Source: Aureococcus anophagefferens (lineage: Eukaryota; Sar; Pelagophyceae; Pelagomonadales; Pelagomonadaceae). From it: a stretch of DNA of 64,000 nt. Position numbers and translations under genes: made by a program. Below, in pieces: positions 1 to 64,000 of this stretch; position 1 is the first letter of the stretch, and each line of letters opens with the position of its first letter. The DNA lies in the NCBI RefSeq assembly GCF_000186865.1, contig NW_008705575.1, positions 536,577 through 600,576 of the forward strand, read 5' to 3'. Below the pieces are notes generated by a model. The model made no database searches, was not told where the DNA came from, and was given only the letters and a program-made list of their open reading frames with translations.

Positions 1-1317
1 TACCAGCTCATCTACCAGGGCGGCTATTTGAAGGAGTCGTACCCGACGGGCACGGTCGAGTTCCAGCTGCGGCAGCGGGGCTCGACGTGCCGCGGCGGCG
101 ACGACGCGAACGGCACGTGCGGGCCCTGCGACGTCGCCGCGGCGAACGACGACTGCTACGACCTCTTCGGGAACGTCGACACCTACGCGTACTGCGTCCA
201 GGACAACGCCACGGGCTACGGCGGCCGCAAGATCGCCTGCCGCGAGGAGGAGTACACGCAGGTCGAGGAGATCCAGGACCTGAGCCTCTTCTGCACGACG
301 CGCGCGCTGCAGCAGGACCAGAAGAAGATCTGCTCGACGAACCCGGAGGACCCCCTCTACGAGGGCGGGAGCTGCTCGCAGGTCTACGCGACGAACAGCA
401 CGGACGAGTGGTACGTCGCGGACATCGACAGCTTCGTCGTGTTCGTCAAGCACACGTTCTCCGCGTCGGACCTCGGCATCTCCGGCACGTCGAAGAAGAC
501 GAAGGGGCGGCTCCGCTCGAAGAGCAAGGCGCTCTGCGACCGCGCGCACGGCCCCAAGGCGGACCTCCGCCACGGCAAGCGGACGCACACCGAGCCGTGC
601 TTCATCCAGCCGAACAACACGTACAGCTCGCTCGGCGCGTCGTCGGACCTCTTCGACGAGATCGACCTGGGCGTGTTGCTGGCGGCCGACAACGACTTCT
701 CGCTGGACCGCTACAACTCCGACGCGAACGGCACGTACCGCGAGGTCGGCGTGCAGCTGACGGTGCAGATCGAGTACAACAACCGCGAGGACTGGAACAC
801 GCCGACGATGCCGGCCTACACCTACCACGTCACGCACCAGAAGGGCAGCACGGCCTCCTACGAGGAGTCGTACTACTCGGACTATCCCCAGGGGCTGACC
901 GTCGTGCAGAACTCCGGCGTGAAGATCCAGTTCGTGCAATCCGGGACGTTCTACTCCTTCGACGCCACGGAGGCGCTGATCCGAATCACGACGGCCCTCG
1001 CGCTCTTCGCGGCGGCGACGTTCATCGTCGACCTCCTCGCGAAGTACGTCATGCATCACCGCGAGAAGTACTACGCGATCATGTACGACGAGAGCGAGGA
1101 CTTCGGCGAGCTCTGCAAGCGCGAAGCCGTCGACGCGGCGGCGGCGGCGAGTCGGGGGCTGGCGATGCCCGCGGCGCCGCCGACGCCCGCGCAGCCCCGG
1201 GCGCCGTCGCCCGCGGCGCCGTCGCCCGCGGCCGCGGCGCCGAAACAGTCCATGTTCCGCGGCATCCGGAAGATGGCGTCGTCGGCGACGGGCATGGGTC
1301 GAGCGCCGCCGGTCTAA
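1..1317 (+). CDS. P2X-like ligand-gated channel, C-terminal part (5' end outside window)
   Basis: The reading frame is open from base 1 to the stop at 1317, so the start and first membrane helix lie upstream. About 438 residues are visible: a cysteine-rich, N-glycosylatable extracellular region (NATG, NSTD, NNTY, NGTY), one hydrophobic helix near the end (ITTALALFAAATFIVDLL) and an Ala/Pro-rich cytoplasmic tail. The segment SFVVFVKHTF resembles the P2X NFT-x-x-IKN strand. The block from EESYYSDYPQGLTVV through GVKIQFVQSG into the helix follows the P2X order KYY...YRTL, G-I-R-F-D-I-x-V-F-G, TM2. P2X subunits are trimeric cation channels with two helices, which fits a single helix in this partial. 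Ligand and selectivity cannot be read. The family call rests on motif order alone. Confidence 0.5.
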   Translation, partial: YQLIYQGGYLKESYPTGTVEFQLRQRGSTCRGGDDANGTCGPCDVAAANDDCYDLFGNVDTYAYCVQDNATGYGGRKIACREEEYTQVEEIQDLSLFCTTRALQQDQKKICSTNPEDPLYEGGSCSQVYATNSTDEWYVADIDSFVVFVKHTFSASDLGISGTSKKTKGRLRSKSKALCDRAHGPKADLRHGKRTHTEPCFIQPNNTYSSLGASSDLFDEIDLGVLLAADNDFSLDRYNSDANGTYREVGVQLTVQIEYNNREDWNTPTMPAYTYHVTHQKGSTASYEESYYSDYPQGLTVVQNSGVKIQFVQSGTFYSFDATEALIRITTALALFAAATFIVDLLAKYVMHHREKYYAIMYDESEDFGELCKREAVDAAAAASRGLAMPAAPPTPAQPRAPSPAAPSPAAAAPKQSMFRGIRKMASSATGMGRAPPV

Positions 1318-1324
1318 AAGAATG

Positions 1325-3358
1325 TTAGGTTGTCCTCGGGTAGCCGAGGGACGCAAGGGCCGGGATGATGTGGTCGTCGACGACGGTCGCGTCCTCGATG
1401 GTGCCGGGTAAGGTGTACGTGTCGTCGCCGTCGGCGATCGCGCGGATCGCCTTGCGGAGGATTTTCCCCGACCGCGTCTTCGGCAGCGCGGCGACGCGCG
1501 CGCAGGCGCGCAGCGCGGCGACGGCGCCGACGCGTTCGCGGACGAGCTGGACGACCGCGCCCTCGACGTCCTCGGACGCGTCGGCGGTCGTCACGACGAG
1601 CGCGAGCGGGACCATGCCCTTGAGCGCGTCCGCGACGCCCACGCAGGCGCACTCGACGACGTGCGGGTGCGCCTGGATCGCCTCCTCGAGCGCGCCCGTC
1701 GACAGGCGGTGGCCCGCGACGTTGATGATGTCGTCCGTGCGCGTCAGGATGTGGAAGTAGCCGTGCTCGTCGCGGTAGCCCGCGTCGCCGGCGCTGTAGT
1801 AGCCCGGGAACTCGTCGAGGTACGCCTCGCGGTAGCGCGCGTCGTCCTCGTAGAGCGTCGTCATGAAGCCCGGCGGCAGCGGGCACTTGATCGCGATGCT
1901 GCCCATGTCGCCCCGGGCCACCTCCGCGCCGCCCGCGTCCAGGACCCGCAGGTCGAAGCCGGGCAGCGGCAGCGCGCAGGAGCCGAGCGCCGTGCCGACG
2001 TCGTCGAACTGGACGCCGCACATCGGGGAACCGCTCTCCGTCTGCCACCAATGGTCGACGACCGGGATCCCCAACAGGTTCTCGAAGTGCGCCACCGTGT
2101 CCGGGTCCGCGCGCTCGCCCGCGACGAAGAGCGCGCGGAGCGACGAGACGTCGTAGTCCGCCAGCAGCGCGCCGTCCGGGTCGAACTTGCGGATCGCCCG
2201 CAGCGCCGTCGGAGCCGTGAACATGTTCGCGACCTTGTGCGCTTCGACGACGCGCCAGTACGCAGCCGCGTCCGGCGTGCCCACGGGCTTGCCCTCGAAC
2301 ATGACCGACGTCGCGCCGTGCAGCAGCGGTCCGTACACTATATAACTGTGGCCGACGACCCAGCCGATGTCGGACGCCGCGAAGAACGTCTCGTCGGGCG
2401 ACGTGCCGTAGTAGTGCTCCATGGACCACTTGAGCATGAGCGGGTGCGAGTTGTCCCGCAGGATGCCCTTGGGCTCTCCGGTGGTGCCGCTCGTGTAGAT
2501 CGTGTAGAGCGGGTCGCCGCTCGCGAGGCGCGCGCAGGGCGCCGGCGCGGACCCGGCGATGAACGCTCGGAAATCGACGTCGCGCCCCGGCTTGAGCTCG
2601 TAGCGCGCCGAAGTTTCGGGCCGGGCCGCGACGACCACATGAGGCACGTCGTGCGCCGCCAGATCCAGCGCCTCGTCGACGGCCGGCATGTAGGGCAGGG
2701 CGCCCTTGGCGCCCTCGAGACCGCACGTCGCCGCGACGACGACCTTGGGCCGCGCGGCGTCGACGCGCGCCGCCAGCTCCCGCGCCGCGAAGCCGCCGAA
2801 GACGACGCTGTGCACGGCTCCCAAGCGCGCGCACGCGAGCATGGCCACGGCCGCCTCGGGGATCATCGGCATGTACAGCAGGACGCGGTCGCCCGGCTCG
2901 ACGCCGAGGGCCGCGAGGCCGCCCGCGAAGCGCGCCACGTCGTCGAGGAGTTCCGCGTAGGTGAGGTCGCGGCTCGCGCCGCCGACGGTGGACACGTACG
3001 AAATCGCCGTCTTCGCGCCGAGGCCCGCGGCGACGTGGCGATCGAGCGCGTTGTGGCAGAGGTTCGACACGCCGTCGGGGAACCAGCGGCCCGTCGGCTT
3101 CTCGAGGTCGACGGCCGTCGTCGGTTGCTCGAACCAGTCGAGCTCCTCGACGGCATTTTGCAGCCAGAAGGCCTCGCGCCGGCCGGGCTCCAGCGACGCG
3201 CGCTGCCGCTCCGCGTAGGCCGCGCGCGACATGCGAAACGCTGGGCCGGAGAGGCGCCGCGCCGGGCCGCGCATCGCGCGAAACGCTGGGCCGGAGAGGC
3301 GCCGCACCGGGCCGCCGATGCGGCGCATCGCTCGGAGGCCTCGCAAAGCCGCGGCCAT
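1325..3358 (-). CDS. ACSS3: Acetyl/propionyl-CoA synthetase (ACSS3/PrpE-like), probably mitochondrial
   Basis: AMP-forming acyl-CoA synthetase of 677 residues that activates a short-chain acid to its CoA ester via an acyl-adenylate. Visible motifs are the P-loop-like TSGTTGEPKG, DHWWQTESGSP (A5), YYSAGDAGYRDEHGYFHILT with TDDIINVAGHR (A7-A8), and the C-terminal LPKTRSGKILRKAIR carrying the acetylatable catalytic Lys. The FEQPTTAVDLEKP and SNLCHNALDRHV region is typical of the PrpE/ACSS3 branch. The first ATG is at 3358; the frame extends upstream only through a non-ATG codon. The N-terminus is Arg/Ala-rich without acidic residues, as in a mitochondrial transit peptide, and contains a tandem RRLSGPAFR duplication. 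It is convergent with the P2X-like gene, 7 bp apart. Confidence 0.93.
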   Translation of the reverse strand: MAAALRGLRAMRRIGGPVRRLSGPAFRAMRGPARRLSGPAFRMSRAAYAERQRASLEPGRREAFWLQNAVEELDWFEQPTTAVDLEKPTGRWFPDGVSNLCHNALDRHVAAGLGAKTAISYVSTVGGASRDLTYAELLDDVARFAGGLAALGVEPGDRVLLYMPMIPEAAVAMLACARLGAVHSVVFGGFAARELAARVDAARPKVVVAATCGLEGAKGALPYMPAVDEALDLAAHDVPHVVVAARPETSARYELKPGRDVDFRAFIAGSAPAPCARLASGDPLYTIYTSGTTGEPKGILRDNSHPLMLKWSMEHYYGTSPDETFFAASDIGWVVGHSYIVYGPLLHGATSVMFEGKPVGTPDAAAYWRVVEAHKVANMFTAPTALRAIRKFDPDGALLADYDVSSLRALFVAGERADPDTVAHFENLLGIPVVDHWWQTESGSPMCGVQFDDVGTALGSCALPLPGFDLRVLDAGGAEVARGDMGSIAIKCPLPPGFMTTLYEDDARYREAYLDEFPGYYSAGDAGYRDEHGYFHILTRTDDIINVAGHRLSTGALEEAIQAHPHVVECACVGVADALKGMVPLALVVTTADASEDVEGAVVQLVRERVGAVAALRACARVAALPKTRSGKILRKAIRAIADGDDTYTLPGTIEDATVVDDHIIPALASLGYPRTT
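3232..3322. repeat. Tandem duplication of about 50 bp inside the ACSS3 transit peptide
   Basis: The block GAAACGCTGGGCCGGAGAGG occurs at about 3235 and again at about 3281, each followed by CGCCGC and CCGGGCCG. It encodes two copies of RRLSGPAFR within the leader, so the duplication lengthened the presequence in frame without touching the enzyme. Confidence 0.8.
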
Positions 3359-3531
3359 CGCAAGAGCTCCGCAATCAGAAGCCAACGAGGGCCAATGCCG
3401 CAGCCATAAGACCCTCAGAACTTCATCTTAGAGCATTGAAGTGTATATTGAACCTCACGATCGACGGGCTTCCTCATAACCCTCCCTACGGGGCCACTTC
3501 AACACATTCCGCCGGGACACCCACTCTACTC

Positions 3532-4221
3532 TTATCGCGGGAACGTCGCGGCGGCGACGTCGCGGAGCTGGCGCATGTACTGGAGGGGCTTCCGCAGCGC
3601 GAACCAGTTCACGAGTCGCCGCGGCGCCGCGCCCCCCGGGTCGATCTCGTGGACGCAGGTGTAGAGGCAGCACCCGTCGCCCGCCGGCTCGACGAGGTGC
3701 AGGCCCCGCAGCTCGCCGCGGACCGTGCGCCGCGGCGCGGGCGCGCGCCGGTGCGTCGCCGCCTCGTTCGTGATCAGCTCCGCGTCGCCGACGCGCTCGC
3801 GGCGCACGCGGCAGACGAAGTCGCGCGGCCGCAGCGGGAAGACGGGCTTCGTGAGGATGTAGGTGATGCGCTCCCTGCGGCCGTCGCGCCACTCGAGGTC
3901 CGCGCCGTCGACGATCGTCGGGTTGAACTTTCGGATGACGTCGTAGTCGCGCGTCGTCAGGATGCTCGCCAGCTGCTGGGCCGTGCAGGGCATGGTCATC
4001 GTCGCCTTGACGGCGAAGTTCGCGTGGTCGTCGCAGCCCGTGCGCTTCCAGACCTTGACGCCCTGCTTGTGCAGCACGAACTGCCAACCCCTAGTGCTCT
4101 GCAGCTCCTGCAGTGCAGGATTCGGCGCCGCGAGCCAGCGGCCGCGCACCATGCAGAGCTGCAAAAGCGCGAGCAAGACGCGCCGAGCGCAACGAGCGCG
4201 TGGCACGATCGTGCAAGCCAT
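3532..4221 (-). CDS. START-domain lipid-transfer protein with N-terminal signal/anchor
   Basis: 229 residues from the first ATG at 4221; an upstream GTG at 4251 was not used. The N-terminus (RRVLLALLQLCMVRG) is a short hydrophobic signal or anchor. The rest matches a START domain: GVKVWKR, AVKATMTMPCTAQQLASIL, DYDVIRKFNPTIVDG, ITYILTKPVFPLRPRDFVC with the conserved RDF(V/L), then ELRGLHLVEP, LYTCVHEIDPGG and a C-terminal amphipathic helix. START domains bind one lipid or sterol in a closed pocket and move it between membranes. The ligand cannot be read. The start faces the CNNM-type gene 72 bp away, so the two probably share a bidirectional promoter. Confidence 0.8.
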   Translation of the reverse strand: MACTIVPRARCARRVLLALLQLCMVRGRWLAAPNPALQELQSTRGWQFVLHKQGVKVWKRTGCDDHANFAVKATMTMPCTAQQLASILTTRDYDVIRKFNPTIVDGADLEWRDGRRERITYILTKPVFPLRPRDFVCRVRRERVGDAELITNEAATHRRAPAPRRTVRGELRGLHLVEPAGDGCCLYTCVHEIDPGGAAPRRLVNWFALRKPLQYMRQLRDVAAATFPR

Positions 4222-4292
4222 CGGTGCTCCGAGGCTTGGGCAAAAGAGCACTCGTCTTGAACTTCAACAAAGCTGGAGCACGGGCCACCGGG

Positions 4293-6094
4293 ATGGCCAT
4301 GTCTTCGGGGCTGCCGCGGCGACGACGCCTGGGAGCTTCATCGTGCCATTCGGGGCTGCTCCTCCTTATGGCCATAACCTTCATGCCCAATGCGATGGCC
4401 GCAACCACGCCCGACGGCCTCTGCGCCGCGCTGCGCGCCGCGGACCTGCTCCGCCCGGGAACGACCATTGACCTCTGCGTCGCCGCCGCGGCCCGCCGAC
4501 GGCTCGACGAGGAGGCCATGGACGCCGTCGGGAGCCCCCGGGGCCTCCTGGACCTCGCGCTCACGGCGACGTGCATCATCTGCGCGGCGCTCGCCGCGGG
4601 CCTCACCATGGGCGTCGTGAGCCTCGACCCCCTGGACCTGCGCGTGAAGATGCGCACGGGTACCAAGAGCGAGCAGGCGTGCGCCGCGCGGCTCTTGCCG
4701 CTCGTCGACCGCCGGCCCCACCACCAGGTGCTCGTGACGCTCCTCCTCCTGAACTCCTGCGCCAACGAGGCGCTGCCGCTGTTCTTGGATAAACTCGTCC
4801 CGAGCTGGGCGGCCATCGTCATCTCCGTGACCGCCGTGCTCGTCTTCGGCGAGATCGCGCCGTCGGCGCTCTTCACGGGCCCCAACAAGCTCCAGATCGC
4901 GGCCGCCTTCGCGCCCCTCGTCCACTGCTTCCTCGTCGTGCTGGCGCCGCTCGCCTACCCCATGGCGCTCGCGCTCGACGCCGCGCTGCACGAGGAGGCC
5001 AAGGCGACGTCCCGCGCGGAGGTCCTGGCCCTGGTCGACGTCGAGCGCGAGCTCGCCAACGAGGACGGCCGCGCCGAGCCCTTCACGGAGGACGAGGCGG
5101 ACCTCGTCAAGGGCGCCATGAGCCTGTCGACGACGTCGGTCCGCGAGGTCATGGTGCCTCTGAAGCGCGTCTACGCCGTCGACGAGAGCGACGCGCTCGA
5201 CGCGGCGCTCCTGGAGAAGATCGACGACCAGGGCTTCTCGCGGGTGCCCGTCAAGGTCGGCGGCGCCATCCGCTCCTACGTGCTCGTGAAGGACAGGGCA
5301 GGAAAAGAGTGTGAAATTCCCAACTTCAAAGGCCCCTATCTCGGCCGTTTTCCACTCGTTTCGGCTGAGTTTTGGACGAGCGATCATTTCTCGGAACGGT
5401 CTCGAAGCATGGATGCTTTTTCCGGAACGCGCGCGCGCGGAACACTCATATTGAAGCGACGTTGAATCTCTCTCTTCCTGCCCAGGTGAAGGAGCTCGTG
5501 CCCCACGCGCTCCGCGCGGACGCGTCCGCGTCGTTACCCGTCGCGACGCTCCCGACGCACGCGCCCGTCTGGGTGTCGCCGGACCACAGCCTCTTCGATC
5601 TGCTGAACCAGTTCCAGACCGGCGCGACGCACATGGGCTTCGTCGCCGAGGACGCCGCGGGCCGGCGGGGCATCCTCGGCATCGTCACGCTCGAGGACAT
5701 CATCGAGGAGATCCTCACGGAGGAGATCTACGACGAGCACGACCGCGACAAGGCCGAGGACGTCATCGGCCGCTTCGTGCGCCGGGCCTTCCCCAAGGTC
5801 TTCGAGAACAAGGTCGCCGCGCCCGCGGAGCAGAGCCTCCTCGACGGGCGCGAGGACAGCGTCGGGTCCTACAAGCGCCGCGGCTTCGGCGAGCGCGCGC
5901 GCCGCGGCGAGCCCGGGCCCTACGGGCGGCGGCCCCGCGGCCTCTCCGGGCCGCCGGGGCTCCGGCGCCAGGGCTCGGGCGCGGTCGACCGCCGGCCGCC
6001 GCCGGGCCACCACCGGCACCCGCACGCGCGCGTCATGCAACGGCCCCAGCGCGACGCGTCCCTGCGCTCCATCCTCGGCGACGAGCGCGTCTAA
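4293..6094 (+). CDS. CNNM/CorC-type transporter (DUF21 plus CBS pair), interrupted by an introner
   Basis: Exons 4293-5285 and 5486-6094, phase 0, 533 residues. After a signal-like segment (HSGLLLLMAITFMPNAMA) comes the DUF21 membrane domain: LLDLALTATCIICAALAAGL, TMGVVSLDPLDL, HHQVLVTLLLLNSCANEALP, a helix at AIVISVTAVLVFGEIAPSAL, then two CBS motifs (STTSVREVMVPLKRVYAV and ILGIVTLEDIIEEIL). This is the CNNM/CorC/HCC architecture associated with Mg2+ transport. The first CBS motif is interrupted after SYVL by introner 1. Removing 5286-5485 joins SYVL to VKELVPHALRAD without loss. The C-terminal 90 residues are basic, Gly/Pro-rich and low complexity. The gene converges with the RING-like gene 10 bp downstream. 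Confidence 0.88.
5294..5485 (+). mobile_element. Introner element 1 (subfamily A, 192 bp), forming intron 5286-5485
   Basis: A 192-bp insert bounded by imperfect inverted repeats (CAGGGCAGGAAAAGAG at the left, CTCTCTTCCTGCCCAG at the right). It is flanked by perfect 8-bp direct repeats GTGAAGGA at 5286-5293 and 5486-5493. The left repeat begins with GT and serves as the splice donor. The element ends in a pyrimidine tract plus CAG, the acceptor. The intron is therefore exactly 200 bp and removal restores one target copy in frame. About 90% identical by eye to introners 2 and 3. Confidence 0.95.
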
Positions 6095-6104
6095 ACGTTA
6101 GTTC

Positions 6105-6887
6105 TTAGTCGCCCTCGGCGCCGCAGGCGGGCGCGCACGCGAAGGGCGTCGCCGCGGCGAGGACCGGCGTGGCCTTGGCGCTGATGGCGCCGGTCGTCGA
6201 CGACGCCAGGCGGAGGGGCGCCATGTAGGTGCGCCGCGCGTAGGCCCGCGCGTTGCGGCGCCGGTCGCCCTTTGCCGCCCCGACGTAGCCGACGCCCGCG
6301 GCGACGCCCGACAACGGGATCGCGACGGCTTCGGCCGCGACGGCGACGGCGCCCGTCGCGAGGACGGCCGCGGCGCCGGCGACGGCCACGGGCAGCGCCG
6401 CGCACGCCGCCGCGGCCGACGGATCGCAGCCGAGGACCGCGTGGCGATCGCTGTAGCGGCCGCCGCAGCGGAGGCACGCGACCGCGGAGCAGGCGACGCA
6501 CCTGGCCCGGCGCGACGACGCGCCGCGGCCGAAGCGCGAGCCCAGCGGCGCGCAGTAGCCGGCGCACGACGCGTCGGCGCAGGGGATCTCGCCCCGGAGC
6601 AGCGACGCGAACGCGTCGTTCCGGGGGACGCTCATCGGCGAGAAGCCGAGCTCGCGGAGCTCGGCGTTGCCCAGGCGGTGGCCGCAGCGGATTGGGCAAT
6701 AGACGTCTCCGTTCTCGTTCGCCATGAGCGCTCGGAGCGCGTAGTGCTTCATGTAGGGAGCAAGCGTTGCGCAACCGCACGTGCACCGCCAGACGCGCGC
6801 GTTCGCGGCGATGGGCTGCAGCGAGAGGGCGCAGACCTCGTCATCGAGCAGCTCCGCGTCGTCGGCGTTCGAGAGCAACGTGTTCAT
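6105..6887 (-). CDS. Cysteine-rich RING/IBR-like protein with a hydrophobic C-terminal half
   Basis: 260 residues. The N-terminal 150 residues carry paired cysteines and histidines: CALS, WRCTCGC, YCPIRCGH, CADASC, CAPLG, ARCVACSAVACLRCGGRYSD. The spacing recalls RING/IBR (TRIAD) ubiquitin-ligase modules, with the CxxC-x4-CxxC block resembling an IBR. Positions 160-210 are Ala/Val/Gly-rich and could form two membrane helices (AALPVAVAGAAAVLATGAVAV; IPLSGVAAGVGYVGA). If the reading is right it would be a membrane-anchored E3-like protein, but the ligand pattern is not a clean match and activity is unproven. Confidence 0.45.
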   Translation of the reverse strand: MNTLLSNADDAELLDDEVCALSLQPIAANARVWRCTCGCATLAPYMKHYALRALMANENGDVYCPIRCGHRLGNAELRELGFSPMSVPRNDAFASLLRGEIPCADASCAGYCAPLGSRFGRGASSRRARCVACSAVACLRCGGRYSDRHAVLGCDPSAAAACAALPVAVAGAAAVLATGAVAVAAEAVAIPLSGVAAGVGYVGAAKGDRRRNARAYARRTYMAPLRLASSTTGAISAKATPVLAAATPFACAPACGAEGD

Positions 6888-7065
6888 GGCGTCGGGCTGC
6901 TGCTTCGGGTTGGCGCATGCCCCGACTCGGCTGCCCGATCGATCGTGATGCGAACATTCTCCATGGAACCATGTGGTTCACCATCGCCTATGGGAAGATT
7001 CAGCGTCCACGGCGCCTCGCGGTTAGGGCTGCCCTTACTGGCGGCCGTGCGTCTCGCGCGGCGCC

Positions 7066-7563
7066 ATGCCCGCGCCTCCGGCGGCGCTCGTGCCGCCCCT
7101 GGCCGGGGTCGACGGCGGCTTCTTCGGCGCTAGGCCGCCGAGCGACCCGAGCCTCGTGCCGGCCTGCACGCCGCGGCGGCAGCTGAACAAGCTGCTCGCG
7201 AATGCCAAGGCCATGGACGCCCAGGCGGGGCGCCAGCTCAAGACGGTGCGCACGGCGCCCCCGCCGGCGCCGGGCAGCGTCGGCGAGCGCGAGCTCGCGC
7301 GCTGGGGGAAGAAGATCGACAAACAGTACCTCATCATCACGGCGCACTACGACTTTCGCGACAAGAAGCTGCGCTTCGAGGTCTTCAACACGCGCAAGGA
7401 GACGAGCCACTGCCTCGTCTGCCGCCACGCGGACGTGCTCAACCGCGGCGACGCGTCCGTCGTCGAGGTCGCCAAGGCCATCGCGCTCGACCTCGAGTTC
7501 GACGGCAGCGGCAAGCTCGTCTTCGGGCCCCACGTGCCCGCGTCCTGGGTCTCCCAGGACTGA
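7066..7563 (+). CDS. Hypothetical protein, 165 aa
   Basis: ATG at 7066, stop at 7563. The family is not recognised. The N-terminus is Pro/Ala-rich and the middle contains CTPRRQLNKLLANAKAMDAQ. The C-terminal half looks like a small mixed alpha/beta domain (KQYLIITAHYDFRDKKLRFE, VFNTRKETSHCLVC, LDLEFDGSGKLVFGPHVP). There is no signal peptide or membrane segment. Codon usage matches the strongly GC-biased neighbours, which supports it as a real gene. Confidence 0.55.
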   Translation: MPAPPAALVPPLAGVDGGFFGARPPSDPSLVPACTPRRQLNKLLANAKAMDAQAGRQLKTVRTAPPPAPGSVGERELARWGKKIDKQYLIITAHYDFRDKKLRFEVFNTRKETSHCLVCRHADVLNRGDASVVEVAKAIALDLEFDGSGKLVFGPHVPASWVSQD

Positions 7564-7639
7564 CCCCGTCCGCCGGTGCGCGTGTGGAACCCGCCCCGGA
7601 ATTTGCTCCTCGTAATCTCTCGTTTTTTTTGTGTGCATG

Positions 7640-8600
7640 TTATGGGAAGCGGCGCGCAGGCTCCCCGGCCTCGTCCTCGTCGCCGCCGCCGCCGCGGTCG
7701 TCGACGTCGACGACGATGGGCGACATGAACGTGGCCAGCAGCGCGTCGTCGGCGAAGGTGTCCGTCGTCGAGAAGACGAGGACGGCGCTCTTCGCGGCGA
7801 CGGCCGCGGCGACGGCGCGGATCTCCGCGATCTGCAATTCCGCGTCCTTGATCGAGATCTCCACGCGGCTGCCCACGGAGAAGCGCGGGTCGTCGGGCGT
7901 CTTGTCCGCCGTCGCCGCGTCGACGCCCTCGACGACGACGACCTCGTGGCCCGCGGCGAGCTGCGCGGCGACGGCCTCGTAGAGCGATTTGGCGCCGCGG
8001 CCCCGGCCGAGGAGCGGCGCCTTGGCCTTGGCCGCGCACGCGGTCAGCACGGCCGCGACGTCGGCCGGCGCGCCGACGACGCGCACGCTGCGCACGAAGG
8101 GCTTCACGGCGAGGCGGCAGACGCGGCGGAGCCCGTAGTCCTGCGCCGCCGTCAGCGCCGGCGCGTCGGATTTCGCGGGCTCCTTCGGCGGCGCGGGCGC
8201 GGGCAGGCACAGGATGCGCTGGAAGAAGCCCGGCGCTTCCGCGCCCGTCGCGTCCTCCCCTACTGTCGCCTCGAAGCGCGTGCGGAGCGCCCGCTCCCGC
8301 GCGAGCTGCTTTCGTAAAGCGGCGACCTCGGCCTCGAGGTCCGCGACGCGCCTCCTGTCGTCGCGGCCCTCGTCGTCGCGCGCGCCCTGCAGCCATCGCT
8401 GCCAGCGCGCGCGGCTCCGACGCGTGCTTGCTTCGTTCGTCCTCGAGCTGCTGGGCGTGCTGGCTTTGTTCGTCCGCGAGCTGCTGTTTGAGAGCTTTGG
8501 CCTCGGTCTCGGCCTTCTTCGCGAGCTCGCGCGACGCCGCCACCTCGAGTTGGAGGTCGTAGATCGTCGGGCCGTCGTGGTCCAGCTCGTCCTCGTTCAT
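7640..8600 (-). CDS. Coiled-coil protein of unknown function with an apparent one-base frame break
   Basis: The ATG at 8600 opens a frame reading MNEDELDHDGPTIYDLQLEV and a charged coiled coil (ASRELAKKAETEAKALKQQL). At about 8405-8420 the plausible frame shifts by one base and continues RWQRWLQGARDDEGRDD, RRVADLEAEVAALRKQLARE and a conserved-looking C-terminal domain (RILCLPAPAPPKEP, VKPFVRSVRVVGAPADVAAV, GHEVVVVEGVD, SAVLVFSTTDTFADDALLA) to the stop at 7640. The break lies in an alternating GC run, with no GT...AG pair nearby that would explain it. Either the assembly has an indel or the gene is damaged. Function unknown. Confidence 0.5.
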
Positions 8601-8835
8601 CGCGCGGGGGCTGCGTGCAGCTCACAGCTAGGCAGGGGCTGCCAGCATGCTGCCTCTCATCGGCACGGATTGCGAAGTCGACTGCAGCATCAGTCGTTGA
8701 TGCAGTTGGTTGACGCTCAATAAAAGCCTGCTCGCGCAATGAGCTTGGCGCCTACTCGTGACTAGCAGCGGCGCATCGCTTCACGCGCCGCGCCGCGCCG
8801 CGCATCGCTTCACGCGCGCCGCACCCGCCGCATCG

Positions 8836-11322
8836 ATGAGCTCCTCCGACGAGGACGAGGCCCGGCCGCGGCTCGGCCTCGGCGCGGCGAAGAAGCGCAA
8901 GGCCGACGCGTACCTGGGCGTCTTCGGCGACGACGACGACGAGGCGCCGCGCCGCGGCCTCGGCGGCAAGCGGCCGGCCAAGGGCGGCAACGACTCGAAG
9001 CCCATGGCCTTCGTGAGCGCCGCCGCGCCCGCGCCGCCGCCGCCGCCGCCGCCGGCGCCGCCGGCCGCGCCGGCGTCGAACGCGGACTTTCGCGCGCAGT
9101 TCCTCGCGGAGCCCGCCGCGCCGGCGCCGGCGCCGCCGCGGCCCGCGTTCGGCGGCCGCAAGGCGGCGCAGCCCGAGTGGATGAAGCACACCAAGGGCGT
9201 CGGCTTCAAGATGCTCGAGAAGATGGGCTTCACGGGCCGCCTCGGCAAGGAGGAGCAGGGCGTGAGTCGCCACGTGGAAGTCACGAAGCGGCCCGAGGGC
9301 ATGGGCCTGGGCTTCGCGGCGGCCCGGGGCTTCGTCGAGGAGGCCAAGCTCGGCGCGAACGTGCAGCTCCAGCGCGAGCTCGGCCACGCCGTGCCCGACG
9401 CGGCCGAGGAGCTCCTCGCCGAGGAGAAGGCCGACGAGCACCGCGCGAAGCGGCGGCGCCAGTTCCGCGACGCGGCGTCCATGGCGACGGCCGTCGACAA
9501 GCTCGACGCCGCCGTCGCGCTCAACCGGTCGAGCGAGGCCGCGCGGCGCGCGGCCGCGCTGACCGCGGCGCAGGACGGCGCCGCGGCCGTGCCGCCCGAG
9601 TCGCGTTTGGCCGCGCGGCTCCGCGAGGATCTCGACGCGCGGCTCAACGGCGAGGAGAGCTTCCTGCGCGACGCCGACGGTCGCATCGACGCCGAGCGGG
9701 ACCGGCGCGCGGGCCTCGACTTCGACGTGTCGACGGCGCGCGACGGCGCCGCGCGGCTGCGGCGGCGCGCGGACCGCCTCGCGGACTTCGACGCCGCGCT
9801 CGCGGCCGTCGAGGCCGCGGCGGGGAGCGGCGACGTCGCCGCGTTCAAGGCGGCGCTCGAGCGCGCGCGCGCGCGCTTCCCCGAGGAGTGGGCGCTCTGC
9901 GGCGTCGCGGCGGCGACGTACGACGCGGCCGCGCCGCTCGCGAGGGCGGCCTTCGCCGGCTGGCGGCCCCTCGAGGACCCGGGCCGCGCCGCCGAGGTCG
10001 TCGCGGCGCTGCGGCCCGAGGCGCTCTTCGACGCCTCCTACGACGTAGACGCGGCGGCGCCCGCGTGGCGGCTGCTGTTGGACCGCGTCGCGGGCGCGGC
10101 CGCGCGCGCGGCGCTCCAGCGGTCCTGGGCGCCGGGCGGCGAGCGAGACGGCGCGGCCCTGGCTTTGGTCGGGGCGCTCTTCCCGCGGGGCGGCGGCCGC
10201 GACGACGCGTTCGTGTCCGCGGTCTTGGCGCCGCGGCTGTTGAAGTTGCTCGAGGCGGAGATCGCGCGCGCGCGCCGCGGCGGGGCGCCCGCGGGCCGGC
10301 CCTGCGCGCCCTGCGTCGCGCCCTGGCTCGCGCACCTCGACGGCGACGACCGGTCCGCGGCGTCGGACGCGGCCGCGCGGCTCCTGCGGCTCGAGATGAG
10401 CCGCGCGGCGCGCGACGGCGGAGACGACGCCGCGGACGACGGCTTCGCCGACGACGACGCGCGGGGGCGGGCGGGCCTCCGCGCCGTCGCGCGCGCGGCG
10501 GCCAAGTGGAAGCCCCACGTCGACGCGCGCGACTGGGCGAAGATCGCGTCGTCGAACCTCGCGCGCGCGGTGGCTGACGCCGCGCGCGGCGGGTGGGTCG
10601 TGGCGCCGCCGGGGCAGATGGAGGCGCAGGACTGGCGGCCCGTCGACGCGCTGCGGGGCCTGGGGGCGTCCCTCGGCGCGCGCGACGGCGACCTGCGGGC
10701 CGTCGTGCTCGGGGAGATCGCGCCCCGGTGGGTCTCCGCGCTCCGAAACTACCTCGTCTCGGACGACGCGGCGCCGGACCCGCTGGACGTCGCGGACTTT
10801 TACGTCCTCTGGCGGGACCGCTTCCTGGGCAACTCCATCACGCAGCTCGAGGACGACGACGACGCGCCGCCGCCGCCGTCGGAGGGCGCGGCCGCGGCGT
10901 GCCGCGAGCTGCTCCGCTGCGGCCTGCAGATGGTCGAGGTGTACCTCGCCGACGCCAAGGCCCTCCGGCGCCTGCCGGCGCCGCCCCTCGCGGCGCCGTC
11001 GTCCTTCGAGCGCGTCCAGCTCGCCGCGGCGGCCGCCGCGGCGCCCGCGGCCGCGCCCGCGCCCGCGCCCGCGGCGCCGGGCTGGCGCGCGGCCGTCGAC
11101 GGCGCGGGCTTCGTCGTCTTCGCGGACGTCGTCGCGCGCTTCGCCGCGGAGCACGACGTCGTCTACCGGCCGAAGGTCGGCCGCTCCCACGACGGCAAGC
11201 AGCTCTACGCGTTCGGCAAGGCGACGATGTACATGGACCGCAGCGTCACCTTCGTCAAGAAGCCCGACACGGGCCTCTTCAAGCCCGTGCCCCTCGAGGA
11301 GCTCCTCGCGTTGGCGTCCTAA
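8836..11322 (+). CDS. TFIP11: TFIP11/Ntr1-like G-patch splicing factor
   Basis: 828 residues from ATG 8836 (MSSSDEDEARPRLGLG). The acidic, Pro-rich N-terminus is followed by a G-patch (KGVGFKMLEKMGFTGRLGKE, MGLGFA), a long helical GCFC/TIP-type region (WRPLEDPGRAAEVV, WLAHLDGDDRSAAS, VDALRGLGASLGARD, FYVLWRDRFLGNSITQL) and the characteristic C-terminus (FADVVARFAAEHDVVYRPK, GRSHDGKQLYAFGKATMYMD). In yeast and humans this protein recruits and activates the DEAH helicase Prp43/DHX15 for spliceosome disassembly and intron-lariat release. The gene is intronless here. The 5' leader carries a repeated CGCATCGCTTCACGCGC. Confidence 0.88.
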   Translation: MSSSDEDEARPRLGLGAAKKRKADAYLGVFGDDDDEAPRRGLGGKRPAKGGNDSKPMAFVSAAAPAPPPPPPPAPPAAPASNADFRAQFLAEPAAPAPAPPRPAFGGRKAAQPEWMKHTKGVGFKMLEKMGFTGRLGKEEQGVSRHVEVTKRPEGMGLGFAAARGFVEEAKLGANVQLQRELGHAVPDAAEELLAEEKADEHRAKRRRQFRDAASMATAVDKLDAAVALNRSSEAARRAAALTAAQDGAAAVPPESRLAARLREDLDARLNGEESFLRDADGRIDAERDRRAGLDFDVSTARDGAARLRRRADRLADFDAALAAVEAAAGSGDVAAFKAALERARARFPEEWALCGVAAATYDAAAPLARAAFAGWRPLEDPGRAAEVVAALRPEALFDASYDVDAAAPAWRLLLDRVAGAAARAALQRSWAPGGERDGAALALVGALFPRGGGRDDAFVSAVLAPRLLKLLEAEIARARRGGAPAGRPCAPCVAPWLAHLDGDDRSAASDAAARLLRLEMSRAARDGGDDAADDGFADDDARGRAGLRAVARAAAKWKPHVDARDWAKIASSNLARAVADAARGGWVVAPPGQMEAQDWRPVDALRGLGASLGARDGDLRAVVLGEIAPRWVSALRNYLVSDDAAPDPLDVADFYVLWRDRFLGNSITQLEDDDDAPPPPSEGAAAACRELLRCGLQMVEVYLADAKALRRLPAPPLAAPSSFERVQLAAAAAAAPAAAPAPAPAAPGWRAAVDGAGFVVFADVVARFAAEHDVVYRPKVGRSHDGKQLYAFGKATMYMDRSVTFVKKPDTGLFKPVPLEELLALAS

Positions 11323-11415
11323 GTTTGACGGCTTAGTTATGCGTGGGTGTGCAGATGCCCGAGGGCCTCGGTCACTTGGCCTCAGGCTAGCCACTACGGA
11401 CCCCTCAGAGGGAGC

Positions 11416-13065
11416 TCAGAGCTCGTCCAAGCCGCCGCGCCGGCCGCCGAAGGCGAAGCCTAGGCACGCACCGGCGAAGGCCGCGTAGACGACGAGGATC
11501 ATGGTCGCCCGCAGCCACCACCAGAGCCGCGCCAGCAGGGGCGCCCGCGGCTCGACAGCGGCGCCCCGCGTTCGGGCCTTAAGAGGGAGCTCTGGCAGAG
11601 TCTCAAGAGGGAGCTCTGGCAGAGTCTCTGCGATCACCGGCCAGTGGTCGGACCAGTGCGCAAAGAAATGATGAGACGCTCCTTGGGTTACGCGCCGCTT
11701 CAAAACGTCGAGTGCTGCGTCTACCCTGGCAACCTTGCGTTTGAAATCATCAAGAAAGAAGCACGCGTCGAGCATCTTGTGAACGCGACCCTTCGCTCGC
11801 GCTCCATCAACAAATGAGGAATCAGAACCGATAGTCTTGATCCAAATGTTATCGTACAGATGCCCACCGCCCTTGACGAGTTCCGCGATATTGGACGACA
11901 CCGTGCCGCCGCCGCTGTCGACGAGACAACGAAAGCCGCACTCCGATAGCCGCTGCCAGGCACCCTGCGGAGCCGATCCTTCCCTGAGGTCTCCTGGAGG
12001 TCCAAGGTTGAAATCACCCACCACCATCACCGCGCCACCTCCGAGAGCTTCAACCTCGGCCGCGACGCACTCGGCGGCGTGCGACAGCAGACGCGCCTCA
12101 TTGCGCGTTTGATCGAGGCCGCGATTATCCTTCGATTTGAGGTGCGCCGATATTATGCCGAGGTAGCTGCCTGAAGTCAGGTGTTTTAAGATAAGGGCAG
12201 CCGGAGGTCTTTCGATCCAGTCCTCCCTAAACCTGTTGTATCTGGCGTCACGCTCCTTCCAATTGAGCCAAAGTTCTCTGTCATTTGAATTATTCTCGAT
12301 GAACATGCAAGTAACATGATCAGGTTTACCATCGACCCAGGTGGGGTGGGTGCGAACACCAAAAATCACTCCGATGCGCTCAAGTCCATATGCATCATCG
12401 TCCCAAATGAAGACGGCAGACTCGCCACCGGTGAGAACTGGCTCGTGGCGGATAGTCCGCCCCAGCTCCCGGCTCTTTTTAGCGATTTCTTCGCCCAGAG
12501 CTGTATTGAAGTCATCGTATAACTTGTATTCGGAGTCTCTATTTGTGCCGGGAGCTTCCTGCAGCGCAAGCACGTGTACTTTCTCGCCAGACAGCAGCTC
12601 TACGATGTGACCCACCTTGGCGCTCATCTTATCCTTTCTGTGAAATTTGAGGGAGAAGCGTATGTTCCAACACGCCACGACAACGTTTGGTTTCGCGCTC
12701 GACGAGTTCACGTCCTTCTTGACAAGAGAGCTCATCGTGCTCCTGGGCGATGCGATCAGGCGGCCGAAGATGAGACGACCGAGCAAGCCGAGCACCGAAT
12801 GGAGCGCCGCGAAGACGAGGCTGACGACGGCCACGACCGGCGGCGGCACGGGCGCGAGTGATGACGGCGGCTCCGGCGTCCTGCTTGGCGCGGAGCCTCC
12901 GGGGATCCTTCTCCTTGTTGGCCGCCGAAGAACTACGTAGCCCGTGGCGCCCGGGACGGCGGCCTGGTTGCCCCGCGGCTGGCTCAGTTGCGTCCAGCCC
13001 CAGCCGCCGCGGCCGCTCTGCAGCAAGCAGTGCTTCGCGACTGCAATGTCAAGATTGTTGCACAT
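11416..13065 (-). CDS. Endonuclease/exonuclease/phosphatase-fold protein with membrane segments
   Basis: 549 residues. EEP-superfamily motifs appear in order: VVVACWNIRF, HVLALQEAPG (catalytic Glu), LGIISAHLKSKDN, AVMVVGDFNLGPP (Asp-x-Asn), HLYDNIWIKT and the final FFAHWSDHWPVIAE (SDHxPV). A hydrophobic stretch lies at about 75-105 (VAVVSLVFAALHSVLGLLGR) and another at the C-terminus (ATMILVVYAAFAGACLGFAF), so it is probably membrane-anchored. Substrate (nucleic acid, phosphoinositide or sphingomyelin-like) cannot be decided. An alternative start is the Met at 12735. Third positions are clearly less GC-rich than in neighbouring genes. A 24-bp in-frame tandem repeat gives TLPELPLETLPELPL. Confidence 0.75.
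   Translation of the reverse strand: MCNNLDIAVAKHCLLQSGRGGWGWTQLSQPRGNQAAVPGATGYVVLRRPTRRRIPGGSAPSRTPEPPSSLAPVPPPVVAVVSLVFAALHSVLGLLGRLIFGRLIASPRSTMSSLVKKDVNSSSAKPNVVVACWNIRFSLKFHRKDKMSAKVGHIVELLSGEKVHVLALQEAPGTNRDSEYKLYDDFNTALGEEIAKKSRELGRTIRHEPVLTGGESAVFIWDDDAYGLERIGVIFGVRTHPTWVDGKPDHVTCMFIENNSNDRELWLNWKERDARYNRFREDWIERPPAALILKHLTSGSYLGIISAHLKSKDNRGLDQTRNEARLLSHAAECVAAEVEALGGGAVMVVGDFNLGPPGDLREGSAPQGAWQRLSECGFRCLVDSGGGTVSSNIAELVKGGGHLYDNIWIKTIGSDSSFVDGARAKGRVHKMLDACFFLDDFKRKVARVDAALDVLKRRVTQGASHHFFAHWSDHWPVIAETLPELPLETLPELPLKARTRGAAVEPRAPLLARLWWWLRATMILVVYAAFAGACLGFAFGGRRGGLDEL
11586..11633. repeat. 24-bp in-frame tandem repeat (two copies)
   Basis: The unit GAGGGAGCTCTGGCAGAGTC plus four bases is repeated twice within the endonuclease/phosphatase-like gene, encoding two copies of TLPELPLE just before the C-terminal membrane segment. 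Confidence 0.8.
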
Positions 13066-13136
13066 CGCACAGGAGAAAAGTTCGCGGCATGTCGCGCTGG
13101 GTCGGGCTGCCCGAGACCCACTGGGATTGTCGAGCG

Positions 13137-14673
13137 ATGCGGTGGTTCGCCTTCCTGGGCGCCGCCGCGGCGGTCGCCGGGGACGACGTCGCGGGCCTCG
13201 TCCAGGTCAAGGTGCGGCGCGCGCCGTCCCCCGCGGCCGCGGCGTCGGCGGCGGCGCGGGCCATGGGCTGCGGCCGGCCAACGCGCGTCTTCCGCCCCGC
13301 GGGCATCCACGAGGCGCGGCACGCGGCCTTCGGGCTGGACCGCTGGTTCGAGCTGGACTGCGGCCGGTCCGCCGCCGCAGCGCTGGCGAAAGTGCGCGCG
13401 GCGCCCGCGCTCGTCGAGCGCGCTCGAGGCCGCGGCGCCCGTCGTCGCCGTCGCGCCGCGCGGCGGGGACGCCGACGACGTCGACGACGTCGCCGTGGCC
13501 GGCGGCTTCGAGCCCGACGACCCGCTCTTCGGCCTGCAGAAGGCCGTGCTCAAGGCCGCGAAGGTGCCCGACGCGTGGGCGCGCTACGGCGGCGGGTCCG
13601 ACGCCGTCGTCGTCCAGGTCGTCGACAGCGGCGTCGACGCGGCCCACCCGGACCTCGTCGACGCCCTCTGGAAGCACCCCGGCGAGGTCTGCGGCAACGG
13701 GGTCGACGACGACGGCAACGGCTACGTCGACGACTGCCGCGGCTATAACCACGCGGACGACTCCGGCGCGGACCTCCTCGGCGCGTCGAACCACGGCACG
13801 CATTGCGCGGGCGTCGTCGGCGCGGCGTCGGGCAACGGACTGTCCATCGCCGGCGTCGCCGGCGGCCTCGGGTCGCCGGGCGCGCGGCTCATGACGTCCG
13901 TCGTTTTCGGGAAGACGCGGTCGCGGGGCTACCCGGACGCGATCGCCTACGGCGCGGACCACGGCGCCCACGTCTGCTCCCTGTCCTGGACCTTCTCGTC
14001 GCCCGACGCCTACAACCAGGCCGTGCTCGACGCCATCGACTACGCGGTCGCCGCGGGCGTGGTCGTGGTGGCGGCCGCGGGCAACGGCGGATCCGGCGCC
14101 GCGTGGTACCCGGCGGCCTACGGCCCCGTCGTCGCGGTCACGGCGACGGACCGCGACGGTGACCTGGCGTCCTTTGCGAACCGGGGCGCCTGGGTCGACG
14201 TCGCGGCGCCGGGCGAGAGGGTCGTGTCGACGGTGCCGGGCGGCGGCGTGGCGACGATGACGGGCACGTCCATGGCCGCGCCTCTCGTCGCGGGCGTTGT
14301 AGCCCTCGCCCTCGCCACGGGGGCGCCGGGCGCCGCCGCCGTCGAGTGCCTGCTGGCGACCGCGAAGGACCTCGGCGCGTCGGGCGCCGGCGCCGGCGCG
14401 GTCCACGCGCGCCGCGCCGTGCGGTGCGCGGCGCCGGCGCCGTCCGCGGCGCCGACGGTCGACGTGGAGGTGGTCCACGACGGCGCCTGCGTCGACAGCA
14501 GCTCCTGGTTCCGCCGCTCGAAGAAGGGCAAGCTGAAGACGTGCGCCTGGGCCGCGAAGAAGCCGGGCAAGCGGTGCGCCAAGGCCGACGACGCGGACGT
14601 CCGCGCGGTCGACGCGTGCCGCGCCGCGTGCGCATCCATCTGGCCCAACACGCTCGCCTGCGAAGACCGGTAA
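13137..14673 (+). CDS. Secreted subtilisin-family serine protease (S8), one-base frame break in the propeptide
   Basis: ATG 13137 starts a signal peptide (MRWFAFLGAAAAVAGDDV) and an I9-like propeptide (GIHEARHAAFGLDRWFELDC). At about 13428-13436 the frame must shift by one base to enter the protease: VVVQVVDSGVDAAHPD (Asp), ASNHGTHCAGVVGA (His), VVVAAAGNGG (oxyanion Asn) and GTSMAAPLVAG (Ser), so the catalytic set is complete. A calcium-loop-like insert CGNGVDDDGNGYVDDC sits between Asp and His. The Cys-rich C-terminus resembles a small disulfide module. The break lies in GAGCGCGCTCGAG with no intron signals around it, so assembly error or inactivation are both possible. Spliced as annotated here it would be a secreted protease. 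Confidence 0.8.
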
Positions 14674-14818
14674 TGCGAAGGCCTGGCGCCCGGGGAATCG
14701 CTGGCAAGGGGGCTGGAGGCCATGGAAACTTCAATGTTGATGTGCACTTTGCCAGTTCGATCGCGATGGTCCACCTCTCGCGGCTGCAGCAGCGCTGCAA
14801 TGGCCGCTGCTCAACGCC

Positions 14819-14899
14819 GCACTAGCGCACGCCGGCCGCGATCCGCGACGTAGCACATCGTCGCACTAGCGCGCGCCGGCCGCGATCCGCGACGTAGCA
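14819..14899. repeat. Tandem duplication with 44-bp period upstream of the SLC25 gene
   Basis: GCACTAGCGC followed by CGCCGGCCGCGATCCGCG and ACGTAGCA occurs at 14819-14855 and again at 14863-14899 with one internal mismatch. It ends 12 bp before the ATG of the mitochondrial carrier, so it lies in the 5' leader or core promoter. Confidence 0.85.
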
Positions 14900-14911
14900 G
14901 GCGCTCGCACG

Positions 14912-15729
14912 ATGGCGGAGCTGTCGCTGGAGCAGACGGCGCTGGCCTCGAGCGTCGGCTCCTTCGCCGCGCGCTGCCTCTGCCACCCGCTGGACACGAT
15001 CAAGAGCCGGCTGCAGGCCGACGCGCGCTCCGGCTCGCTCGTCGCCTGCGGCGCGCGGACGCTCGCGGAGGAGGGCCCGCGGGGCTTGTACCGGGGCTCG
15101 GCGCGGCGGCGTTCGTCGGCACGCCGGCTGGGATGCTCTATTTCACGACCTACGAGGCGTGCAAGCGCGCCGTCGGCGACGCCGGCGCCCTCGGCCACTT
15201 CGGCTGCGGCCTCGCCGCCGAGGCCGTCGCCTGCGTCGTCTTCGTTCCAATAGACGTCGTCAAGGAGCGGGTCCAGGTGCACCGGGACCTCGGCGGGTCG
15301 GCGCAGGCGCTCCGCGACGCCGTCGCGCGCGGGGGCGTCGGCGCGCTGTACCGCGGCTACGGCGCGACGCTGCTCTCCTTCGGCACGTTCTCGGGCCTGT
15401 ACTTCGCGCTCTACGAGGAGTGCAAGGCCGCGATCGGCGGCGGCCCGCACCCGCCCTTCCACGCGGCGCTCGGCGCCGCGCTCGGTGCGGGCGGCGCCGC
15501 GAGCTTTTTGACGGCGCCCCTGGACCTCGCGAAGCTGCGCATGCAGGTCCACCGCGACGCGGGCGCGGCGCCGCCGTCCTTCGCCGCGGCCTTTGGGGCC
15601 GCGTGGCGCGGCGGCGGCCTCCGGGGCCTCTTCCGCGGCGCGGGCGCGCGCGTCGCCTTCTTCGCGCCGTCGACGGCCGTGTCGATGGCCTGCTTCGAGA
15701 CGGCCAAGGCGCGCTACGGGGTCTCCTAG
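14912..15729 (+). CDS. SLC25-family mitochondrial carrier, one-base frame break near the first repeat
   Basis: Three carrier repeats with signature motifs: CHPLDTIKSRLQA, VPIDVVKERVQVHRDLGG and APLDLAKLRMQVHRDAG (P-x-[DE]-x-x-[KR]), each followed by a YRG or FRG-type second helix. The first frame runs from ATG 14912 to GLYRG. At about 15096-15104 one base seems missing from the GGGG run, and the next frame resumes as LGAAAFVGTPAGMLYFTTYE. Restoring one base gives a continuous carrier of about 272 residues, short but complete for the family. First-repeat wording and length are closest to the S-adenosylmethionine carrier type, but the substrate is not assigned. It converges with the kelch gene 11 bp away. 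Confidence 0.75.
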
Positions 15730-15740
15730 AGGTGCCAGTG

Positions 15741-17264
15741 TTACTCCTCCTCGAGGACCTCGTCGTCGGCGTCGGGCAGCGCGGCCATGGCGCTCGCCAT
15801 GGCGGCGGCGAGCTCGGCGTCGGGCACGGCGGCCACGGCGGCGGCGAGCTCGGCGGCGGGCAGGGTCGCCACGGCGGCGGCGAGGTCGAATGTCCCTCCT
15901 CCTAGGTAGGTCGGCTCCGTCGGCGCGTAGGCCGGCCCGTCGTCGTCGCCGTCGTACTCGTAGAGCCCGTCGTCGTCGGAGTCCGGGTCCATAGCGAACG
16001 CGAGGTCCGCGTCCGTGCGCTCGAGGACTACCGGCGGCGGCGGGTCGCCGCACCACGTCGCGGTCGCGTAGGACAGGATCCGCCGCCACAGGTCCGCGGG
16101 CAGGCGCCGCTCGCTCGCGGCGCGGCCGAGGGCCGCGGCGACGCACCGGAGGCGCGGGCCGAAGAAGCGCGCGGTCCGCGGCGCGAAGAGCACGCGCCGC
16201 AGCGCGAAGAGGTGGTTCACGTTCGTCGCCGCGGGGCCCGCGCCGTCGCCGCCGCCGAAGATGACCGCGACGGGCGCGAAGGCCGCGTCGAAGCCGGCGC
16301 CCGGCGGCGCCGCGGCCGCGTGGAACGCGACGGGCGGCGGCCGCTCGGGCCCGAAGACGGCGGGGCGGGACCAGACCACGTCGCCGAAGGACCCCGGCCG
16401 CGGCAGCTCCATCACGTAGAGCGCGGCGTCGCGCGCGCGCCAGTCGGGCGCCAGCCCGCCGACGAGCGCGCACGTCGCCGCGACGGCGCCCGTCGGCGGC
16501 CGGCTCACGACGGTCAGCGAGAAGCACGCGCGCGGCGACGGCCGCGCGCCGACGCAGTCCCGCTTCTCCCACCAGGGCCCCGGGTCGCCCGTCTCCGCGC
16601 GCGCCACGTCTAGGGCCCAGGTGTCGTCGAGCATGGTGTCGCCGCCGTCCCAGCCGCCGAAGACGTAGCAGACCTCGCGGCCGCCGCCCTCGACGACGAC
16701 GGCGCCGTGGCCCGCGCGCCGCGACGGCTGCCGCGTCGTGCCCATGCCGTTGTGGAGAGGGCGCCAGCGGCGCGTGGCCGCGTCGAAGGCCCAGAGGTCC
16801 GCCAACGTGCGGTCGCCGCCCCGGTAGCCGCCGAAGCAGATCGCGCCGCGCCGCGTGCGCGAGATCGTCGCGTTCGCCCGCGGCGGCAAAGCGCCGCCAC
16901 GCGTTTCCGTCCACCGCGCGGCCGCGTCGTCGAAGGCGTGCGTCGCGCCGATGACGGTGTTGTCGGCGCCCATGCCGCCGACGGCGAGCAGCGCGTCGTC
17001 GTGTCCCGCGCGGAAGAACGCGTGGTCGTGGCGCGGCGTCGGCGGCGCGAGGTCGGGCCGCGGCGCCCAGTCGCCCGCGGAGCCCTGCGCCGGGTCGCGC
17101 GCGAGCCGCAGCGTCAGGGACCACGCGTCGCCGAGCGCCTCGGCGCCCTGGAAGCCGCCGAAGCACAGCAGGTTTTCGCTGTGTCGCTCGTAGCGCGCGA
17201 GCGTGTGGGACCGCCGCGCGCCGGGCGAGCCCTCGGGCTGCGCGACGCGCTCCCAGCGGTACAT
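15741..17264 (-). CDS. Kelch-repeat beta-propeller protein
   Basis: 507 residues. Kelch blades with the GG pair plus Tyr/Trp spacing are visible: NLLCFGGFQGAEALGDAWSL, ALLAVGGMGADNTVIGATHA, AICFGGYRGGDRTLADLWAF, VCYVFGGWDGGDTMLDDTWA, ATCALVGGLAPDWRARDAAL and AVIFGGGDGAGPAATNVNHL. That is six blades, compatible with one propeller. A helical stretch with LPADLWRRILSYA (F-box-like wording, after the propeller) precedes an acidic linker and a repetitive Ala-rich tail (AAELAAAVAAVPDAELAAAM). Such proteins usually act as substrate adaptors. The partner is unknown. Confidence 0.75.
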   Translation of the reverse strand: MYRWERVAQPEGSPGARRSHTLARYERHSENLLCFGGFQGAEALGDAWSLTLRLARDPAQGSAGDWAPRPDLAPPTPRHDHAFFRAGHDDALLAVGGMGADNTVIGATHAFDDAAARWTETRGGALPPRANATISRTRRGAICFGGYRGGDRTLADLWAFDAATRRWRPLHNGMGTTRQPSRRAGHGAVVVEGGGREVCYVFGGWDGGDTMLDDTWALDVARAETGDPGPWWEKRDCVGARPSPRACFSLTVVSRPPTGAVAATCALVGGLAPDWRARDAALYVMELPRPGSFGDVVWSRPAVFGPERPPPVAFHAAAAPPGAGFDAAFAPVAVIFGGGDGAGPAATNVNHLFALRRVLFAPRTARFFGPRLRCVAAALGRAASERRLPADLWRRILSYATATWCGDPPPPVVLERTDADLAFAMDPDSDDDGLYEYDGDDDGPAYAPTEPTYLGGGTFDLAAAVATLPAAELAAAVAAVPDAELAAAMASAMAALPDADDEVLEEE

Positions 17265-17330
17265 CGCAGCAGTGCTCTCTAAGGAGCCATTGCCACAGAT
17301 CAGTGCTCATCCATCAACATCGACTTCAAC

Positions 17331-18179
17331 TTAGCCCTCGGCGGGCGGCGGCGGCGGCTCCGCGGCCTTCTTCTTGATGGCGAACTTCTTCTTCGCGGCC
17401 CTGGGCTTGGTGACGCCGGCGAGGGCGCGGACGTCGACGAGCGTCGTGACGTCGTCCATGACGAACGCGGTGACGAAGGCGCCGCCGCGCTTGAAGACCA
17501 TGACGTTGTCCTTCGCGAACTCCGTCTGGTCGATCCAGTGGTCGATGACGTTGATGGCGTAGCGCTCGCCGTGGCCCTTGCGCGACGCCCAGTAGGCGAG
17601 CGCGGCCGGCGCGTCCTTGTAGAACCGCCAGTTGTCGCCCGGGTAGCCGTGGTAGACCTCGTTCGACGGCGCGTTGATGTAGACGTAGCCGCCGACCTTG
17701 GTCACGCGGGCGATCTCCTTGAACGTGAGCCAGAAGATGGGGTCGTGCTCGAAGCAGGACGTCGACACGACGGCGTCGAAGTGGCCGTCGGCGAACGGCA
17801 GCGGCTCGCCCGGCGGCGACACGACGTCGACGGACGGGTCCGCCTCCATGTCGAGGGCGCAGAAGTCGTGGCCGTCGAAGAGCGGGCGCACGCTGCCGTT
17901 GACGTTGAGGCCGCCGACGTCTAATATCTTCAGCTTCCTGCCGGGCATCATCTTGTCGAGGAAGAGCTTGAAGGTCTGCGCGTTCGTCATCGCCGAGATG
18001 TGCATGGCGGCGGCGGCCGCGGCGCGGACGCGGCGGCGCGGACGCGCGGACGCGTGCCGGAGCGCGCGAGGCAGGCGGCGGACGGCGCCGGCTGCGGCTG
18101 CGGCGCGCGCGAGATGGGCAGCGCTAGAGAGCCGCCCCGGCGTGCACCTTGACCTTGTGGGGAGACGTTGCAGACCCAT
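17331..18179 (-). CDS. Class I SAM-dependent methyltransferase, probably organelle-targeted
   Basis: 282 residues. The Ala/Arg-rich first ~58 residues look like a transit peptide; a second Met at 18005 gives the form without it. The Rossmann core shows motif I LKILDVGGLNVNGSVRPLF, an acidic strand end CALDMEADPSVDVV, motif II FDAVVSTSCFEHDPIFWLTF and post-II VTKVGGYVYINAP, as in Methyltransf_11 enzymes. The tail is Lys/Ala-rich (PRAAKKKFAIKKKAAE) and ends in a Pro run. The substrate cannot be read. It is divergent from the DUF4460-like gene, whose ATG lies 41 bp away. Confidence 0.75.
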   Translation of the reverse strand: MGLQRLPTRSRCTPGRLSSAAHLARAAAAAGAVRRLPRALRHASARPRRRVRAAAAAAMHISAMTNAQTFKLFLDKMMPGRKLKILDVGGLNVNGSVRPLFDGHDFCALDMEADPSVDVVSPPGEPLPFADGHFDAVVSTSCFEHDPIFWLTFKEIARVTKVGGYVYINAPSNEVYHGYPGDNWRFYKDAPAALAYWASRKGHGERYAINVIDHWIDQTEFAKDNVMVFKRGGAFVTAFVMDDVTTLVDVRALAGVTKPRAAKKKFAIKKKAAEPPPPPAEG

Positions 18180-18220
18180 TGCGACGATGATGGGTGCGTC
18201 GTAGCTGGGGAGTCCGCGTC

Positions 18221-19037
18221 ATGCTGCGGGGTCTCCACACGGCAGCACGGCTGCTCGTCGCGCGCCCGCGCGTCACGCGCCGCTGCTCGAGCACACTGCC
18301 GACGCTCCGCAAATTCCTCTTAGAGGTGCACCCCGACATGCTGCCGGCGTTCCCCGAGGCGAAGCGCGTCAACGGCGTCAACGTCGCGACGCTCCAGGCC
18401 TACCTGCGCGAGAGCACCTACGTGGGCTCGGCGAATCTGCTGTTTTACCGCAAGCCCGCGCCGGACGGCACGGAGCTCCGCGAGGCGCGCGTCGTCGTCG
18501 GCCGCGGCGTCGCCGTGTGCGTCGACTCCATGGCCGTCGCGCTCGGCGGGAGCGCCGCGCCGCGGCGGCGGCCGCGCCCCGCGCCGCGGCCGCCGCCGCC
18601 GCGGCGGGCCGGCGCGGGCGCCGTGCCGTTCCGCGCGCCGCCGGCGCCCGTCGACCGGAACCGGTCGCTCGCGGCCTACGGCACGGCCGCCAAGGCGCCG
18701 AGCCTCGCGGCGCTCCGGGAGCGGCGGCGCGCGGCGGCCCACGTCGACGCGCTCGCGCGCCGCGTCGCCGAGCGCACGGGGCTCGCGAGGGTCGACAACC
18801 GGTGCAACTGGACCGCGCGGCCCCTCGCGGGCCTGCTGCGGCGGCTCGACGCGGCGGCGGGCGCGCGGCGCCTCGACGGCTTCGACGTCGTCTTCTCGAC
18901 GACGGAGCCCCGCGAGTGCGTCGACGCGCGCGAGGGGCTCATCGTCGTGTCGCCGTCGCGCGCCGACGCCGCGTGGCGCGAGACGCTCGACCGCGTCACG
19001 GGCGCCGTCGTCGCGGCGCGCGCGGCCGCGGCGGCGA
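18221..19037 (+). CDS. TCAIM-like (DUF4460/4461) mitochondrial protein, 3' end lost in assembly gap
   Basis: The first ATG is 18221 (MLRGLHTAARLLVARPRVTR), an Arg-rich presequence. It is followed by TLRKFLLEVHPDMLPAFPEA and NVATLQAYLREST, which match the J-domain-like DUF4460 opening of TCAIM-type proteins (FLLKVHPD..., N-x-x-S-L-Q-x-L). A basic Pro/Arg linker leads to VDALARRVAERTGLARVDNR and LDGFDVVFST, DUF4461-like. The frame enters the N run at 19038 without a stop. Human TCAIM is mitochondrial and of unclear mechanism. Assignment rests on the N-terminal motif. Confidence 0.5.
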
Positions 19038-19087
19038 NNNNNNNNNNNNNNNNNNNNNNNNNNNNNNNNNNNNNNNNNNNNNNNNNN
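19038..19087. other. Assembly gap (50 N)
   Basis: Exactly 50 N, the same length as the gap at 39245, so a placeholder of unknown true size. It truncates two genes running toward each other: the DUF4460-like gene from the left and the formate-THF ligase domain of C1-THF synthase from the right. At least 450 ligase residues are missing, so the real gap is probably larger than 1 kb. Confidence 0.97.
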
Positions 19088-20878
19088 AGCAATTGTTCGC
19101 GGCGACGATCGCGTGGATGTCGCCCGTCATGTGGAGATTGAACTCCTCCATGGGGATGACCTGGCTGTAGCCGCCGCCCGCCGCGCCGCCCTTGATGCCG
19201 AACGTCGGGCCCTGGCTCGGCTGGCGGATCGTCGTGACGACGCGCTTGCCCAAATTTTTGCCGAGCGCCTGGCAGAGGCCGATCGTCGTCGTCGACTTGC
19301 CCTCGCCGAGGGGCGTCGGGTTGATGCCGCAGACGACGACGAGGGACCCCTCGGGCGCGCCCGCGAGGCGCGCCGCGACCCTGCCCGCGTCGACCTTGGC
19401 CTTGTGCCGGCCCCAGGGGATGAGCTCGTCGCGCGCGACGCCCGCCGCGGCCGCGACGTACTCGAGGGGCAGGGGCGTGCAGGCCTGGGAGATGGCGATG
19501 TCCCGGGGCACGGGCGTGAGGCGCGCCGTGCCCGCCTCGAAGGGCGGCGCGGGGCTCGACGGGCGGCTCGCGCGGAACGCGTCGTCGCGGCTGAGGTCGT
19601 TCATCGACGTCACGCGCGCGAGCGCCGCCTCGACGACGGGCCCGCGCGCGAGGGTGCGCTCGGCGAGGCGCAGCGTATTTTGGAGCAGCATGGCGATGGT
19701 CATGGGCCCGACGCCGCCGGGCACGGGCGTGATCTTCGAGCAGACCTTTTTGGCCGCTTCGTAGTCGACGTCGCCGACGAGGCGGTAGCCGCGCTTCGCC
19801 GTCGCGTCGTCCACCGCATTAATCCCGACGTCAATCACGACGCAGCCGGGCTTGAGCCAGGCGCCCTTGATGAACTCGGGCTTGCCGATGGCCGCGACGA
19901 CGACGTCCGCGCCGCGGACGACGGCCGCGATGTCGCGCGTGCGCGAGTGGCAGACCGTCACGGTCGCGTCCATCTTCTGCAGGAGCGCCGCCACGGGCAT
20001 GCCGACGATGTTCGACCGGCCGACGACGACGGCGGCCTTGCCGCGGCACTCGACGCCGGACCGCGTCAGCAGCTCCGCGCACCCCGCGGGCGTGCACGCG
20101 ACCGCCGACGGATCGTCGCCGCCGCGGAGGCACAGGTTGCCCACGTTCAGCGCCGCGAAGCCATCGGCGTCCTTGTCCACGGAGATGCGCTTCAGCACGG
20201 CGGCCTCGTTGACGTGCGACGGCAGCGGCAGCTGCACGAGGATGCCGTGGATCTGCGGGTCCGCGTTCAAACGCATGACGGCCTCGGAGATCTCCTTCTC
20301 CGACGCGTCGGCGGGCAGGTTGACGTCGACGCTGTGGAAGCCCACCTCGGCGGCGGCCTTCTTCTTCATGCGCACGTACGTCGCGCTGTCCTTGCGCTCG
20401 CCGACCTGGGCAGGACAAGAGTGCGAAATTCCCAACTTCAAAGGCTCCGATCTCGGCCAATTTCCACTCGTTTCGGCTGATTTTTGGACGAGCGATCATC
20501 TCTCGGAACGGTCTCGAAGCGTGGATGCTTCTTCTGGAACGCGCGCGCGCGGAACACCCACGTTGAAGCGACGTTGAATCACTCTTGTCCTGCCCTGTCG
20601 CCCACGAGCACGACGGCGAGGCCCGGCCGCGCGCCGCCGCGCGCCGCGGCCATGGCGTCGACGCTCGCCTTGATCTCTCCGCGGATCTGCGCGGCGATGG
20701 CCTTGCCGTCGATGACCTCGGCGTCCGTGGTCGTCGTGGTAGAGCTCGCGGCGGCGGCGGTGCGAGGCGACGCGGCGGCGGCGGCGGCGGTGGGCTTGTC
20801 GGCCTGGAGGTAGGTCGCCAGGGCGTAGGCCGCGGCGGCGCCGGCGACGGCGCCGACGACGACGTCCTTGTTGCCCAT
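19088..20878 (-). CDS. MTHFD1: C1-tetrahydrofolate synthase (MTHFD1-like), one introner, C-terminus lost in gap
   Basis: Exons 20606-20878 and 19088-20405 (minus), phase 0. After a signal-anchor-like N-terminus ([19 protein letters not shown]) the FolD part begins: GLAVVL joined to [20 protein letters not shown] with the catalytic Lys in YVRMK, then [40 protein letters not shown] and [15 protein letters not shown]. The formate-THF ligase domain follows: [37 protein letters not shown] (ATP loop), [20 protein letters not shown] and [17 protein letters not shown], ending at the gap. The enzyme interconverts 10-formyl-, methenyl- and methylene-THF. The N-terminal hydrophobic stretch suggests organelle or membrane association rather than plain cytosolic location. 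Confidence 0.95.
20406..20597 (+). mobile_element. Introner element 2 (subfamily A, 192 bp), antisense in host gene; intron 20406-20605
   Basis: Core oriented as in introner 1 on the + strand, but the host gene is on the minus strand, so it is spliced in the opposite orientation. Read along the host, the left end is CAGGGCAGGACAAGAG and the right end CTCTTGTCCTGCCCAG. The duplication is GTGGGCGA (20605-20598, donor) versus GTCGGCGA (20405-20398, exon), 7 of 8 identical. The intron is 200 bp, GT-AG, phase 0, and removal joins AVVL to VGERKDS, exactly as expected for the FolD domain. Confidence 0.95.
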
Positions 20879-21014
20879 GCTATTCCGGATTTTTGGTGTG
20901 CACGCGCCCGGCGATGGTCAAAAGGTGCTCAGAGTGTCGACGGAGCGTGTCTCGCGTCGACGTAGGCTTTTAGCGTCGGATATTGACCTCAGCATGCACT
21001 CAATTAGTTTCTCA

Positions 21015-21152
21015 TCTCCCGGCTTCCTTGCGCTTGTCTGGGCAGCCCCGTGCTGGGAATGGCAGCGGTGACAAACTACTAGAAGTTTCGCTCTCCCCGC
21101 CTTCCCTTGCGCTTTGTCTGGGCAGCCCCGTGCCACCATGGCCGCGGTGACC
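21015..21152. repeat. Imperfect tandem duplication of a promoter/start-codon segment
   Basis: The sequence around 21024-21075 (CTTGCGCTTGTCTGGGCAGC, CCCGTG, then ATGGCAGCGGTGAC) is repeated at about 21101-21152 (CTTGCGCTTTGTCTGGGCAG, CCCCGTG, ATGGCCGCGGTGAC). The upstream copy has its own ATG at 21059 reading MAAVTNY then stop, a decayed copy of the MAAVTCADG start at 21138. It now makes a 7-codon upstream ORF. Confidence 0.85.
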
Positions 21153-22291
21153 TGCGCCGACGGCGGGTCGCGCGAGTCGCCGGCCGTGGAGATGAAGGAG
21201 CCGGAGTCGGTGCGCAAGAAGACGAAGCACGACCCGGGGAAACGCATGTCGGACCTTAATTACCTGGACGACACCGACACGAAGCCCAGCAAGAAGGCGG
21301 AGGCCTTCCCGGCGAACACCTGGGTCTTCAACCCCAACGCGAACTGGAGGGTTTATTGGGACATGACGATCCTCATCTTCGTCGTCTACGTGCTCTTCGT
21401 CGCGCCCTTCGAACTCGCGTTCGTCTCGGGCGACCTCAGCTACCAGCAGCGGACGTCCACCATCTTCTCGAAGAAGCAGCGGAAGAACCTGGGGCTAGGT
21501 CGAGTTCGAGACGAACTCCATCATCACGAACTTCGCGCAGTCCTTGGAGTCGGGCATGTTCATGGCGCGCGACACGATCGTCCAGGGCAACCGGTCCCTC
21601 AACGACACGCTCTTTCTGGTCGAGAAGGGCACGGTCATGCAGTTCGGGCGCCACAACCCCCTCGTGCCCTTCTCCATCAGCAAGGTCACGGAGGACGGCT
21701 TCTTGGGCGACGACATCGCGTCGCTCGTCGCGGGCCACACGCCGCAGCCGCGCTGGTACACCGCGCGGTGCGTGACGATCTGCTTCATCCACACGCTCAA
21801 CTCGAAGCAGTTGATTTCGATCTGCAACGAGCCCGGTTTGGAGATCTTCCGCAAGTACATCACGCGCTACGGCGTCTGGACGCACCTCAAGTACGAGTTC
21901 ATCAAGGCCTACAAGAGCGGGCGGCTCCACGGCGAGATCTTGGACGCGTGGCGCAGCGGGGCCCCGCGGCGCAAGCTCGCGTCGCGGCGCCACGGCTACG
22001 AGACCCAGTTCGACGACCTCGAGGGCGCGACGCCCGCGCTCGCGGCGCTCAACGAGAAACTGGACCTCATGGAGCAGCGCAATTCCGCGCTGAGCCGCCA
22101 GAACCAGCGGCTCCTCGACGCGCTCTCGGGCGTCGTCGGCCATCTGCCGGACGCGCGGGACCTCGCCGCGGCCGCCGTCGCCCGCGTCCCCGGCGCCGCC
22201 GCCGTCGCGGGCGCCGTCCCCAACGCGCCGGAATCGCCGCTCATGTCGTCGTTCACGCTCGACGACTTCATCGAGCCGATCGCGTCACACC
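21138..22291 (+). pseudogene. Cyclic-nucleotide-binding channel remnant: S1 helix joined to CNBD, pore missing
   Basis: ATG 21138 opens a cytosolic N-terminus and one helix (WDMTILIFVVYVLFVAPFEL) matching S1 of the complete channel at 34.3-36.8 kb. About 30 residues later the coding frame changes at 21499 (CTAG then GTCGAG) straight into a cyclic-nucleotide-binding domain: SIITNFAQSLESGMFMARDT, IVQGNRSLNDTLFLVEKGTV, followed by a coiled coil (LNEKLDLMEQRNSALSRQNQ). S2-S6 and the selectivity filter are absent. A possible 76-bp intron (21423-21498, GTCTCG to CTAG) would keep frame but still lack the pore. No in-frame stop precedes the next gene's ATG at 22292, so the 3' end is unresolved. Deletion, misassembly or a pore-less regulator are all possible. 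Confidence 0.5.
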
Positions 22292-24391
22292 ATGCGCAAA
22301 GTCCTCGTCCAGCTCGACTACTACCTCGGCGGCCAGTTCGCGGGCCTGACGAGCGGCCTCGCGCGCGGGGCCTTCGCCGCGCGGGGCCTCGATGTGCGCG
22401 TCGCGCCGCCGTGCGCGCCCGGCGGCGAGGGCGACGCCGTGCTCGCGCGCCAGCGCGCGGACCCGTCGTCCGTCGTCGTCGGCGTCTGCGAGCAGAACTC
22501 GCTCGCGGCGGCGGCGCCCGTCAAGGCCTTTGGGGCCATGTTCGACCGGTCGCCGCTCGCCGTCGTCGCCAAGCGCGGCGCGGCGCTCCGCAAGGTCGCG
22601 GTGCACGCCGACTCCGCGGAGCTCGTCGCCGAGGCCCTCGGCGTCGACGTCGTCGTCGTCGAGCGCGCCGACGAGGCGCACCGCGCGGCGCTCCTCGCCG
22701 GCGGCGCCGTCGACGGCGTCCAGTGCTACCACACGACGGAACCGCTCGCGTTCTTCGCGCCCGGCGGCGGCCTCGATGCTCGCGAGCACGAGGTCAAGTC
22801 GATCTGCGCGACGGCGCCCGGGTCGCTCGGCGCGCTGGACCTGGGCTACTCGCAGGCCCTCTTCGCGGACGCGGACGCGCCGCAAGCCACGCTCGACGCC
22901 TTCCTCGCGGCGCTAATGGAGGGCTGGGCGATCGCGGCCGAGGACCCGATCCTCGCCGGCGAGGTCCTCGCGGCGCACGAGGCCGCCGACGACGCCGCGC
23001 TCTTCGGCGGCGCCGGCCGCGACGCGCTCTTCCACGGCGCCGTGGCCGCGCGCTGCGCGCCCGCGGCGCTGCGCATGGCCGCCGCCGGCGGCCGCGTCGA
23101 CGGGAACCGCTGGCGCCGCGTCGACGACGCGCTCGCGGCGGCGATCGGCAAGGCGCCCGTCGCAACGGGGGGCGCGCCGCTGCCCGCCGTCGCCGCGCCG
23201 GCCCTGGGCCACGTCGTCGCGCGCGGCGCGCGGGCCGACGCGCGGCTCCGCGCGCGCGGCGTCCTTGAAGCCACGGGCCGCAGGCCCAAAGTCGCGCTCG
23301 TCCGCGCGGGCGACCCCGAGGGCGCCCAGGGCGGCGCCGGCCGCGCGGCGGCCATCGCGACCAACGCGGCGACGGGCGCCGTCGAGTCCTGGTTCGACAA
23401 GGCGCGGCTCCTCGAGGCCGACGGCGTCGCCGTGGCCGTCGCCGCGCTCCCGGCCGGAGCGACGGCCGCGGCCGTCGCGGCGGCCGCGCGCGCGGCCGAC
23501 GCGGACCCGGACGTCGACGCCGTGCTCGTCGAGCGGCCGCTCCGCGAGACCCTGGCTTTCGACCTCGCCAAGGACGTCGACGCGAACGACGACCCCGTGA
23601 TGGTCGAGGCGATCCTCCGGACGCTCGGCGTCGCCGAGGCCGTGCGGACGACGAGCCGCGCCGACGCGGCGTACCTCGACCGCGGCGGCGCGGACCTCGC
23701 CTTCGACTTTGGCGGCGCGGCCGCCGTCGTGCTCGGCCGGTCGCCGCACCTGGGGGCGCCGCTCGCCAAGGCGCTCGCCGGCCGCGACGCGACGGTGACG
23801 CTCTGCCACGCGGCCACGCCCGACGGCGTGCGCGAGAAGGCGCTCGAGGAGGCGGACTTCGTCTTCGCCGCCGCGGGGCGGCCCGGACTCGTCGGCGCGG
23901 GCGACGTCAAGCGCGGCGCCGCGGTCGTCAACGTCGGGACGACCTACGACGCGTCGGCGAAGACGCTCGCGCCCGACGTCGACGACGCCGTCGCCGACGA
24001 CGCGGCCTACGTGCTGACGACGAACGCCCACGGCTGCGGGCCGGCCTGCGTCGCGACGCTCGTGCGCCGCGTCGTCGAGCGCGCCGAGGACCGCGCGCTG
24101 GCCGCGGGGGAGGCCCCGGCGACCTGGCGCCGCGCGGGCGACGCGCTCCGCCGCGACGTCGTCGTCCGCGACTTCGCCGCGGCCGCGGTGCTCGTGGAGA
24201 AGATCGCGGCGACCTGCGACGCCCTCGACCACCACCCGACGGTGGCGATCAACGGCGCGCGCGTCTGCCACGACGTCGCAGGGTGCGGCGTCGCCGTCGA
24301 GTTCACGACCTTCGCCGCGGGCGGCACGCTCACGGGAAAAGATTCCGAGGCCGCCCGCGCCGTCGAGCCCCTCCTCGCCGCCGCGGAGTGA
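22292..24391 (+). CDS. Three-domain fusion: NMT1/THI5-like, FolD-like, pterin-4a-carbinolamine dehydratase
   Basis: 699 residues in one uninterrupted frame. Residues 1-295 resemble NMT1/THI5-type binding proteins (KVLVQLDYYLGGQFAGLTSG, GLDVRVAPPCAPGGEGDAV, VGVCEQNSLAAAAPVKAFGA). No CCCFC motif is present, so HMP synthase chemistry is not indicated. Residues 330-600 are FolD-like: PKVALVRAGDPEG, FDKARLLEADGVAVAV (Lys at the catalytic position), DAVLVERPL, AVVLGRSPHLGAPLAKALAG, TVTLCHAAT, AAVVNVGTTY. Residues 608-699 are a PCD/DCoH domain: CDALDHHPTVAINGARVCHD and GGTLTGKD, keeping the HHP and a following His. PCD dehydrates pterin-4a-carbinolamine; FolD interconverts methylene- and methenyl-THF. 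It lies 1.4 kb from the canonical C1-THF synthase. Substrate of the first domain unknown. Confidence 0.75.
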   Translation: MRKVLVQLDYYLGGQFAGLTSGLARGAFAARGLDVRVAPPCAPGGEGDAVLARQRADPSSVVVGVCEQNSLAAAAPVKAFGAMFDRSPLAVVAKRGAALRKVAVHADSAELVAEALGVDVVVVERADEAHRAALLAGGAVDGVQCYHTTEPLAFFAPGGGLDAREHEVKSICATAPGSLGALDLGYSQALFADADAPQATLDAFLAALMEGWAIAAEDPILAGEVLAAHEAADDAALFGGAGRDALFHGAVAARCAPAALRMAAAGGRVDGNRWRRVDDALAAAIGKAPVATGGAPLPAVAAPALGHVVARGARADARLRARGVLEATGRRPKVALVRAGDPEGAQGGAGRAAAIATNAATGAVESWFDKARLLEADGVAVAVAALPAGATAAAVAAAARAADADPDVDAVLVERPLRETLAFDLAKDVDANDDPVMVEAILRTLGVAEAVRTTSRADAAYLDRGGADLAFDFGGAAAVVLGRSPHLGAPLAKALAGRDATVTLCHAATPDGVREKALEEADFVFAAAGRPGLVGAGDVKRGAAVVNVGTTYDASAKTLAPDVDDAVADDAAYVLTTNAHGCGPACVATLVRRVVERAEDRALAAGEAPATWRRAGDALRRDVVVRDFAAAAVLVEKIAATCDALDHHPTVAINGARVCHDVAGCGVAVEFTTFAAGGTLTGKDSEAARAVEPLLAAAE

Positions 24392-24464
24392 GAAGAAGAC
24401 CGCCGCCCCAAGAAGCTGCCCGGCCGCCCCAAGAGGCCGCGCGAGGATCCCCGCGACTAGCCCC

Positions 24465-25547
24465 CTACTGAAAGCTTATCTCGATGTCGAGGCCCGTGCC
24501 CTCGGCGTCGCCCTTGGCCTTCTTCGCCCTGGGCCGGCCCGCGTCGCGGCCGGCCGGCTTCCGCTTCCGCGGCTCCTCGGGCGGGACGTCCTCCGCGGCG
24601 GCGTCCGCGCAGAGGGACCGGTGGAGCTCGAGGGTCGCCCAGGCGTCGGCGGCGGCGTAGCGCGCCTGCGCGTGCGAGAGCCAGGCCAGGCTCCCGTGGT
24701 CCGGCGCGCGCTTGACGTAACGGAACGACTTTTGTAATTCTTTGTGCTTCGCGAACGGCGCGCCGCGGCAGACCTCGCCCGCCACCGTCGCGAGGCCCTT
24801 TTGCAAACCGGACTTCTCGCCGCCGGCGTCGCGCGCCGCCGCCAGGGCCTGGACGTCGACGCCGCGGACCACGGGGCCGAGGCGCTCGCGGCGCGGCGGC
24901 CCGTAGAACAATTTCGCGATGGACGCGTCGCCGAGGAGCCGCGCGAGGTCCGGCTCGAGGCCGTCGTCGCCGGGCCCGCAGAGGAGCACCGTCGCGCTCG
25001 AGTCGGCGCAGAGCTGCACGAGCAGGGGCGGCGACGCGTGCGTGCCCTCGGCGTCGACGGCGACGACTTTCGGCTTCGACGCCCAGAACGCGGCCCAGGT
25101 CTCCGCCGTCGCGCGCGCTGGCGCATGGCCCGCGGCCTCCATGGCGTCCTCGAGGAAGACCTCGGCGCCGTCGGCCTCGTCGTCGTCGCTGTCGTTGAGG
25201 ACCGTGCCGTCCTCGGCGACGAACTCGATCTTCGTGTCCGGGTCCGAGGCCGCGAGGTCGAAGAGCCGCGCGGCGGCGGCGACGGCGCCCTTGCGGTCCT
25301 TCGACGCGGCCTCGGCGTTCTTGATGAGGTGGTTCGCGGCCTGGGCGGCGCTCCGGAGCTTCTTGCGCGCGGGCGACGGCGGCTGGTGGGGCCGCGGCGG
25401 CGACGTCTGTGGCGCGGTGCGGGCGCCGGCGCGCGCGGAGGTCAGCGGCTGGTCGATGCGCGACGTCGCGAGGGGTTTGTCGACGTCGGCGGTGTCCGTT
25501 GATGGCTCGTTGGTGGCCTCCTTCGGTGTGTTTTTCGAGCGCACCAT
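24465..25547 (-). CDS. DEDD-family 3'-5' exonuclease (RNase D/WRN-exo-like)
   Basis: 360 residues from ATG 25547 (MVRSKNTPKEATNEP). A Pro/Ala-rich, helical N-terminus precedes the exonuclease fold: KVVAVDAEGTHASPPLLVQL (motif I D-x-E), IAKLFYGPPRRERLGPVVRG with VDVQALAAARDAGG (motif II region, where the usual Asp is not obvious) and ARYAAADAWATLELHRSL (motif III Y-x3-D). The basic C-terminus (RKRKPAGRDAGRPRAKKAKG) looks like a nuclear localisation signal. The apparent divergence of motif II leaves catalysis uncertain. It diverges from the F-box/kelch gene with 69 bp between starts. Confidence 0.7.
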   Translation of the reverse strand: MVRSKNTPKEATNEPSTDTADVDKPLATSRIDQPLTSARAGARTAPQTSPPRPHQPPSPARKKLRSAAQAANHLIKNAEAASKDRKGAVAAAARLFDLAASDPDTKIEFVAEDGTVLNDSDDDEADGAEVFLEDAMEAAGHAPARATAETWAAFWASKPKVVAVDAEGTHASPPLLVQLCADSSATVLLCGPGDDGLEPDLARLLGDASIAKLFYGPPRRERLGPVVRGVDVQALAAARDAGGEKSGLQKGLATVAGEVCRGAPFAKHKELQKSFRYVKRAPDHGSLAWLSHAQARYAAADAWATLELHRSLCADAAAEDVPPEEPRKRKPAGRDAGRPRAKKAKGDAEGTGLDIEISFQ

Positions 25548-25616
25548 CGTGCTTTGCCGAGGCAACGACGGCAACATCGGCAACGTTGAAGCAGAACTCG
25601 CACTCAGCAAGTCACG

Positions 25617-26939
25617 ATGTTCGCGCCTGGAACCATGCTCGGCCGCGCCCGTAAATTCTTCTTCGGTCCGTCGGCAGCCCCGGAGGCGCCGCCCGAGGCG
25701 CCGCCCGAGGGGAAGAAGCGGCGCGGCGACACAGCCCCATTGGCCCTCCTGCGCCTGCCCGACGACGCGCTCGTCTCTTCGTGCGCGTACCTGGGCCTCG
25801 TCGACGGCGCGCGCGCGGCGGTGACCTGCCGGCGCCTCGCCGCCACCGGCCGCAACGTCCATCCGCGCGTGCTCATCATGCACAGACCTTTACTTTGGTG
25901 GGGTCGCCCGGCCTTGACGCTGATCCTCGACTCACACCCGGGCGTGCTCCAGCGCGACACGACCGACGATTTACGGTTAGCGCTGACGACGGAGCAGCGC
26001 GCGCTGGAGCAGCGGATCCGCGACCTCGAGCGCAAGCTCAGCTGCAGCTGGCGGTTCTGTGCGAATTGCCCGGGAGACGACTTAGATGTGACCTACGTCG
26101 GGCCCGTCGTCATCGGAGGACAGCTCTGCTCCGTGACGTTCCCGCACCGCTCGGAGCGAGGCGGGGAGCTGCAACTGCCGCCCATGCACGTATATTCGCT
26201 CAAGAAGAATGCCTGGCGGACGATCGACCACTTCGCGCACCTCGGCGCGCTGACAAGCTTCGCCTGTTGTGCGCTCGGCTCGGAATTGTGCTTCGTCGGC
26301 GGCACGCCGCTGGACACTGATGATCCCTCTGCGATTTCCGCTGCGCGCGTGAGTGTGCGCACCCTGAATTTGCAATCGGGTGCGTGGACGCAGCTCGCGG
26401 ACATGCCCATCGGCGTCGAATCTGAGTTGTTGAGCTGCGCGTGCTGTGGCAAGCTCTACGTTCTCGGCAACCGCGTTGGAGAGTGGGGAGCACCAGTGTT
26501 GCAGATCTACGACCCGACACGACGCGCCTGGACCCGCGGGCCGGATTGTCATGCAGAGGGGTGGTGCCTCGATATGCGCTCGGCGGGGAGCCATATCTTT
26601 TGTATGTGGAGCCCTGTGCAAGTGGAATTCGAACCCGAGCTTGATCTCGTGACCGCTGTTTTCGACACGGAGACTTGCACGTGGTCCGAATGCGTGGGCT
26701 CCACGCATGCTAGCCATCCTGGACCCGAAAGCTGCTTCACCATTCACCAGGAAGCGCTCATCAACATCGTGATGTGGGCCGATGGGACCTTCAAATTCTT
26801 CGAGCTCGAACGCGTCGGACCTTCGACCTGGGCCTGGCGCGAGGTCAGCCCACCCTTCCCTGTCGAAGGTCGCCTCGCTGAGTACTGGCTCAACCCCAGC
26901 GAGGCTCCGTTCATGGGCTTCGCCCACCTCCGCGCCTAA
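25617..26939 (+). CDS. F-box/kelch-like protein
   Basis: 440 residues. An F-box-like segment (LALLRLPDDALVSSCAYLGL, VDGARAAVTCRRLAATGRN) is followed by a short coiled coil (LTTEQRALEQRIRDLERKL) and kelch-like blades (LCFVGGTPLDTD, VRTLNLQSGAWTQLADMPIG, LYVLGNRVGEWGAPVLQIYD, HIFCMWSPVQVEFEP, TAVFDTETCTWSECV). Such proteins couple substrates to SCF ubiquitin ligases. The substrate is unknown. From about 26.0 kb third positions become less GC-rich than the flanking genes, as in the F-box gene at 41.3 kb and the endonuclease-like gene at 11.4 kb. It converges with the next gene 17 bp away. Confidence 0.7.
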   Translation: MFAPGTMLGRARKFFFGPSAAPEAPPEAPPEGKKRRGDTAPLALLRLPDDALVSSCAYLGLVDGARAAVTCRRLAATGRNVHPRVLIMHRPLLWWGRPALTLILDSHPGVLQRDTTDDLRLALTTEQRALEQRIRDLERKLSCSWRFCANCPGDDLDVTYVGPVVIGGQLCSVTFPHRSERGGELQLPPMHVYSLKKNAWRTIDHFAHLGALTSFACCALGSELCFVGGTPLDTDDPSAISAARVSVRTLNLQSGAWTQLADMPIGVESELLSCACCGKLYVLGNRVGEWGAPVLQIYDPTRRAWTRGPDCHAEGWCLDMRSAGSHIFCMWSPVQVEFEPELDLVTAVFDTETCTWSECVGSTHASHPGPESCFTIHQEALINIVMWADGTFKFFELERVGPSTWAWREVSPPFPVEGRLAEYWLNPSEAPFMGFAHLRA

Positions 26940-26956
26940 ATTAAACAGCCCAACTC

Positions 26957-28633
26957 TTAGCCTCCCTCGTTCCCCCGTCGCTTCGCCGCGCGGAGCGGCG
27001 CGGAGAAGGGCGTCTCGGGGACGTGGGCCGTGCAGCTCCCGAAGGGCACGGTCCAGACCTCCCAGCCGAGGACCTTCTGGCGCGTCGTCGCGTAGCTCGG
27101 GTTCGTGAGCGCGTCGTCGTCGACGAGGCCGTGGACCGACGTCTCGGCCGCGTGGAGGTGCGCGGCGGCCGCCGCGCATTCGACGTCCAGGACGCCGGCC
27201 AAGCCCCGGGCCGCCGCGAGGGCCTCGGCGCGGGGCACGCGCTCGAGGTAGGCGCAGAGGAACGCGAGCGCCGTCGCGTGGGCCTCGTTGGCGAGGACCG
27301 CGAAGCGGCTCGAGAAGGGCGCGGCGTCCCGCGCGCCGTCCGGCGACGCGGACGCGACCGGCGGCGCCGAGTTGACCTGGACGATGACGACGGCGTCGGG
27401 GTCGACGCGCGCCAACGCCGCCGCGCGGCCGGCGAGGAAGGCGACATCGCCCGCGACCGTGTCGTCGTCCGCGACCGCGGACGACGTCCGCAGGTGCCCT
27501 TCCAACAACTCGCACCGCCGCGGGCCCAACTTGAGCGCGTCGCAGCTCGCCTGGATGGGCGCGTGGATGTCCAGGGAGACGTTCACGTCGGCGCCGTCGG
27601 CGTTGACCAGCAGGTGGCAGCAGGGGAAGCGCGCCGCGCACGCGGACACGTGCGCGGTCTTGAGGACGTTCGCCGTCCGTTTGTCCGCGCGCGCGCCCGC
27701 GACGAGCTCCTCGAAGGCCGCGTCGAGCACCGTGCTCAGCAGCACGTGGGGCATGAGCTCGAGGCAGCGGCTCGTGCCGTCGAGGCGCGTGATCGCCGCG
27801 GGGAACGTGTGGCGCGACGCGCGCGCGCCCTTTCTCTTGAGGTGCGTCCAGAGCATGGTCTCCGGCTGCCAGACCGCGGGCTCGTGGCGCGACACGTTGA
27901 CGCCGCACTGCCCCGACGCGTCGCAGCCCGTGACCATGTCGCGGCCGACGAGCGCGTGCCACGCCGGGTAGCCCGTTCCTTCGTCGCACGCGTCGAGCGC
28001 GTCCGCGGCGCCGAAATAAACGTCCGCGAGGTCCCGCGGCGCCAGCGCGAACTGGTCGTTGACGCCGTTCCAGGTCTGCGTCGGCACGTAGAGCCGGTCC
28101 CGCGGCCAGGCGTCGAGCGGCGGCAGCGTCCCGAACCACCCCCAGTCGAAGCGGCACCGCGCGACCCAGTCGTAGCGCCGGCCGAGCGCCGCCTCGCGCG
28201 CCGCGACGAGCGCCAGCGCGCCCCGGAGTTTCGCGAACATGGCGCGCGCGATGGCCGCGGCCCTCGGCGGGTCGCCGTAGAACTTGAACGTCGGCGGCAC
28301 ACCCAGACCCTCGACGTCGGGCAGCGGCGGAGCCGCGCAGGCGCCGTGCCAGGCGCCGGCGGGCTCCTCCTCCGCGTGCACCGCCGTCGCCACGGGTGCG
28401 AAAAGTCGCACGAGCGTGGTCCGCGTCGCGTCGCTCCAGCCCGGGTCCTCGGCGAAGTACCAGAAGACGTCGCCGCTGCCCAAGCCGTCGACGAGCCGGC
28501 GCTTGATGGACTCGTGCACCGCCGGCCGGTGGAAGCTCCGCGCGTGGCCGACGAAGACGAGCGCGACGGAGGACGGTGCTGCTACGGGGAGGAGCAGCGC
28601 TGCGACCAAGCATCGCAGCACCGCGGCGCGCAT
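26957..28633 (-). CDS. Secretory-pathway glycosyltransferase-like protein (DUF7796-type)
   Basis: 558 residues from ATG 28633, which starts a signal peptide or anchor (MRAAVLRCLVAALLLPVAAP). Then VALVFVGHARSFHRPAVHES, GSGDVFWYFAEDPGWSDATR, RYDWVARCRFDWGWFGTLPP and DRLYVPTQTWNGVNDQFALA follow the pattern of algal and plant proteins whose Golgi glycosyltransferase-like domain reads R-x-D-x-x-W and a W-x-G-x-N-D-Q block. A Cys-containing C-terminal half carries N-glycosylation sites (NVSR, NVSL). Acceptor and donor sugars are unknown. An upstream ATG at 28681 would add 16 residues and spoil the signal peptide, so 28633 is preferred. Confidence 0.55.
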   Translation of the reverse strand: MRAAVLRCLVAALLLPVAAPSSVALVFVGHARSFHRPAVHESIKRRLVDGLGSGDVFWYFAEDPGWSDATRTTLVRLFAPVATAVHAEEEPAGAWHGACAAPPLPDVEGLGVPPTFKFYGDPPRAAAIARAMFAKLRGALALVAAREAALGRRYDWVARCRFDWGWFGTLPPLDAWPRDRLYVPTQTWNGVNDQFALAPRDLADVYFGAADALDACDEGTGYPAWHALVGRDMVTGCDASGQCGVNVSRHEPAVWQPETMLWTHLKRKGARASRHTFPAAITRLDGTSRCLELMPHVLLSTVLDAAFEELVAGARADKRTANVLKTAHVSACAARFPCCHLLVNADGADVNVSLDIHAPIQASCDALKLGPRRCELLEGHLRTSSAVADDDTVAGDVAFLAGRAAALARVDPDAVVIVQVNSAPPVASASPDGARDAAPFSSRFAVLANEAHATALAFLCAYLERVPRAEALAAARGLAGVLDVECAAAAAHLHAAETSVHGLVDDDALTNPSYATTRQKVLGWEVWTVPFGSCTAHVPETPFSAPLRAAKRRGNEGG

Positions 28634-28775
28634 CGTCGCGGCGCCGGGCAGCCGTCGATGATGCAGCCATGATGTCGACATCGCCAGCCGCCGCTGTGGC
28701 AGCGGCTCAACAGCTTCGAGCGCGTCGCGAGGCGGTCGTGTCCCAGCCTCGCGGTGCGCGGCGCCGCCCTCGACG

Positions 28776-31256
28776 ATGGTGCTCGTCGACGGCAGCAAGT
28801 GCGAGCTGAAGAAGCCGAGCGAGTGCGGCATCGAGAACATGGAGGCCGGCGAGCTCGAGGCGGCCATGGAGGCGGCCATGAAGCGCAGCGGCAGCGACCT
28901 CGAGATCACGGCCGAGGAGCAGGACAAGTTCAAGAAGGCCTTCGGGGACCCCGAGTTCCGCAAGATGATGGCCGAGTACGTCGACGAGATCAGCGACCCC
29001 AAGTACCGCGAGGAGCAGAACCAGTACATCCGCGAGATGGAGGCCAAGGGCGAGACGCCCAAGGGCAAGGCGCTGATCCACCCCAAGGCGGGCTTCGTCG
29101 TCAAGACGCGCAAGATGGGCAAGGCCGACCACACGGGCGCCAAGGTCTTCATCAACATCGTGTCCTCCGAGAAGCTCCAGGAGCCCGAGGCGACGCCGTG
29201 CGACGGCGGGTCGCGCTGGGCGCTGCCGCACCTCCTGGGCCCGCCGCGCATGGAGCGCGACAAGAAGGACGCGACGGTGTCGACTTTCGACTGCTGCTTC
29301 CACCCGGCGGCCGTCCAGCGCGCGAACGCGTCGAAGCCCTTCCGGGACCTCCTCGCGCAGACGGCCATCGAATCCGTCGAGGGGTCCTACGAGCGCAACA
29401 GCAAGGGCGAGAAGCTCGAGCGCACCTACCACGTGCTGCTGGGCGTCATGTACAAGACGGGCCACCCCCAGCCTTTGATGGTGCCCGACGACCACTCGAC
29501 GACGCAGGCCAAGGACGTGGCGAGCGTGTTGAACAAGCCCGCGCCGAAGGAAGATAAGGAGAACGGGGCCGCCAACAAGACCAACAAGAAGAAGAAGCGC
29601 AACCGCAAGAAGAAGAAGGGCGGCGCCAAGGACGAGGAGGACGAGCTCGACGACGACATCGACACGGAGACGCCACCGCCGCCGAAGGAGTTCTCGCTCA
29701 AAGGGAAGCTCGCGGCGAAGATGGACGCGGCGTCGGCGAAGAAGCAGGGCGCGAAGGAGGCCGCGGCGACGGCGGCCCGGGAGAAGGCCGCGGCCATGGA
29801 CCCGAAGGAGCTCGCGCGCGCGCGGCGCATCCTCGAGGCCAAGGGCATCGCGCCCGCGTCGCCGCCGCCGCCGCCGGAGCCCAAGCCGGAGGGCCCGCCC
29901 TACGAGCCCGTCGTCCGGATCAAGGAGCGCGGCTACTTCGACATGGGCAACCACATGAGCGGCGGCTCGACGGTCCAGCGGCGGCCCAAGGAGCTCGTCG
30001 TGTCCGTCGAGCTCCCCTTGCTGCCCAACGCCAAAAGCGTCGACCTGGAGGTCGACGCGCGCGACTTCTCCTTGACCGCGAGCCTCGACGGCGCATCACC
30101 CGTCTACAGGCTCAAGAGGCGCCTGCCCTACGACGTCGACGGCGCCAAGGGCGCGGCCAAGTTCGACCGCAAGCAGAAGGTCCTGAACGTGACCATCCCC
30201 GTGCTCCCGGGGAAGGTCGACCCGCCGCCGGACGAGAGCGCCTTCCCGGGCGTCCTCGACGTGTCGCCGGCGCCGGCCGAGGACCCCGTGGAGGTTCTTG
30301 AGGCGTTCGAGGAGCCGCCGAGAAAGCCGAAGAAGGCGCCGCTCCCGGCGCGGCCGGCGAAGGCGACGGACCACAACCGCTGGCTCGCGCCCAAGGAGTC
30401 GGAGCGCATGGCCTTCGCCGCGGACGCCATCAAGGCGAGCGAAACCGCGGCCGACGACGACGACGACGACGACGACGGCGCGCCGGCCATCGACGCGGTC
30501 CTCAAGGACGACAATCTGCAAGCCGCGCGGTCCGCGGCGGCGGGTTTCAAAGCGGCGCCCGACGCGCCCGACGACCCGAGCTTCGTCGCCGCGGCGTGCT
30601 ACGCGGGCCCCAAGCCCGGCTACTACTTCGCCATGAAGCACCGGCGCCTCGGCTACCACCGGGACGACGCGCAACTGCCGCCGCGGGAGCCCGCCGCGGC
30701 CGCGCCGCCGCCGGACGACGCGCTCCCCGCGCCGGCCTTCGAGGCGCGGCAGCAGAAGGCGACGGCCACGGTCATCGTCGAGGCCGCCGGCGTCACGGAC
30801 GTGGTCACGCGCTTCGAGGGGCGCGTCTGCCACGTGCGCCTCGTGTCGCCCGCGGGCGTCCGCGAGTTCGGGCTCGCGCTCGGCGGCTTCGTCGTCCCGG
30901 ACCGGTGCCGCCACGACGCCGCGGACGACAACGTCGTCTTCGTCTTCGCCAAGGCGTCGCCGGCCTTCTGGGACGCGCCCGTCGCCGAGCTCGCGGCCTT
31001 CGCCCCGGCCGCCGCGGCCGCGCCCGCGGCCGCGCCGAAGAAGAAGGCCGCGGCGAAAAAAACCAAGAAGGCGGCGGCGCCGCCGAAGGAGGCGGCGGCC
31101 GCCGCGGCGGACCCGGAGGAGGACCCGGAGGAGGCGCCGCCGCCGACGCTCTCCCGCGCGACGGAGCTCGACACCAAGGCGCCCGCCGCGGCGGCGCCGG
31201 CGGCGACGTTCAACGCGCCCGAGTTCCAGAACACGCTCCTCTTCGACATCGACTAG
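28776..31256 (+). CDS. DNAAF2: Kintoun/DNAAF2-like PIH1 protein (axonemal dynein preassembly)
   Basis: 826 residues. A helical start (DKFKKAFGDPEFRKMMAEYV, ISDPKYREEQNQYIREMEAK) leads into the PIH1 domain: ALIHPKAGFVVKTRKM, GAKVFINIVSSEKLQEPEAT, RWALPHLLGPPRMERDKKDA, TVSTFDCCFHPAAVQRANAS. A Lys-rich linker (TNKKKKRNRKKKKGG) precedes a CS-like domain (ELVVSVELPLLPNAKSVDLE, KFDRKQKVLNVTIPVLPG) and an extended acidic/Ala-rich tail. Kintoun works with HSP70/HSP90 in the cytoplasm to assemble outer and inner dynein arms of motile cilia. Length and domain order match the DNAAF2 group better than the shorter PIH1D1. Confidence 0.85.
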   Translation: MVLVDGSKCELKKPSECGIENMEAGELEAAMEAAMKRSGSDLEITAEEQDKFKKAFGDPEFRKMMAEYVDEISDPKYREEQNQYIREMEAKGETPKGKALIHPKAGFVVKTRKMGKADHTGAKVFINIVSSEKLQEPEATPCDGGSRWALPHLLGPPRMERDKKDATVSTFDCCFHPAAVQRANASKPFRDLLAQTAIESVEGSYERNSKGEKLERTYHVLLGVMYKTGHPQPLMVPDDHSTTQAKDVASVLNKPAPKEDKENGAANKTNKKKKRNRKKKKGGAKDEEDELDDDIDTETPPPPKEFSLKGKLAAKMDAASAKKQGAKEAAATAAREKAAAMDPKELARARRILEAKGIAPASPPPPPEPKPEGPPYEPVVRIKERGYFDMGNHMSGGSTVQRRPKELVVSVELPLLPNAKSVDLEVDARDFSLTASLDGASPVYRLKRRLPYDVDGAKGAAKFDRKQKVLNVTIPVLPGKVDPPPDESAFPGVLDVSPAPAEDPVEVLEAFEEPPRKPKKAPLPARPAKATDHNRWLAPKESERMAFAADAIKASETAADDDDDDDDGAPAIDAVLKDDNLQAARSAAAGFKAAPDAPDDPSFVAAACYAGPKPGYYFAMKHRRLGYHRDDAQLPPREPAAAAPPPDDALPAPAFEARQQKATATVIVEAAGVTDVVTRFEGRVCHVRLVSPAGVREFGLALGGFVVPDRCRHDAADDNVVFVFAKASPAFWDAPVAELAAFAPAAAAAPAAAPKKKAAAKKTKKAAAPPKEAAAAAADPEEDPEEAPPPTLSRATELDTKAPAAAAPAATFNAPEFQNTLLFDID

Positions 31257-31400
31257 GGGTCTATCCGGAACCGGCGCTCTAAGTACAGCAATTTTATCTA
31301 GCACAGTGCCCTTGGTGGCGTGGCGGTGATTCTTCGAATTTGTGGACGGGCGGGCGGGCGACGCGGCGTGGACGTGGCGCCGCGGGAGCGCGGGGCGGGC

Positions 31401-31553
31401 TCAGTCGTTCTTGTCACCGGAGCAAGGATAGGTCAACGTGAAATAGACGCCGGCCAAGATGTTCGAGGTGAGCCAGTAGATCCGGACGGGGATGCAACAC
31501 GACACGTCCCACGCGCTCCAGCCGCAGATGCAGCCGCCGTCGTCGTCGGCCAT
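31401..31553 (-). CDS. Small Cys-rich single-pass protein, 50 aa (hypothetical)
   Basis: From ATG 31553 the frame reads MADDDGGCICGWSAWDVSCC and a hydrophobic helix (YWLTSNILAGVYFTLTYPC) to the stop at 31401. The same frame is open upstream to an alternative start at 31679. The composition is less GC-biased than neighbours. It could be a small membrane protein or a chance ORF; nothing else supports it. Confidence 0.3.
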   Translation of the reverse strand: MADDDGGCICGWSAWDVSCCIPVRIYWLTSNILAGVYFTLTYPCSGDKND

Positions 31554-31906
31554 GGCCTGCGGGGTGCGCGCCGAATAGTGTGCCTTCGCGAGTACGGGGG
31601 CGTAAATCGGACGGTATAGCGACATCGGCGTCCGCCATTTTGGACGGACTCGTACTCTCGCTTCCCGGGAACGGGCCAAGGCGCGTGGTCAGGCGCGCGG
31701 CGACCAACTAGAGGGTAGCTTTCCGCTCTCTCACGATGTGCGGACGCGGGCTAGCACCTCTCGGGAGATGGAGCGGCGCACAGCGACGGCAAGCGGCTTG
31801 GCCAGTCGATGGCGTCGCCGCAAAGTGAAACACACACAGGGTGCACTGAACGCCCACGATGTTGAGGTCGGGGCAGCGTGCAAATGGCAAGAGCTCCCTG
31901 CGGGAT

Positions 31907-33118
31907 ATGAGTCTCGCGCGGCGCGCGCTGCCGGCGCATGGGCTGCTGGATCTTCGGCGAGGCACACGGCGGCCCCTGTGCGGCGGCAACGACGGCGGGT
32001 GGATCTTCGGCCACTTGCTCGACGGCGCCGGCGGGTCGCGGCCGCTCGCGCCCTGGGACGACGGCGCCGTGCGCCGCGCGCGCGAGGGCGACGGCAGCTG
32101 GGTCCACCTCGACCTGCGCGCGCCGAAGGCCCAGGACTTCATCGCGAGCTGCGCGCGAGCCAAGGGCCGCGACGACGAGATCTGCCGCCGGACGCACGTG
32201 TCGTCCCCATGGTCGCGGATCCGCGGAAGACGCAGCCGCGGTGCGAGGTGTCGTCGGCCTGCGCGGGCATGATGCTGACGCTGCGGGCGAACTTCGGGAA
32301 GCGCTTCGAGGCCCACGCGGTGGAGTCGAAGAACGTCGTGCCCTTCCGCATGTGGCTCGGGCGCGGCATCATCGTCACCGCGCGGGGCGCCGCGCCCGAC
32401 GAGGGCAGCCTGCGCATGCCCGCGCTGAGCCGGCGGCTCGACGCGGGCGCGGGGCCCCGGTCCTGCGGCGCGCTCGCGTCCGCGGCGGCGTCCCGCGGCC
32501 GCGACGAATTTCGAGAGATGCGGGGTGGGAACACGACGAGCGATCGTCGCCGTCGCGCTCGGTAGGTCCGCGGTCATCTCGGAGATCACGTCGATCACGG
32601 CCGACTCCGTCGAGGCGCTCGAGGACGAGATCTTCGAGCTCAAGGCGCGGCTCCAGCACGAGGCGCTCCTCGCGGGCGCGCACCGGCCCGTGGGGCCCGA
32701 CGCGCTGCAGGCGATCCGCCGCGAGCTCATGCCGCTGCGCTACGCGGCGATCACGATGCGGCGCCACGAGGTGCCCGAGCTCGCGGCGCTCCAGACCGTC
32801 GTGCGCCTGAGCGGCCGGCCCCAGCAGCGGCTCTTCGCCGACGCGGACAGCTACGAGCTCCGCGAGGCCGAGGCGCGGCAGGAGGCGCTCGTCGAGAGCC
32901 TGCACGCGACGATCGCGGCGGGCGAGGCGCTCCAGAACGAGGTCGGGGCCCACGCGGCCTGGCAGCAGTCCACCTACTCGGCGCAGCTGACGACGCTGGG
33001 CTGCGTCCTGAGCGTTTTAGGCCTCTGCTCCGTGTCCTTCGACGCGCTCGCCTTCGTCCAGGGCCTCCAGGGCGACGGCGGCGCGATCGCCGCCGCGGTC
33101 CGGTCCTTCTTCTCCTAG
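31907..33118 (+). pseudogene. CorA/ZntB-like divalent cation transporter with two frame breaks
   Basis: Three segments in different frames together resemble ZntB. Segment one (to about 32175): GGWIFGHLLDGAGGSRPLAP and GSWVHLDLRAPKAQDFIAS. Segment two (about 32180-32515): VVPMVADPRKTQPRCEVSSA, MMLTLRANFG, VVPFRMWLGRGIIVTAR. Segment three (about 32570 to the stop 33118): SVEALEDEIFELKARLQHEA, LQAIRRELMPLRYAAITMRR, then the coiled helix and two C-terminal helices (LTTLGCVLSVLGLCSVSFDA). The usual GMN or related motif between the helices is not evident. The second break may be a short intron ending in CTCGGTAG at 32563; the first looks like a one-base change in GACGACGAGA. It is labelled broken; it may be an intact gene carrying assembly errors. 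Confidence 0.5.
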
Positions 33119-33195
33119 TACGCATGCCCCGGGCGCCCGCGCCGCCAGGCTCCGATCCCCCCGCGACGACCTCGGGTCGACGGCGTTACCGCGCG

Positions 33196-34122
33196 TCAGT
33201 CCCCGAAGATCTGCATGGCGTTGGCCATGCTGCGCGAGTTGGACTCGTGGCGCGCCTGGATCTGGTTCGACGTGCGCCGGCGGTTCATGCGGTTGTGCTC
33301 GTTGCGGATGATCTCCTCGCGGAGCTCGTTGAAGCGCCGCGTCGTCTCGGCCTCGTCGGCCTCGTTCGCGACCATGAGGTCCTCGACGGACGACGCGGGC
33401 GCCCGCAGGGGCTTGCGCGGCGGCTTGCCCGCGCCCGGCACGGCGTGGCCGTAGGCCGACGACGACAGCGCCGACGACGACACGTTGAAGTCGAAGCGCG
33501 GGAAGATCTCCGCGCAGCCTACGCCCGGGCCGACGCCGAAGGAGCCCGCGGCGAGGCTCGGCGGCTTCGGGCCCCGGCCCGGCCGGAAGGGCATGGGCGT
33601 CGGCCGCGCCTCCTCCGTGAGCACCTTGGGCGCGCCGCGCGTGTCCCGGAAGACGAACGCGGGGCTCGGCTTCACCGTGAACGTGTTCACCGGCGGCGGC
33701 TCGCGGCGCGCGACGCGGCCCTCCTTGCCGTGGACCTGGCTCATGAACTTGGACTTGCGCGTGTCCGTGAAGCGCCGGTCGCCGGACGTGTCCGGCATGC
33801 TGCTGAAGAAGGGCAGCTCGATGAGGCTGTGGCTGCTCATGGCGCTGATCATGCGCTGGTCCATCTCCGTGGGCGCCAGCGGCGCCATCGTGAGGTCCTC
33901 CACGTTCGCCGAGTCCGCCATGGTGGCGTTTGATGCGAGCGCGAGCGCGCGCCGCGGCGGCGCGCGGCCGGCGGCCGGTCGCGTGTGGCGCGGCGCGACG
34001 GCGGCCCGGTGGCGCTGCTGCGATAACGCAGGCCGAGGGAGTGCCAACCCGACGCCAAAGATGAGACAAAGCATTGAAGTGCGCCCGCGGCGTTGGCGTT
34101 GAACAAAGTCGTGAATGTTCAT
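33196..34122 (-). CDS. Hypothetical protein with signal-like N-terminus, 308 aa
   Basis: Starts at ATG 34122; a second Met at 33921 (MADSANVEDLTMAPLAP) could be the real start. With the longer start there is a hydrophobic leader (MLCLIFGVGLALPRPALS) that could target the protein to the plastid or secretory route. The body is disordered, Pro/Arg-rich (MPDTSGDRRFTDTRKSKFMS, VNTFTVKPSPAFVFRD, TPMPFRPGRGPKPPSLAAG) and ends in a charged helix (TTRRFNELREEIIRNEHNRM). No known family was recognised. Confidence 0.5.
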   Translation of the reverse strand: MNIHDFVQRQRRGRTSMLCLIFGVGLALPRPALSQQRHRAAVAPRHTRPAAGRAPPRRALALASNATMADSANVEDLTMAPLAPTEMDQRMISAMSSHSLIELPFFSSMPDTSGDRRFTDTRKSKFMSQVHGKEGRVARREPPPVNTFTVKPSPAFVFRDTRGAPKVLTEEARPTPMPFRPGRGPKPPSLAAGSFGVGPGVGCAEIFPRFDFNVSSSALSSSAYGHAVPGAGKPPRKPLRAPASSVEDLMVANEADEAETTRRFNELREEIIRNEHNRMNRRRTSNQIQARHESNSRSMANAMQIFGD

Positions 34123-34346
34123 TGAACAGGACGTTAAGGCTTGCGGGCAGCCCGAGCAAAAAAGGCGTCGGTGCGTCGGCGTGCTGTTACGGCCGCGTCG
34201 ACGTCGTTCGGTCGGCGGGGCGGCGCTCGCGGGTGCCGTCGACGCCTCGCCGACACACGCCGGCGACGGGCGCCCGCCGCAACCCGGCGGCCATTCGACC
34301 CGAGCCGGCGCCCCGCTCCGCCGGCGCGACGTGCGCCCCCGGCGCC

Positions 34347-36797
34347 ATGGACGTCCTCGTGAGCCCGGCGACGCTCGTCGTGCGGAGCGTGGACCAGGGC
34401 GCGGCGGCCCTCGAGTCGCTCGCCGCCCGGGGCGAGGCCCTCGACGCCAAGGCCCTGCGCAAGACCGCGAACCGCCTCGAGGCGCTCTGCGCCAAGGCCG
34501 AGGCCGAGTCCCGCGGCGGCGGCTCCTTCGCGGCCCTCGGGAAGAGCAGCGAGAACGAGCCCAGCGAGGACTCGGCGGCGGACAAGCGGAGCCTCCTGAG
34601 CCGGGGCAACTCGCATCAGTCCATGGGGAGCACGGGCAGCCGCGACAGCGCGGGCAAGAGCGGCGACCCGCAGGCGGCCGAGGCCGTGCAGCGCGCCCTC
34701 AGCGGCCTCGCGCCCCTGCCCGGGGACAAGGTCCAGGAGGCCGCGTCCGGCGAGGCGCTCAACGGCGACGCCCAGCTCCTCGCGCCGGGCGCGACGGAGT
34801 CGCGCGGCCGCCGCGACACGACGGAGTCCGTCCGGTTCTCCCTCGAGTCCAAGCTCTGCCTCTTCAACACGGAGCTCGCGACGCACGCGCGGCGCATGTC
34901 CGCCGCCATCCCCGTCGTCGCCCCGACGTCGAGCTTCTGGATGATCAACCCCCAGGGCGCCTTCCGCATCATCTGGGACATCATCACGGCGCTCTTTCTC
35001 GTCTACGTCGCGTTCTGGGAGCCCTACCGGCTCGGCTACGTGCCGGCGAACGCGAAGCTGCCGGAGTCGCACCGCGTCTGGGAGGCGCTCCTCGATGGCT
35101 TCTTCGTGCTGGACCTCGCGGTGAACCTGAAGACGGGCTTCGTGACGTCCGACGGCGAGGTCGTCATGGGCGCGAAGCGGGCCGCGACGCACTACCTCTG
35201 CTCCTGGTTCCCCATCGACTTCGTGTCGTCCATGCCGCCGGTGCTCGAGTACTGTTTGGGCTGGGCCGCGCGGCCGGGGCTCATGCTGACGCCGTGGGTG
35301 AACCCGGGCGGCGGCGGCGGCGGCGGCGGCGCGAGCTCGCTGCGGGCGGCGAAGCTCCTCAAGATCGGCCGCGTCTTCAAGATCTTTAAAGTGTTCCGCA
35401 TCGCCAAGATCCTCAAGATCTCGAGCGACTCGCAGATCGGCGAGCTCATCGACGACTTTTTGATGTCGTCCGCGTCGAAGACGGCGATGAAGCTCATCAA
35501 CATCGTCGGCTTCACGGCCATCTTCGCCCACTTCCTCTCCTGCTTCTTCGCCGCCTGCGGCGGCATGACCATGGCCAAGTACCACCCCATCGAGGGCCAC
35601 CCGGCGGCCAAGGACTGGGCGACGATCCGGAAATACCTCTTGGGCCTCTACTGGGCCATCACGACGATCTCGACCGTGGGCTACGGCGACGTCATCCCCA
35701 AGTCCGACAGTGAGCGCGCCTACACGATCCTGGCCATGGTCGTCGGCAGCGGGTTCTACGGCTACGTCGTCGCGCAGGCCGCGAGTATCATCTCGTGCGC
35801 GGACGCGGACTCGGCCAAGTACTACGAGAAGATGGACTCGGTCGCCGTCTGGATGAAGCACCACCGCTTCCCGAGCCGCATCCGCCGCGAGGTGCGGCGC
35901 TACTACCGCGCGTACTACAGTCAACGGCTCGCGATCGACGAGGAGGCCATCTTCGAGGACCTGTCGACGGACCTCCAGCAGAACATCGCCGAGTTCCTGC
36001 TCCACGAGGTCGTCATCGGCCACAGCCTCTTCGCGTCCCTGCCCGAGGGCCTCGTGTCCAAGTTCGTGACGCTCGTGCGGCTCACGCGCGCCGTCGACGG
36101 CGACCGCATCATCGTCCAGGGCGAGGAGTCGCACTCCATGTTCATCATCCTTTCAGGCGAGGCGACGGTGATCATCGACGACGACGAGGCGATGACGCGC
36201 TGCATGGCGCCGTTGGTCGAGGGCGACTCCTTCGGGGAGCTCGCGGCGCTCGGCATCGACGTCGTCTCCGACTGCACGGTGAGCGCCGTCGGCGACGTCG
36301 AGCTCTACGTGCTCAACTACGCGGACATGCTCGCGGCCTTTGGGGGCTGCGGCGTCGACATCCTCGAGGACGTCAAGGAGAACGTCGTCGCCATCCACCG
36401 GCGGCAGATCGCCGCGTGGTCGACGGCGCCGGAGCCCAAGGCGCCCGAGCCGGAGAAGGCCGCCAAGGCCCTCGAGCCCGAGCCGGCGTCCGCCGCATCG
36501 GAGCCCGCGGCCGGCGACGGGTCGCCGCCGTCGCCGAAGAAGCGGTCGTCGTTCCTCGCGGCCGCGTCGGCCGTCCGGGCCATGGGCAAGCTCGAGGCGA
36601 CGCGGCGCCTGTCGAACCCGCCGCTCGCGACGATCCCCTCGACGCCGACGAGCTCGTCGCCCGTGGCGCGCCCCTTCTCCTCGGGCGAGACGCCGCTCCT
36701 CGCCGACGCCGACGGCGTCGAGCTCGCGCCGCTCGACGGGAGCGAGGTCAAGGACAGCGGGCTCTCGCCGCTCAGCGACGTGACCAGCAGCCCGTGA
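34347..36797 (+). CDS. Voltage/cyclic-nucleotide-gated K+ channel (CNBD family)
   Basis: 816 residues from ATG 34347. Cytosolic N-terminus, S1 (FRIIWDIITALFLVYVAFWE), S2 (LLDGFFVLDLAVNLKTGFVT), S3 (YLCSWFPIDFVSSMPPVLEY), a poly-Gly loop (GGGGGGGASS), S4 with regularly spaced Lys/Arg (AAKLLKIGRVFKIFKVFRIA), S5 (MKLINIVGFTAIFAHFLSCF), pore ITTISTVGYGDVIP with the K+-selective TVGYGD filter, S6 (TILAMVVGSGFYGYVVAQAA), C-linker (HHRFPSRIRREVRRYYRAYY), then a CNBD (IIVQGEESHSMFIILSGEAT; GDSFGELAALGID). This is the EAG/CNG/KAT architecture. The tail is Ser/Pro-rich. Compare the pore-less relative at 21.1 kb. Gating ligand is not provable from sequence. Confidence 0.93.
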   Translation: MDVLVSPATLVVRSVDQGAAALESLAARGEALDAKALRKTANRLEALCAKAEAESRGGGSFAALGKSSENEPSEDSAADKRSLLSRGNSHQSMGSTGSRDSAGKSGDPQAAEAVQRALSGLAPLPGDKVQEAASGEALNGDAQLLAPGATESRGRRDTTESVRFSLESKLCLFNTELATHARRMSAAIPVVAPTSSFWMINPQGAFRIIWDIITALFLVYVAFWEPYRLGYVPANAKLPESHRVWEALLDGFFVLDLAVNLKTGFVTSDGEVVMGAKRAATHYLCSWFPIDFVSSMPPVLEYCLGWAARPGLMLTPWVNPGGGGGGGGASSLRAAKLLKIGRVFKIFKVFRIAKILKISSDSQIGELIDDFLMSSASKTAMKLINIVGFTAIFAHFLSCFFAACGGMTMAKYHPIEGHPAAKDWATIRKYLLGLYWAITTISTVGYGDVIPKSDSERAYTILAMVVGSGFYGYVVAQAASIISCADADSAKYYEKMDSVAVWMKHHRFPSRIRREVRRYYRAYYSQRLAIDEEAIFEDLSTDLQQNIAEFLLHEVVIGHSLFASLPEGLVSKFVTLVRLTRAVDGDRIIVQGEESHSMFIILSGEATVIIDDDEAMTRCMAPLVEGDSFGELAALGIDVVSDCTVSAVGDVELYVLNYADMLAAFGGCGVDILEDVKENVVAIHRRQIAAWSTAPEPKAPEPEKAAKALEPEPASAASEPAAGDGSPPSPKKRSSFLAAASAVRAMGKLEATRRLSNPPLATIPSTPTSSSPVARPFSSGETPLLADADGVELAPLDGSEVKDSGLSPLSDVTSSP

Positions 36798-36865
36798 GGG
36801 CTCCCAATTCTCTCGCACCCCTGTTCGTCCGTCGTCGTCCTCCATAAGGATCCACCCCGCACCCG

Positions 36866-39076
36866 TTAGGCCCGCGGCCGCGGCGCGGGCCGCGGCGGGT
36901 CCCAGAACACGTCCCAGTCGTCCTTGAAGTGGCGCAGGCCGGCCTCGTTGGCCTGCTTCCGGTCCGTGACGCCCTTGCCCAGGTTGCCGTCGAGCGTGAC
37001 GACGTTCTCGAAGTGGGGCGTCCGCGTGAACTGGTCGCCGTCCGACGGCACGACGAAGCGCGGCACGCCGCGCCGCGCGAGGTGGCCCGAGATCCAGACG
37101 TCGTCCATGATCGTCGCGCCCGGCGGCGCGGCGTCCATGGTGCGCCATAAAGCGTCGTCGAAGAACTTGGCCTTGACCGCGAAGCCGCAGTTGCCCCGGA
37201 TGATGGACACCGCGTGCGGCGCGTACAACTCGTTGCCGTAGACCAAATAGTTCTCCGTCCAGTGCGGGTAGGTGCCGGACCGCGTCACGGGCCAGCCCGT
37301 CGACGACAGCGTCGCGTCCGGGAACCGCGCGGACCAGCTCGCCAAAGTCTCCAAGAGCCGCGGCGGGTAGAGCGTGTCGTCGTCGACGACGACGTAGAGC
37401 GTGCCGTCGAGCTCGAGCGTCGCGTTGCCCTCGGCCGCGCGCGCCTGGGCGTTCATGATCGCGGGGATGACCTTCGTCGCCGGGCCGTAGTCCCGCGCGG
37501 ACCGCACGAGGCGCACCGTCGCCATGCGCCTGAGCCAGTCCGGCGACGCGTATTCCCGCTTCTCCCGCGTCGACGCGAGGGGCGCGTGGACCTGGATCTC
37601 GAACGCGGGCGCCGTCTGGTCCAGCAGGCTCTCGAGCACGGGCCGGATCTGCTCGATGCGGCCCGGCAGCGTCGTCAGCGACACGATCACCCGGGGCGCG
37701 GCGCCCGCGCGCGCGCGCGCGGCGTAGGGCGCGAGCGCGCCGGCGACGCCGGACGCGTCGCGCGCGCCCGCGTCGTCGTGGAGGCGCGGCGCGGCGACGC
37801 CGTCCGCGGAGACGCAGACGTCGACGCGCGTCCGGCCGCTCCGCTCGGCCTTGCGGTAGAGCCGGAGCGCGGGCTCGACCTTGCGCGCGCGCTTCCGCAG
37901 GCGCTGCTCGACGGCGGGCGCGCCGGCCTTGCCCGTCTTCAGCGGGCCGCCGTAGAGCACGGCCGCGCCGTCGCGGACGCGGTAGATGAACCCGCCGCAG
38001 TCCTTGCGGTTCGCGCACCTGGTCTTGCCCTCGCAGAGGCCCTCGTCGACCGTCGCGAGCTTCTTGTTCGCGTCGGCCCAGAGCTCGGCGTGCAGGGGCG
38101 ACACGTCGTAGGCCACGGGCAGCGCGCCGTCGCGCGAGTAGTGGGGCACCGTCGCGTTCCGCGAAAAGAACGGCGCGCCGCCGCGGTCGCCCCAGCCCGC
38201 CCGCGCGGCCTCGAGGGCGTTCGACGACAGGGTCTGGAGCGCGGGGCGGGCGTCCCAGGCCGCGAGGGCGGACCGCAGCGCGTCGCCGCGCGCGCCGTAG
38301 AGCGCGACGGATAACGTCGCGGAGCCCTCGGGCGCGGCGGCCGCGGCCGCGAGCTCGGACGCCGTGAGGAAGCGCGTGAGGCCCGACGCGTCGCGCGCGA
38401 AGCCCGCGCAGTCCCTCGACCGGCGGCACCGGCTCTTGGCCTCGCAGGGGGTCGCGGCGACGCCGTCCTCGCCGACGACGGACGCGCCGACGGGGACGCG
38501 CCCGAAGCCGTCGTCGACGTCGACGGTGAGGCACGTCCGCGTCGCGGGCTTCGCTTCGGGTTTCGGCGCAGCGGGCGGCTCGTCGCGGTCGTGGAGCAGC
38601 GCGTAGAGCGACGAGGCCAGCCCCGGCTTCGGCTCCGGCGCGGCCTCGGGCTCCGGCGCGGTCTCGGGCTCCGCCGCGGGCGCCTCGTGGCCGTCGTGGA
38701 GCAGCGCGTAGAGCGACGAGAGGCCGGTCACGTGCGCCGGCGGTGCGGCGGGCGGAGGCTCGGGTAGCTCGCGCTCCGCGGCGGCGGCCGCCGCCGGCCG
38801 CGGCGGCGGCGGCGCGGGCTCGGCGCCGTGGCCGTCGTGGAGCAGCGCGTAGAGCGACGACAGCGCGCCGGCGCGCGGCGCCGCCGTCGGCGCCGGCGTC
38901 GCGGCGGACCAGGCCGGCTCGTACCACTGCGGCGCCGCCGGCCGCTGCAGCGACTGCCAATGGTTTTTCACCTCGTCGACGTGCCGCTGCGGGTGCGTGT
39001 AGAGAAACGCCGCGACGCACCAGACGACGATGGCCAACAGGCCGCGCCACTGCTGGGGCGGCCGCGGGCCGGCCAT
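36866..39076 (-). CDS. Type II membrane glycosyltransferase (GT2-like) with repeated stem
   Basis: 736 residues. A short cytosolic end and a membrane anchor (WRGLLAIVVWCVAAFLYTHP) are followed by a Pro/Ala/Glu-rich stem containing three copies of SSLYALLHD. Two Cys-rich modules come next (CEAKSRCRRSRDCAGFARD; CEGKTRCANRKDCGGFIYR). The catalytic region has RVIVSLTTLPGRIEQIRPVL, a DDD acidic motif in LYVVVDDDTLYPPRLLETL, YLVYGNELYAPHAVSIIRGN and GATIMDDVWISGHLARRGVP. The order SLTT-PxR, VDDDT, D-D-V-W matches algal GT2/DUF-type Golgi transferases. Donor and acceptor are unknown. Confidence 0.7.
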   Translation of the reverse strand: MAGPRPPQQWRGLLAIVVWCVAAFLYTHPQRHVDEVKNHWQSLQRPAAPQWYEPAWSAATPAPTAAPRAGALSSLYALLHDGHGAEPAPPPPRPAAAAAAERELPEPPPAAPPAHVTGLSSLYALLHDGHEAPAAEPETAPEPEAAPEPKPGLASSLYALLHDRDEPPAAPKPEAKPATRTCLTVDVDDGFGRVPVGASVVGEDGVAATPCEAKSRCRRSRDCAGFARDASGLTRFLTASELAAAAAAPEGSATLSVALYGARGDALRSALAAWDARPALQTLSSNALEAARAGWGDRGGAPFFSRNATVPHYSRDGALPVAYDVSPLHAELWADANKKLATVDEGLCEGKTRCANRKDCGGFIYRVRDGAAVLYGGPLKTGKAGAPAVEQRLRKRARKVEPALRLYRKAERSGRTRVDVCVSADGVAAPRLHDDAGARDASGVAGALAPYAARARAGAAPRVIVSLTTLPGRIEQIRPVLESLLDQTAPAFEIQVHAPLASTREKREYASPDWLRRMATVRLVRSARDYGPATKVIPAIMNAQARAAEGNATLELDGTLYVVVDDDTLYPPRLLETLASWSARFPDATLSSTGWPVTRSGTYPHWTENYLVYGNELYAPHAVSIIRGNCGFAVKAKFFDDALWRTMDAAPPGATIMDDVWISGHLARRGVPRFVVPSDGDQFTRTPHFENVVTLDGNLGKGVTDRKQANEAGLRHFKDDWDVFWDPPRPAPRPRA
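38585..38875 (-). repeat. Three dispersed in-frame repeats coding SSLYALLHD
   Basis: The DNA GTGGAGCAGCGCGTAGAGCG occurs at about 38592, 38697 and 38837 on the + strand (antisense to the gene), spaced 105 and 140 bp. The copies are near identical at DNA level although the Pro/Ala spacers differ, which argues for recent duplication or conversion, or for strong constraint on the LYALLHD peptide. Confidence 0.85.
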
Positions 39077-39977
39077 GTTCGAATCGCTTTACGGCCAGGG
39101 CGGCAGCCCGCCCATGCTTTTGCAATTGCTTACCGAACGGTAGGAGGGGAATAGCAACCACTGCGGCGGCGATCCGTTGAGCTTTGGTTTACTCTCGGCT
39201 CGCTGTATGTGTTTGGTTCCGCTCATCGGCTCGCTCTATGTATTNNNNNNNNNNNNNNNNNNNNNNNNNNNNNNNNNNNNNNNNNNNNNNNNNNGGGCTG
39301 CCATCCGCGAAGGAGCGGCAGCGTTTGGATTGCGACTCGCTGAGAACACAAGCGGCTTCGGGCGACCGATTTGACGGACGCGACGCCCCTCCCCCGGCCC
39401 GTGAGCGGCCCGGGCAGCCCCGCGCAGCAGCAGGGATCGTCCGCTGTCGACCCGAGAGCGCCCTGCCACAAGGGTTGGCCCCGCGGACCCGAGGAAGTCG
39501 ATCTGACGTGTTCGCGCTGAAACCGCGTCGCGCGCGCCCGCACGCCCGCGCGCGCGGTGTCGCACGTCGTTCGAGCCAAGTCAGCAACTGAGCAGTCCGA
39601 GGGTATCAGACATGTACCCCGAGCCTCCGATCCAGCCAGCACGCTGCCCAGAGCCCAAAATGGGCTGCTTTTCGGCTCGCAGAGCATGCCGAAATGCTCG
39701 AACTTCGCGCAGCGATTCCGGATGACGGTCAGGGTGTCCATGGTCACGGAGCACAGTTCCGAGCACACCAGAGGCACGTCTGCCGCGATCCGCAGCCCAT
39801 GACCATGGACAGCCGGCCGCGCGCGCGCCGGCAAATGCCAAAGAGAGGCTCTCCCTGCTTCTCCCCTCATCCGAACGGTGCACCATGGTTGAAGGTCTCA
39901 TTTACCTCTGCCACGGTGATGGCCGGAGCTCTTTGTTGAGCTCTCCACAGCCAGAGCGACTCTTCACGGCAGGCCTG
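39077..39977. other. 900-bp interval without a supportable gene; contains the second assembly gap
   Basis: It holds 50 N at 39245-39294. The bases before the gap contain CGGCTCGCTGTATGT and CGGCTCGCTCTATGT 34 bp apart, the start of a tandem array that may have broken the assembly. After the gap, composition is less GC-biased than coding DNA. A minus-strand open frame (39870 down to the gap) has no recognisable domain. The right end is the 5' leader of the signal peptide peptidase gene. Confidence 0.6.
39245..39294. other. Assembly gap (50 N)
   Basis: Exactly 50 N. Reading frames that run through it in the flanks cannot be trusted. Confidence 0.97.
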
Positions 39978-41297
39978 ATGCCGCGAGCAGCACTTCTGTT
40001 CGTGCTCGGGTCGCTGACTGCCGCGTTGCAGCCATTGGCGCCGCACCGCGGCAGCTCGCCGCACCGCAGCTCTCACCCCACCTCGCCGCACCGCAGCTCC
40101 CCGCATCACGGCTGCTCGCCGCGCCGCCCTACCCAGCGCTTCGCCCAGCCGACGGACGACGACGACGCGCCGGCGCTGCCGTCGGCGGGATCCATCGCGC
40201 TCTTCGGCGTCGTGCCGGCGCTGTCGGCCGCGTTCCCCGTGCTCCTGTCGCAGAAGCTGCTGCTGCCGCTGCTGCTCTACAAGCGGCTCTACATCTACGG
40301 CGCCGCGGCCGTCGTCGTCGCCGTCGGCGGCGCGCGCGGCGCCGGGGACCCGGCGGGCCTCGGCACGCGCGTCGAGGCGCTCACGGCGGCGCTGCTGCCC
40401 GCGCCGCCCGCCGAGGCGGAGCGGCAGAGGGACACGCTCCGCGAGCTGCGGAAGCTCGACGACGTCGACGAGAACGCGCAGGCCGTCGCCCTGCCCGTCG
40501 TCGTCGCGTCGTCGCTCGTCTTCTCGCTCGCGCTGCTCCGCTTCGCGGGCGGCGCCGCGGACGCCGGCGACGCCGCGGCGGTGGACGCCGCGGGCGCCGT
40601 ACAGTCGTTCATGGCGCTCTCGAACGCCCTCGCCCTCGCCGCCTTCGCGCGACTGGAGGCCGCGACGGCCTGCGCGTTCCTCGGCGGCGGCGCCGCGGAC
40701 GCCGCGGGCGCCGCCGTCGCGGTCGGCCTCGTCGCCGCGGCCTACGGCCTCCCCTCGGCGGAGAGCTGGCCCGCGCAGAACTGCCTCTGCATGTGCCTCG
40801 CGGTGGGCGTCGCGCGCGCGCTCCACGTGCCGCGGCTCGGCCCGCTCCTCCTCGCGGCCGCGGGCCTCGCGGCCTACGACGCGCTCGCGGTCTTTCCCAG
40901 TTTGGCGAACGCGGCGCCCGTCGACGCGTCGCCGATGGGCGCCGTCGCCGCGTCCAAGGTCTTCGGCGACGCCTTCGTGCCGGGGGCGCTGACCGTGCGC
41001 ATCGGCGGCCGCGTGTCGGACGTGCTGGGGCTCGGCGACTGCGTCTTCCCGGCGCTCGTCGCGGGCTTCGCGAAGCGCTACGACGCCGCGGGCGGCGCCG
41101 CGGCCTACTTCCCGGCGGCCCTCGCGGGCTTCGGGGTCGGCTGCGTCGCCTGCGAGTTCGCGCCGGGCATCAACGCGGGCGGCGTGCCCGCGCTCGTCGT
41201 GCTGCTGCCGGCGATGATCGCGGCCGTGCTCGCAACGGGCGCCGCGCGCGGCGAGCTCCCCGACCTCTTCGCCTTCGCGCCGGAGGATGGGGCTTAA
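39978..41297 (+). CDS. Signal peptide peptidase (SPP/SPPL, presenilin-type intramembrane aspartyl protease)
   Basis: 439 residues from ATG 39978. Signal-like start (MPRAALLFVLGSLTAALQP), a Ser/His repeat region (PHRSSHPTSPHRSSPHHG), then about nine hydrophobic helices. Catalytic motifs appear in order: YD in LLLAAAGLAAYDALAVFPSL, GLGD in VLGLGDCVFPALVAGF, and PAL in GGVPALVVLLPAM. These three motifs together are diagnostic for SPP-type proteases, which cut type II transmembrane segments such as spent signal peptides. Whether this one works in the ER or the plastid membranes cannot be told; the leader could also be the first half of a plastid-targeting signal. It converges with the F-box gene: stops are 1 bp apart. 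Confidence 0.85.
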   Translation: MPRAALLFVLGSLTAALQPLAPHRGSSPHRSSHPTSPHRSSPHHGCSPRRPTQRFAQPTDDDDAPALPSAGSIALFGVVPALSAAFPVLLSQKLLLPLLLYKRLYIYGAAAVVVAVGGARGAGDPAGLGTRVEALTAALLPAPPAEAERQRDTLRELRKLDDVDENAQAVALPVVVASSLVFSLALLRFAGGAADAGDAAAVDAAGAVQSFMALSNALALAAFARLEAATACAFLGGGAADAAGAAVAVGLVAAAYGLPSAESWPAQNCLCMCLAVGVARALHVPRLGPLLLAAAGLAAYDALAVFPSLANAAPVDASPMGAVAASKVFGDAFVPGALTVRIGGRVSDVLGLGDCVFPALVAGFAKRYDAAGGAAAYFPAALAGFGVGCVACEFAPGINAGGVPALVVLLPAMIAAVLATGAARGELPDLFAFAPEDGA

Positions 41298-41298
41298 C

Positions 41299-42549
41299 TT
41301 AGCTTAGTGCGCCTAGCTCTCTTCGTGCGGCGAGTAGTTCGCACTCCGCCTTGTCAAGCTTGGCTCTCCGGCGCTCTACATTGCTTTCCCACAACTCGAC
41401 TTTTTGCTGGGCGTCCATGCGGGCCTTCCACTTCTCGCGGGCAGTCTCATGGCGCACGGCAAAGTCAACAAGGTTGCTGGCCCTGTCTCGCGCGTAGTCG
41501 CATGCGAACGTGTACTCGAAACTTTCTCCTGTTTTGACTGTACAGGCGGTTCTCATCGCGAGCGAGTTGTGATGGGCGATCAGCCCATTCATGCCACCAT
41601 GCAGCTGCAAGTCCCCTACATGTGGCTCAAAAGTCTCGTCTTCCAGTTGCCATTTGAGCTCAATCAGAGTTAGGCGTGTGGGAATCGCCGACTCGTCTTC
41701 GTTCTGATATTGCAATTTCAGTTCCGTGCTGAGTTGCAGATCTGTGTCACGAAAATCGGACGCTTGGTATCGCAACTGTCGTCCTCCCCCCAGAGGGTCC
41801 CCTTCCATGCAGCATGAGTCCAAGACAGGCAGCAAAGTTCCTTCGAGCTGCATGAAAATTCTGGCTTCCACATAGATCGGACTTGTCGCGTTTCCAAAGT
41901 CAATATCGAGAGGGACGGTCAATTGGATGGCGTCCGTCAGATTTCCAAAGAGGCAATTTTCAAGGCTGACGAATTTCCACGCGATGCATTTCTTGATGCC
42001 AGAAATGAACCAATCGCCGCTACTGGCTTCGTGAGTTTCAGCGGTTGGAAGAGACACGCGCACGAGCTCCGACGGTTCAAAGTTCGTATCCTTCGACATG
42101 CCATCTCTCGTTTCGTAAACCTCTAGAAAAATAAAGTTTCGAGCAGCGCTTGGTTGGCGAAGGCTAGCTGGCACGGCGAACGGGCGCCAGCTATACGCGG
42201 ATTGAATCCTTAAAGTCCTGCCTTCCGGGTCCGCGCCGCACCTCGGACGCCACGGCAGCGTCTGCAGGCAGAGCCGCCGCGGGCAAGCGCTAAAGCGCGC
42301 GAGCTCCGTCAGCGCGTTCGCGTCGAGCGCGGAGCGCCCCAGCCCGGCTGTTGCGAGGCGCGGCGTCCACACGCGGTCTAGCAAGGTCGCTTTGCGCAGA
42401 GAAGGACATGTGCCGCCGACTTGGAGGACCGACTCGACGTCGAGGAAAGCGAGAACTTCGACGAGCACGTCGTTGTGGAGGCGATCGAAGGTGGACATGA
42501 CGCACGGAGGGTGCAAGGCGCCCACATGAGGAGCGCCGCGCGCGTCCAT
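41299..42549 (-). CDS. F-box protein with C-terminal coiled coil
   Basis: 416 residues; Met at 42498 (MSTFDRLHNDVLVEVLAFLD) is an alternative start just before the F-box. The F-box continues VESVLQVGGTCPSLRKATLL, DRVWTPRLA. The middle (NFIFLEVYETRDGMSKDTNF, DWFISGIKKCIAWKFVSLEN, LQLHGGMNGLIAHHNSLAMR) is a beta-rich domain not assigned to a family. The C-terminus is a charged coiled coil (REKWKARMDAQQKVELWESN). Third positions are markedly less GC-rich than in adjacent genes. It diverges from the plastid-protein gene. Confidence 0.65.
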   Translation of the reverse strand: MDARGAPHVGALHPPCVMSTFDRLHNDVLVEVLAFLDVESVLQVGGTCPSLRKATLLDRVWTPRLATAGLGRSALDANALTELARFSACPRRLCLQTLPWRPRCGADPEGRTLRIQSAYSWRPFAVPASLRQPSAARNFIFLEVYETRDGMSKDTNFEPSELVRVSLPTAETHEASSGDWFISGIKKCIAWKFVSLENCLFGNLTDAIQLTVPLDIDFGNATSPIYVEARIFMQLEGTLLPVLDSCCMEGDPLGGGRQLRYQASDFRDTDLQLSTELKLQYQNEDESAIPTRLTLIELKWQLEDETFEPHVGDLQLHGGMNGLIAHHNSLAMRTACTVKTGESFEYTFACDYARDRASNLVDFAVRHETAREKWKARMDAQQKVELWESNVERRRAKLDKAECELLAARRELGALS

Positions 42550-42614
42550 TGCGTGCTTTGAAATCTCTTGTGGCAGAAATGATAGAAATCAACAAAATCG
42601 CATTGCATGGCACG

Positions 42615-43157
42615 ATGGGCCGTCCATTTGCTCTTCTGCTGGCCGTAACGCTGCACGTCCGTGCTTTTAGTCCCATGAACACGCCCAGACCCATGGCTAC
42701 TGCAGCGCAGCGAGTGCGCACCGACCAAGGCGTCGCAGCCGCCAAAAACGGCGACGACAGCGCCGCAGCGGCTGCCAGCCCCACCACAGACGCCGCGGCC
42801 GCCAACGATGACGAACACGCATTACCCACCCAGCGCAGCACCGCGCGCGTGGCCGCCGTGTCCGCGCTCGCGGCGGCCATCATCGCCGCGCCCGCGCTCG
42901 CGCTGCGGCCCGCGCTCGCGGTGCCGGCCAAAAGCCTCGCGCTCGAGGACCTCGCGGTGCCCGCGGCGGCGGCCCGCGTGCAGGCCGCGTCGACCGTCGT
43001 CACGGCGTTCCGCTTCAAGAAGGACCCGACAAAAGGCGACAACGCCCAGTTCGCGGAGACGTACCCGAAGGCCATCGCGCTCGAGTCGCTCCTCGCGCTC
43101 GCGATCTTCGGCCTCACGAAGGTCTTCGGCGGCGGGGACGACGGCGGCGCGGAGTAA
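42615..43157 (+). CDS. Small plastid (probably thylakoid) membrane protein, unknown function
   Basis: 180 residues from ATG 42615. The N-terminus is a signal peptide ending at a Phe (MGRPFALLLAVTLHVRAFSP), the heterokont bipartite plastid signal type, followed by a hydroxylated/Ala-rich transit region. A second hydrophobic stretch with an A-x-A site (AALAAAIIAAPALALRPALA) suggests thylakoid transfer. The mature part ends in one helix (AIALESLLALAIFGLTKVFG). It may be a small photosystem-associated subunit, but no named subunit was recognised. Confidence 0.6.
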   Translation: MGRPFALLLAVTLHVRAFSPMNTPRPMATAAQRVRTDQGVAAAKNGDDSAAAAASPTTDAAAANDDEHALPTQRSTARVAAVSALAAAIIAAPALALRPALAVPAKSLALEDLAVPAAAARVQAASTVVTAFRFKKDPTKGDNAQFAETYPKAIALESLLALAIFGLTKVFGGGDDGGAE

Positions 43158-43238
43158 GAAGGAGACGAGTCAACTACTCACCCAGGGGAGCTAGACAGGT
43201 ACCTAGAACGGAACGCCCCAAGTCACAAAACACAAAAT

Positions 43239-44243
43239 TTACGGCGCCTTCACCGCCACACAATGCCCCTTGTGCTCGGCCCAGACGGCGGCGAGGCACT
43301 TGCGGTCGTTGTTGCAGAAGAAGACGACCTTGCACCGCGCGCACCGCGCCGTCGTCTCCGCGCCGCACGCGAGGCACCGGCGGTCGTGCGGCGGCTCCTC
43401 GCCTTCCGCGAAGAGCTCGAGGAGCCGGACGCAGGTCGCCTTGAGCGCGCGCCTCGCGGCGTCGTCGGCGTCGGGCGCGCCCGCGGCCGCCGCGAGCGCG
43501 GCGGAGGCGCCGACGTCGCCGCGGATCGCCGCGCGGACCGCCGGCGCGGCCGGCGGGTGCAGCCGCGCGAGCTTGGCGAGCGTCGACGCCGCGAGGGACG
43601 CGAGGAGCGCGGGCAGCTTCTCCGGCGCCCCGGCGTCGGCGACGAAGCGCGCGAAGACGGCCGCGGCGCGCGGCCACCAGGGGCTCTCGGCGACCACCCC
43701 CAGCAGCGGCGAGTTCGCGTGCGCGAGCAGCTCGTGGAGCAGGCCCACGGGCCCCTTGACCATGGCGACGCGGTAGGCCCCGCCGGCCTGCGCCGGCGAC
43801 GGCGCGCACGTCGCCGCGGCCTCCGCGCTCTCCTTGGCCGAGTCGAAGTAGTCCAGGCCGCCCTCGCAATCCTCGCCGGCCCAGGGCGCGGGTCCCGCGC
43901 CGACGTAGGGGCAGCACACGAGGAAGCAGAGCAGCTGGTCCACGGCGAGGGGGTGCTCGAGGAGCGCGTTGGCCACGCCGACGACGTGCTTCCGCGGGCC
44001 CTTGCTCGGATCCTGGTGGCAGAGCGCGAGCAGGCCCTTCGCCGCGTAGAGAATCTCCATCTGGAGCTTGCTGCAGGCGTCGGCGTCGGCGGCGGCCAGC
44101 GGCGCGCGGTCCTCGGGCACGTAGGGCGCGCGCGCGTCCTCGCGGAGCATGCAGACGAGCGCGCGCGCGCGGTCGACGATCGGCTTCGACGCGGTCGTAA
44201 CCCCCGTCTTGTTCCCCGCGTAGGTGAGCGGGTCGAAGGTCAT
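43239..44243 (-). CDS. MYND zinc-finger protein
   Basis: 334 residues. The C-terminus is a MYND finger: CLACGAETTARCARCKVVFF, CNNDRKC, HKGHC, giving the C-x2-C...C-x2-C...C-x3-C...H-x3-C ligand set. The N-terminal 280 residues are helical and Ala/Leu-rich (LQMEILYAAKGLLALCHQ, KHVVGVANALLEHPLAVDQL), possibly an alpha-helical repeat. MYND fingers bind Pro-rich peptides in regulatory complexes. No SET domain is present, so this is not a SMYD enzyme. Confidence 0.75.
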   Translation of the reverse strand: MTFDPLTYAGNKTGVTTASKPIVDRARALVCMLREDARAPYVPEDRAPLAAADADACSKLQMEILYAAKGLLALCHQDPSKGPRKHVVGVANALLEHPLAVDQLLCFLVCCPYVGAGPAPWAGEDCEGGLDYFDSAKESAEAAATCAPSPAQAGGAYRVAMVKGPVGLLHELLAHANSPLLGVVAESPWWPRAAAVFARFVADAGAPEKLPALLASLAASTLAKLARLHPPAAPAVRAAIRGDVGASAALAAAAGAPDADDAARRALKATCVRLLELFAEGEEPPHDRRCLACGAETTARCARCKVVFFCNNDRKCLAAVWAEHKGHCVAVKAP

Positions 44244-44720
44244 GGCCTGCGGGAGGGCGGTGAGATGGGAAGCAGGGTTCTATTCTGCGCCTTTGGGGGA
44301 GGGGGAAGGTGCTCTCGTCAGCCAAATGCCTCGTACTTAAATCGACACGTATATGGATTGGGTTAATTATGCCCAGGATTCTGATCGTCATCTAATTTTT
44401 TTGTTTGATCATCAACCGAGAGCGAAGTCGTGAATGTGTGTGGACGCGGGGTGGCGCGCGAAGCGTGTGGGAGCGGCGGCGCTGGCCGGCGAGCGTCGCG
44501 CGCGGCGCCGCCGCGCGCGAATAAGCACAACCCAATGTCAAAGTTGCCCTGCAACGCGGTTCAATTTCTAGCATTCTATTGCGCAAGGGGCGCCGCGCGT
44601 GCACGCACAAGCCGAGCTAGGCGCAGGTTACGCCAGCGGCGTCGTCATTCCTGCAGATCTGCAGCCCTGCACGGCCCTCTATTTGCAGCTATCAGTCTTG
44701 TGCAAGGGGCTGCCGCCGCC
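44244..44720. promoter_or_regulatory. 477-bp divergent intergenic region, AT-richer than its surroundings
   Basis: It lies between the starts of the MYND gene (minus) and the carboxypeptidase gene (plus). It holds AT-rich stretches at about 44335-44410 (ACACGTATATGG, GGTTAATTATG, a TTTTTTTG run). No RNA gene or repeat was found. It is the probable bidirectional promoter region; no specific element can be named. Confidence 0.4.
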
Positions 44721-46349
44721 ATGGCGGAGGACCTGACGAAGCCGCTGCTGGGCACGAAGAAGAAGGCCTGGCTCGCGGCGCGCTTCGCCGTCCTGAGCCT
44801 CGCCGGTCTCCTCATTTCCATCTTCTTCCTCGTGCATCCCGGCGGCGGCGCCGTCGACGCGCCGGAGGCCCTGGACGAGTCGCCGGCGGTGCGCGTGCGG
44901 CGCGTCGAGGCGCTGCTCGCGACGCCGCTGTCCGAGGCCGCGGCGGGCGACCTGCGGACGACGCTGCCCGGCGCGCCGGCGGGCGACGAGACCGTGCAGT
45001 TCTCGGGCTACGTGCGAATCTCCGAGACGAAGCACATGTTCTACCTCTTGGTCCTGGCGGCGGAGGACCCGGCGTCCAAGCCCCTGGCCTGGTGGTCCAA
45101 CGGCGGGCCGGGCTGCTCGGGTTTGCTCGGGTACGCCACGGAGCACGGCCCGTACCGGCCCATGCGCGACTCGACGCTCTCGGCGTTCCCCTACAGCTGG
45201 AACAACGCGGCGAACATGTTGTACGTCGAGTCGCCCGTGGGCGTAGGGTACTCCTACACGACGGACGAGACGGGCGAGGACCTCAAGTCCGGGGACCAGA
45301 GCGTCGCCAAGGACAACTACGACGTGCTCGTCGGTTTTTTCCAGAGGCACCCGCACTTCGCGACGTCGGACTTGTACCTGACGTCGGAGTCCTACGGCGG
45401 CCACTACGTGCCCACGCTGGCGCAGTACATCGTGGACCACGACACGACGGGCATGAACCTCGTGGGCCTGGCCGTCGGGAATCCGTACACGGATCCGCTC
45501 GAGAACATGCGCGGCATGGTCGGCGCCTACTGGGGGCGGTCCATGATCCCCTTCCCCCTGTACCACGCCTGGGACGACGAGTGCACGGGCTCGACCATCG
45601 ACGCGGCCAAGTGCGAGACCATGGGTCTGGCCATGTTCGAGTACGTCGGCGGCGACGCGTGGATCGACTACTACGGCCTCGACTACGGCTACTGCAGCGA
45701 CCACGTGGCGCCCGCGGGCGGCTTCGAGCTCCGGGGCGAGGCGGCGCAGCTCCTGAAGCACGTGCGGCCCACGCTCTACGACGCGCTGCGGGCCAAGGCG
45801 GCGGACGCGGCGGACGCGGGCGGCCGGCGGCTGTCGAGCGGGCGGCGCGCGCTCTACGACACGGCCGCGGACGGGCTCTACGGCTACGACGCGTGCACGG
45901 GCGACTACACGGACCACTACTTCAACCGCGCCGACGTCAAGGCCGCGCTGGGCGTGCCCGAGTCCATCGAGTGGCAGACGTGCTCCGGGTCCGTCAAGTA
46001 CGCGACGGAGGACGACTTCATGGAGGAGGTCTGGAACTCGCTCCTCGACGCGGGGCTGCGCATGATGATCTTCTCCGGCGACGACGACTCCGTCTGTGGG
46101 CCCATCGGCACCCAGTCCTGGCTCTACAAGCTCCTGAACGTGTCCGCGGACAACGACTGGCGCGGCTGGACCTACGACGACCCGCGCGTGGGCGACGACC
46201 AGCTCGGCGGCTACCGCGTCATCTTCGGCCACGGCACGCGCAAGATCACGTTCGTCACGGCGCACCACGCCGGCCACATGGTCCCGGCCTACCAGCCCTC
46301 GAAGGGGTACGAGGTCTTCTCGCGCTTCATCGCCGACGAGTGGGGGTAA
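44721..46349 (+). CDS. Membrane-anchored serine carboxypeptidase (S10)
   Basis: 542 residues from ATG 44721. Short cytosolic tail with a dileucine-like LTKPLLG, then an anchor (FAVLSLAGLLISIFFLVHP), so type II topology. S10 motifs: FSGYVRI, LAWWSNGGPGCSGLLG (oxyanion), YVESPVGVGYSY, LTSESYGGHYVPTLAQY (catalytic Ser), MIFSGDDDSVCGPIGTQSWL (Asp) and TAHHAGHMVPAYQP (His). All three catalytic residues are present. It probably acts in vacuole or secretory compartments. The frame is open upstream of 44721 but that region lacks protein-like features. Confidence 0.93.
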   Translation: MAEDLTKPLLGTKKKAWLAARFAVLSLAGLLISIFFLVHPGGGAVDAPEALDESPAVRVRRVEALLATPLSEAAAGDLRTTLPGAPAGDETVQFSGYVRISETKHMFYLLVLAAEDPASKPLAWWSNGGPGCSGLLGYATEHGPYRPMRDSTLSAFPYSWNNAANMLYVESPVGVGYSYTTDETGEDLKSGDQSVAKDNYDVLVGFFQRHPHFATSDLYLTSESYGGHYVPTLAQYIVDHDTTGMNLVGLAVGNPYTDPLENMRGMVGAYWGRSMIPFPLYHAWDDECTGSTIDAAKCETMGLAMFEYVGGDAWIDYYGLDYGYCSDHVAPAGGFELRGEAAQLLKHVRPTLYDALRAKAADAADAGGRRLSSGRRALYDTAADGLYGYDACTGDYTDHYFNRADVKAALGVPESIEWQTCSGSVKYATEDDFMEEVWNSLLDAGLRMMIFSGDDDSVCGPIGTQSWLYKLLNVSADNDWRGWTYDDPRVGDDQLGGYRVIFGHGTRKITFVTAHHAGHMVPAYQPSKGYEVFSRFIADEWG

Positions 46350-46419
46350 AGATTCTTGTGTGGATCTTCGTCGAGGCCAGAGGGGCGATTCTGGACGTCT
46401 TTGAACTTGCTTGAGGGCA

Positions 46420-46434
46420 AAAAAAGCAAAAAAA
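46420..46434 (-). terminator. Pol III T-run terminator of the 5S gene
   Basis: Immediately 3' of the 5S RNA on the minus strand are two runs of T separated by GC, the standard Pol III stop signal. Confidence 0.85.
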
Positions 46435-46552
46435 ACGAGCAACACTCGGGATTCCAACGTGGTCACCCACCGTAGTACTAACCAAGCTCGATCCGGCTTA
46501 ACTTCGCTGAGCTGACGGGAAGCGGTGCTCTCCGAATGATATGGTCGCTCGT
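46435..46552 (-). rRNA. 5S ribosomal RNA
   Basis: 118 nt on the minus strand. The ends pair as helix I (ACGAGCGAC with GTTGCTCGT). Internal control sequences are recognisable: GAAGTTAAGCCGGATCGAGC (box A region) and TGGTTAGTACTACGGTGGGT (box C region). The transcript runs into a T-rich terminator (eight T, GC, seven T). A TTTATAG sequence lies 24-30 nt upstream of the start (46576-46582). This is a single copy dispersed between protein genes; no tandem array is visible in the window. Confidence 0.96.
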
Positions 46553-46613
46553 ATGATTGACACAAACCAAACTGTCTATAAACAGGTAATCTTATCAGAT
46601 ACGGGTTCGATTT

Positions 46614-46637
46614 GGGGCAGCCTCGAGAGGCTGCCCC
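46614..46637. other. Perfect 24-nt inverted repeat (hairpin)
   Basis: GGGGCAGCCTC and GAGGCTGCCCC are exact inverted copies separated by GA, giving an 11-bp stem on either strand. It lies upstream of both the 5S gene and the dioxygenase gene. Its role is unknown. Confidence 0.7.
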
Positions 46638-46725
46638 GAGCTCGATGGAGGCGTCGACGAGGCTGCGATGACACGCCGCGAGCGAGCATGAGGCAATGCT
46701 GATGTGAGTGCGCCGCTGGACACCG

Positions 46726-47646
46726 ATGCTGCGCTGGGCGCTCGCCGCCGCCCTCGCGCTCGCGGCGCCGCCGCACCTCCTCGAAGGCGACGCGCTGCCT
46801 CCGGAGGTCTGCGCGCGCATCATCGACGCCGCGGAGCGCCAGGGCTTCAGCTACGCGCCGGACACCATCGACCGCGACGATTCGCTCCGGCCGCCGAGCG
46901 TCCAGCTCGAGGTCTTCGAGCAGGACGAGGTCCGCGCGCCGGAGGTCATGGCGCTCGTCGCGCCTTACCTGCCGCGGCTGCGGGGGCTCGTCGACCGCGC
47001 GAAGCGCGCCAAGGGCGTCGACACGCCGACGCGCTTCGACTGGATCTTCCTGCGCAAGTACGCCGCGGGCCGCGCGCGCGACCGACTGCGCGCGCACAAG
47101 GACGGCAACCTCCACTCGCTGAACGTCTTCCTCAACGGCCGCGCGGAGGACGGTGGGAGCGGCGGCGCCCAGTTCGCCGGCGGCGGCCTCTTCCTCGCCG
47201 ACGGGCCGGAGGTCGACGGCGTCGAGGTCTGGACGGACGAGTTCCTGGACGCCGCCGCCGGCGTCCTCGTCGTCCCCCAGCGGACGGGCGCGGCCGTCGT
47301 CCACGACAACACGGTCTGGCACGGCATCGCGCCGCTGGCGAGCGGCTCCAAGTACTCGCTGCTGCTCTTCGCCGACATGACCGACGAGCAGATCGACGGC
47401 GACCGCGCGACGACGGCGGCGTTCGCGAACGACGGCGCGGCGCCGCTCGCGCTGTCCTGGTGCGGCACCGCGGCGGAGGAAGGCGACTGCGTCGCGGTCG
47501 CGACGGTCGCGCCGGGCGCGACGGAGTTCCAGGAGACGTACGCGGACCACGTCTTCGTCGCGACGGACGCCGCGGGGCGCGCCGTCGCGCGCTGGGTCGT
47601 CGACGGGGGCGACTTCCGGGAGCGCTTCGTCTACGGCGAGTTATGA
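46726..47646 (+). CDS. 2OG-Fe(II) dioxygenase (prolyl-hydroxylase-like) with C-terminal VHL-beta-like domain
   Basis: 306 residues from ATG 46726; a GTG upstream was ignored. Signal peptide MLRWALAAALALAAPP. Dioxygenase fold: FDWIFLRKYAAG, LRAHKDGN giving His124-x-Asp126, FLNGRAEDGG, VVHDNTVWHGIAPL with His199, then GSKYSLLLF where Lys209 can bind 2-oxoglutarate. After residue 230 comes a stretch like the VHL beta domain: PLALSWCG, VAVATVAPGATEFQ, TYADHVFVATDAAGR, compared with VHL's W...Y-x-T-L-x-P-G...S-Y-x-G-H-x-W-x-x-R-D-A pattern. A dioxygenase joined to a VHL-like module is notable because VHL reads hydroxyproline in animals. The dioxygenase call is strong; the VHL call is moderate. Confidence 0.75.
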   Translation: MLRWALAAALALAAPPHLLEGDALPPEVCARIIDAAERQGFSYAPDTIDRDDSLRPPSVQLEVFEQDEVRAPEVMALVAPYLPRLRGLVDRAKRAKGVDTPTRFDWIFLRKYAAGRARDRLRAHKDGNLHSLNVFLNGRAEDGGSGGAQFAGGGLFLADGPEVDGVEVWTDEFLDAAAGVLVVPQRTGAAVVHDNTVWHGIAPLASGSKYSLLLFADMTDEQIDGDRATTAAFANDGAAPLALSWCGTAAEEGDCVAVATVAPGATEFQETYADHVFVATDAAGRAVARWVVDGGDFRERFVYGEL

Positions 47647-48375
47647 CACGTGCGTGCGCACGGCGTCGTAGAGGACGCGCCGGTCGACGGCCGCCGGGTT
47701 CGTGCCCACTAAGACGAGGTTCGAGAAGCAGGTGAAGAAGAGCGTGATCGCGAAGTGGACGACCGTCGGGTGCCACCAGCTCATGCCCGCGGCCCCGCAG
47801 AAGTTCGGCTCCACGGCGAGGCCCGCCACGGCCAGCGCGACCGCGCAGGCCCAGAGCTTCTTCAGCAGGTAGAGCTCCTCGGCGCGCCGCGGCGACTCGC
47901 GGCGCGCGACGATCCACGAGATGACGAGCGGGAAGAGCCCCGTGAGCGCGTTGTTCACCGCGAGCTGGTACGCGCCGACCTCCGCGCCCGCGCGGCAGTC
48001 CGCCGCCGCCGACGCCGCGACGGCCGCGGCGACGCCGGGGCCGAGGAACGGCGCCGGCGCGAACATGTGCACGCTGTTCGCGAGGAGCAGCGACGCGAAG
48101 CCCTCGATGTCGACGCACGGCGGGCCCATGGCGTGGTGGTAGAGGTTGTGCAGGAACAAAAGCCAGAGCGGCGCGCAGAACGCCAGGGCCGCGCGGCGCT
48201 CCGCGTGCGACACCCACGCGGCCGTCGCCGCCGCGGGGCAGAGCAGGATGACGACGCTGCTGACGGTGGCGAGCGGGTTGCGCAGTGTGTGCGCTCCCGC
48301 GGCCCAGCTGTGGTCCTCGCAGCTCAGGAAGCGCGAGTAGCCCAGCGTGGGGTCGCTGCCGTCGTGGAAGGCCAT
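47641..48375 (-). CDS. Multi-pass membrane protein, possibly CREST/ceramidase-like
   Basis: 244 residues from ATG 48375. About six hydrophobic helices. Polar motifs: FLSCEDHSWAAGAHTLRNPL followed by ATVSSVVILLC, FLHNLYHHAMGPP, VEPNFCGAAGMSWWHP with VVHFAITLFFTCFSN. The C-E...N...S-S and late WWH-x-x-x-x-H pattern recalls alkaline ceramidases of the CREST superfamily, but this is weak. Its stop overlaps the stop of the dioxygenase gene by 6 bp, tail to tail. Confidence 0.45.
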   Translation of the reverse strand: MAFHDGSDPTLGYSRFLSCEDHSWAAGAHTLRNPLATVSSVVILLCPAAATAAWVSHAERRAALAFCAPLWLLFLHNLYHHAMGPPCVDIEGFASLLLANSVHMFAPAPFLGPGVAAAVAASAAADCRAGAEVGAYQLAVNNALTGLFPLVISWIVARRESPRRAEELYLLKKLWACAVALAVAGLAVEPNFCGAAGMSWWHPTVVHFAITLFFTCFSNLVLVGTNPAAVDRRVLYDAVRTHVS

Positions 48376-48642
48376 CGTTCGCGATCGTTGGCTGACCGAC
48401 TGCAAGGACCTTGTCCGCTGACTTGCTGCGACGATTGCTGGCGCGCGACGCGACGAATTGCTCTGCTGACCGACTGCTAGCTCTTCGACGCCTCTTCGAC
48501 GCCGATTGCAGGCTGAATTGGCCTCGTTTCTCGAGCGTTTGCCGACGCCGACGGACGATTGATGGTGCCACGACGGCGGCGCCTTGTGGCAAGAGGTTCA
48601 AGAAAACACGCCTCTTCTTCAACTACAATCAGGCGAAGGCCG

Positions 48643-50028
48643 ATGGCCGCGCCAACGCGGTGTTTTTGGCTGGTTCTCGTCGCCATGCGGTCGTCATCGG
48701 CGCTCCGTCGTTCATGCGTGACGATGGCGTCGCGGACGGAGCGCCCGACGTTCAAGCGGGGCCGCGCCAAGGCGGTGTACGACGGGATCGGGCTCGCCGC
48801 GCCGTCGATCAGCGGCGCGTCGGCGGCGTCGGGCCTGCCGAACCTGGAGCGCCCCTACTGCGTGCTGGGCATCGAGACGTCCTGCGACGACACGGCAGCG
48901 GCCGTCGTGCGGAGCGACGGGGCCATCCTCGGGGAGGCGGTCGTGTCGCAGCACGAGATCCACGCGCAGTTCGGAGGCATCGTGCCCGGGCTCGCGCGCG
49001 ACGCCCACGCCGAGGCCATCGACGAGGTCGTGGCCCTCGCCGTGGAGCGCGCGGGCTTGGACGGCGTCGGCGCCGTCGACGCGGTCGCGGCGACGGTGGG
49101 CCCCGGCCTCGAGATCTGCCTGCGGGTCGGCGCGCGCAAGGCGGTGGACGTGGCGGACGCGCACGCCAAGCCCTTCGTCGCCATGCACCACCTCGAGGCC
49201 CACTGCTTGATCTCGCGGCTGCCGGACCCGGCGTCGGCGCGGCCCGAGTTCCCGTTCCTGGCCCTCTTGGTGTCCGGCGGGCACTGCCAGCTCCTGTGGA
49301 TCCGGGGCGTCGGCGACATCGCCGTGCTCGGCGGGACGCTGGACGACGCGCTGGGCGAGGCCTACGACAAGGCCGCGCGCATGCTCGGCCTCGCGGCGCC
49401 GACGGGCGGCGGCCCCGCGGTCGAGCGCGTCGCGCGGGCGGGCGACGCGGCGTCGATCGCCCTGCCCGTCCCCATGCGCCAGCGCAAGGACTGCGACTTC
49501 TCCTACGCGGGGCTCAAGAACGCGCTCCGCGTGCAGATCAACGAGCGGCGCGAGGCCCTCGGCTTGGGCGAGGGCGCGCGGCTCCCGGACGGCGACGCCG
49601 CGGACTTCGCCGCGTCGTTCCAACGCGTGGCCATCGCCCACGTCGAGGACCGGCTGAAGACGGCCTTCAAGGCCGTCGCCGGCGACCTGCCGGACGGCGG
49701 CGCGCCGACGCTCGCGCTCGTCGGCGGCGTCGCGGCGAACGCGGAGCTCCGGAGCCGCGTGGGCGCACTCTGCGAGGCCCGCGGCTGGGCCCTCGCGGTG
49801 CCCGCGCCGCGGCTCTGCACGGACAACGGCGCCATGGTCGCCTGGGCCGCGATCGAGAAGCTGAACCTCGGCGTCTCCGACGCCCTCGACGACGAGGTCC
49901 TCGCGCGCTGGCCCTTCCGCGAGTGGGTCCCGCCGGCGGACCGCGAGGCCGAGGGCGGCCCGGCGATCTTCGACGAGGCGCCCCGGGACGCGGCGGCGCC
50001 GCCGCCGCGCGCCGAGGTCGCCCGGTAA
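48643..50028 (+). CDS. OSGEPL1: tRNA N6-adenosine threonylcarbamoyltransferase (TsaD/Qri7/OSGEPL1), organellar
   Basis: 461 residues from ATG 48643. An N-terminal presequence (MAAPTRCFWLVLVAMRSSSA) suggests mitochondrial or plastid import. ASKHA-fold motifs: VLGIETSCDDTAAAVV, IVPGLARDAHAEAI, AATVGPGLEICLRVGARKA, AMHHLEAHCL with the metal-binding His-x3-His, LLVSGGHCQLL, GEAYDKAARMLGL, GGGPAVERVA, SYAGLKNALR, LVGGVAANAELRSRV and LCTDNGAMVAWAA. This enzyme transfers threonylcarbamoyl to A37 of ANN-decoding tRNAs. An intact single-exon gene. Confidence 0.95.
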   Translation: MAAPTRCFWLVLVAMRSSSALRRSCVTMASRTERPTFKRGRAKAVYDGIGLAAPSISGASAASGLPNLERPYCVLGIETSCDDTAAAVVRSDGAILGEAVVSQHEIHAQFGGIVPGLARDAHAEAIDEVVALAVERAGLDGVGAVDAVAATVGPGLEICLRVGARKAVDVADAHAKPFVAMHHLEAHCLISRLPDPASARPEFPFLALLVSGGHCQLLWIRGVGDIAVLGGTLDDALGEAYDKAARMLGLAAPTGGGPAVERVARAGDAASIALPVPMRQRKDCDFSYAGLKNALRVQINERREALGLGEGARLPDGDAADFAASFQRVAIAHVEDRLKTAFKAVAGDLPDGGAPTLALVGGVAANAELRSRVGALCEARGWALAVPAPRLCTDNGAMVAWAAIEKLNLGVSDALDDEVLARWPFREWVPPADREAEGGPAIFDEAPRDAAAPPPRAEVAR

Positions 50029-50206
50029 TCGGCGGCTCCGCTTCGTCTCCGGGGAGGCGTCGTTACGGCGTAGTTAGGACGTCGTAAGTGACGCCGTCGC
50101 AGCCGCAGACTTCAACGTCGCATCACAGGTCCATCGTGCAGGGGAAACAACGATGGGCAGCGCCGCCGAGATGGAAGCGGCGCCCTGACCGCAGCCCGCA
50201 CGAGCC

Positions 50207-53200
50207 ATGGCTCCCGGGTGGAAGCCGCAGGAGCCGAAGCCCGCGACGCCGCCGGCCGCGCGGCCGAGCAGCGCGGGCGTGCTCAAGGTGACGCTCGTCG
50301 AGGGCAAGGAGCTCCTCGCCGTCGACAAGGGCGGCACGTCCGACCCCTTCGCGGTGCTCCAGCTCCTGGACCAGTACGACAACCCCCACGGCAAGCCCCA
50401 GAAGTCGAAAACCATCAAGAAGACGCTGGTTCCGCAGTGGAAGCAGAGCTTCCAGTTCCCGCTGCCGGCGACCGTCGTCGGCTTCAAGCTCCGCGTCGTC
50501 GTCCAGGACCAGGACCGCGGCCTCTTCGGCGCCAAGCCCGCGACGAACCTGGGCACGGCCTACCTCTCCATGGCCATGCTCGCGCCGGGCACGGTGCAGG
50601 ACAACTGGTTCAAGCTCGAGCGCGTCGGCGACATGCAGCGCGTCTCCGGCGCCGTCCGCGTCGCCTGGGCCCGCTACGCCGTCGGCGACGACCGCGGCGC
50701 CAAGAAGGGGCGCAAGGCGTCCGTGGACCACCTCGTCGACGTCGACGGCAAGGAGACGCCGGCCGAGGAGGCCATCGAGGAGGCCGTCGACGACGACGAC
50801 CTCAGCGAGGCCGGCGTCGCGAAGCGCGAGGCGGAGAACGCGGCCGCCGGGTTGCCGCCCGGCGTCGACATCGCGGCGCTGGACAACCAGCCGGACAAGC
50901 CGCCCAACGAGCTCCACGTCGTCCTCATGCGCGCCTCGGGGCTGAAGGTCATGGACAAGTCGCTCTTCGGCCGCGGGTCGTCGGACCCCTACGTGACCCT
51001 GAGCTGCGACGGCGAGACGTCCAAGTCGACGATCAAGCGGAAGGAACTGAACCCCGTCTGGCTCGAGACCTTCAAGTTCCCCGCCTTCGACAGCAAGACG
51101 TCCCTGAAGCTGACGGTCTTCGACCACGACGACCTGGGCAAGGACGACTTCATGGGCCGCGTGAACATCAGGGCAGCAAAAGAGAGCGACATTCCCGACT
51201 TCAAAGGCTCCGATCTCGGCCGTTTTCCACTCGTTTCGGCTGAATTTTGGACGAGCGATCATCTCTCGGAACGGTCTCGAAGCGTGGATGATTATTCCGG
51301 AACGCGCGCGCGCGGAACACTCACGTTGAAGCGACGTTGAATCTCTCTTTTGCTGCCCAGGTCCACATCAAGATGCGCGACCTCAAGGACAAGGCGCTCA
51401 AGCGGATGACGCTCAAACTGGAAGGCGAGTCGGGCCGCGCGGACGAGGACCGGGGCGAGATCGAGTTCTTCGCCGCCTGGCGCACGAACGGGAAATTGAT
51501 GGTGGACCTGCCGACGTCCGTGCTCCAGCTGACGAAGCAGCCCGAGCGCCACGCGGACGAGGCGCCGAACGAGCTCATCGTCGTCGTCATCCGGGCCACG
51601 CGGCTGCTCGCCATGGACACGAAGATGTTCGGCAACAAGCCGGGCACGTCGGACCCCTACGTCAAGCTCGAGTGCGACGGCTCCGTCTTCACGACGGCCA
51701 CGAAGCAAAAGACGACGAAACCGCTCTGGCTCGAGGTCGTCCGCATCCCCGTGGACCCGTACTCGCACGCGTTCCTGGAATGCTCCGTCTTCGACAAGGA
51801 CCTGGTCGGCGCCGACGACTTCATGGGCAAGATGAAGGTGCCCATGGACAAGTTCCTCGATCGGTGCGGGCGGCGGCGCTGGTACACGCTCAGCGGCGCC
51901 GACGGCAAGCGCGACAAGGACCGGGGCCGCCTCGAGATCTACACGATCTGGCGCTACACGTCGACGCTCAAGCTCGAGGTGCCCACGGAGCTCTTCGTGG
52001 ACGGCTACCCCTTCATCGACGAGCGCTTCCCGCCGACGTGCCTCCAGGTCTTCGTGGCGCGGGGCAAGGGCCTCCAGGCCGTCGACGTGTCGCTCACCGG
52101 ACAGGCCACCTCCTCGGACCCCTACGTCCGCGTGTCCTGCGAGGGCCAGGTCGCGCAGACGTCCGTCAAGGAGAAGACGCTCGAGCCGCGCTGGAAGGAG
52201 ATCCTGACGCTGGGCCCCGTCGAGGACGAGACGTCGGATCTGGTGCTCACGGTCTTCGACCACGACGTCGCGTCCGCGGACGACAAGATGGGCGAGATCC
52301 GGCTGCCGCTGGCGCTGCTGGCGAACAAGGCGCCCGTGCGGCGGTGGCTGCCCCTGGGCGGGTCCATCGCGCCGGCGGAGTACGAGCGCGTCCTCGATTT
52401 GGACACGGAGCGGCCGCCGACGCCGCTGCCGCCGCCGGCCGTCGAGGGGGACGACCGCTCCATCTCGAGCCTCGAGACCTTCGGGTCGGCGCCCGGCGAC
52501 GGCGCGGGCCCGCCGCCCGTCGGCACGGTCCTGCCGCCGACCCTGGGGCCGCCCGGCGGCGCGAATCCGGCGCCCGCGCCCGCGCCCTTCGACGTCGCCG
52601 AGGAGAGCAGCGACGACGACGACCGCGGCCAGTCGACGCGGCGCGGCGCCATGCTCAAGTCGAAGAAGAAGCGCCGCGGCGGCGTCGTGGCCCTGGGCGC
52701 GGACCGCGACGCGCCGGCCGCCCAGCACCACAAGCCCGCGCACCACGACGAGCACGAGCGGCTGAACCTCGACGGCACGCGCCACCAGTCGTCCAAGGAC
52801 CTCGCGGCGCAGCGGCCCAAGGTGCGCCACGACCACTCGCCCCTGGATTACGTCGAGTTCACGCACCCGGACAAGCGCATCGGCAACATCGACGTCTGGG
52901 TCGCGTGGCGCCACGACCCGGAGTTCATGTACAAGCTGCCCCCCGGGTCCGACGCGGACCCCTTCCCGGGGCTGGAGCCCAACGAGCTCACGATCACCGT
53001 CATCCGCGCGAAGCGGCTGCTCGCCGTGGACACGTCGCTGCTCGGGGGCACGAGCTCGTCGGACCCGATGGTCGCGATCCGCCTCGGCGCCGGCCCGGAG
53101 CAGCGGACGCAGTCCGTGAAGAAGAATCTGTACCCGGCCTGGCAGGAGACCTTCTACCTCAAGGACGACAAGTCGGGGGACGACGTCGACGTCGTCGTCT

Positions 53201-56200
53201 ACGACGTCGACGCCAAGGTCGTCTCCGACGAGACGCGCGAGTTCATGGGCCAGTGCAAGGTCAACCTCGCCAAGCACCGCGACTTCCGCGGCCGCTGCGT
53301 GCGCCACTGGTACCCGCTGGTCGGCGAGGACGGCAAAGCGGACCTGGACCGGGGCACGCTCGAGCTCTTCACGGCGTTTCGCCACAACCCGGACCTCGCC
53401 GTCGTCGACGTGCCCGAGGAGCACGCGGTGGACCCCCACATCGGCACGGAGGACCCCAACGAGGTCGGCATCGTGCTCATCCGCGCGAAGAATCTCAAGG
53501 ACGGCGGCGGCCGCGGGACGATTTTGGGCGGGTCCGCGAACGCGAAGCGCGTGAACCCCTACGTGAAGTCGTACGTCGGCACGTGGGAGCCCCAGAGGTC
53601 GGACGTCAAGGAGGGCACGGCGTCGCCCGTCTGGGTCGACACCTACGCCTTCGAGTGCGACGACTGGAACGCCGACATCTGCTTCGAGGTCTACGACAAG
53701 AACGCGATCGCGAACCGGCCCGACGAGCTCCTCGGCACGCTCACGATCCCCGTTAAGTCGCTGAGCAGCCGGAAGCCCCTGCGCAAGTGGTGCCGCCTCG
53801 CCGACAAGAGCGGCAAGCCGTCGAAGACCTGCGGCGATTTGGACGTGTGCCTCCACTGGCGCCACAGCCCCAAGGTGAAGGGCTTCCCCTACGACTTCGA
53901 GCTCGACCCGCCCGCGCCGGAGCACCTCCAGCTCAACCAGCTCCAGATCCACGTCGTCCGCGCGCGGGGGCTCCAGTCCGCGGAGCACCACGGCGGCGGC
54001 TTCCTCCAGCAGGCGTCGAGCTCGCGGAGCCTGTCGAAGGGCGGGTCCGCGCGGAACTTTGGGAGCGCGGCGTCGGCGAAGCCCGCGGGCTCGTCGGAGC
54101 CGCAGGTCAAGCTCCAGATCGGGTCCCTGGCGCCCCAGCGCACGAAGAAGGTGGAGCGGACGCTGAACCCGGACTTCGACGAGCGCGTCGTCTTCGACGA
54201 CGTCTACGACCCGACGCTGTCCGTCGTCTGCACCGTCGAGGACGGCGCGAAGAGCACGACGCAGCCCGAGTTCCACGGCAAGGTCACGGTGCCGATCCGC
54301 ATCCTGGCCCACCGCCTGCCGCTCCGCAAGTGGTTCCTCCTGGAGAACAAGAAGGGCCGCGCGGACGCGGCGCTCGGGCGCATGGAGCTCGTCTTCCGCT
54401 GGTGCTACAACCGCTTCCTGGACGTGAACTTGCCGGAGGAGGGCGCCATCGACGACCAGGTCCACGAGTCGCCGAACGAGCTCTTCGTGGTGCTGATCCG
54501 CGCGCGGAACCTCCACGTCGAGGACCGGAAGTCGCGCGGCGATTCCTGCGACCCCTACGCGAAGCTGACGTGCTGCGGCAAGATGAAGAAGTCGTCCGTG
54601 CGCAAGAAGACGCTGAACCCGCGGTGGATCGAGCGCATGGCCTGGGACGCCGACGACATCTCCGACGAGCTCGTCGTGGAGATCCACGACACGGAGGTCA
54701 TGGGCGGCCACGACTTCATGGGCCAGTGCCGCATCTCCATGGAGGACCTGAAGAAGCGCCAGTCCCTGCGGCGCTGGTTCGCGCTCACGGACGGCCACGA
54801 CCTCGCGGACAAGGACCGGGGGGACCTGGAGCTGCTCCTCCACTGGCGCTACAACCCGGAGATGCGCGGCCGCACGTTCCCGGAGGACGACCCCGCGGAC
54901 CCCTACCCGGACAAGACGTGCAACGCGCTGAAGATCGTGCTCGTGCGCGCGAAGAAGCTCAAGATGCTCGACAAGTACCTCTTCCACCGCGGCGGGTCCA
55001 CGGACCCCGTCTGCACGATCAAGTTCCACGACGAGCGCCGCGTGTCGTCCACCAAGAAGCGCGACCTGAACCCGGAGTGGGGCGAGAGGTTCACGTTCGA
55101 CGACGTCGACAAGCTCGAGGAGGACCACTTCGAGGTGTTGATCGAGGACGTCGAGGCCGGCGGCCAGCGCGACGTCGTCGGCCGCGTGAAGATCTACACG
55201 TCGTCCTTCCAGGACCGGAAGCCCCACCGGCGCTGGTACTGGCTCGAGGGGGAGCACGACGCGCAGCCGCGCACGTCCGGCAAGGTCGAGCTGATCACGC
55301 GGTGGATCCACGACCCCGCGCTGGTGCTCGACGTCGAGGACGAGACGCTCGTCGACGAGTTCATCGGCGTGGAGGAGCCCAACGAGGTGACCGTGTGCGT
55401 CGTGCGGTGCCGGAAGCTCCAGCGGACGTCGCGGACGCTGGCGTTGAAGGACTCGTCGTGCCCCTTCGTCAAGGTGCGGACCAAGTTCGAGGAGAAGAAG
55501 ACGCGGACGCTGCGCGCGACGGTGCACCCGCAGTACATGAAGCGCTTCGCCTTCGAGATGCGCGCGGGCGACGATGATCTGCTCGTCGAGACGTGGGACG
55601 GCGGCGAGCGCGACGGCGACGACCCGCTCTTCATGGGCCGCGCGCGGATCTGTGTGGAAATCAAATCTTCAACCCGACTTCAATGTGAGCGTAATCGAAC
55701 GTTTTGACACGAGCACTTCCGCCGTGCTTCGAGAACTCGACGAGAGCGATCGATTCGTCCAAAAATCAGCCGAATCGATTTCGATGTGACCGAGCTAGAG
55801 AATTCTGAAGTTTGGCCCCGACGTCCCGGCTCACTGGTTGATTTCCACACAGGCGCGGATCCACCTCCGCGCGCTCGACGACCGCGTCCCCCACCGCATG
55901 TGGCTGACGCTCGGCGACGCCAAGGGCAAGCACGACGCGGCCAAGGGCCGGGGCCAGGTCGAGGTCGTCGCGTGGCACCACTACAACCCGCGGCACCACT
56001 GCGACGTGCCCGGCGACGCGCGCGACGACGCCGTGCCCGACGGGCCCTGCAACCAGATCTGCGTGTCCGTGCTCCGCGCCTGGAACCTGACGGCGCTGGA
56101 CCACAAGTCGGCGAGCAGCGGCTTCGCGGGCTCGTCGGACCCGTTCTGCGTCGTCCACTGCAACGGCCAGGACAAGACGACGGCGACGATCGACGCGGAC

Positions 56201-58823
56201 GTGCACCCCGTCTGGCTCGCGACGTTCAAGTTCCTGGCGTCGCCGAAGAACGACGTGCGCTTCGACGTCTGGGACTACGACTCCCTGCGGAGCAACAAGT
56301 TCATCGGCACCGCGGCGTTCCCCCTCGGCGACGCGCCGTTCGAGAAGGGCCGGCCGCGGCGGCTCTGGCTCAAGCTCACGAACCGCGACGGCTTCAAGGA
56401 CAAGCGGCGGGGCATGGTCGAGATCTTCGTGCACTGGCACACGTCCATGAAGCTCTACAAGGAGGAGGAGATCGACGACGTCGCGCACCTCACCGAGGAC
56501 GGGTCCGTCGAGTACGCGGGCGGCTACCGGCCCAAGAAGAAGCCGAAGAGGCCCACGGGCCACGCGCCGGAGCAGCTCGTCGTCGCCGTGCTGAAGGCCT
56601 CCGGGCTGAAGGAGCTGGCGCTCGACACCGCGGTCCGCGTGACAATAGACGTCGACGACGTATCCAAGTCCACCGTGCCCAAGGTCGTCGCGCGCGACGG
56701 CGCCTTCTTCCAGGAGCGGTTCCACTTCGACGTCGAGGCCTGGGAGGGGCCGGGCTACTGGGACGGGCCCGACGTCACGCTGTCGCTCCACACCGCGCGC
56801 GACGCGTCTGCGGCGCCCGACTGGGCCATGGCCCTCGGCTCGAAGACCTACAAGGTGGCCATCTTCACGCTGAAGGATCGGCGCACGATCACCTTCGACA
56901 ACGGCCTCGCCGTCGACGTCTTCTTCCACTGGCGCCACCTCCAGGACCCGCAGGTCTTCGCGCGGCCGCGGAAGGACGGCGGCGACCCGCGGGCGGCGTC
57001 CGGCGGGGCGCCGCGCGCGCCGCCCGCGGCCGCGCCGGCGCCCGCGAAGCCGTCCTTGGCCCCGGGCATGTCCTGGACGGACACGATGCGGCTCGGCGCC
57101 GGCGACACGTCGACGGAGGCGACGTCGACGGACGTGAACACGCTCTCGTTCCTCGTCGACGACCGGTCGATGGCGGACACGGTCGAGGACAAGTCGCTCG
57201 AGGGGGGCCGGTCCTTCCTCGTCGACGACGGCTCCGTGGACGACGCGGCGTCGAGCTCCTTCGAGGAGAGCAAGGACTCCGCCGCGCCCGCGCCCGCGGC
57301 CGCGCGGCGGCGCCGGTCGTCGCGCCACGGCCGGGGCCAGCTCGTGCCGGCGTCGCGCGCGGCGCACGGCATGTACGACGTCGCCACGGACGCCTACGAC
57401 TTCGACGTCGAGGCCGTCGAGGTCGAGGTCGTCGTCCACGGCGCGCGCGGCGTGCCGTCGACGCGGTTCCTCTCGCTCGACGCGAACGTCAACGTCGCGG
57501 CCGTCGACGCCAGGGCAGCAAAAGGGTGATTCAACGTCGCTTCAACGTGAGTGTTCCGCGCGCGCGCGTTCTGGGAAAAGCATCCACGCTTCGAGACCGT
57601 TCCAAGAGATGATCGCTCGTCCCAAAAATTAGCCGAAACGAGTGGAAAGCGACCGAGATAGGAGCCTCCAAGGTTGGGAATTTCGCACCCTTTTCCTGCC
57701 CAGGTCGACGCGGCGCGCAAGGAGGACCAGTACGCGGCCTACTCCACGGGCTCGGCCACGGGGACCTTCGAGACGACGCCGGGCATGGGCGCCAAGTTCT
57801 GCGCCGCGGCCTGGGACTCGCGGCGGACGTTCGTCGTCGCGCCGTCGACGGTGCTGAACTGTGTGGAAATCAACCACTGGTTTGGGACGTCCCGACCAAA
57901 CTTTGAAATTCTCTAGCTCGGCCAAATCGAAGTCGATTCGGCTGACTTTTGGATGAATTGATCGCTCTCGTCAAGTTCTCGAAGCACTGCCGAAGAGTCC
58001 GGTCCAAACCGTTCGATTACGCGCATATTGAAGTCGGATTGAAGATTTGATTTCCACTCAGGTGCTCAATCTGACGCTCGCGGGGCGCGGCTCGCGCGCG
58101 GTGCGCCGGTACGTGCAGCAGCTGCCGTTGCAGGTGCTGGGCTTCGCGTCGCTCTGGATCGCGAGCCCCCACGGCGAGCCGCGGCGCGACCGCGACTGGC
58201 TGCCGCTCTGCGGCGGCGCGCTGTCGGGCGACGACTGGACGCAGGACCGCGGCGAGCTCGACGTGGAAATCCGCGTACTCGGCCCCGCGGACCCCGCGCG
58301 CCTCGCTGTGAAGCGGCCCTGGAGCCGCCACGTGCCGCCGACGCCGCCCTTCGCCATCGACGCGCCGGCGCTGCGGGAGCTGCCGCCGGATCTGAAGAAG
58401 GGCGCGCTCGTGCCGTTGGTCTTTCCGACGACGTTCCGCGCGCTCGGCCGGACGTCGACGCCCGCGGCGAACTACCGGCGGGCGCTGAGCCTCCTGCCGC
58501 TCCACGGCGGCGACGCGCGGGACGACGCGACGAAAAAGCGGCGGCTCATCGAGCAGCACTTCATCCGCGCCGCGGGGCACAACGTCGCGAAGCGGCTCAT
58601 CCGCGGCGGCGCGGGCCGCGAGAGCCAGCTCCCGCCGCCGGGCAAGCGCCGCTTCGACGGCTCGGGCTTCGTCTACCCGGCGGACACGCCGGACCCGCGG
58701 CGGCCGCCCGCGACGTACCCGGACACGCTCGCGTCGCTCTGCCGCACGGCCGCGGGCATCCGCACGCGGGACTTCTACGTCACGGGGGACCCGACGCTCC
58801 TGCCCCCTAATGTGCTTTTGTGA
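50207..58823 (+). CDS. Giant multi-C2-domain protein (about 13 C2 domains), five exons, four introner introns
   Basis: Exons 50207-51160, 51361-55641, 55853-57502, 57704-57850 and 58062-58823. Every exon length is a multiple of three and every intron is phase 0; 2597 residues. C2 domains start at GVLKVTLVEGKELL, NELHVVLMRASGLK, NELIVVVIRATRLL, CLQVFVARGKGLQ, NELTITVIRAKRLL, NEVGIVLIRAKNLK, NQLQIHVVRARGLQ, NELFVVLIRARNLH, NALKIVLVRAKKLK, NEVTVCVVRCRKLQ, NQICVSVLRAWNLT, EQLVVAVLKASGLK and VEVEVVVHGARGVP. Many keep Ca2+-loop Asp residues (SDPYV...FDHDD); some are degenerate (VNPYVK, SCPFVK). No membrane helix or enzymatic domain was seen. Probably a Ca2+/phospholipid-dependent scaffold, like ferlin or MCTP arrays but without their anchors. 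The last exon's PF/PL-rich end is unlike C2. Confidence 0.85.
51169..51360 (+). mobile_element. Introner element 3 (subfamily A, 192 bp); intron 51161-51360
   Basis: Ends CAGGGCAGCAAAAGAGAG and CTCTCTTTTGCTGCCCAG form a near-perfect 18-bp inverted repeat. Flanking duplication GTGAACAT (51161-51168, donor) versus GTCCACAT (51361-51368, exon), 6 of 8. The intron is 200 bp, GT-AG, phase 0. Removal joins DDFMGR to VHIKMRDLKDK inside the second C2 domain. Confidence 0.95.
55650..55852 (-). mobile_element. Introner element 4 (subfamily B, 203 bp); GC-AG intron 55642-55852
   Basis: Perfect 15-bp inverted repeats: CTGTGTGGAAATCAA at the left, TTGATTTCCACACAG at the right. Perfect duplication GCGCGGAT at 55642-55649 and 55853-55860. 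The host copy begins GC, so the intron is GC-AG, 211 bp, phase 0. Removal joins PLFMGR to ARIHLRALDD in the tenth C2 domain. The core is reverse-complementary to introner 6. A GT donor 10 bp inside (GTGTGG) would break the frame. Confidence 0.93.
57511..57703 (-). mobile_element. Introner element 5 (subfamily A, 193 bp); intron 57503-57703
   Basis: Ends CAGGGCAGCAAAAGGGTG and CACCCTTTTCCTGCCCAG. Perfect duplication GTCGACGC at 57503-57510 and 57704-57711. The core is inverted relative to introners 1 and 3. The intron is 201 bp, GT-AG, phase 0, joining NVAAVDA directly across to VDAARKED with the duplicated VDA counted once. Confidence 0.95.
57859..58061 (+). mobile_element. Introner element 6 (subfamily B, 203 bp); intron 57851-58061
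   Basis: Ends CTGTGTGGAAATCAA and TTGATTTCCACTCAG (one mismatch). Duplication GTGCTGAA (57851-57858, donor) versus GTGCTCAA (58062-58069, exon), 7 of 8. The intron is 211 bp, GT-AG, phase 0. It is separated from introner 5 by a 147-bp exon. Confidence 0.95.
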
Positions 58824-58851
58824 AAAAGGGTTGTGCACAAAACCGGTTAGC

Positions 58852-59265
58852 CTACTCGCCCGCGAGCTCGAGGGACACGTCGATCTTCCGCTCGCCGCCG
58901 GAGAGCTTCTTCACGTGGACGGTGACGTCGACCGTGAGGCTGTTCTTGCTCATGTCGTAGGTCGCGGACTTGAAGACCGCGTGCTTCTTGTCCAGCTTGT
59001 GCTGGACGCAGTCCGTGCTCGACGTGTCCGCCAGGAGGACGTCGCGCCCCGAGAACACGTAGGGCTCGTCGACGCAGTTGATGTTCGTCGCGCCGGAGAT
59101 GGACAGGTCGAGGTGCGACGCGTTTTTAATGTTGATCTCCGCCTTGATCTTCTCGCCGAGGACCTTCTCGGAGCCCTTGTAGGGGCCGGTGGGCCGCGAC
59201 GTCATCACGTGCGTCCTCGACGCCGCCGCGGCGCCGACGCACATCAACACGCGGAGGGCCAGCAT
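58852..59265 (-). CDS. Small secreted protein of unknown function
   Basis: 137 residues from ATG 59265. Signal peptide MLALRVLMCVGAAAASRTHV. The mature part is beta-rich with a cysteine pair (TNINCVDEPYVFSGRDVLLA; TDCVQHKLDKKHAVF) and repeated strand-like segments (IKAEINIKNASHLDLSISGA; LTVDVTVHVKKLSGGERKID). It has an N-glycosylation site at NAS. No family recognised; the fold may be a small lipocalin- or MD-2-like beta sandwich, which is a guess. It converges with the C2 gene 28 bp away. Confidence 0.55.
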   Translation of the reverse strand: MLALRVLMCVGAAAASRTHVMTSRPTGPYKGSEKVLGEKIKAEINIKNASHLDLSISGATNINCVDEPYVFSGRDVLLADTSSTDCVQHKLDKKHAVFKSATYDMSKNSLTVDVTVHVKKLSGGERKIDVSLELAGE

Positions 59266-59542
59266 CGCGCGAGCGCCTCCGGGCGTCGGGGGTCCGGCTG
59301 CGCGTCGAGCGTCGGGCGCTCCGGCTGCTCGAGGAGGGCGCGCACCTCTAGAGCACGAGTAGCTATAGAGGCTCTGTGGCAATTGTGAGCAGCTTGAACT
59401 CCCATATCATCGAGTTGCACAGACTACAGTTTCCGCGCCGTGCCCGGACTGGGCAGCTTCGCGGCATTCGTGTTCTCGGACGCAGCCCAAAACGCAAAGC
59501 AACCGACCTCGGGCAGCACAACACCACCAACTCCTCGCAGCA

Positions 59543-60379
59543 ATGGCCCGCTTCTTCCGCCGCGCCGTGACGACGAACAACAAGTCCCTCAGCGAGCTCG
59601 CCATCGAGGAGCGGCCGTCCTTCAGCCGCGTGTCCTTCAGCAAGAAGTCGCTCGCGGAGCTCTGTAAGGACCAGGACGCCTCGGACGGCAGCTCGCCGCG
59701 CACGCCCGCCGGCGGCGCCTGGGGCTCCTGCAAGACGCCCTCGGCCGCGGGAACCTGCAAGACGCCCCGCACGCCCGCGGCGGCGTGCAAGACGCCGCGG
59801 ACGCCTGGCGGCGAGCGGACGCCGCGGACGCCCGGCGGGCGCTTCATCAAGCGCAGCGGCTCGGACAAGACGAAGATCCACATCTCCACGTCCGGCGACG
59901 CGACGACCGTGACGCTCGAGACGACGACGACGGGCGACGTCAAGTGCGGCGCCACGCCCGCGACGGCGGCTCCGGAGGCCGACGCGATGATCGCGAAGCC
60001 GTCGCTGTCCCGCGCCGAGGCCCTCGGCGCGCGGCCGGGCCACTTCGCGCGCACGCACGCCAAGGCCGTCGCCGCGGACGTGCTCACGATCGTCGTGCCG
60101 AACGACGGCGAAGTCAGCCCCAAGAGCGCGAAAACGGTCCGCGTGCGCCGCCAGCTCAAGCCCGGCGGCGCCAAGAGCCCGAAGCGCGCGCAGGAGCTCA
60201 AGTCCGAGCGCGAGCAGGAGCTCGAGGCGCGCCTGGCGCTCCTCGAGGCGCAGCTCGCGCAGCAGCGCCCGGGCGGCGACAACGACGCGGGGCGGCACGA
60301 CGACGCCGCGGCGGCCGCCGCGCTCGAGACCTTCGCCGAGGCGTCGGCGCCGGGGCTCGTGGCCATGGTGAGCGCCTAG
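59543..60379 (+). CDS. Ser/Thr-Pro-rich protein, paralogue of the gene at 62.2 kb (unknown family)
   Basis: 278 residues. Blocks shared with the 62217 gene: KSLSEL, PRTPGGRFIKR, TKI-x-I, TTVTLET, ATPATAAPE, PSLSRA-x-x-LG-x-x-PGHFARTH and a C-terminal coiled coil (SEREQELEARLALLEAQLAQ). The middle has repeated CKTP and RTPGG units, minimal proline-directed kinase sites. No enzymatic or membrane domain. The family is not recognised. The shared FARTH and RFIKR blocks suggest two short binding motifs linked by disorder. Confidence 0.6.
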   Translation: MARFFRRAVTTNNKSLSELAIEERPSFSRVSFSKKSLAELCKDQDASDGSSPRTPAGGAWGSCKTPSAAGTCKTPRTPAAACKTPRTPGGERTPRTPGGRFIKRSGSDKTKIHISTSGDATTVTLETTTTGDVKCGATPATAAPEADAMIAKPSLSRAEALGARPGHFARTHAKAVAADVLTIVVPNDGEVSPKSAKTVRVRRQLKPGGAKSPKRAQELKSEREQELEARLALLEAQLAQQRPGGDNDAGRHDDAAAAAALETFAEASAPGLVAMVSA

Positions 60380-60687
60380 GCGAACTCGGCCTTTTAATTT
60401 GCTGCATATATACTTGCTTCGTTCTGCTTGCGGATACACGCTGGCTTACATACGTACGGAGCCAGGCCTGGAGCCAGGCGCGGCTTGTGGCGCGCTGCGC
60501 ACGCCGCAGGCGTCCAGCCAATCGTTGACGTTGGGGCCGCCGCGCCCGCCCGCGCCGCCGCCCGCGCTGCACGCTGTCCACCGCCTGCACCACCTGCCGC
60601 CGCAGCAGCCGCCGCCGCCGCGCTGCACGCCGTCCACTGCCGTCACAACTGCACACCGTCCACCGGTACTGCGCTGCCGCCGCAGCC
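60380..60687. promoter_or_regulatory. 308-bp interval upstream of the NEIL3-like gene with a degenerate triplication
   Basis: It begins with an AT-rich stretch (GCATATATACTTG at about 60403). Before the ATG are three related units, CTGCACGCTGTCCAC, CTGCACGCCGTCCAC and CTGCACACCGTCCAC, at about 60567, 60622 and 60649, separated by CCG-rich filler. No gene seen. Probable promoter and 5' leader. Confidence 0.45.
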
Positions 60688-61970
60688 ATGGTCGAGGGTC
60701 CGGGCACGACCAACAACGGAAAGAAGGCGCGCGCGCTGTGCGGGCTGCGCCTGGCGAAGGACTGCGTCGGCATCCCAGCCGGCGCGCGGCTGGCCGACGT
60801 GCTCGTCCTCGGCAAGGAGCTCTTCCTCATCTTCGCGTCGCCCGCCGCCGCGCCGCCGAGCGTCGTCTTCGCCTCGACGGCCGAGGACGACGACGTCATC
60901 GATCTGTGCAGCGACAGCGACGAGGACGCGCCGGCGGCGACGACGGAGACGGAGACGGCGGTGCGCTGCCACTTCGGCATGAGCGGCTCGCTGCTCTTCG
61001 ACGCCGCGAAGCCGCGGTCGGCGCGCGCGGTCGAGCTGCTCCGCGCGGACTTCGAGCCCTCCTCCGCGGGCGGCCGCGCGCGCTCGCTCGCCGTCTTCGG
61101 CGACGGGTCCACGGGCGCCGTGTGTCGCGCGGACGCCGCGTCCGCGCGCGCCAGGGTCGCCGCGCGCGCGCATTTGGACGTCTGCTCCGACCGCTTCGAC
61201 GCCGCGCGCGCGGCCGCGCGGCTCGCGGAGGCGGGCGACGCGACGATCGCGGCGGCGCTCATGGACCAGCGCGTGAGCCCCGGCACGGGCAACATCATCA
61301 AGATCGAGAGCCTGCACCGCGCGCGCGTCGCGCCGGACCGCGTCGTGAGCGGCCTGTCGAAAGGCGAGGTCGCCAAGGTCATCCGCGAGGCGCGGGGCTT
61401 CGCGCGCGCGTGGCTCGCGGGGCGGCGGCCGGCGTGCCTCGTCTACGACAAGACGGCCTGCGGCGACTGCGGCGGCCCCGTCGCCATGACGAAGGGCGAC
61501 ATCACGGCGTCGCCACTTGGCTTCGAAAAACGAAACGTGTCGCTCGTGTAGGCGACATCACGGCGAACAGGGTGCATTTTCACTGCGCGGCCTGCTGCAG
61601 CGGCGCGCCGCAGCCGTCGCGGAAGCGCGAGCGCGAGGCGGACGATCGGTCGTTCATGCGGGGCCACTCGTGCGGCAAGCCCTCGGAGAAGCTCAAGCGC
61701 GTCCGCAAGCAGAATTGCAACGAGGGCCGCCTCTTCTGGTCCTGCGCGCGCGCGGGCTGCCACGCGAACTTTTCCTGGGCCGACGCGAAGTTCCCCAAGT
61801 GCCGCTGCGACGCGGTCTCTCGCCTGCGCGTGACGAAGAACGGCAACAACGCGGGCAAGTGGTTCTTCGCGTGTTCAAAGGGGCGGGACGCGGCCTGCGG
61901 CTTCTTCCAGTGGGCCGATGCGGCTGTGCTGGAGAAGGCGCTGGGCGGGCACCTGCGGCCGCTGACGTGA
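60688..61970 (+). CDS. NEIL3-like DNA glycosylase (Fpg/Nei fold plus tandem GRF zinc fingers), one short intron
   Basis: Exons 60688-61495 and 61552-61970, 408 residues. It begins MVEGPG like NEIL3, with Val2 in place of the catalytic Pro of Fpg. A NAD(P)-sized core includes VRCHFGMSGSLLF; H2TH region ALMDQRVSPGTGNIIKIESL; zinc finger CGDCGGPV...NRVHFHCAACC; then two GRF-type fingers, CGKPSEKLKRVRKQNCNEGR with LFWSCARAGCHANFSWAD, and CDAVSRLRVTKNGNNAGKWF with FACSKGRDAACGFFQWAD. NEIL3 removes oxidised bases and unhooks interstrand cross-links. The 56-bp intron uses GC-AG; a GT-AG alternative (61509-61570) also keeps frame but drops the Arg of the zinc finger. It is nested between two paralogous genes. 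Confidence 0.85.
61496..61551 (+). other. 56-bp intron flanked by a 15-bp direct repeat (GC-AG)
   Basis: GGCGACATCACGGCG occurs at 61495-61509 and 61551-61565. The sequence between ends GTGTAG, directly before the second copy. Reading the first copy as intronic gives GC...AG and restores KGDITANRVHFHC. The insert is only 42 bp and lacks introner ends. Confidence 0.7.
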
Positions 61971-62216
61971 GGGGAGGGGTCCGGCGGCCCGGCGCGTAAA
62001 CTCTCGATTTACCCCCGGCGAGGTACTAGTAGGTCCGACGGGCATTCTCCTGGCAATGTGCTAAAAAAAAGCGTCTCGAAACACAGAGGCTGCCACCCCC
62101 AACGCACGCCCGCAAGTTGAACCCAATCGAGCACCCCGCAACCGCCCGCGACAGCGCGCGCCAATACATAACCCGCACGCACGTGAAAAACAAGCAAAAA
62201 AGAGCCCGCAAAAATC

Positions 62217-63134
62217 ATGTCGGTCTTCCGCTCCCCCCGCTTCTTCAGCTCGAAGAAGGTCGTCAAGAACACGCAGCCGAGCCGCACGCTCAAGGACCTC
62301 GAGGCCTCCGGCGCCGCGGGCGACGGCGTCGACGACGAGGAGTACATCCTCGAGGAGCGCGCGTCCGTCGAGGTCCTCGAGCCCGCGGAGGAGCGCAAAT
62401 CCGTCGAGCTCGGCGAGCGCAAATCCGTGACCTTCTCCCGGTCCCTCGGCGAGCGGCCACACAACTCCCTCGGCGAGCGGCCGACCCTCGAGGAGCGCGT
62501 CTCGCTCACGAAGGCGCGGACGACGGGCGGCAAGAGCCTGTCGGAGCTCGTCACCGACAGCAAGTCGCCCGGCCGGTCCCCGCGCACGCCCGGCGGCCGC
62601 TTCATCAAGCGCCAGAGCTCGGAGCGCACGAAGATCCGCATCCAGAAGGCCCAGGGCGGCACGACGGTGACGCTCGAGACCGCGCCCGTCGCCGCCAGGG
62701 ACGGCACGGCGACCCCGGCGACCGCGGCGCCCGAGGAGGACGCGCTCCTCGAGCGGCCGTCCCTGTCGCGCGCGGACCTCCTCGGCGGCAAGCCGGGCCA
62801 CTTCGCGCGGACGCACGTCAGGAAAGTCGTCGCCGACGCCGCCAAGCCGAACGTCACCATCGTCGTCGACGGCGCCGGCGGCGACGTCGTCGCCGACTCG
62901 TCGCTCGTCAAGATCAAGCGCAAGGGCCTCCGCCCGGGCCTCGGCCGCCAGGGCTCCCTCGGCGCCCGCGCGGCGCCGCGGGGCACGCGCGCGCCGCCGG
63001 CCGCCGAGGTCGAGGGCGAGGCGAGCCCGGCGAGCGTGACGGAGGACGTCGCCGCCAAGACGGAGCGCGAGAAGGAGCTCGAGGCGCGCCTCGCGGTCCT
63101 CGAGGAGCAGCTCAGCAAGACGCAGTGCCGGTGA
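62217..63134 (+). CDS. Paralogue of the Ser/Thr-Pro-rich protein at 59.5 kb (unknown family)
   Basis: 305 residues. Unique N-terminus with EER/GER repeats (EERKSVELGERKSVTFSRSL; GERPHNSLGERPTLEERVSL), then the shared blocks KSLSEL, PRTPGGRFIKR, TKIRI, TTVTLET, ATPATAAPEEDALL, RPSLSRADLLGGKPGHFARTH and the coiled coil TEREKELEARLAVLEEQLSK. Order and spacing of the blocks are conserved with the upstream copy. The leader (62100-62216) is A-rich immediately before the ATG. Function unknown. Confidence 0.6.
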   Translation: MSVFRSPRFFSSKKVVKNTQPSRTLKDLEASGAAGDGVDDEEYILEERASVEVLEPAEERKSVELGERKSVTFSRSLGERPHNSLGERPTLEERVSLTKARTTGGKSLSELVTDSKSPGRSPRTPGGRFIKRQSSERTKIRIQKAQGGTTVTLETAPVAARDGTATPATAAPEEDALLERPSLSRADLLGGKPGHFARTHVRKVVADAAKPNVTIVVDGAGGDVVADSSLVKIKRKGLRPGLGRQGSLGARAAPRGTRAPPAAEVEGEASPASVTEDVAAKTEREKELEARLAVLEEQLSKTQCR

Positions 63135-63185
63135 TCCCGCCGCCGCGCGCGCGCAAGTGTGTCCCCCTCTGTGCCCCTGTACCAT

Positions 63186-63285
63186 AGCGTCGTAAATTCG
63201 AACGAAGGACGCTCCCCTGGGCACGTCAATTCGAACGAACCACGAGCGGTTACCAGACGAGGAGCGCTCCCTCGAAGGTCGCTCC
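63186..63285. repeat. Short direct repeats in the intergenic region
   Basis: AATTCGAACGAA is repeated at about 63194 and 63229. GGACGCTCCC, GAGCGCTCCC and GGTCGCTCCC follow as related units. Lower-complexity spacer; no gene seen. Confidence 0.6.
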
Positions 63286-64000
63286 CTAGAAGACGCCGCA
63301 CGCGAAGAGCGCGTCGTACTTGAGGCGCTCCTGGGCGTCGCCGAGGGTGGCGTAGGCGGCGTTGATCTTCATCATCGTCGCCGTCGTGTCGGCGTCGTTG
63401 CGGTCCGGGTGGTACTTGAGGGCGAGCTTGAAGAAGGCCTTCTTGACCTCGCCGGCCGTCGCCGTCGGCGCGCAGCCGAGCACCGCGTAGTGCGACTCCC
63501 GCGTCGGCGCGGCGTGGCGCGGCGGCCGCGGCGGCGGGGGCTTGGGCTTGGGCTCGGCCTTGTCGGCCTCCTTGGCGGCCTCGGCCGCGCGCTCCGCGCC
63601 GCGGCGGATCGCGTCGGCCATCGCGCGCTTCTCGGCGTCGGAAGCCCTCGAGTCCTCGGCGAAGTCGGCCTGGCCCCGGGCGTGCTCGTGGGCCTCGGCG
63701 GCGGCCTGCATCTTCGCCTCGGCCTGCCGCGCGAACTGGGACGCGCGGCGCCGCGCGACGCGGAGCCAGTTCCGCGCGCGCTGCGTCGCCCGCCGCGCGT
63801 CCGCGAGGCCCGACGCGGCCGCGGCGCGGTCCGCGACGTCGCTCGCCCGCTGGCCCTGGCGCATCGCCGTGCGCGGCGTCGCGGCGCGGTTCACGGGCGC
63901 CTCGGCGCCGCGGGCCTCGTCGCCCCGGGAGCTCGACGCGCCCGCGGAGCCGCCGGGCGCGACGAACCCCGGGGGGAAGAGGGGCCGGCCCGTCCGCTCC
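63286..64000 (-). CDS. J-domain (DnaJ/HSP40) protein, 5' end outside window
   Basis: The minus-strand frame is open from 64000 to the stop at 63286 with no ATG that is clearly the start, so the N-terminus lies beyond the window. Visible: a Pro/Gly/Ser-rich start (RPLFPPGFVAPGGSAGASSS), a charged Ala/Arg-rich helix (LRVARRRASQFARQAEAKMQ), a Pro spacer (KPKPPPPRPPRHAAP) and a C-terminal J domain (SHYAVLGCAPTATAGEVKKA, FFKLALKYHPDRND, MMKINAAYATLGDAQERLKY) with the essential HPD. Having the J domain last resembles DNAJC-type co-chaperones. Its HSP70 partner and location are unknown. Confidence 0.8.
   Translation of the reverse strand, partial: ERTGRPLFPPGFVAPGGSAGASSSRGDEARGAEAPVNRAATPRTAMRQGQRASDVADRAAAASGLADARRATQRARNWLRVARRRASQFARQAEAKMQAAAEAHEHARGQADFAEDSRASDAEKRAMADAIRRGAERAAEAAKEADKAEPKPKPPPPRPPRHAAPTRESHYAVLGCAPTATAGEVKKAFFKLALKYHPDRNDADTTATMMKINAAYATLGDAQERLKYDALFACGVF

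What the first reader, a model, noticed from the sequence alone, without database searches (positions are those of the whole stretch)
5286..58069. Six introner elements: transposon-like units that are themselves spliceosomal introns
Six inserts (5294-5485, 20406-20597, 51169-51360, 55650-55852, 57511-57703, 57859-58061) each have terminal inverted repeats, 8-bp flanking duplications (three perfect, three with 1-2 mismatches) and near-constant length (192-193 or 203 bp). Each is removed as an in-frame intron that restores exactly one target copy. Introner elements with these features are known from Micromonas and from the pelagophyte Aureococcus. This window shows the mechanism in one view, in three unrelated genes.
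Basis: partly seen in the sequence, partly recalled or inferred. Interest (0 to 1): 0.92.

Follow-up and report, generated by a model that had tools for sequence, protein, structure and literature searches.

The report
Jumping genes that became introns

Summary
All six inserts are copies of two repeat families (192-193 and 203 bp) with inverted ends and 8-bp direct repeats, 3 perfect and 3 with 1-2 mismatches. Each intron is the left target copy (starting GT or GC) plus the element (ending CAG); removing it restores frame in three genes. The spliced FolD protein equals an Aureococcus anophagefferens gene model, 100% over 343 aa, so this is the published introner system of Huff et al. 2016 (recalled, paper not held; described in passages). 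It is ordinary for this genome: 1,101 family-1 copies with intact ends and 314 of family 2. Possible additions for family 1: 1,062 of those 1,101 have GY at both target copies; the inverted repeat is mismatched at position 2 in a fixed sense, with only 7 copies having both ends CTG and 0 both CAG; in predicted folds this leaves the acceptor AG unpaired; the interior switches orientation relative to the ends. Limited searches found no mobilising transposase.

The parts
5286..5485 (+). introner intron, family 1 (interior orientation A); GTGAAGGA target copy + element 5294-5485; in a CNNM/CBS-domain transporter-like gene
   Evidence: P0001, 99% identical, reads through the junction without the intron
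20406..20605 (-). introner intron, family 1 (orientation B); GTGGGCGA target copy + element 20406-20597; in a FolD/formate-THF ligase gene
   Evidence: P0121 100% over 343 aa through the junction
51161..51360 (+). introner intron, family 1 (orientation A); element 51169-51360; in a multi-C2-domain gene, phase 0
55642..55852 (+). introner intron, family 2; element 55650-55852; would be a GC-AG intron; phase 0
57503..57703 (+). introner intron, family 1 (orientation B, interior reversed relative to 51169); element 57511-57703; phase 0
57851..58061 (+). introner intron, family 2; element 57859-58061; phase 0
57704..57850 (+). 147-bp exon between two introners
   Evidence: coordinates; listed as 149 because the alignment there is trimmed by 2
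50207..58823 (+). multi-C2-domain gene, five exons, open for 2,597 codons once the four introners are removed

Best explanation
These are non-autonomous cut-and-paste DNA transposons (MITE-like) of Aureococcus anophagefferens that act as introns: introner elements. Shown here: inverted ends, an 8-bp target duplication at each site, two high-copy families, 5' splice site (G-T or G-C) in the duplicated target, 3' splice site CAG at the element end, and frame restoration when one target copy plus the element is removed. The inverted repeat read outward (C-Y-CTTTT-S-CTGCCCAG) is at once the transposon end and a pyrimidine-rich acceptor, which can explain why either interior orientation serves as intron. 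Inferred: the spliceosome removes them, a trans-acting transposase moved them, and selection removed copies that landed in genes on the wrong strand or without G-Y. The transposase superfamily is unknown; 8-bp duplications and CAGGG-like ends fit hAT (recalled).
For: Six of six window copies with target repeats and in-frame removal. FolD protein identical across the junction. Of 86 family-1 copies in fetched loci (six more, with both ends CTG, set aside), 73 have a perfect target repeat, 85 have GY in the sense target copy, 78 lie in sense in apparently coding DNA with an open joined frame, 8 are unclear, 0 antisense. At 3,754 random positions in the twenty 10-kb loci: 884 coding on the locus's + strand, 1,173 on the other, 1,697 unclear, GY 20%. 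Genome-wide 1,062 of 1,101 intact-ended copies have GY at both target copies. The published descriptions in the passages I read fit.
Against: No RNA evidence could be obtained. No autonomous element was found, but the search was limited: hAT dimerisation domain 4 hits just over the family cut-off; KDZ 0 hits, with a control that rang nowhere; an end-pattern search outside the usual interior gave 56 places (control 5), of which I read 6, and only about 1.4-1.5 kb inward each, too short to exclude a long element. Three of six window target repeats are imperfect. One of 86 copies starts GA (L073), and 39 of 1,101 lack GY at one or both target copies. One of 12 full-length family-2 copies (L035) shows no target repeat as cut. 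Long open frames are common in this DNA, so frame restoration alone is weak evidence.
Confidence: 0.96

Rival explanations
1. The introns spread as RNA by reverse splicing into other transcripts, followed by reverse transcription and recombination.
For: 78 of 86 copies lie in apparently coding DNA, those 78 in sense, and 85 of 86 carry GY at the donor position, as an RNA route would give.
Against: The first 8 intron bases differ from copy to copy and equal the downstream exon at the same site (73 of 86 perfect); a reverse-spliced intron would carry its parent's 5' end. Conserved inverted ends are not expected.
Confidence: 0.02
2. Insertion is polar: the transposase, or insertion coupled to transcription, places the acceptor end next to G-Y, so copies are born as ready introns and selection does less of the sorting.
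For: 1,062 of 1,101 intact-ended copies have GY at both target copies. Uniform insertion plus purging would leave most survivors outside coding DNA (my arithmetic; 1,697 of 3,754 random positions are unclear), yet 78 of 86 are called coding. The 8 copies in unclear DNA also all have GY.
Against: The unclear sites may be untranslated exons or poorly scored genes. Absence of antisense copies in genes shows strong selection anyway. The mirrored end of the target (RC at positions 7-8) is enriched only to 31 of 86 against 20% expected, p 0.0007, which points to a weak symmetric preference. Gene bias of introners is already in print.
Confidence: 0.2
3. Ordinary old introns that look alike because of gene duplication.
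For: Four of the six lie in one gene made of C2 repeats.
Against: The same elements lie in three unrelated genes in the window and at more than 1,000 sites genome-wide; in the copies examined the flanks differ and most sites have their own target repeat (34 of 45 family-1 copies perfect).
Confidence: 0.01

Closest known systems
Introner elements of Aureococcus anophagefferens (Huff, Zilberman and Roy 2016, Nature 538:533; recalled, paper not held)
   Same: Species; inverted ends and direct repeats of constant length (passage in PMC7789003); characteristic length near 210 bp (passage in PMC9481584); splice-site co-option, insertion in both orientations and preference for sites between nucleosomes (passage in PMC10228655).
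   Different: Nothing in the finding itself. The fixed A/A mismatch at position 2 of the inverted repeat, its effect on the folded acceptor and the interior switches were not in the passages I read; whether Huff et al. report them I could not check.
Introners with target duplications and 3' splice site in the element, e.g. Symbiodinium microadriaticum (Gozashti et al. 2022, PMC9860276, passages read)
   Different: 4-bp duplication; I did not compare the sequences.
Family 4 of Aureococcus sp. TARA_AOS_82_MAG_00129 (same paper)
   Same: Genus and 8-bp target duplication.
   Different: Carries both splice sites and adds 12 bp to the message; about 77 bp long by its printed coordinates.
hAT superfamily MITEs (recalled)
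   Same: 8-bp target duplication, ends close to CAGGG.
   Different: No matching transposase found; the acceptor-bearing end reads CTGGG; family 2 begins CTGTG.

Membership tests
Introner elements (DNA-transposon type) | Many highly similar introns in unrelated genes of one genome | tested here: met
Introner elements (DNA-transposon type) | Terminal inverted repeats | tested here: met
Introner elements (DNA-transposon type) | Target site duplication (8 bp in Aureococcus, recalled) | tested here: met
   73 of 86 family-1 copies perfect; 7 of 12 family-2 copies perfect; 6 of 6 in the window with 0-2 mismatches
Introner elements (DNA-transposon type) | One splice site in the element, the other co-opted from the duplicated target | tested here: met
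Introner elements (DNA-transposon type) | Spliced out of RNA without changing the message | not testable with these tools
   frame and protein identity only
hAT transposons | 8-bp target duplication | tested here: met
hAT transposons | Matching hAT transposase in the genome with the same ends | tested here: inconclusive
   four PF05699 hits just over the cut-off; no copy of either family in those four 10-kb loci
hAT transposons | Target preference nTnnnnAn (recalled) | tested here: inconclusive
   position 2 is T or C in nearly all copies, as splicing demands; A at position 7 in only 13 of 92 copies

The most novel reading that the evidence does not exclude
Family 1 is a polarised introner: one base mismatch in otherwise matching ends (A opposite A at position 2, in a fixed relation to the sense strand) supplies the acceptor AG at one end and keeps it out of the hairpin formed by the inverted ends. 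The polarity is independent of the interior, which flips relative to the ends from time to time, perhaps by recombination between the inverted ends. Copies may also be placed with the acceptor end beside G-Y by the insertion reaction itself.
Probability: 0.25. Interest if true: 0.55.

Novelty: already known. Interest (0 to 1): 0.3.

Why it matters
Introners are, in the literature I saw, the best supported source of new introns on a genomic scale. This window is a clear example but adds no new kind. If the extra regularities hold, they would explain how a transposon end becomes a usable acceptor by a single base and would make the question 'does selection or the insertion reaction set intron polarity' testable by counting GY and strand in fresh insertions.

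Tried and rejected
Autonomous partner: PF05699 gave four hits just over its cut-off. Two of them sit in a 99% identical 5.4-kb duplication at whose ends I found no inverted repeat; no copy of either family lies in the four 10-kb loci. PF18758 gave nothing, and its control rang nowhere, so this is not evidence of absence. End pattern outside the usual interior: 56 places (control 5), mostly mutated copies as judged from the 22 matched letters only; six odd ones were read, about 1.4-1.5 kb inward each: one 78-bp internally deleted copy (L085), one shortened copy (L088), one decayed copy (L089), three without a partner end in the stretch read (L084, L086, L087). I did not look for transposase genes in these stretches.

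Viral carriers: two pattern scans of IMG/VR; the family-1 end had 0 matches, the single family-2 match looks like chance by its surroundings. The tool warns that records close to the window's genome may be left out.

Generic scan of the window for any element with 8-bp repeats and inverted ends: 569 pairs, swamped by GC-rich repeats; the reversed-sequence control is equal by symmetry, so it tests nothing, and the output was cut. Dropped.

Nucleosome spacing: 18 distances under 1 kb between neighbouring introners give a best period of 163 bp, p = 0.03 against uniform, with the best period in 130-220 allowed for in the null. Suggestive only. One search listed 19 rows; one was the same pair seen twice, and I corrected that pair from 149 to 147.

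Tree: the first tree with 45 copies and the larger one with 86 are poorly resolved (7 of 83 inner branches well supported in the larger, bootstrap not settled); 7 orientation changes, at least 2 forced by well supported branches.

Full report
What is there. The six inserts are present at the stated coordinates. Family 1 (192-193 bp: 5294, 20406, 51169, 57511) and family 2 (203 bp: 55650, 57859) share only a short weak stretch (61 nt at 72%); 57511 has its interior reversed relative to the other family-1 copies, and the two family-2 copies lie in opposite orientations. Each is flanked by an 8-bp direct repeat: perfect at 5294, 55650 and 57511, one mismatch at 20406 and 57859, two at 51169. Six of six at 6 or more of 8 matches has a chance of about 1e-12.

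Gene anatomy. The intron is the upstream target copy plus the element, 200, 201 or 211 bp. Its 5' splice site is the GT (five) or GC (one, 55642) that begins the target copy; its 3' splice site is the CAG that ends the element. With four introns removed, 50207-58823 codes for one open protein of 2,597 aa, all four junctions in phase 0; the three exon stretches scanned hold C2 domains. The CNNM/CBS-like gene around 5286 and the FolD gene around 20406 (minus strand) are likewise restored. Retention of any of the six meets a stop inside the intron. Long open frames are common in this 71% GC DNA, so conserved motifs matter more: the spliced FolD junction reads [26 protein letters not shown] and aligns without a gap to the two best solved FolD relatives printed.

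Which organism. The spliced FolD query matches AURANDRAFT_29188 of Aureococcus anophagefferens at 100% over 343 aa, through the junction. Two other proteins named A. anophagefferens match at 69% (P0124, which lacks stretches of the query but also reads through the junction) and 51% (P0126, not opened); I take these as faulty models or paralogues. The CNNM-like query matches a protein from an ENA source at 99% through the junction (P0001; whether that source is DNA or RNA I do not know); the one A. anophagefferens name that I saw in the 120 rows listed is only 49% identical and is probably a paralogue. I take the window as A. anophagefferens; the strain is not known. AURANDRAFT_29188 is a gene model, so it is not RNA proof.

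Genome-wide picture. The whole genome (49 Mb, 86 contigs) holds 1,720 hits of the 28-base family-1 end at up to 3 mismatches, control 0; 1,101 copies matching the intact-end pattern in the CAG...CAG sense; and 314 intact-ended family-2 copies (a self-complementary pattern, so its 314 forward and 314 reverse are the same places). Of the 1,101, 1,062 have GY at the donor position and again after the element. In loci that I fetched, full-length copies numbered 92 for family 1 and 12 for family 2 (alignments under 85% of length, ends off by more than 6 bases, copies within 20 bases of a locus end and duplicates were dropped). The loci were picked by good matches on a few contigs, so well preserved copies are over-represented. 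Six of the 92 came from the seven loci fetched because both ends read CTG; these have no strand by the end rule and were set aside. The other 86 are counted: 73 perfect target repeats, 85 GY (40 GT, 45 GC) and one GA, 78 sense-coding, 8 unclear, none antisense, 50 with interior orientation A and 36 with B. Of the 12 family-2 copies 7 have perfect repeats, 3 one mismatch, 1 two, and 1 none that match. The coding call rests on codon usage learned from two window genes; at 3,754 random positions it coding on the two strands and 1,697 unclear, with GY at 20%. If insertion were uniform and only harmful copies were purged, most survivors should lie outside coding DNA (my arithmetic); they do not. 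Insertion bias to genes, known for introners, is therefore needed besides selection.

The end mismatch. In family 1 the two ends are inverted repeats except at position 2. Read in the sense of the gene, copies begin CAGGGCAG and end CTGCCCAG, whichever way the interior lies. Copies with both ends reading CTG outward: 7; with both reading CAG: 0 (intact ends and 160-185 bases between only). The acceptor A is explained by splicing; the A at the other end is not. In predicted RNA folds the mismatch leaves the last A and G unpaired (mean pairing 0.00 and 0.03 in 79 introns; 7 more with G or C there are alike), whereas four natural both-CTG copies have them paired (0.99 and 0.94) and 12 family-2 introns mostly paired (0.80 and 0.76). 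Only four of the seven both-CTG copies were counted, because the others did not pass the length or donor filter. Family 2 shows that an open AG is not essential, so the mismatch may be inheritance from the source copies rather than selection.

Interior switches. On a tree built without the terminal bases the orientation label changes 7 times (6-8 in bootstraps; 27.7 on average in shuffles), with at least 2 changes forced by starred branches; one copy (L028, 4320) with orientation A sits in a supported clade with 13 B copies. Because both position-2 bases must change together and intermediates are rare, inversion of the interior between the ends is the simplest reading. This is inference.

What is known. 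Huff et al. 2016 described, as I recall its abstract, exactly such elements in this species; I could not open the paper. The passages I read agree: Aureococcus introners with direct repeats and inverted ends of constant length (PMC7789003), a characteristic length near 210 bp (PMC9481584), insertion in both orientations and between nucleosomes (PMC10228655), and a survey that includes an Aureococcus sp. family (PMC9860276). Introner-like introns are also reported in mirusviruses (PMC12768974, passages). For the mismatch and the switches I ran no paper search of their own; the introner searches listed and the passages read show neither. I therefore rate the finding as already known, with a modest open remainder.

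Verdict. Observation confirmed, interpretation supported, novelty low. The transposase remains unidentified here.

Noticed in passing
window 51149-51168 and 55630-55649: A family-1 and a family-2 introner sit at the same place in two different C2 repeats of one gene, both directly after TTCATGGGCCGC (FMGR), phase 0: parallel insertions at homologous sites.
   Followed up: partly
window 57704-57850: The exon between two introners is exactly 147 bp, the length of nucleosome core DNA (recalled), as expected if insertions fall in linkers.
   Followed up: partly
G000 family-1 copies: 45 of 86 introner introns would start with GC instead of GT, a very high share of GC-AG introns.
   Followed up: partly
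L085 1375-1452, minus strand: A 78-bp internally deleted family-1 copy still has both ends and a near-perfect target repeat (GCGAGAAA/GCGAGAAG).
   Followed up: no
L017 606-6033 and L018 660-6088: A 5.4-kb, 99% identical duplication on two contigs holds a frame with a hAT dimerisation domain (PF05699 just over cut-off).
   Followed up: partly
window 46434-46552, minus strand: 5S ribosomal RNA gene (Rfam RF00001, 102 bits).
   Followed up: no
L073 211: The only copy of the 86 whose target starts GA (GAGCGGCT on both sides); either a rare GA-AG intron or one spliced elsewhere or not at all.
   Followed up: no
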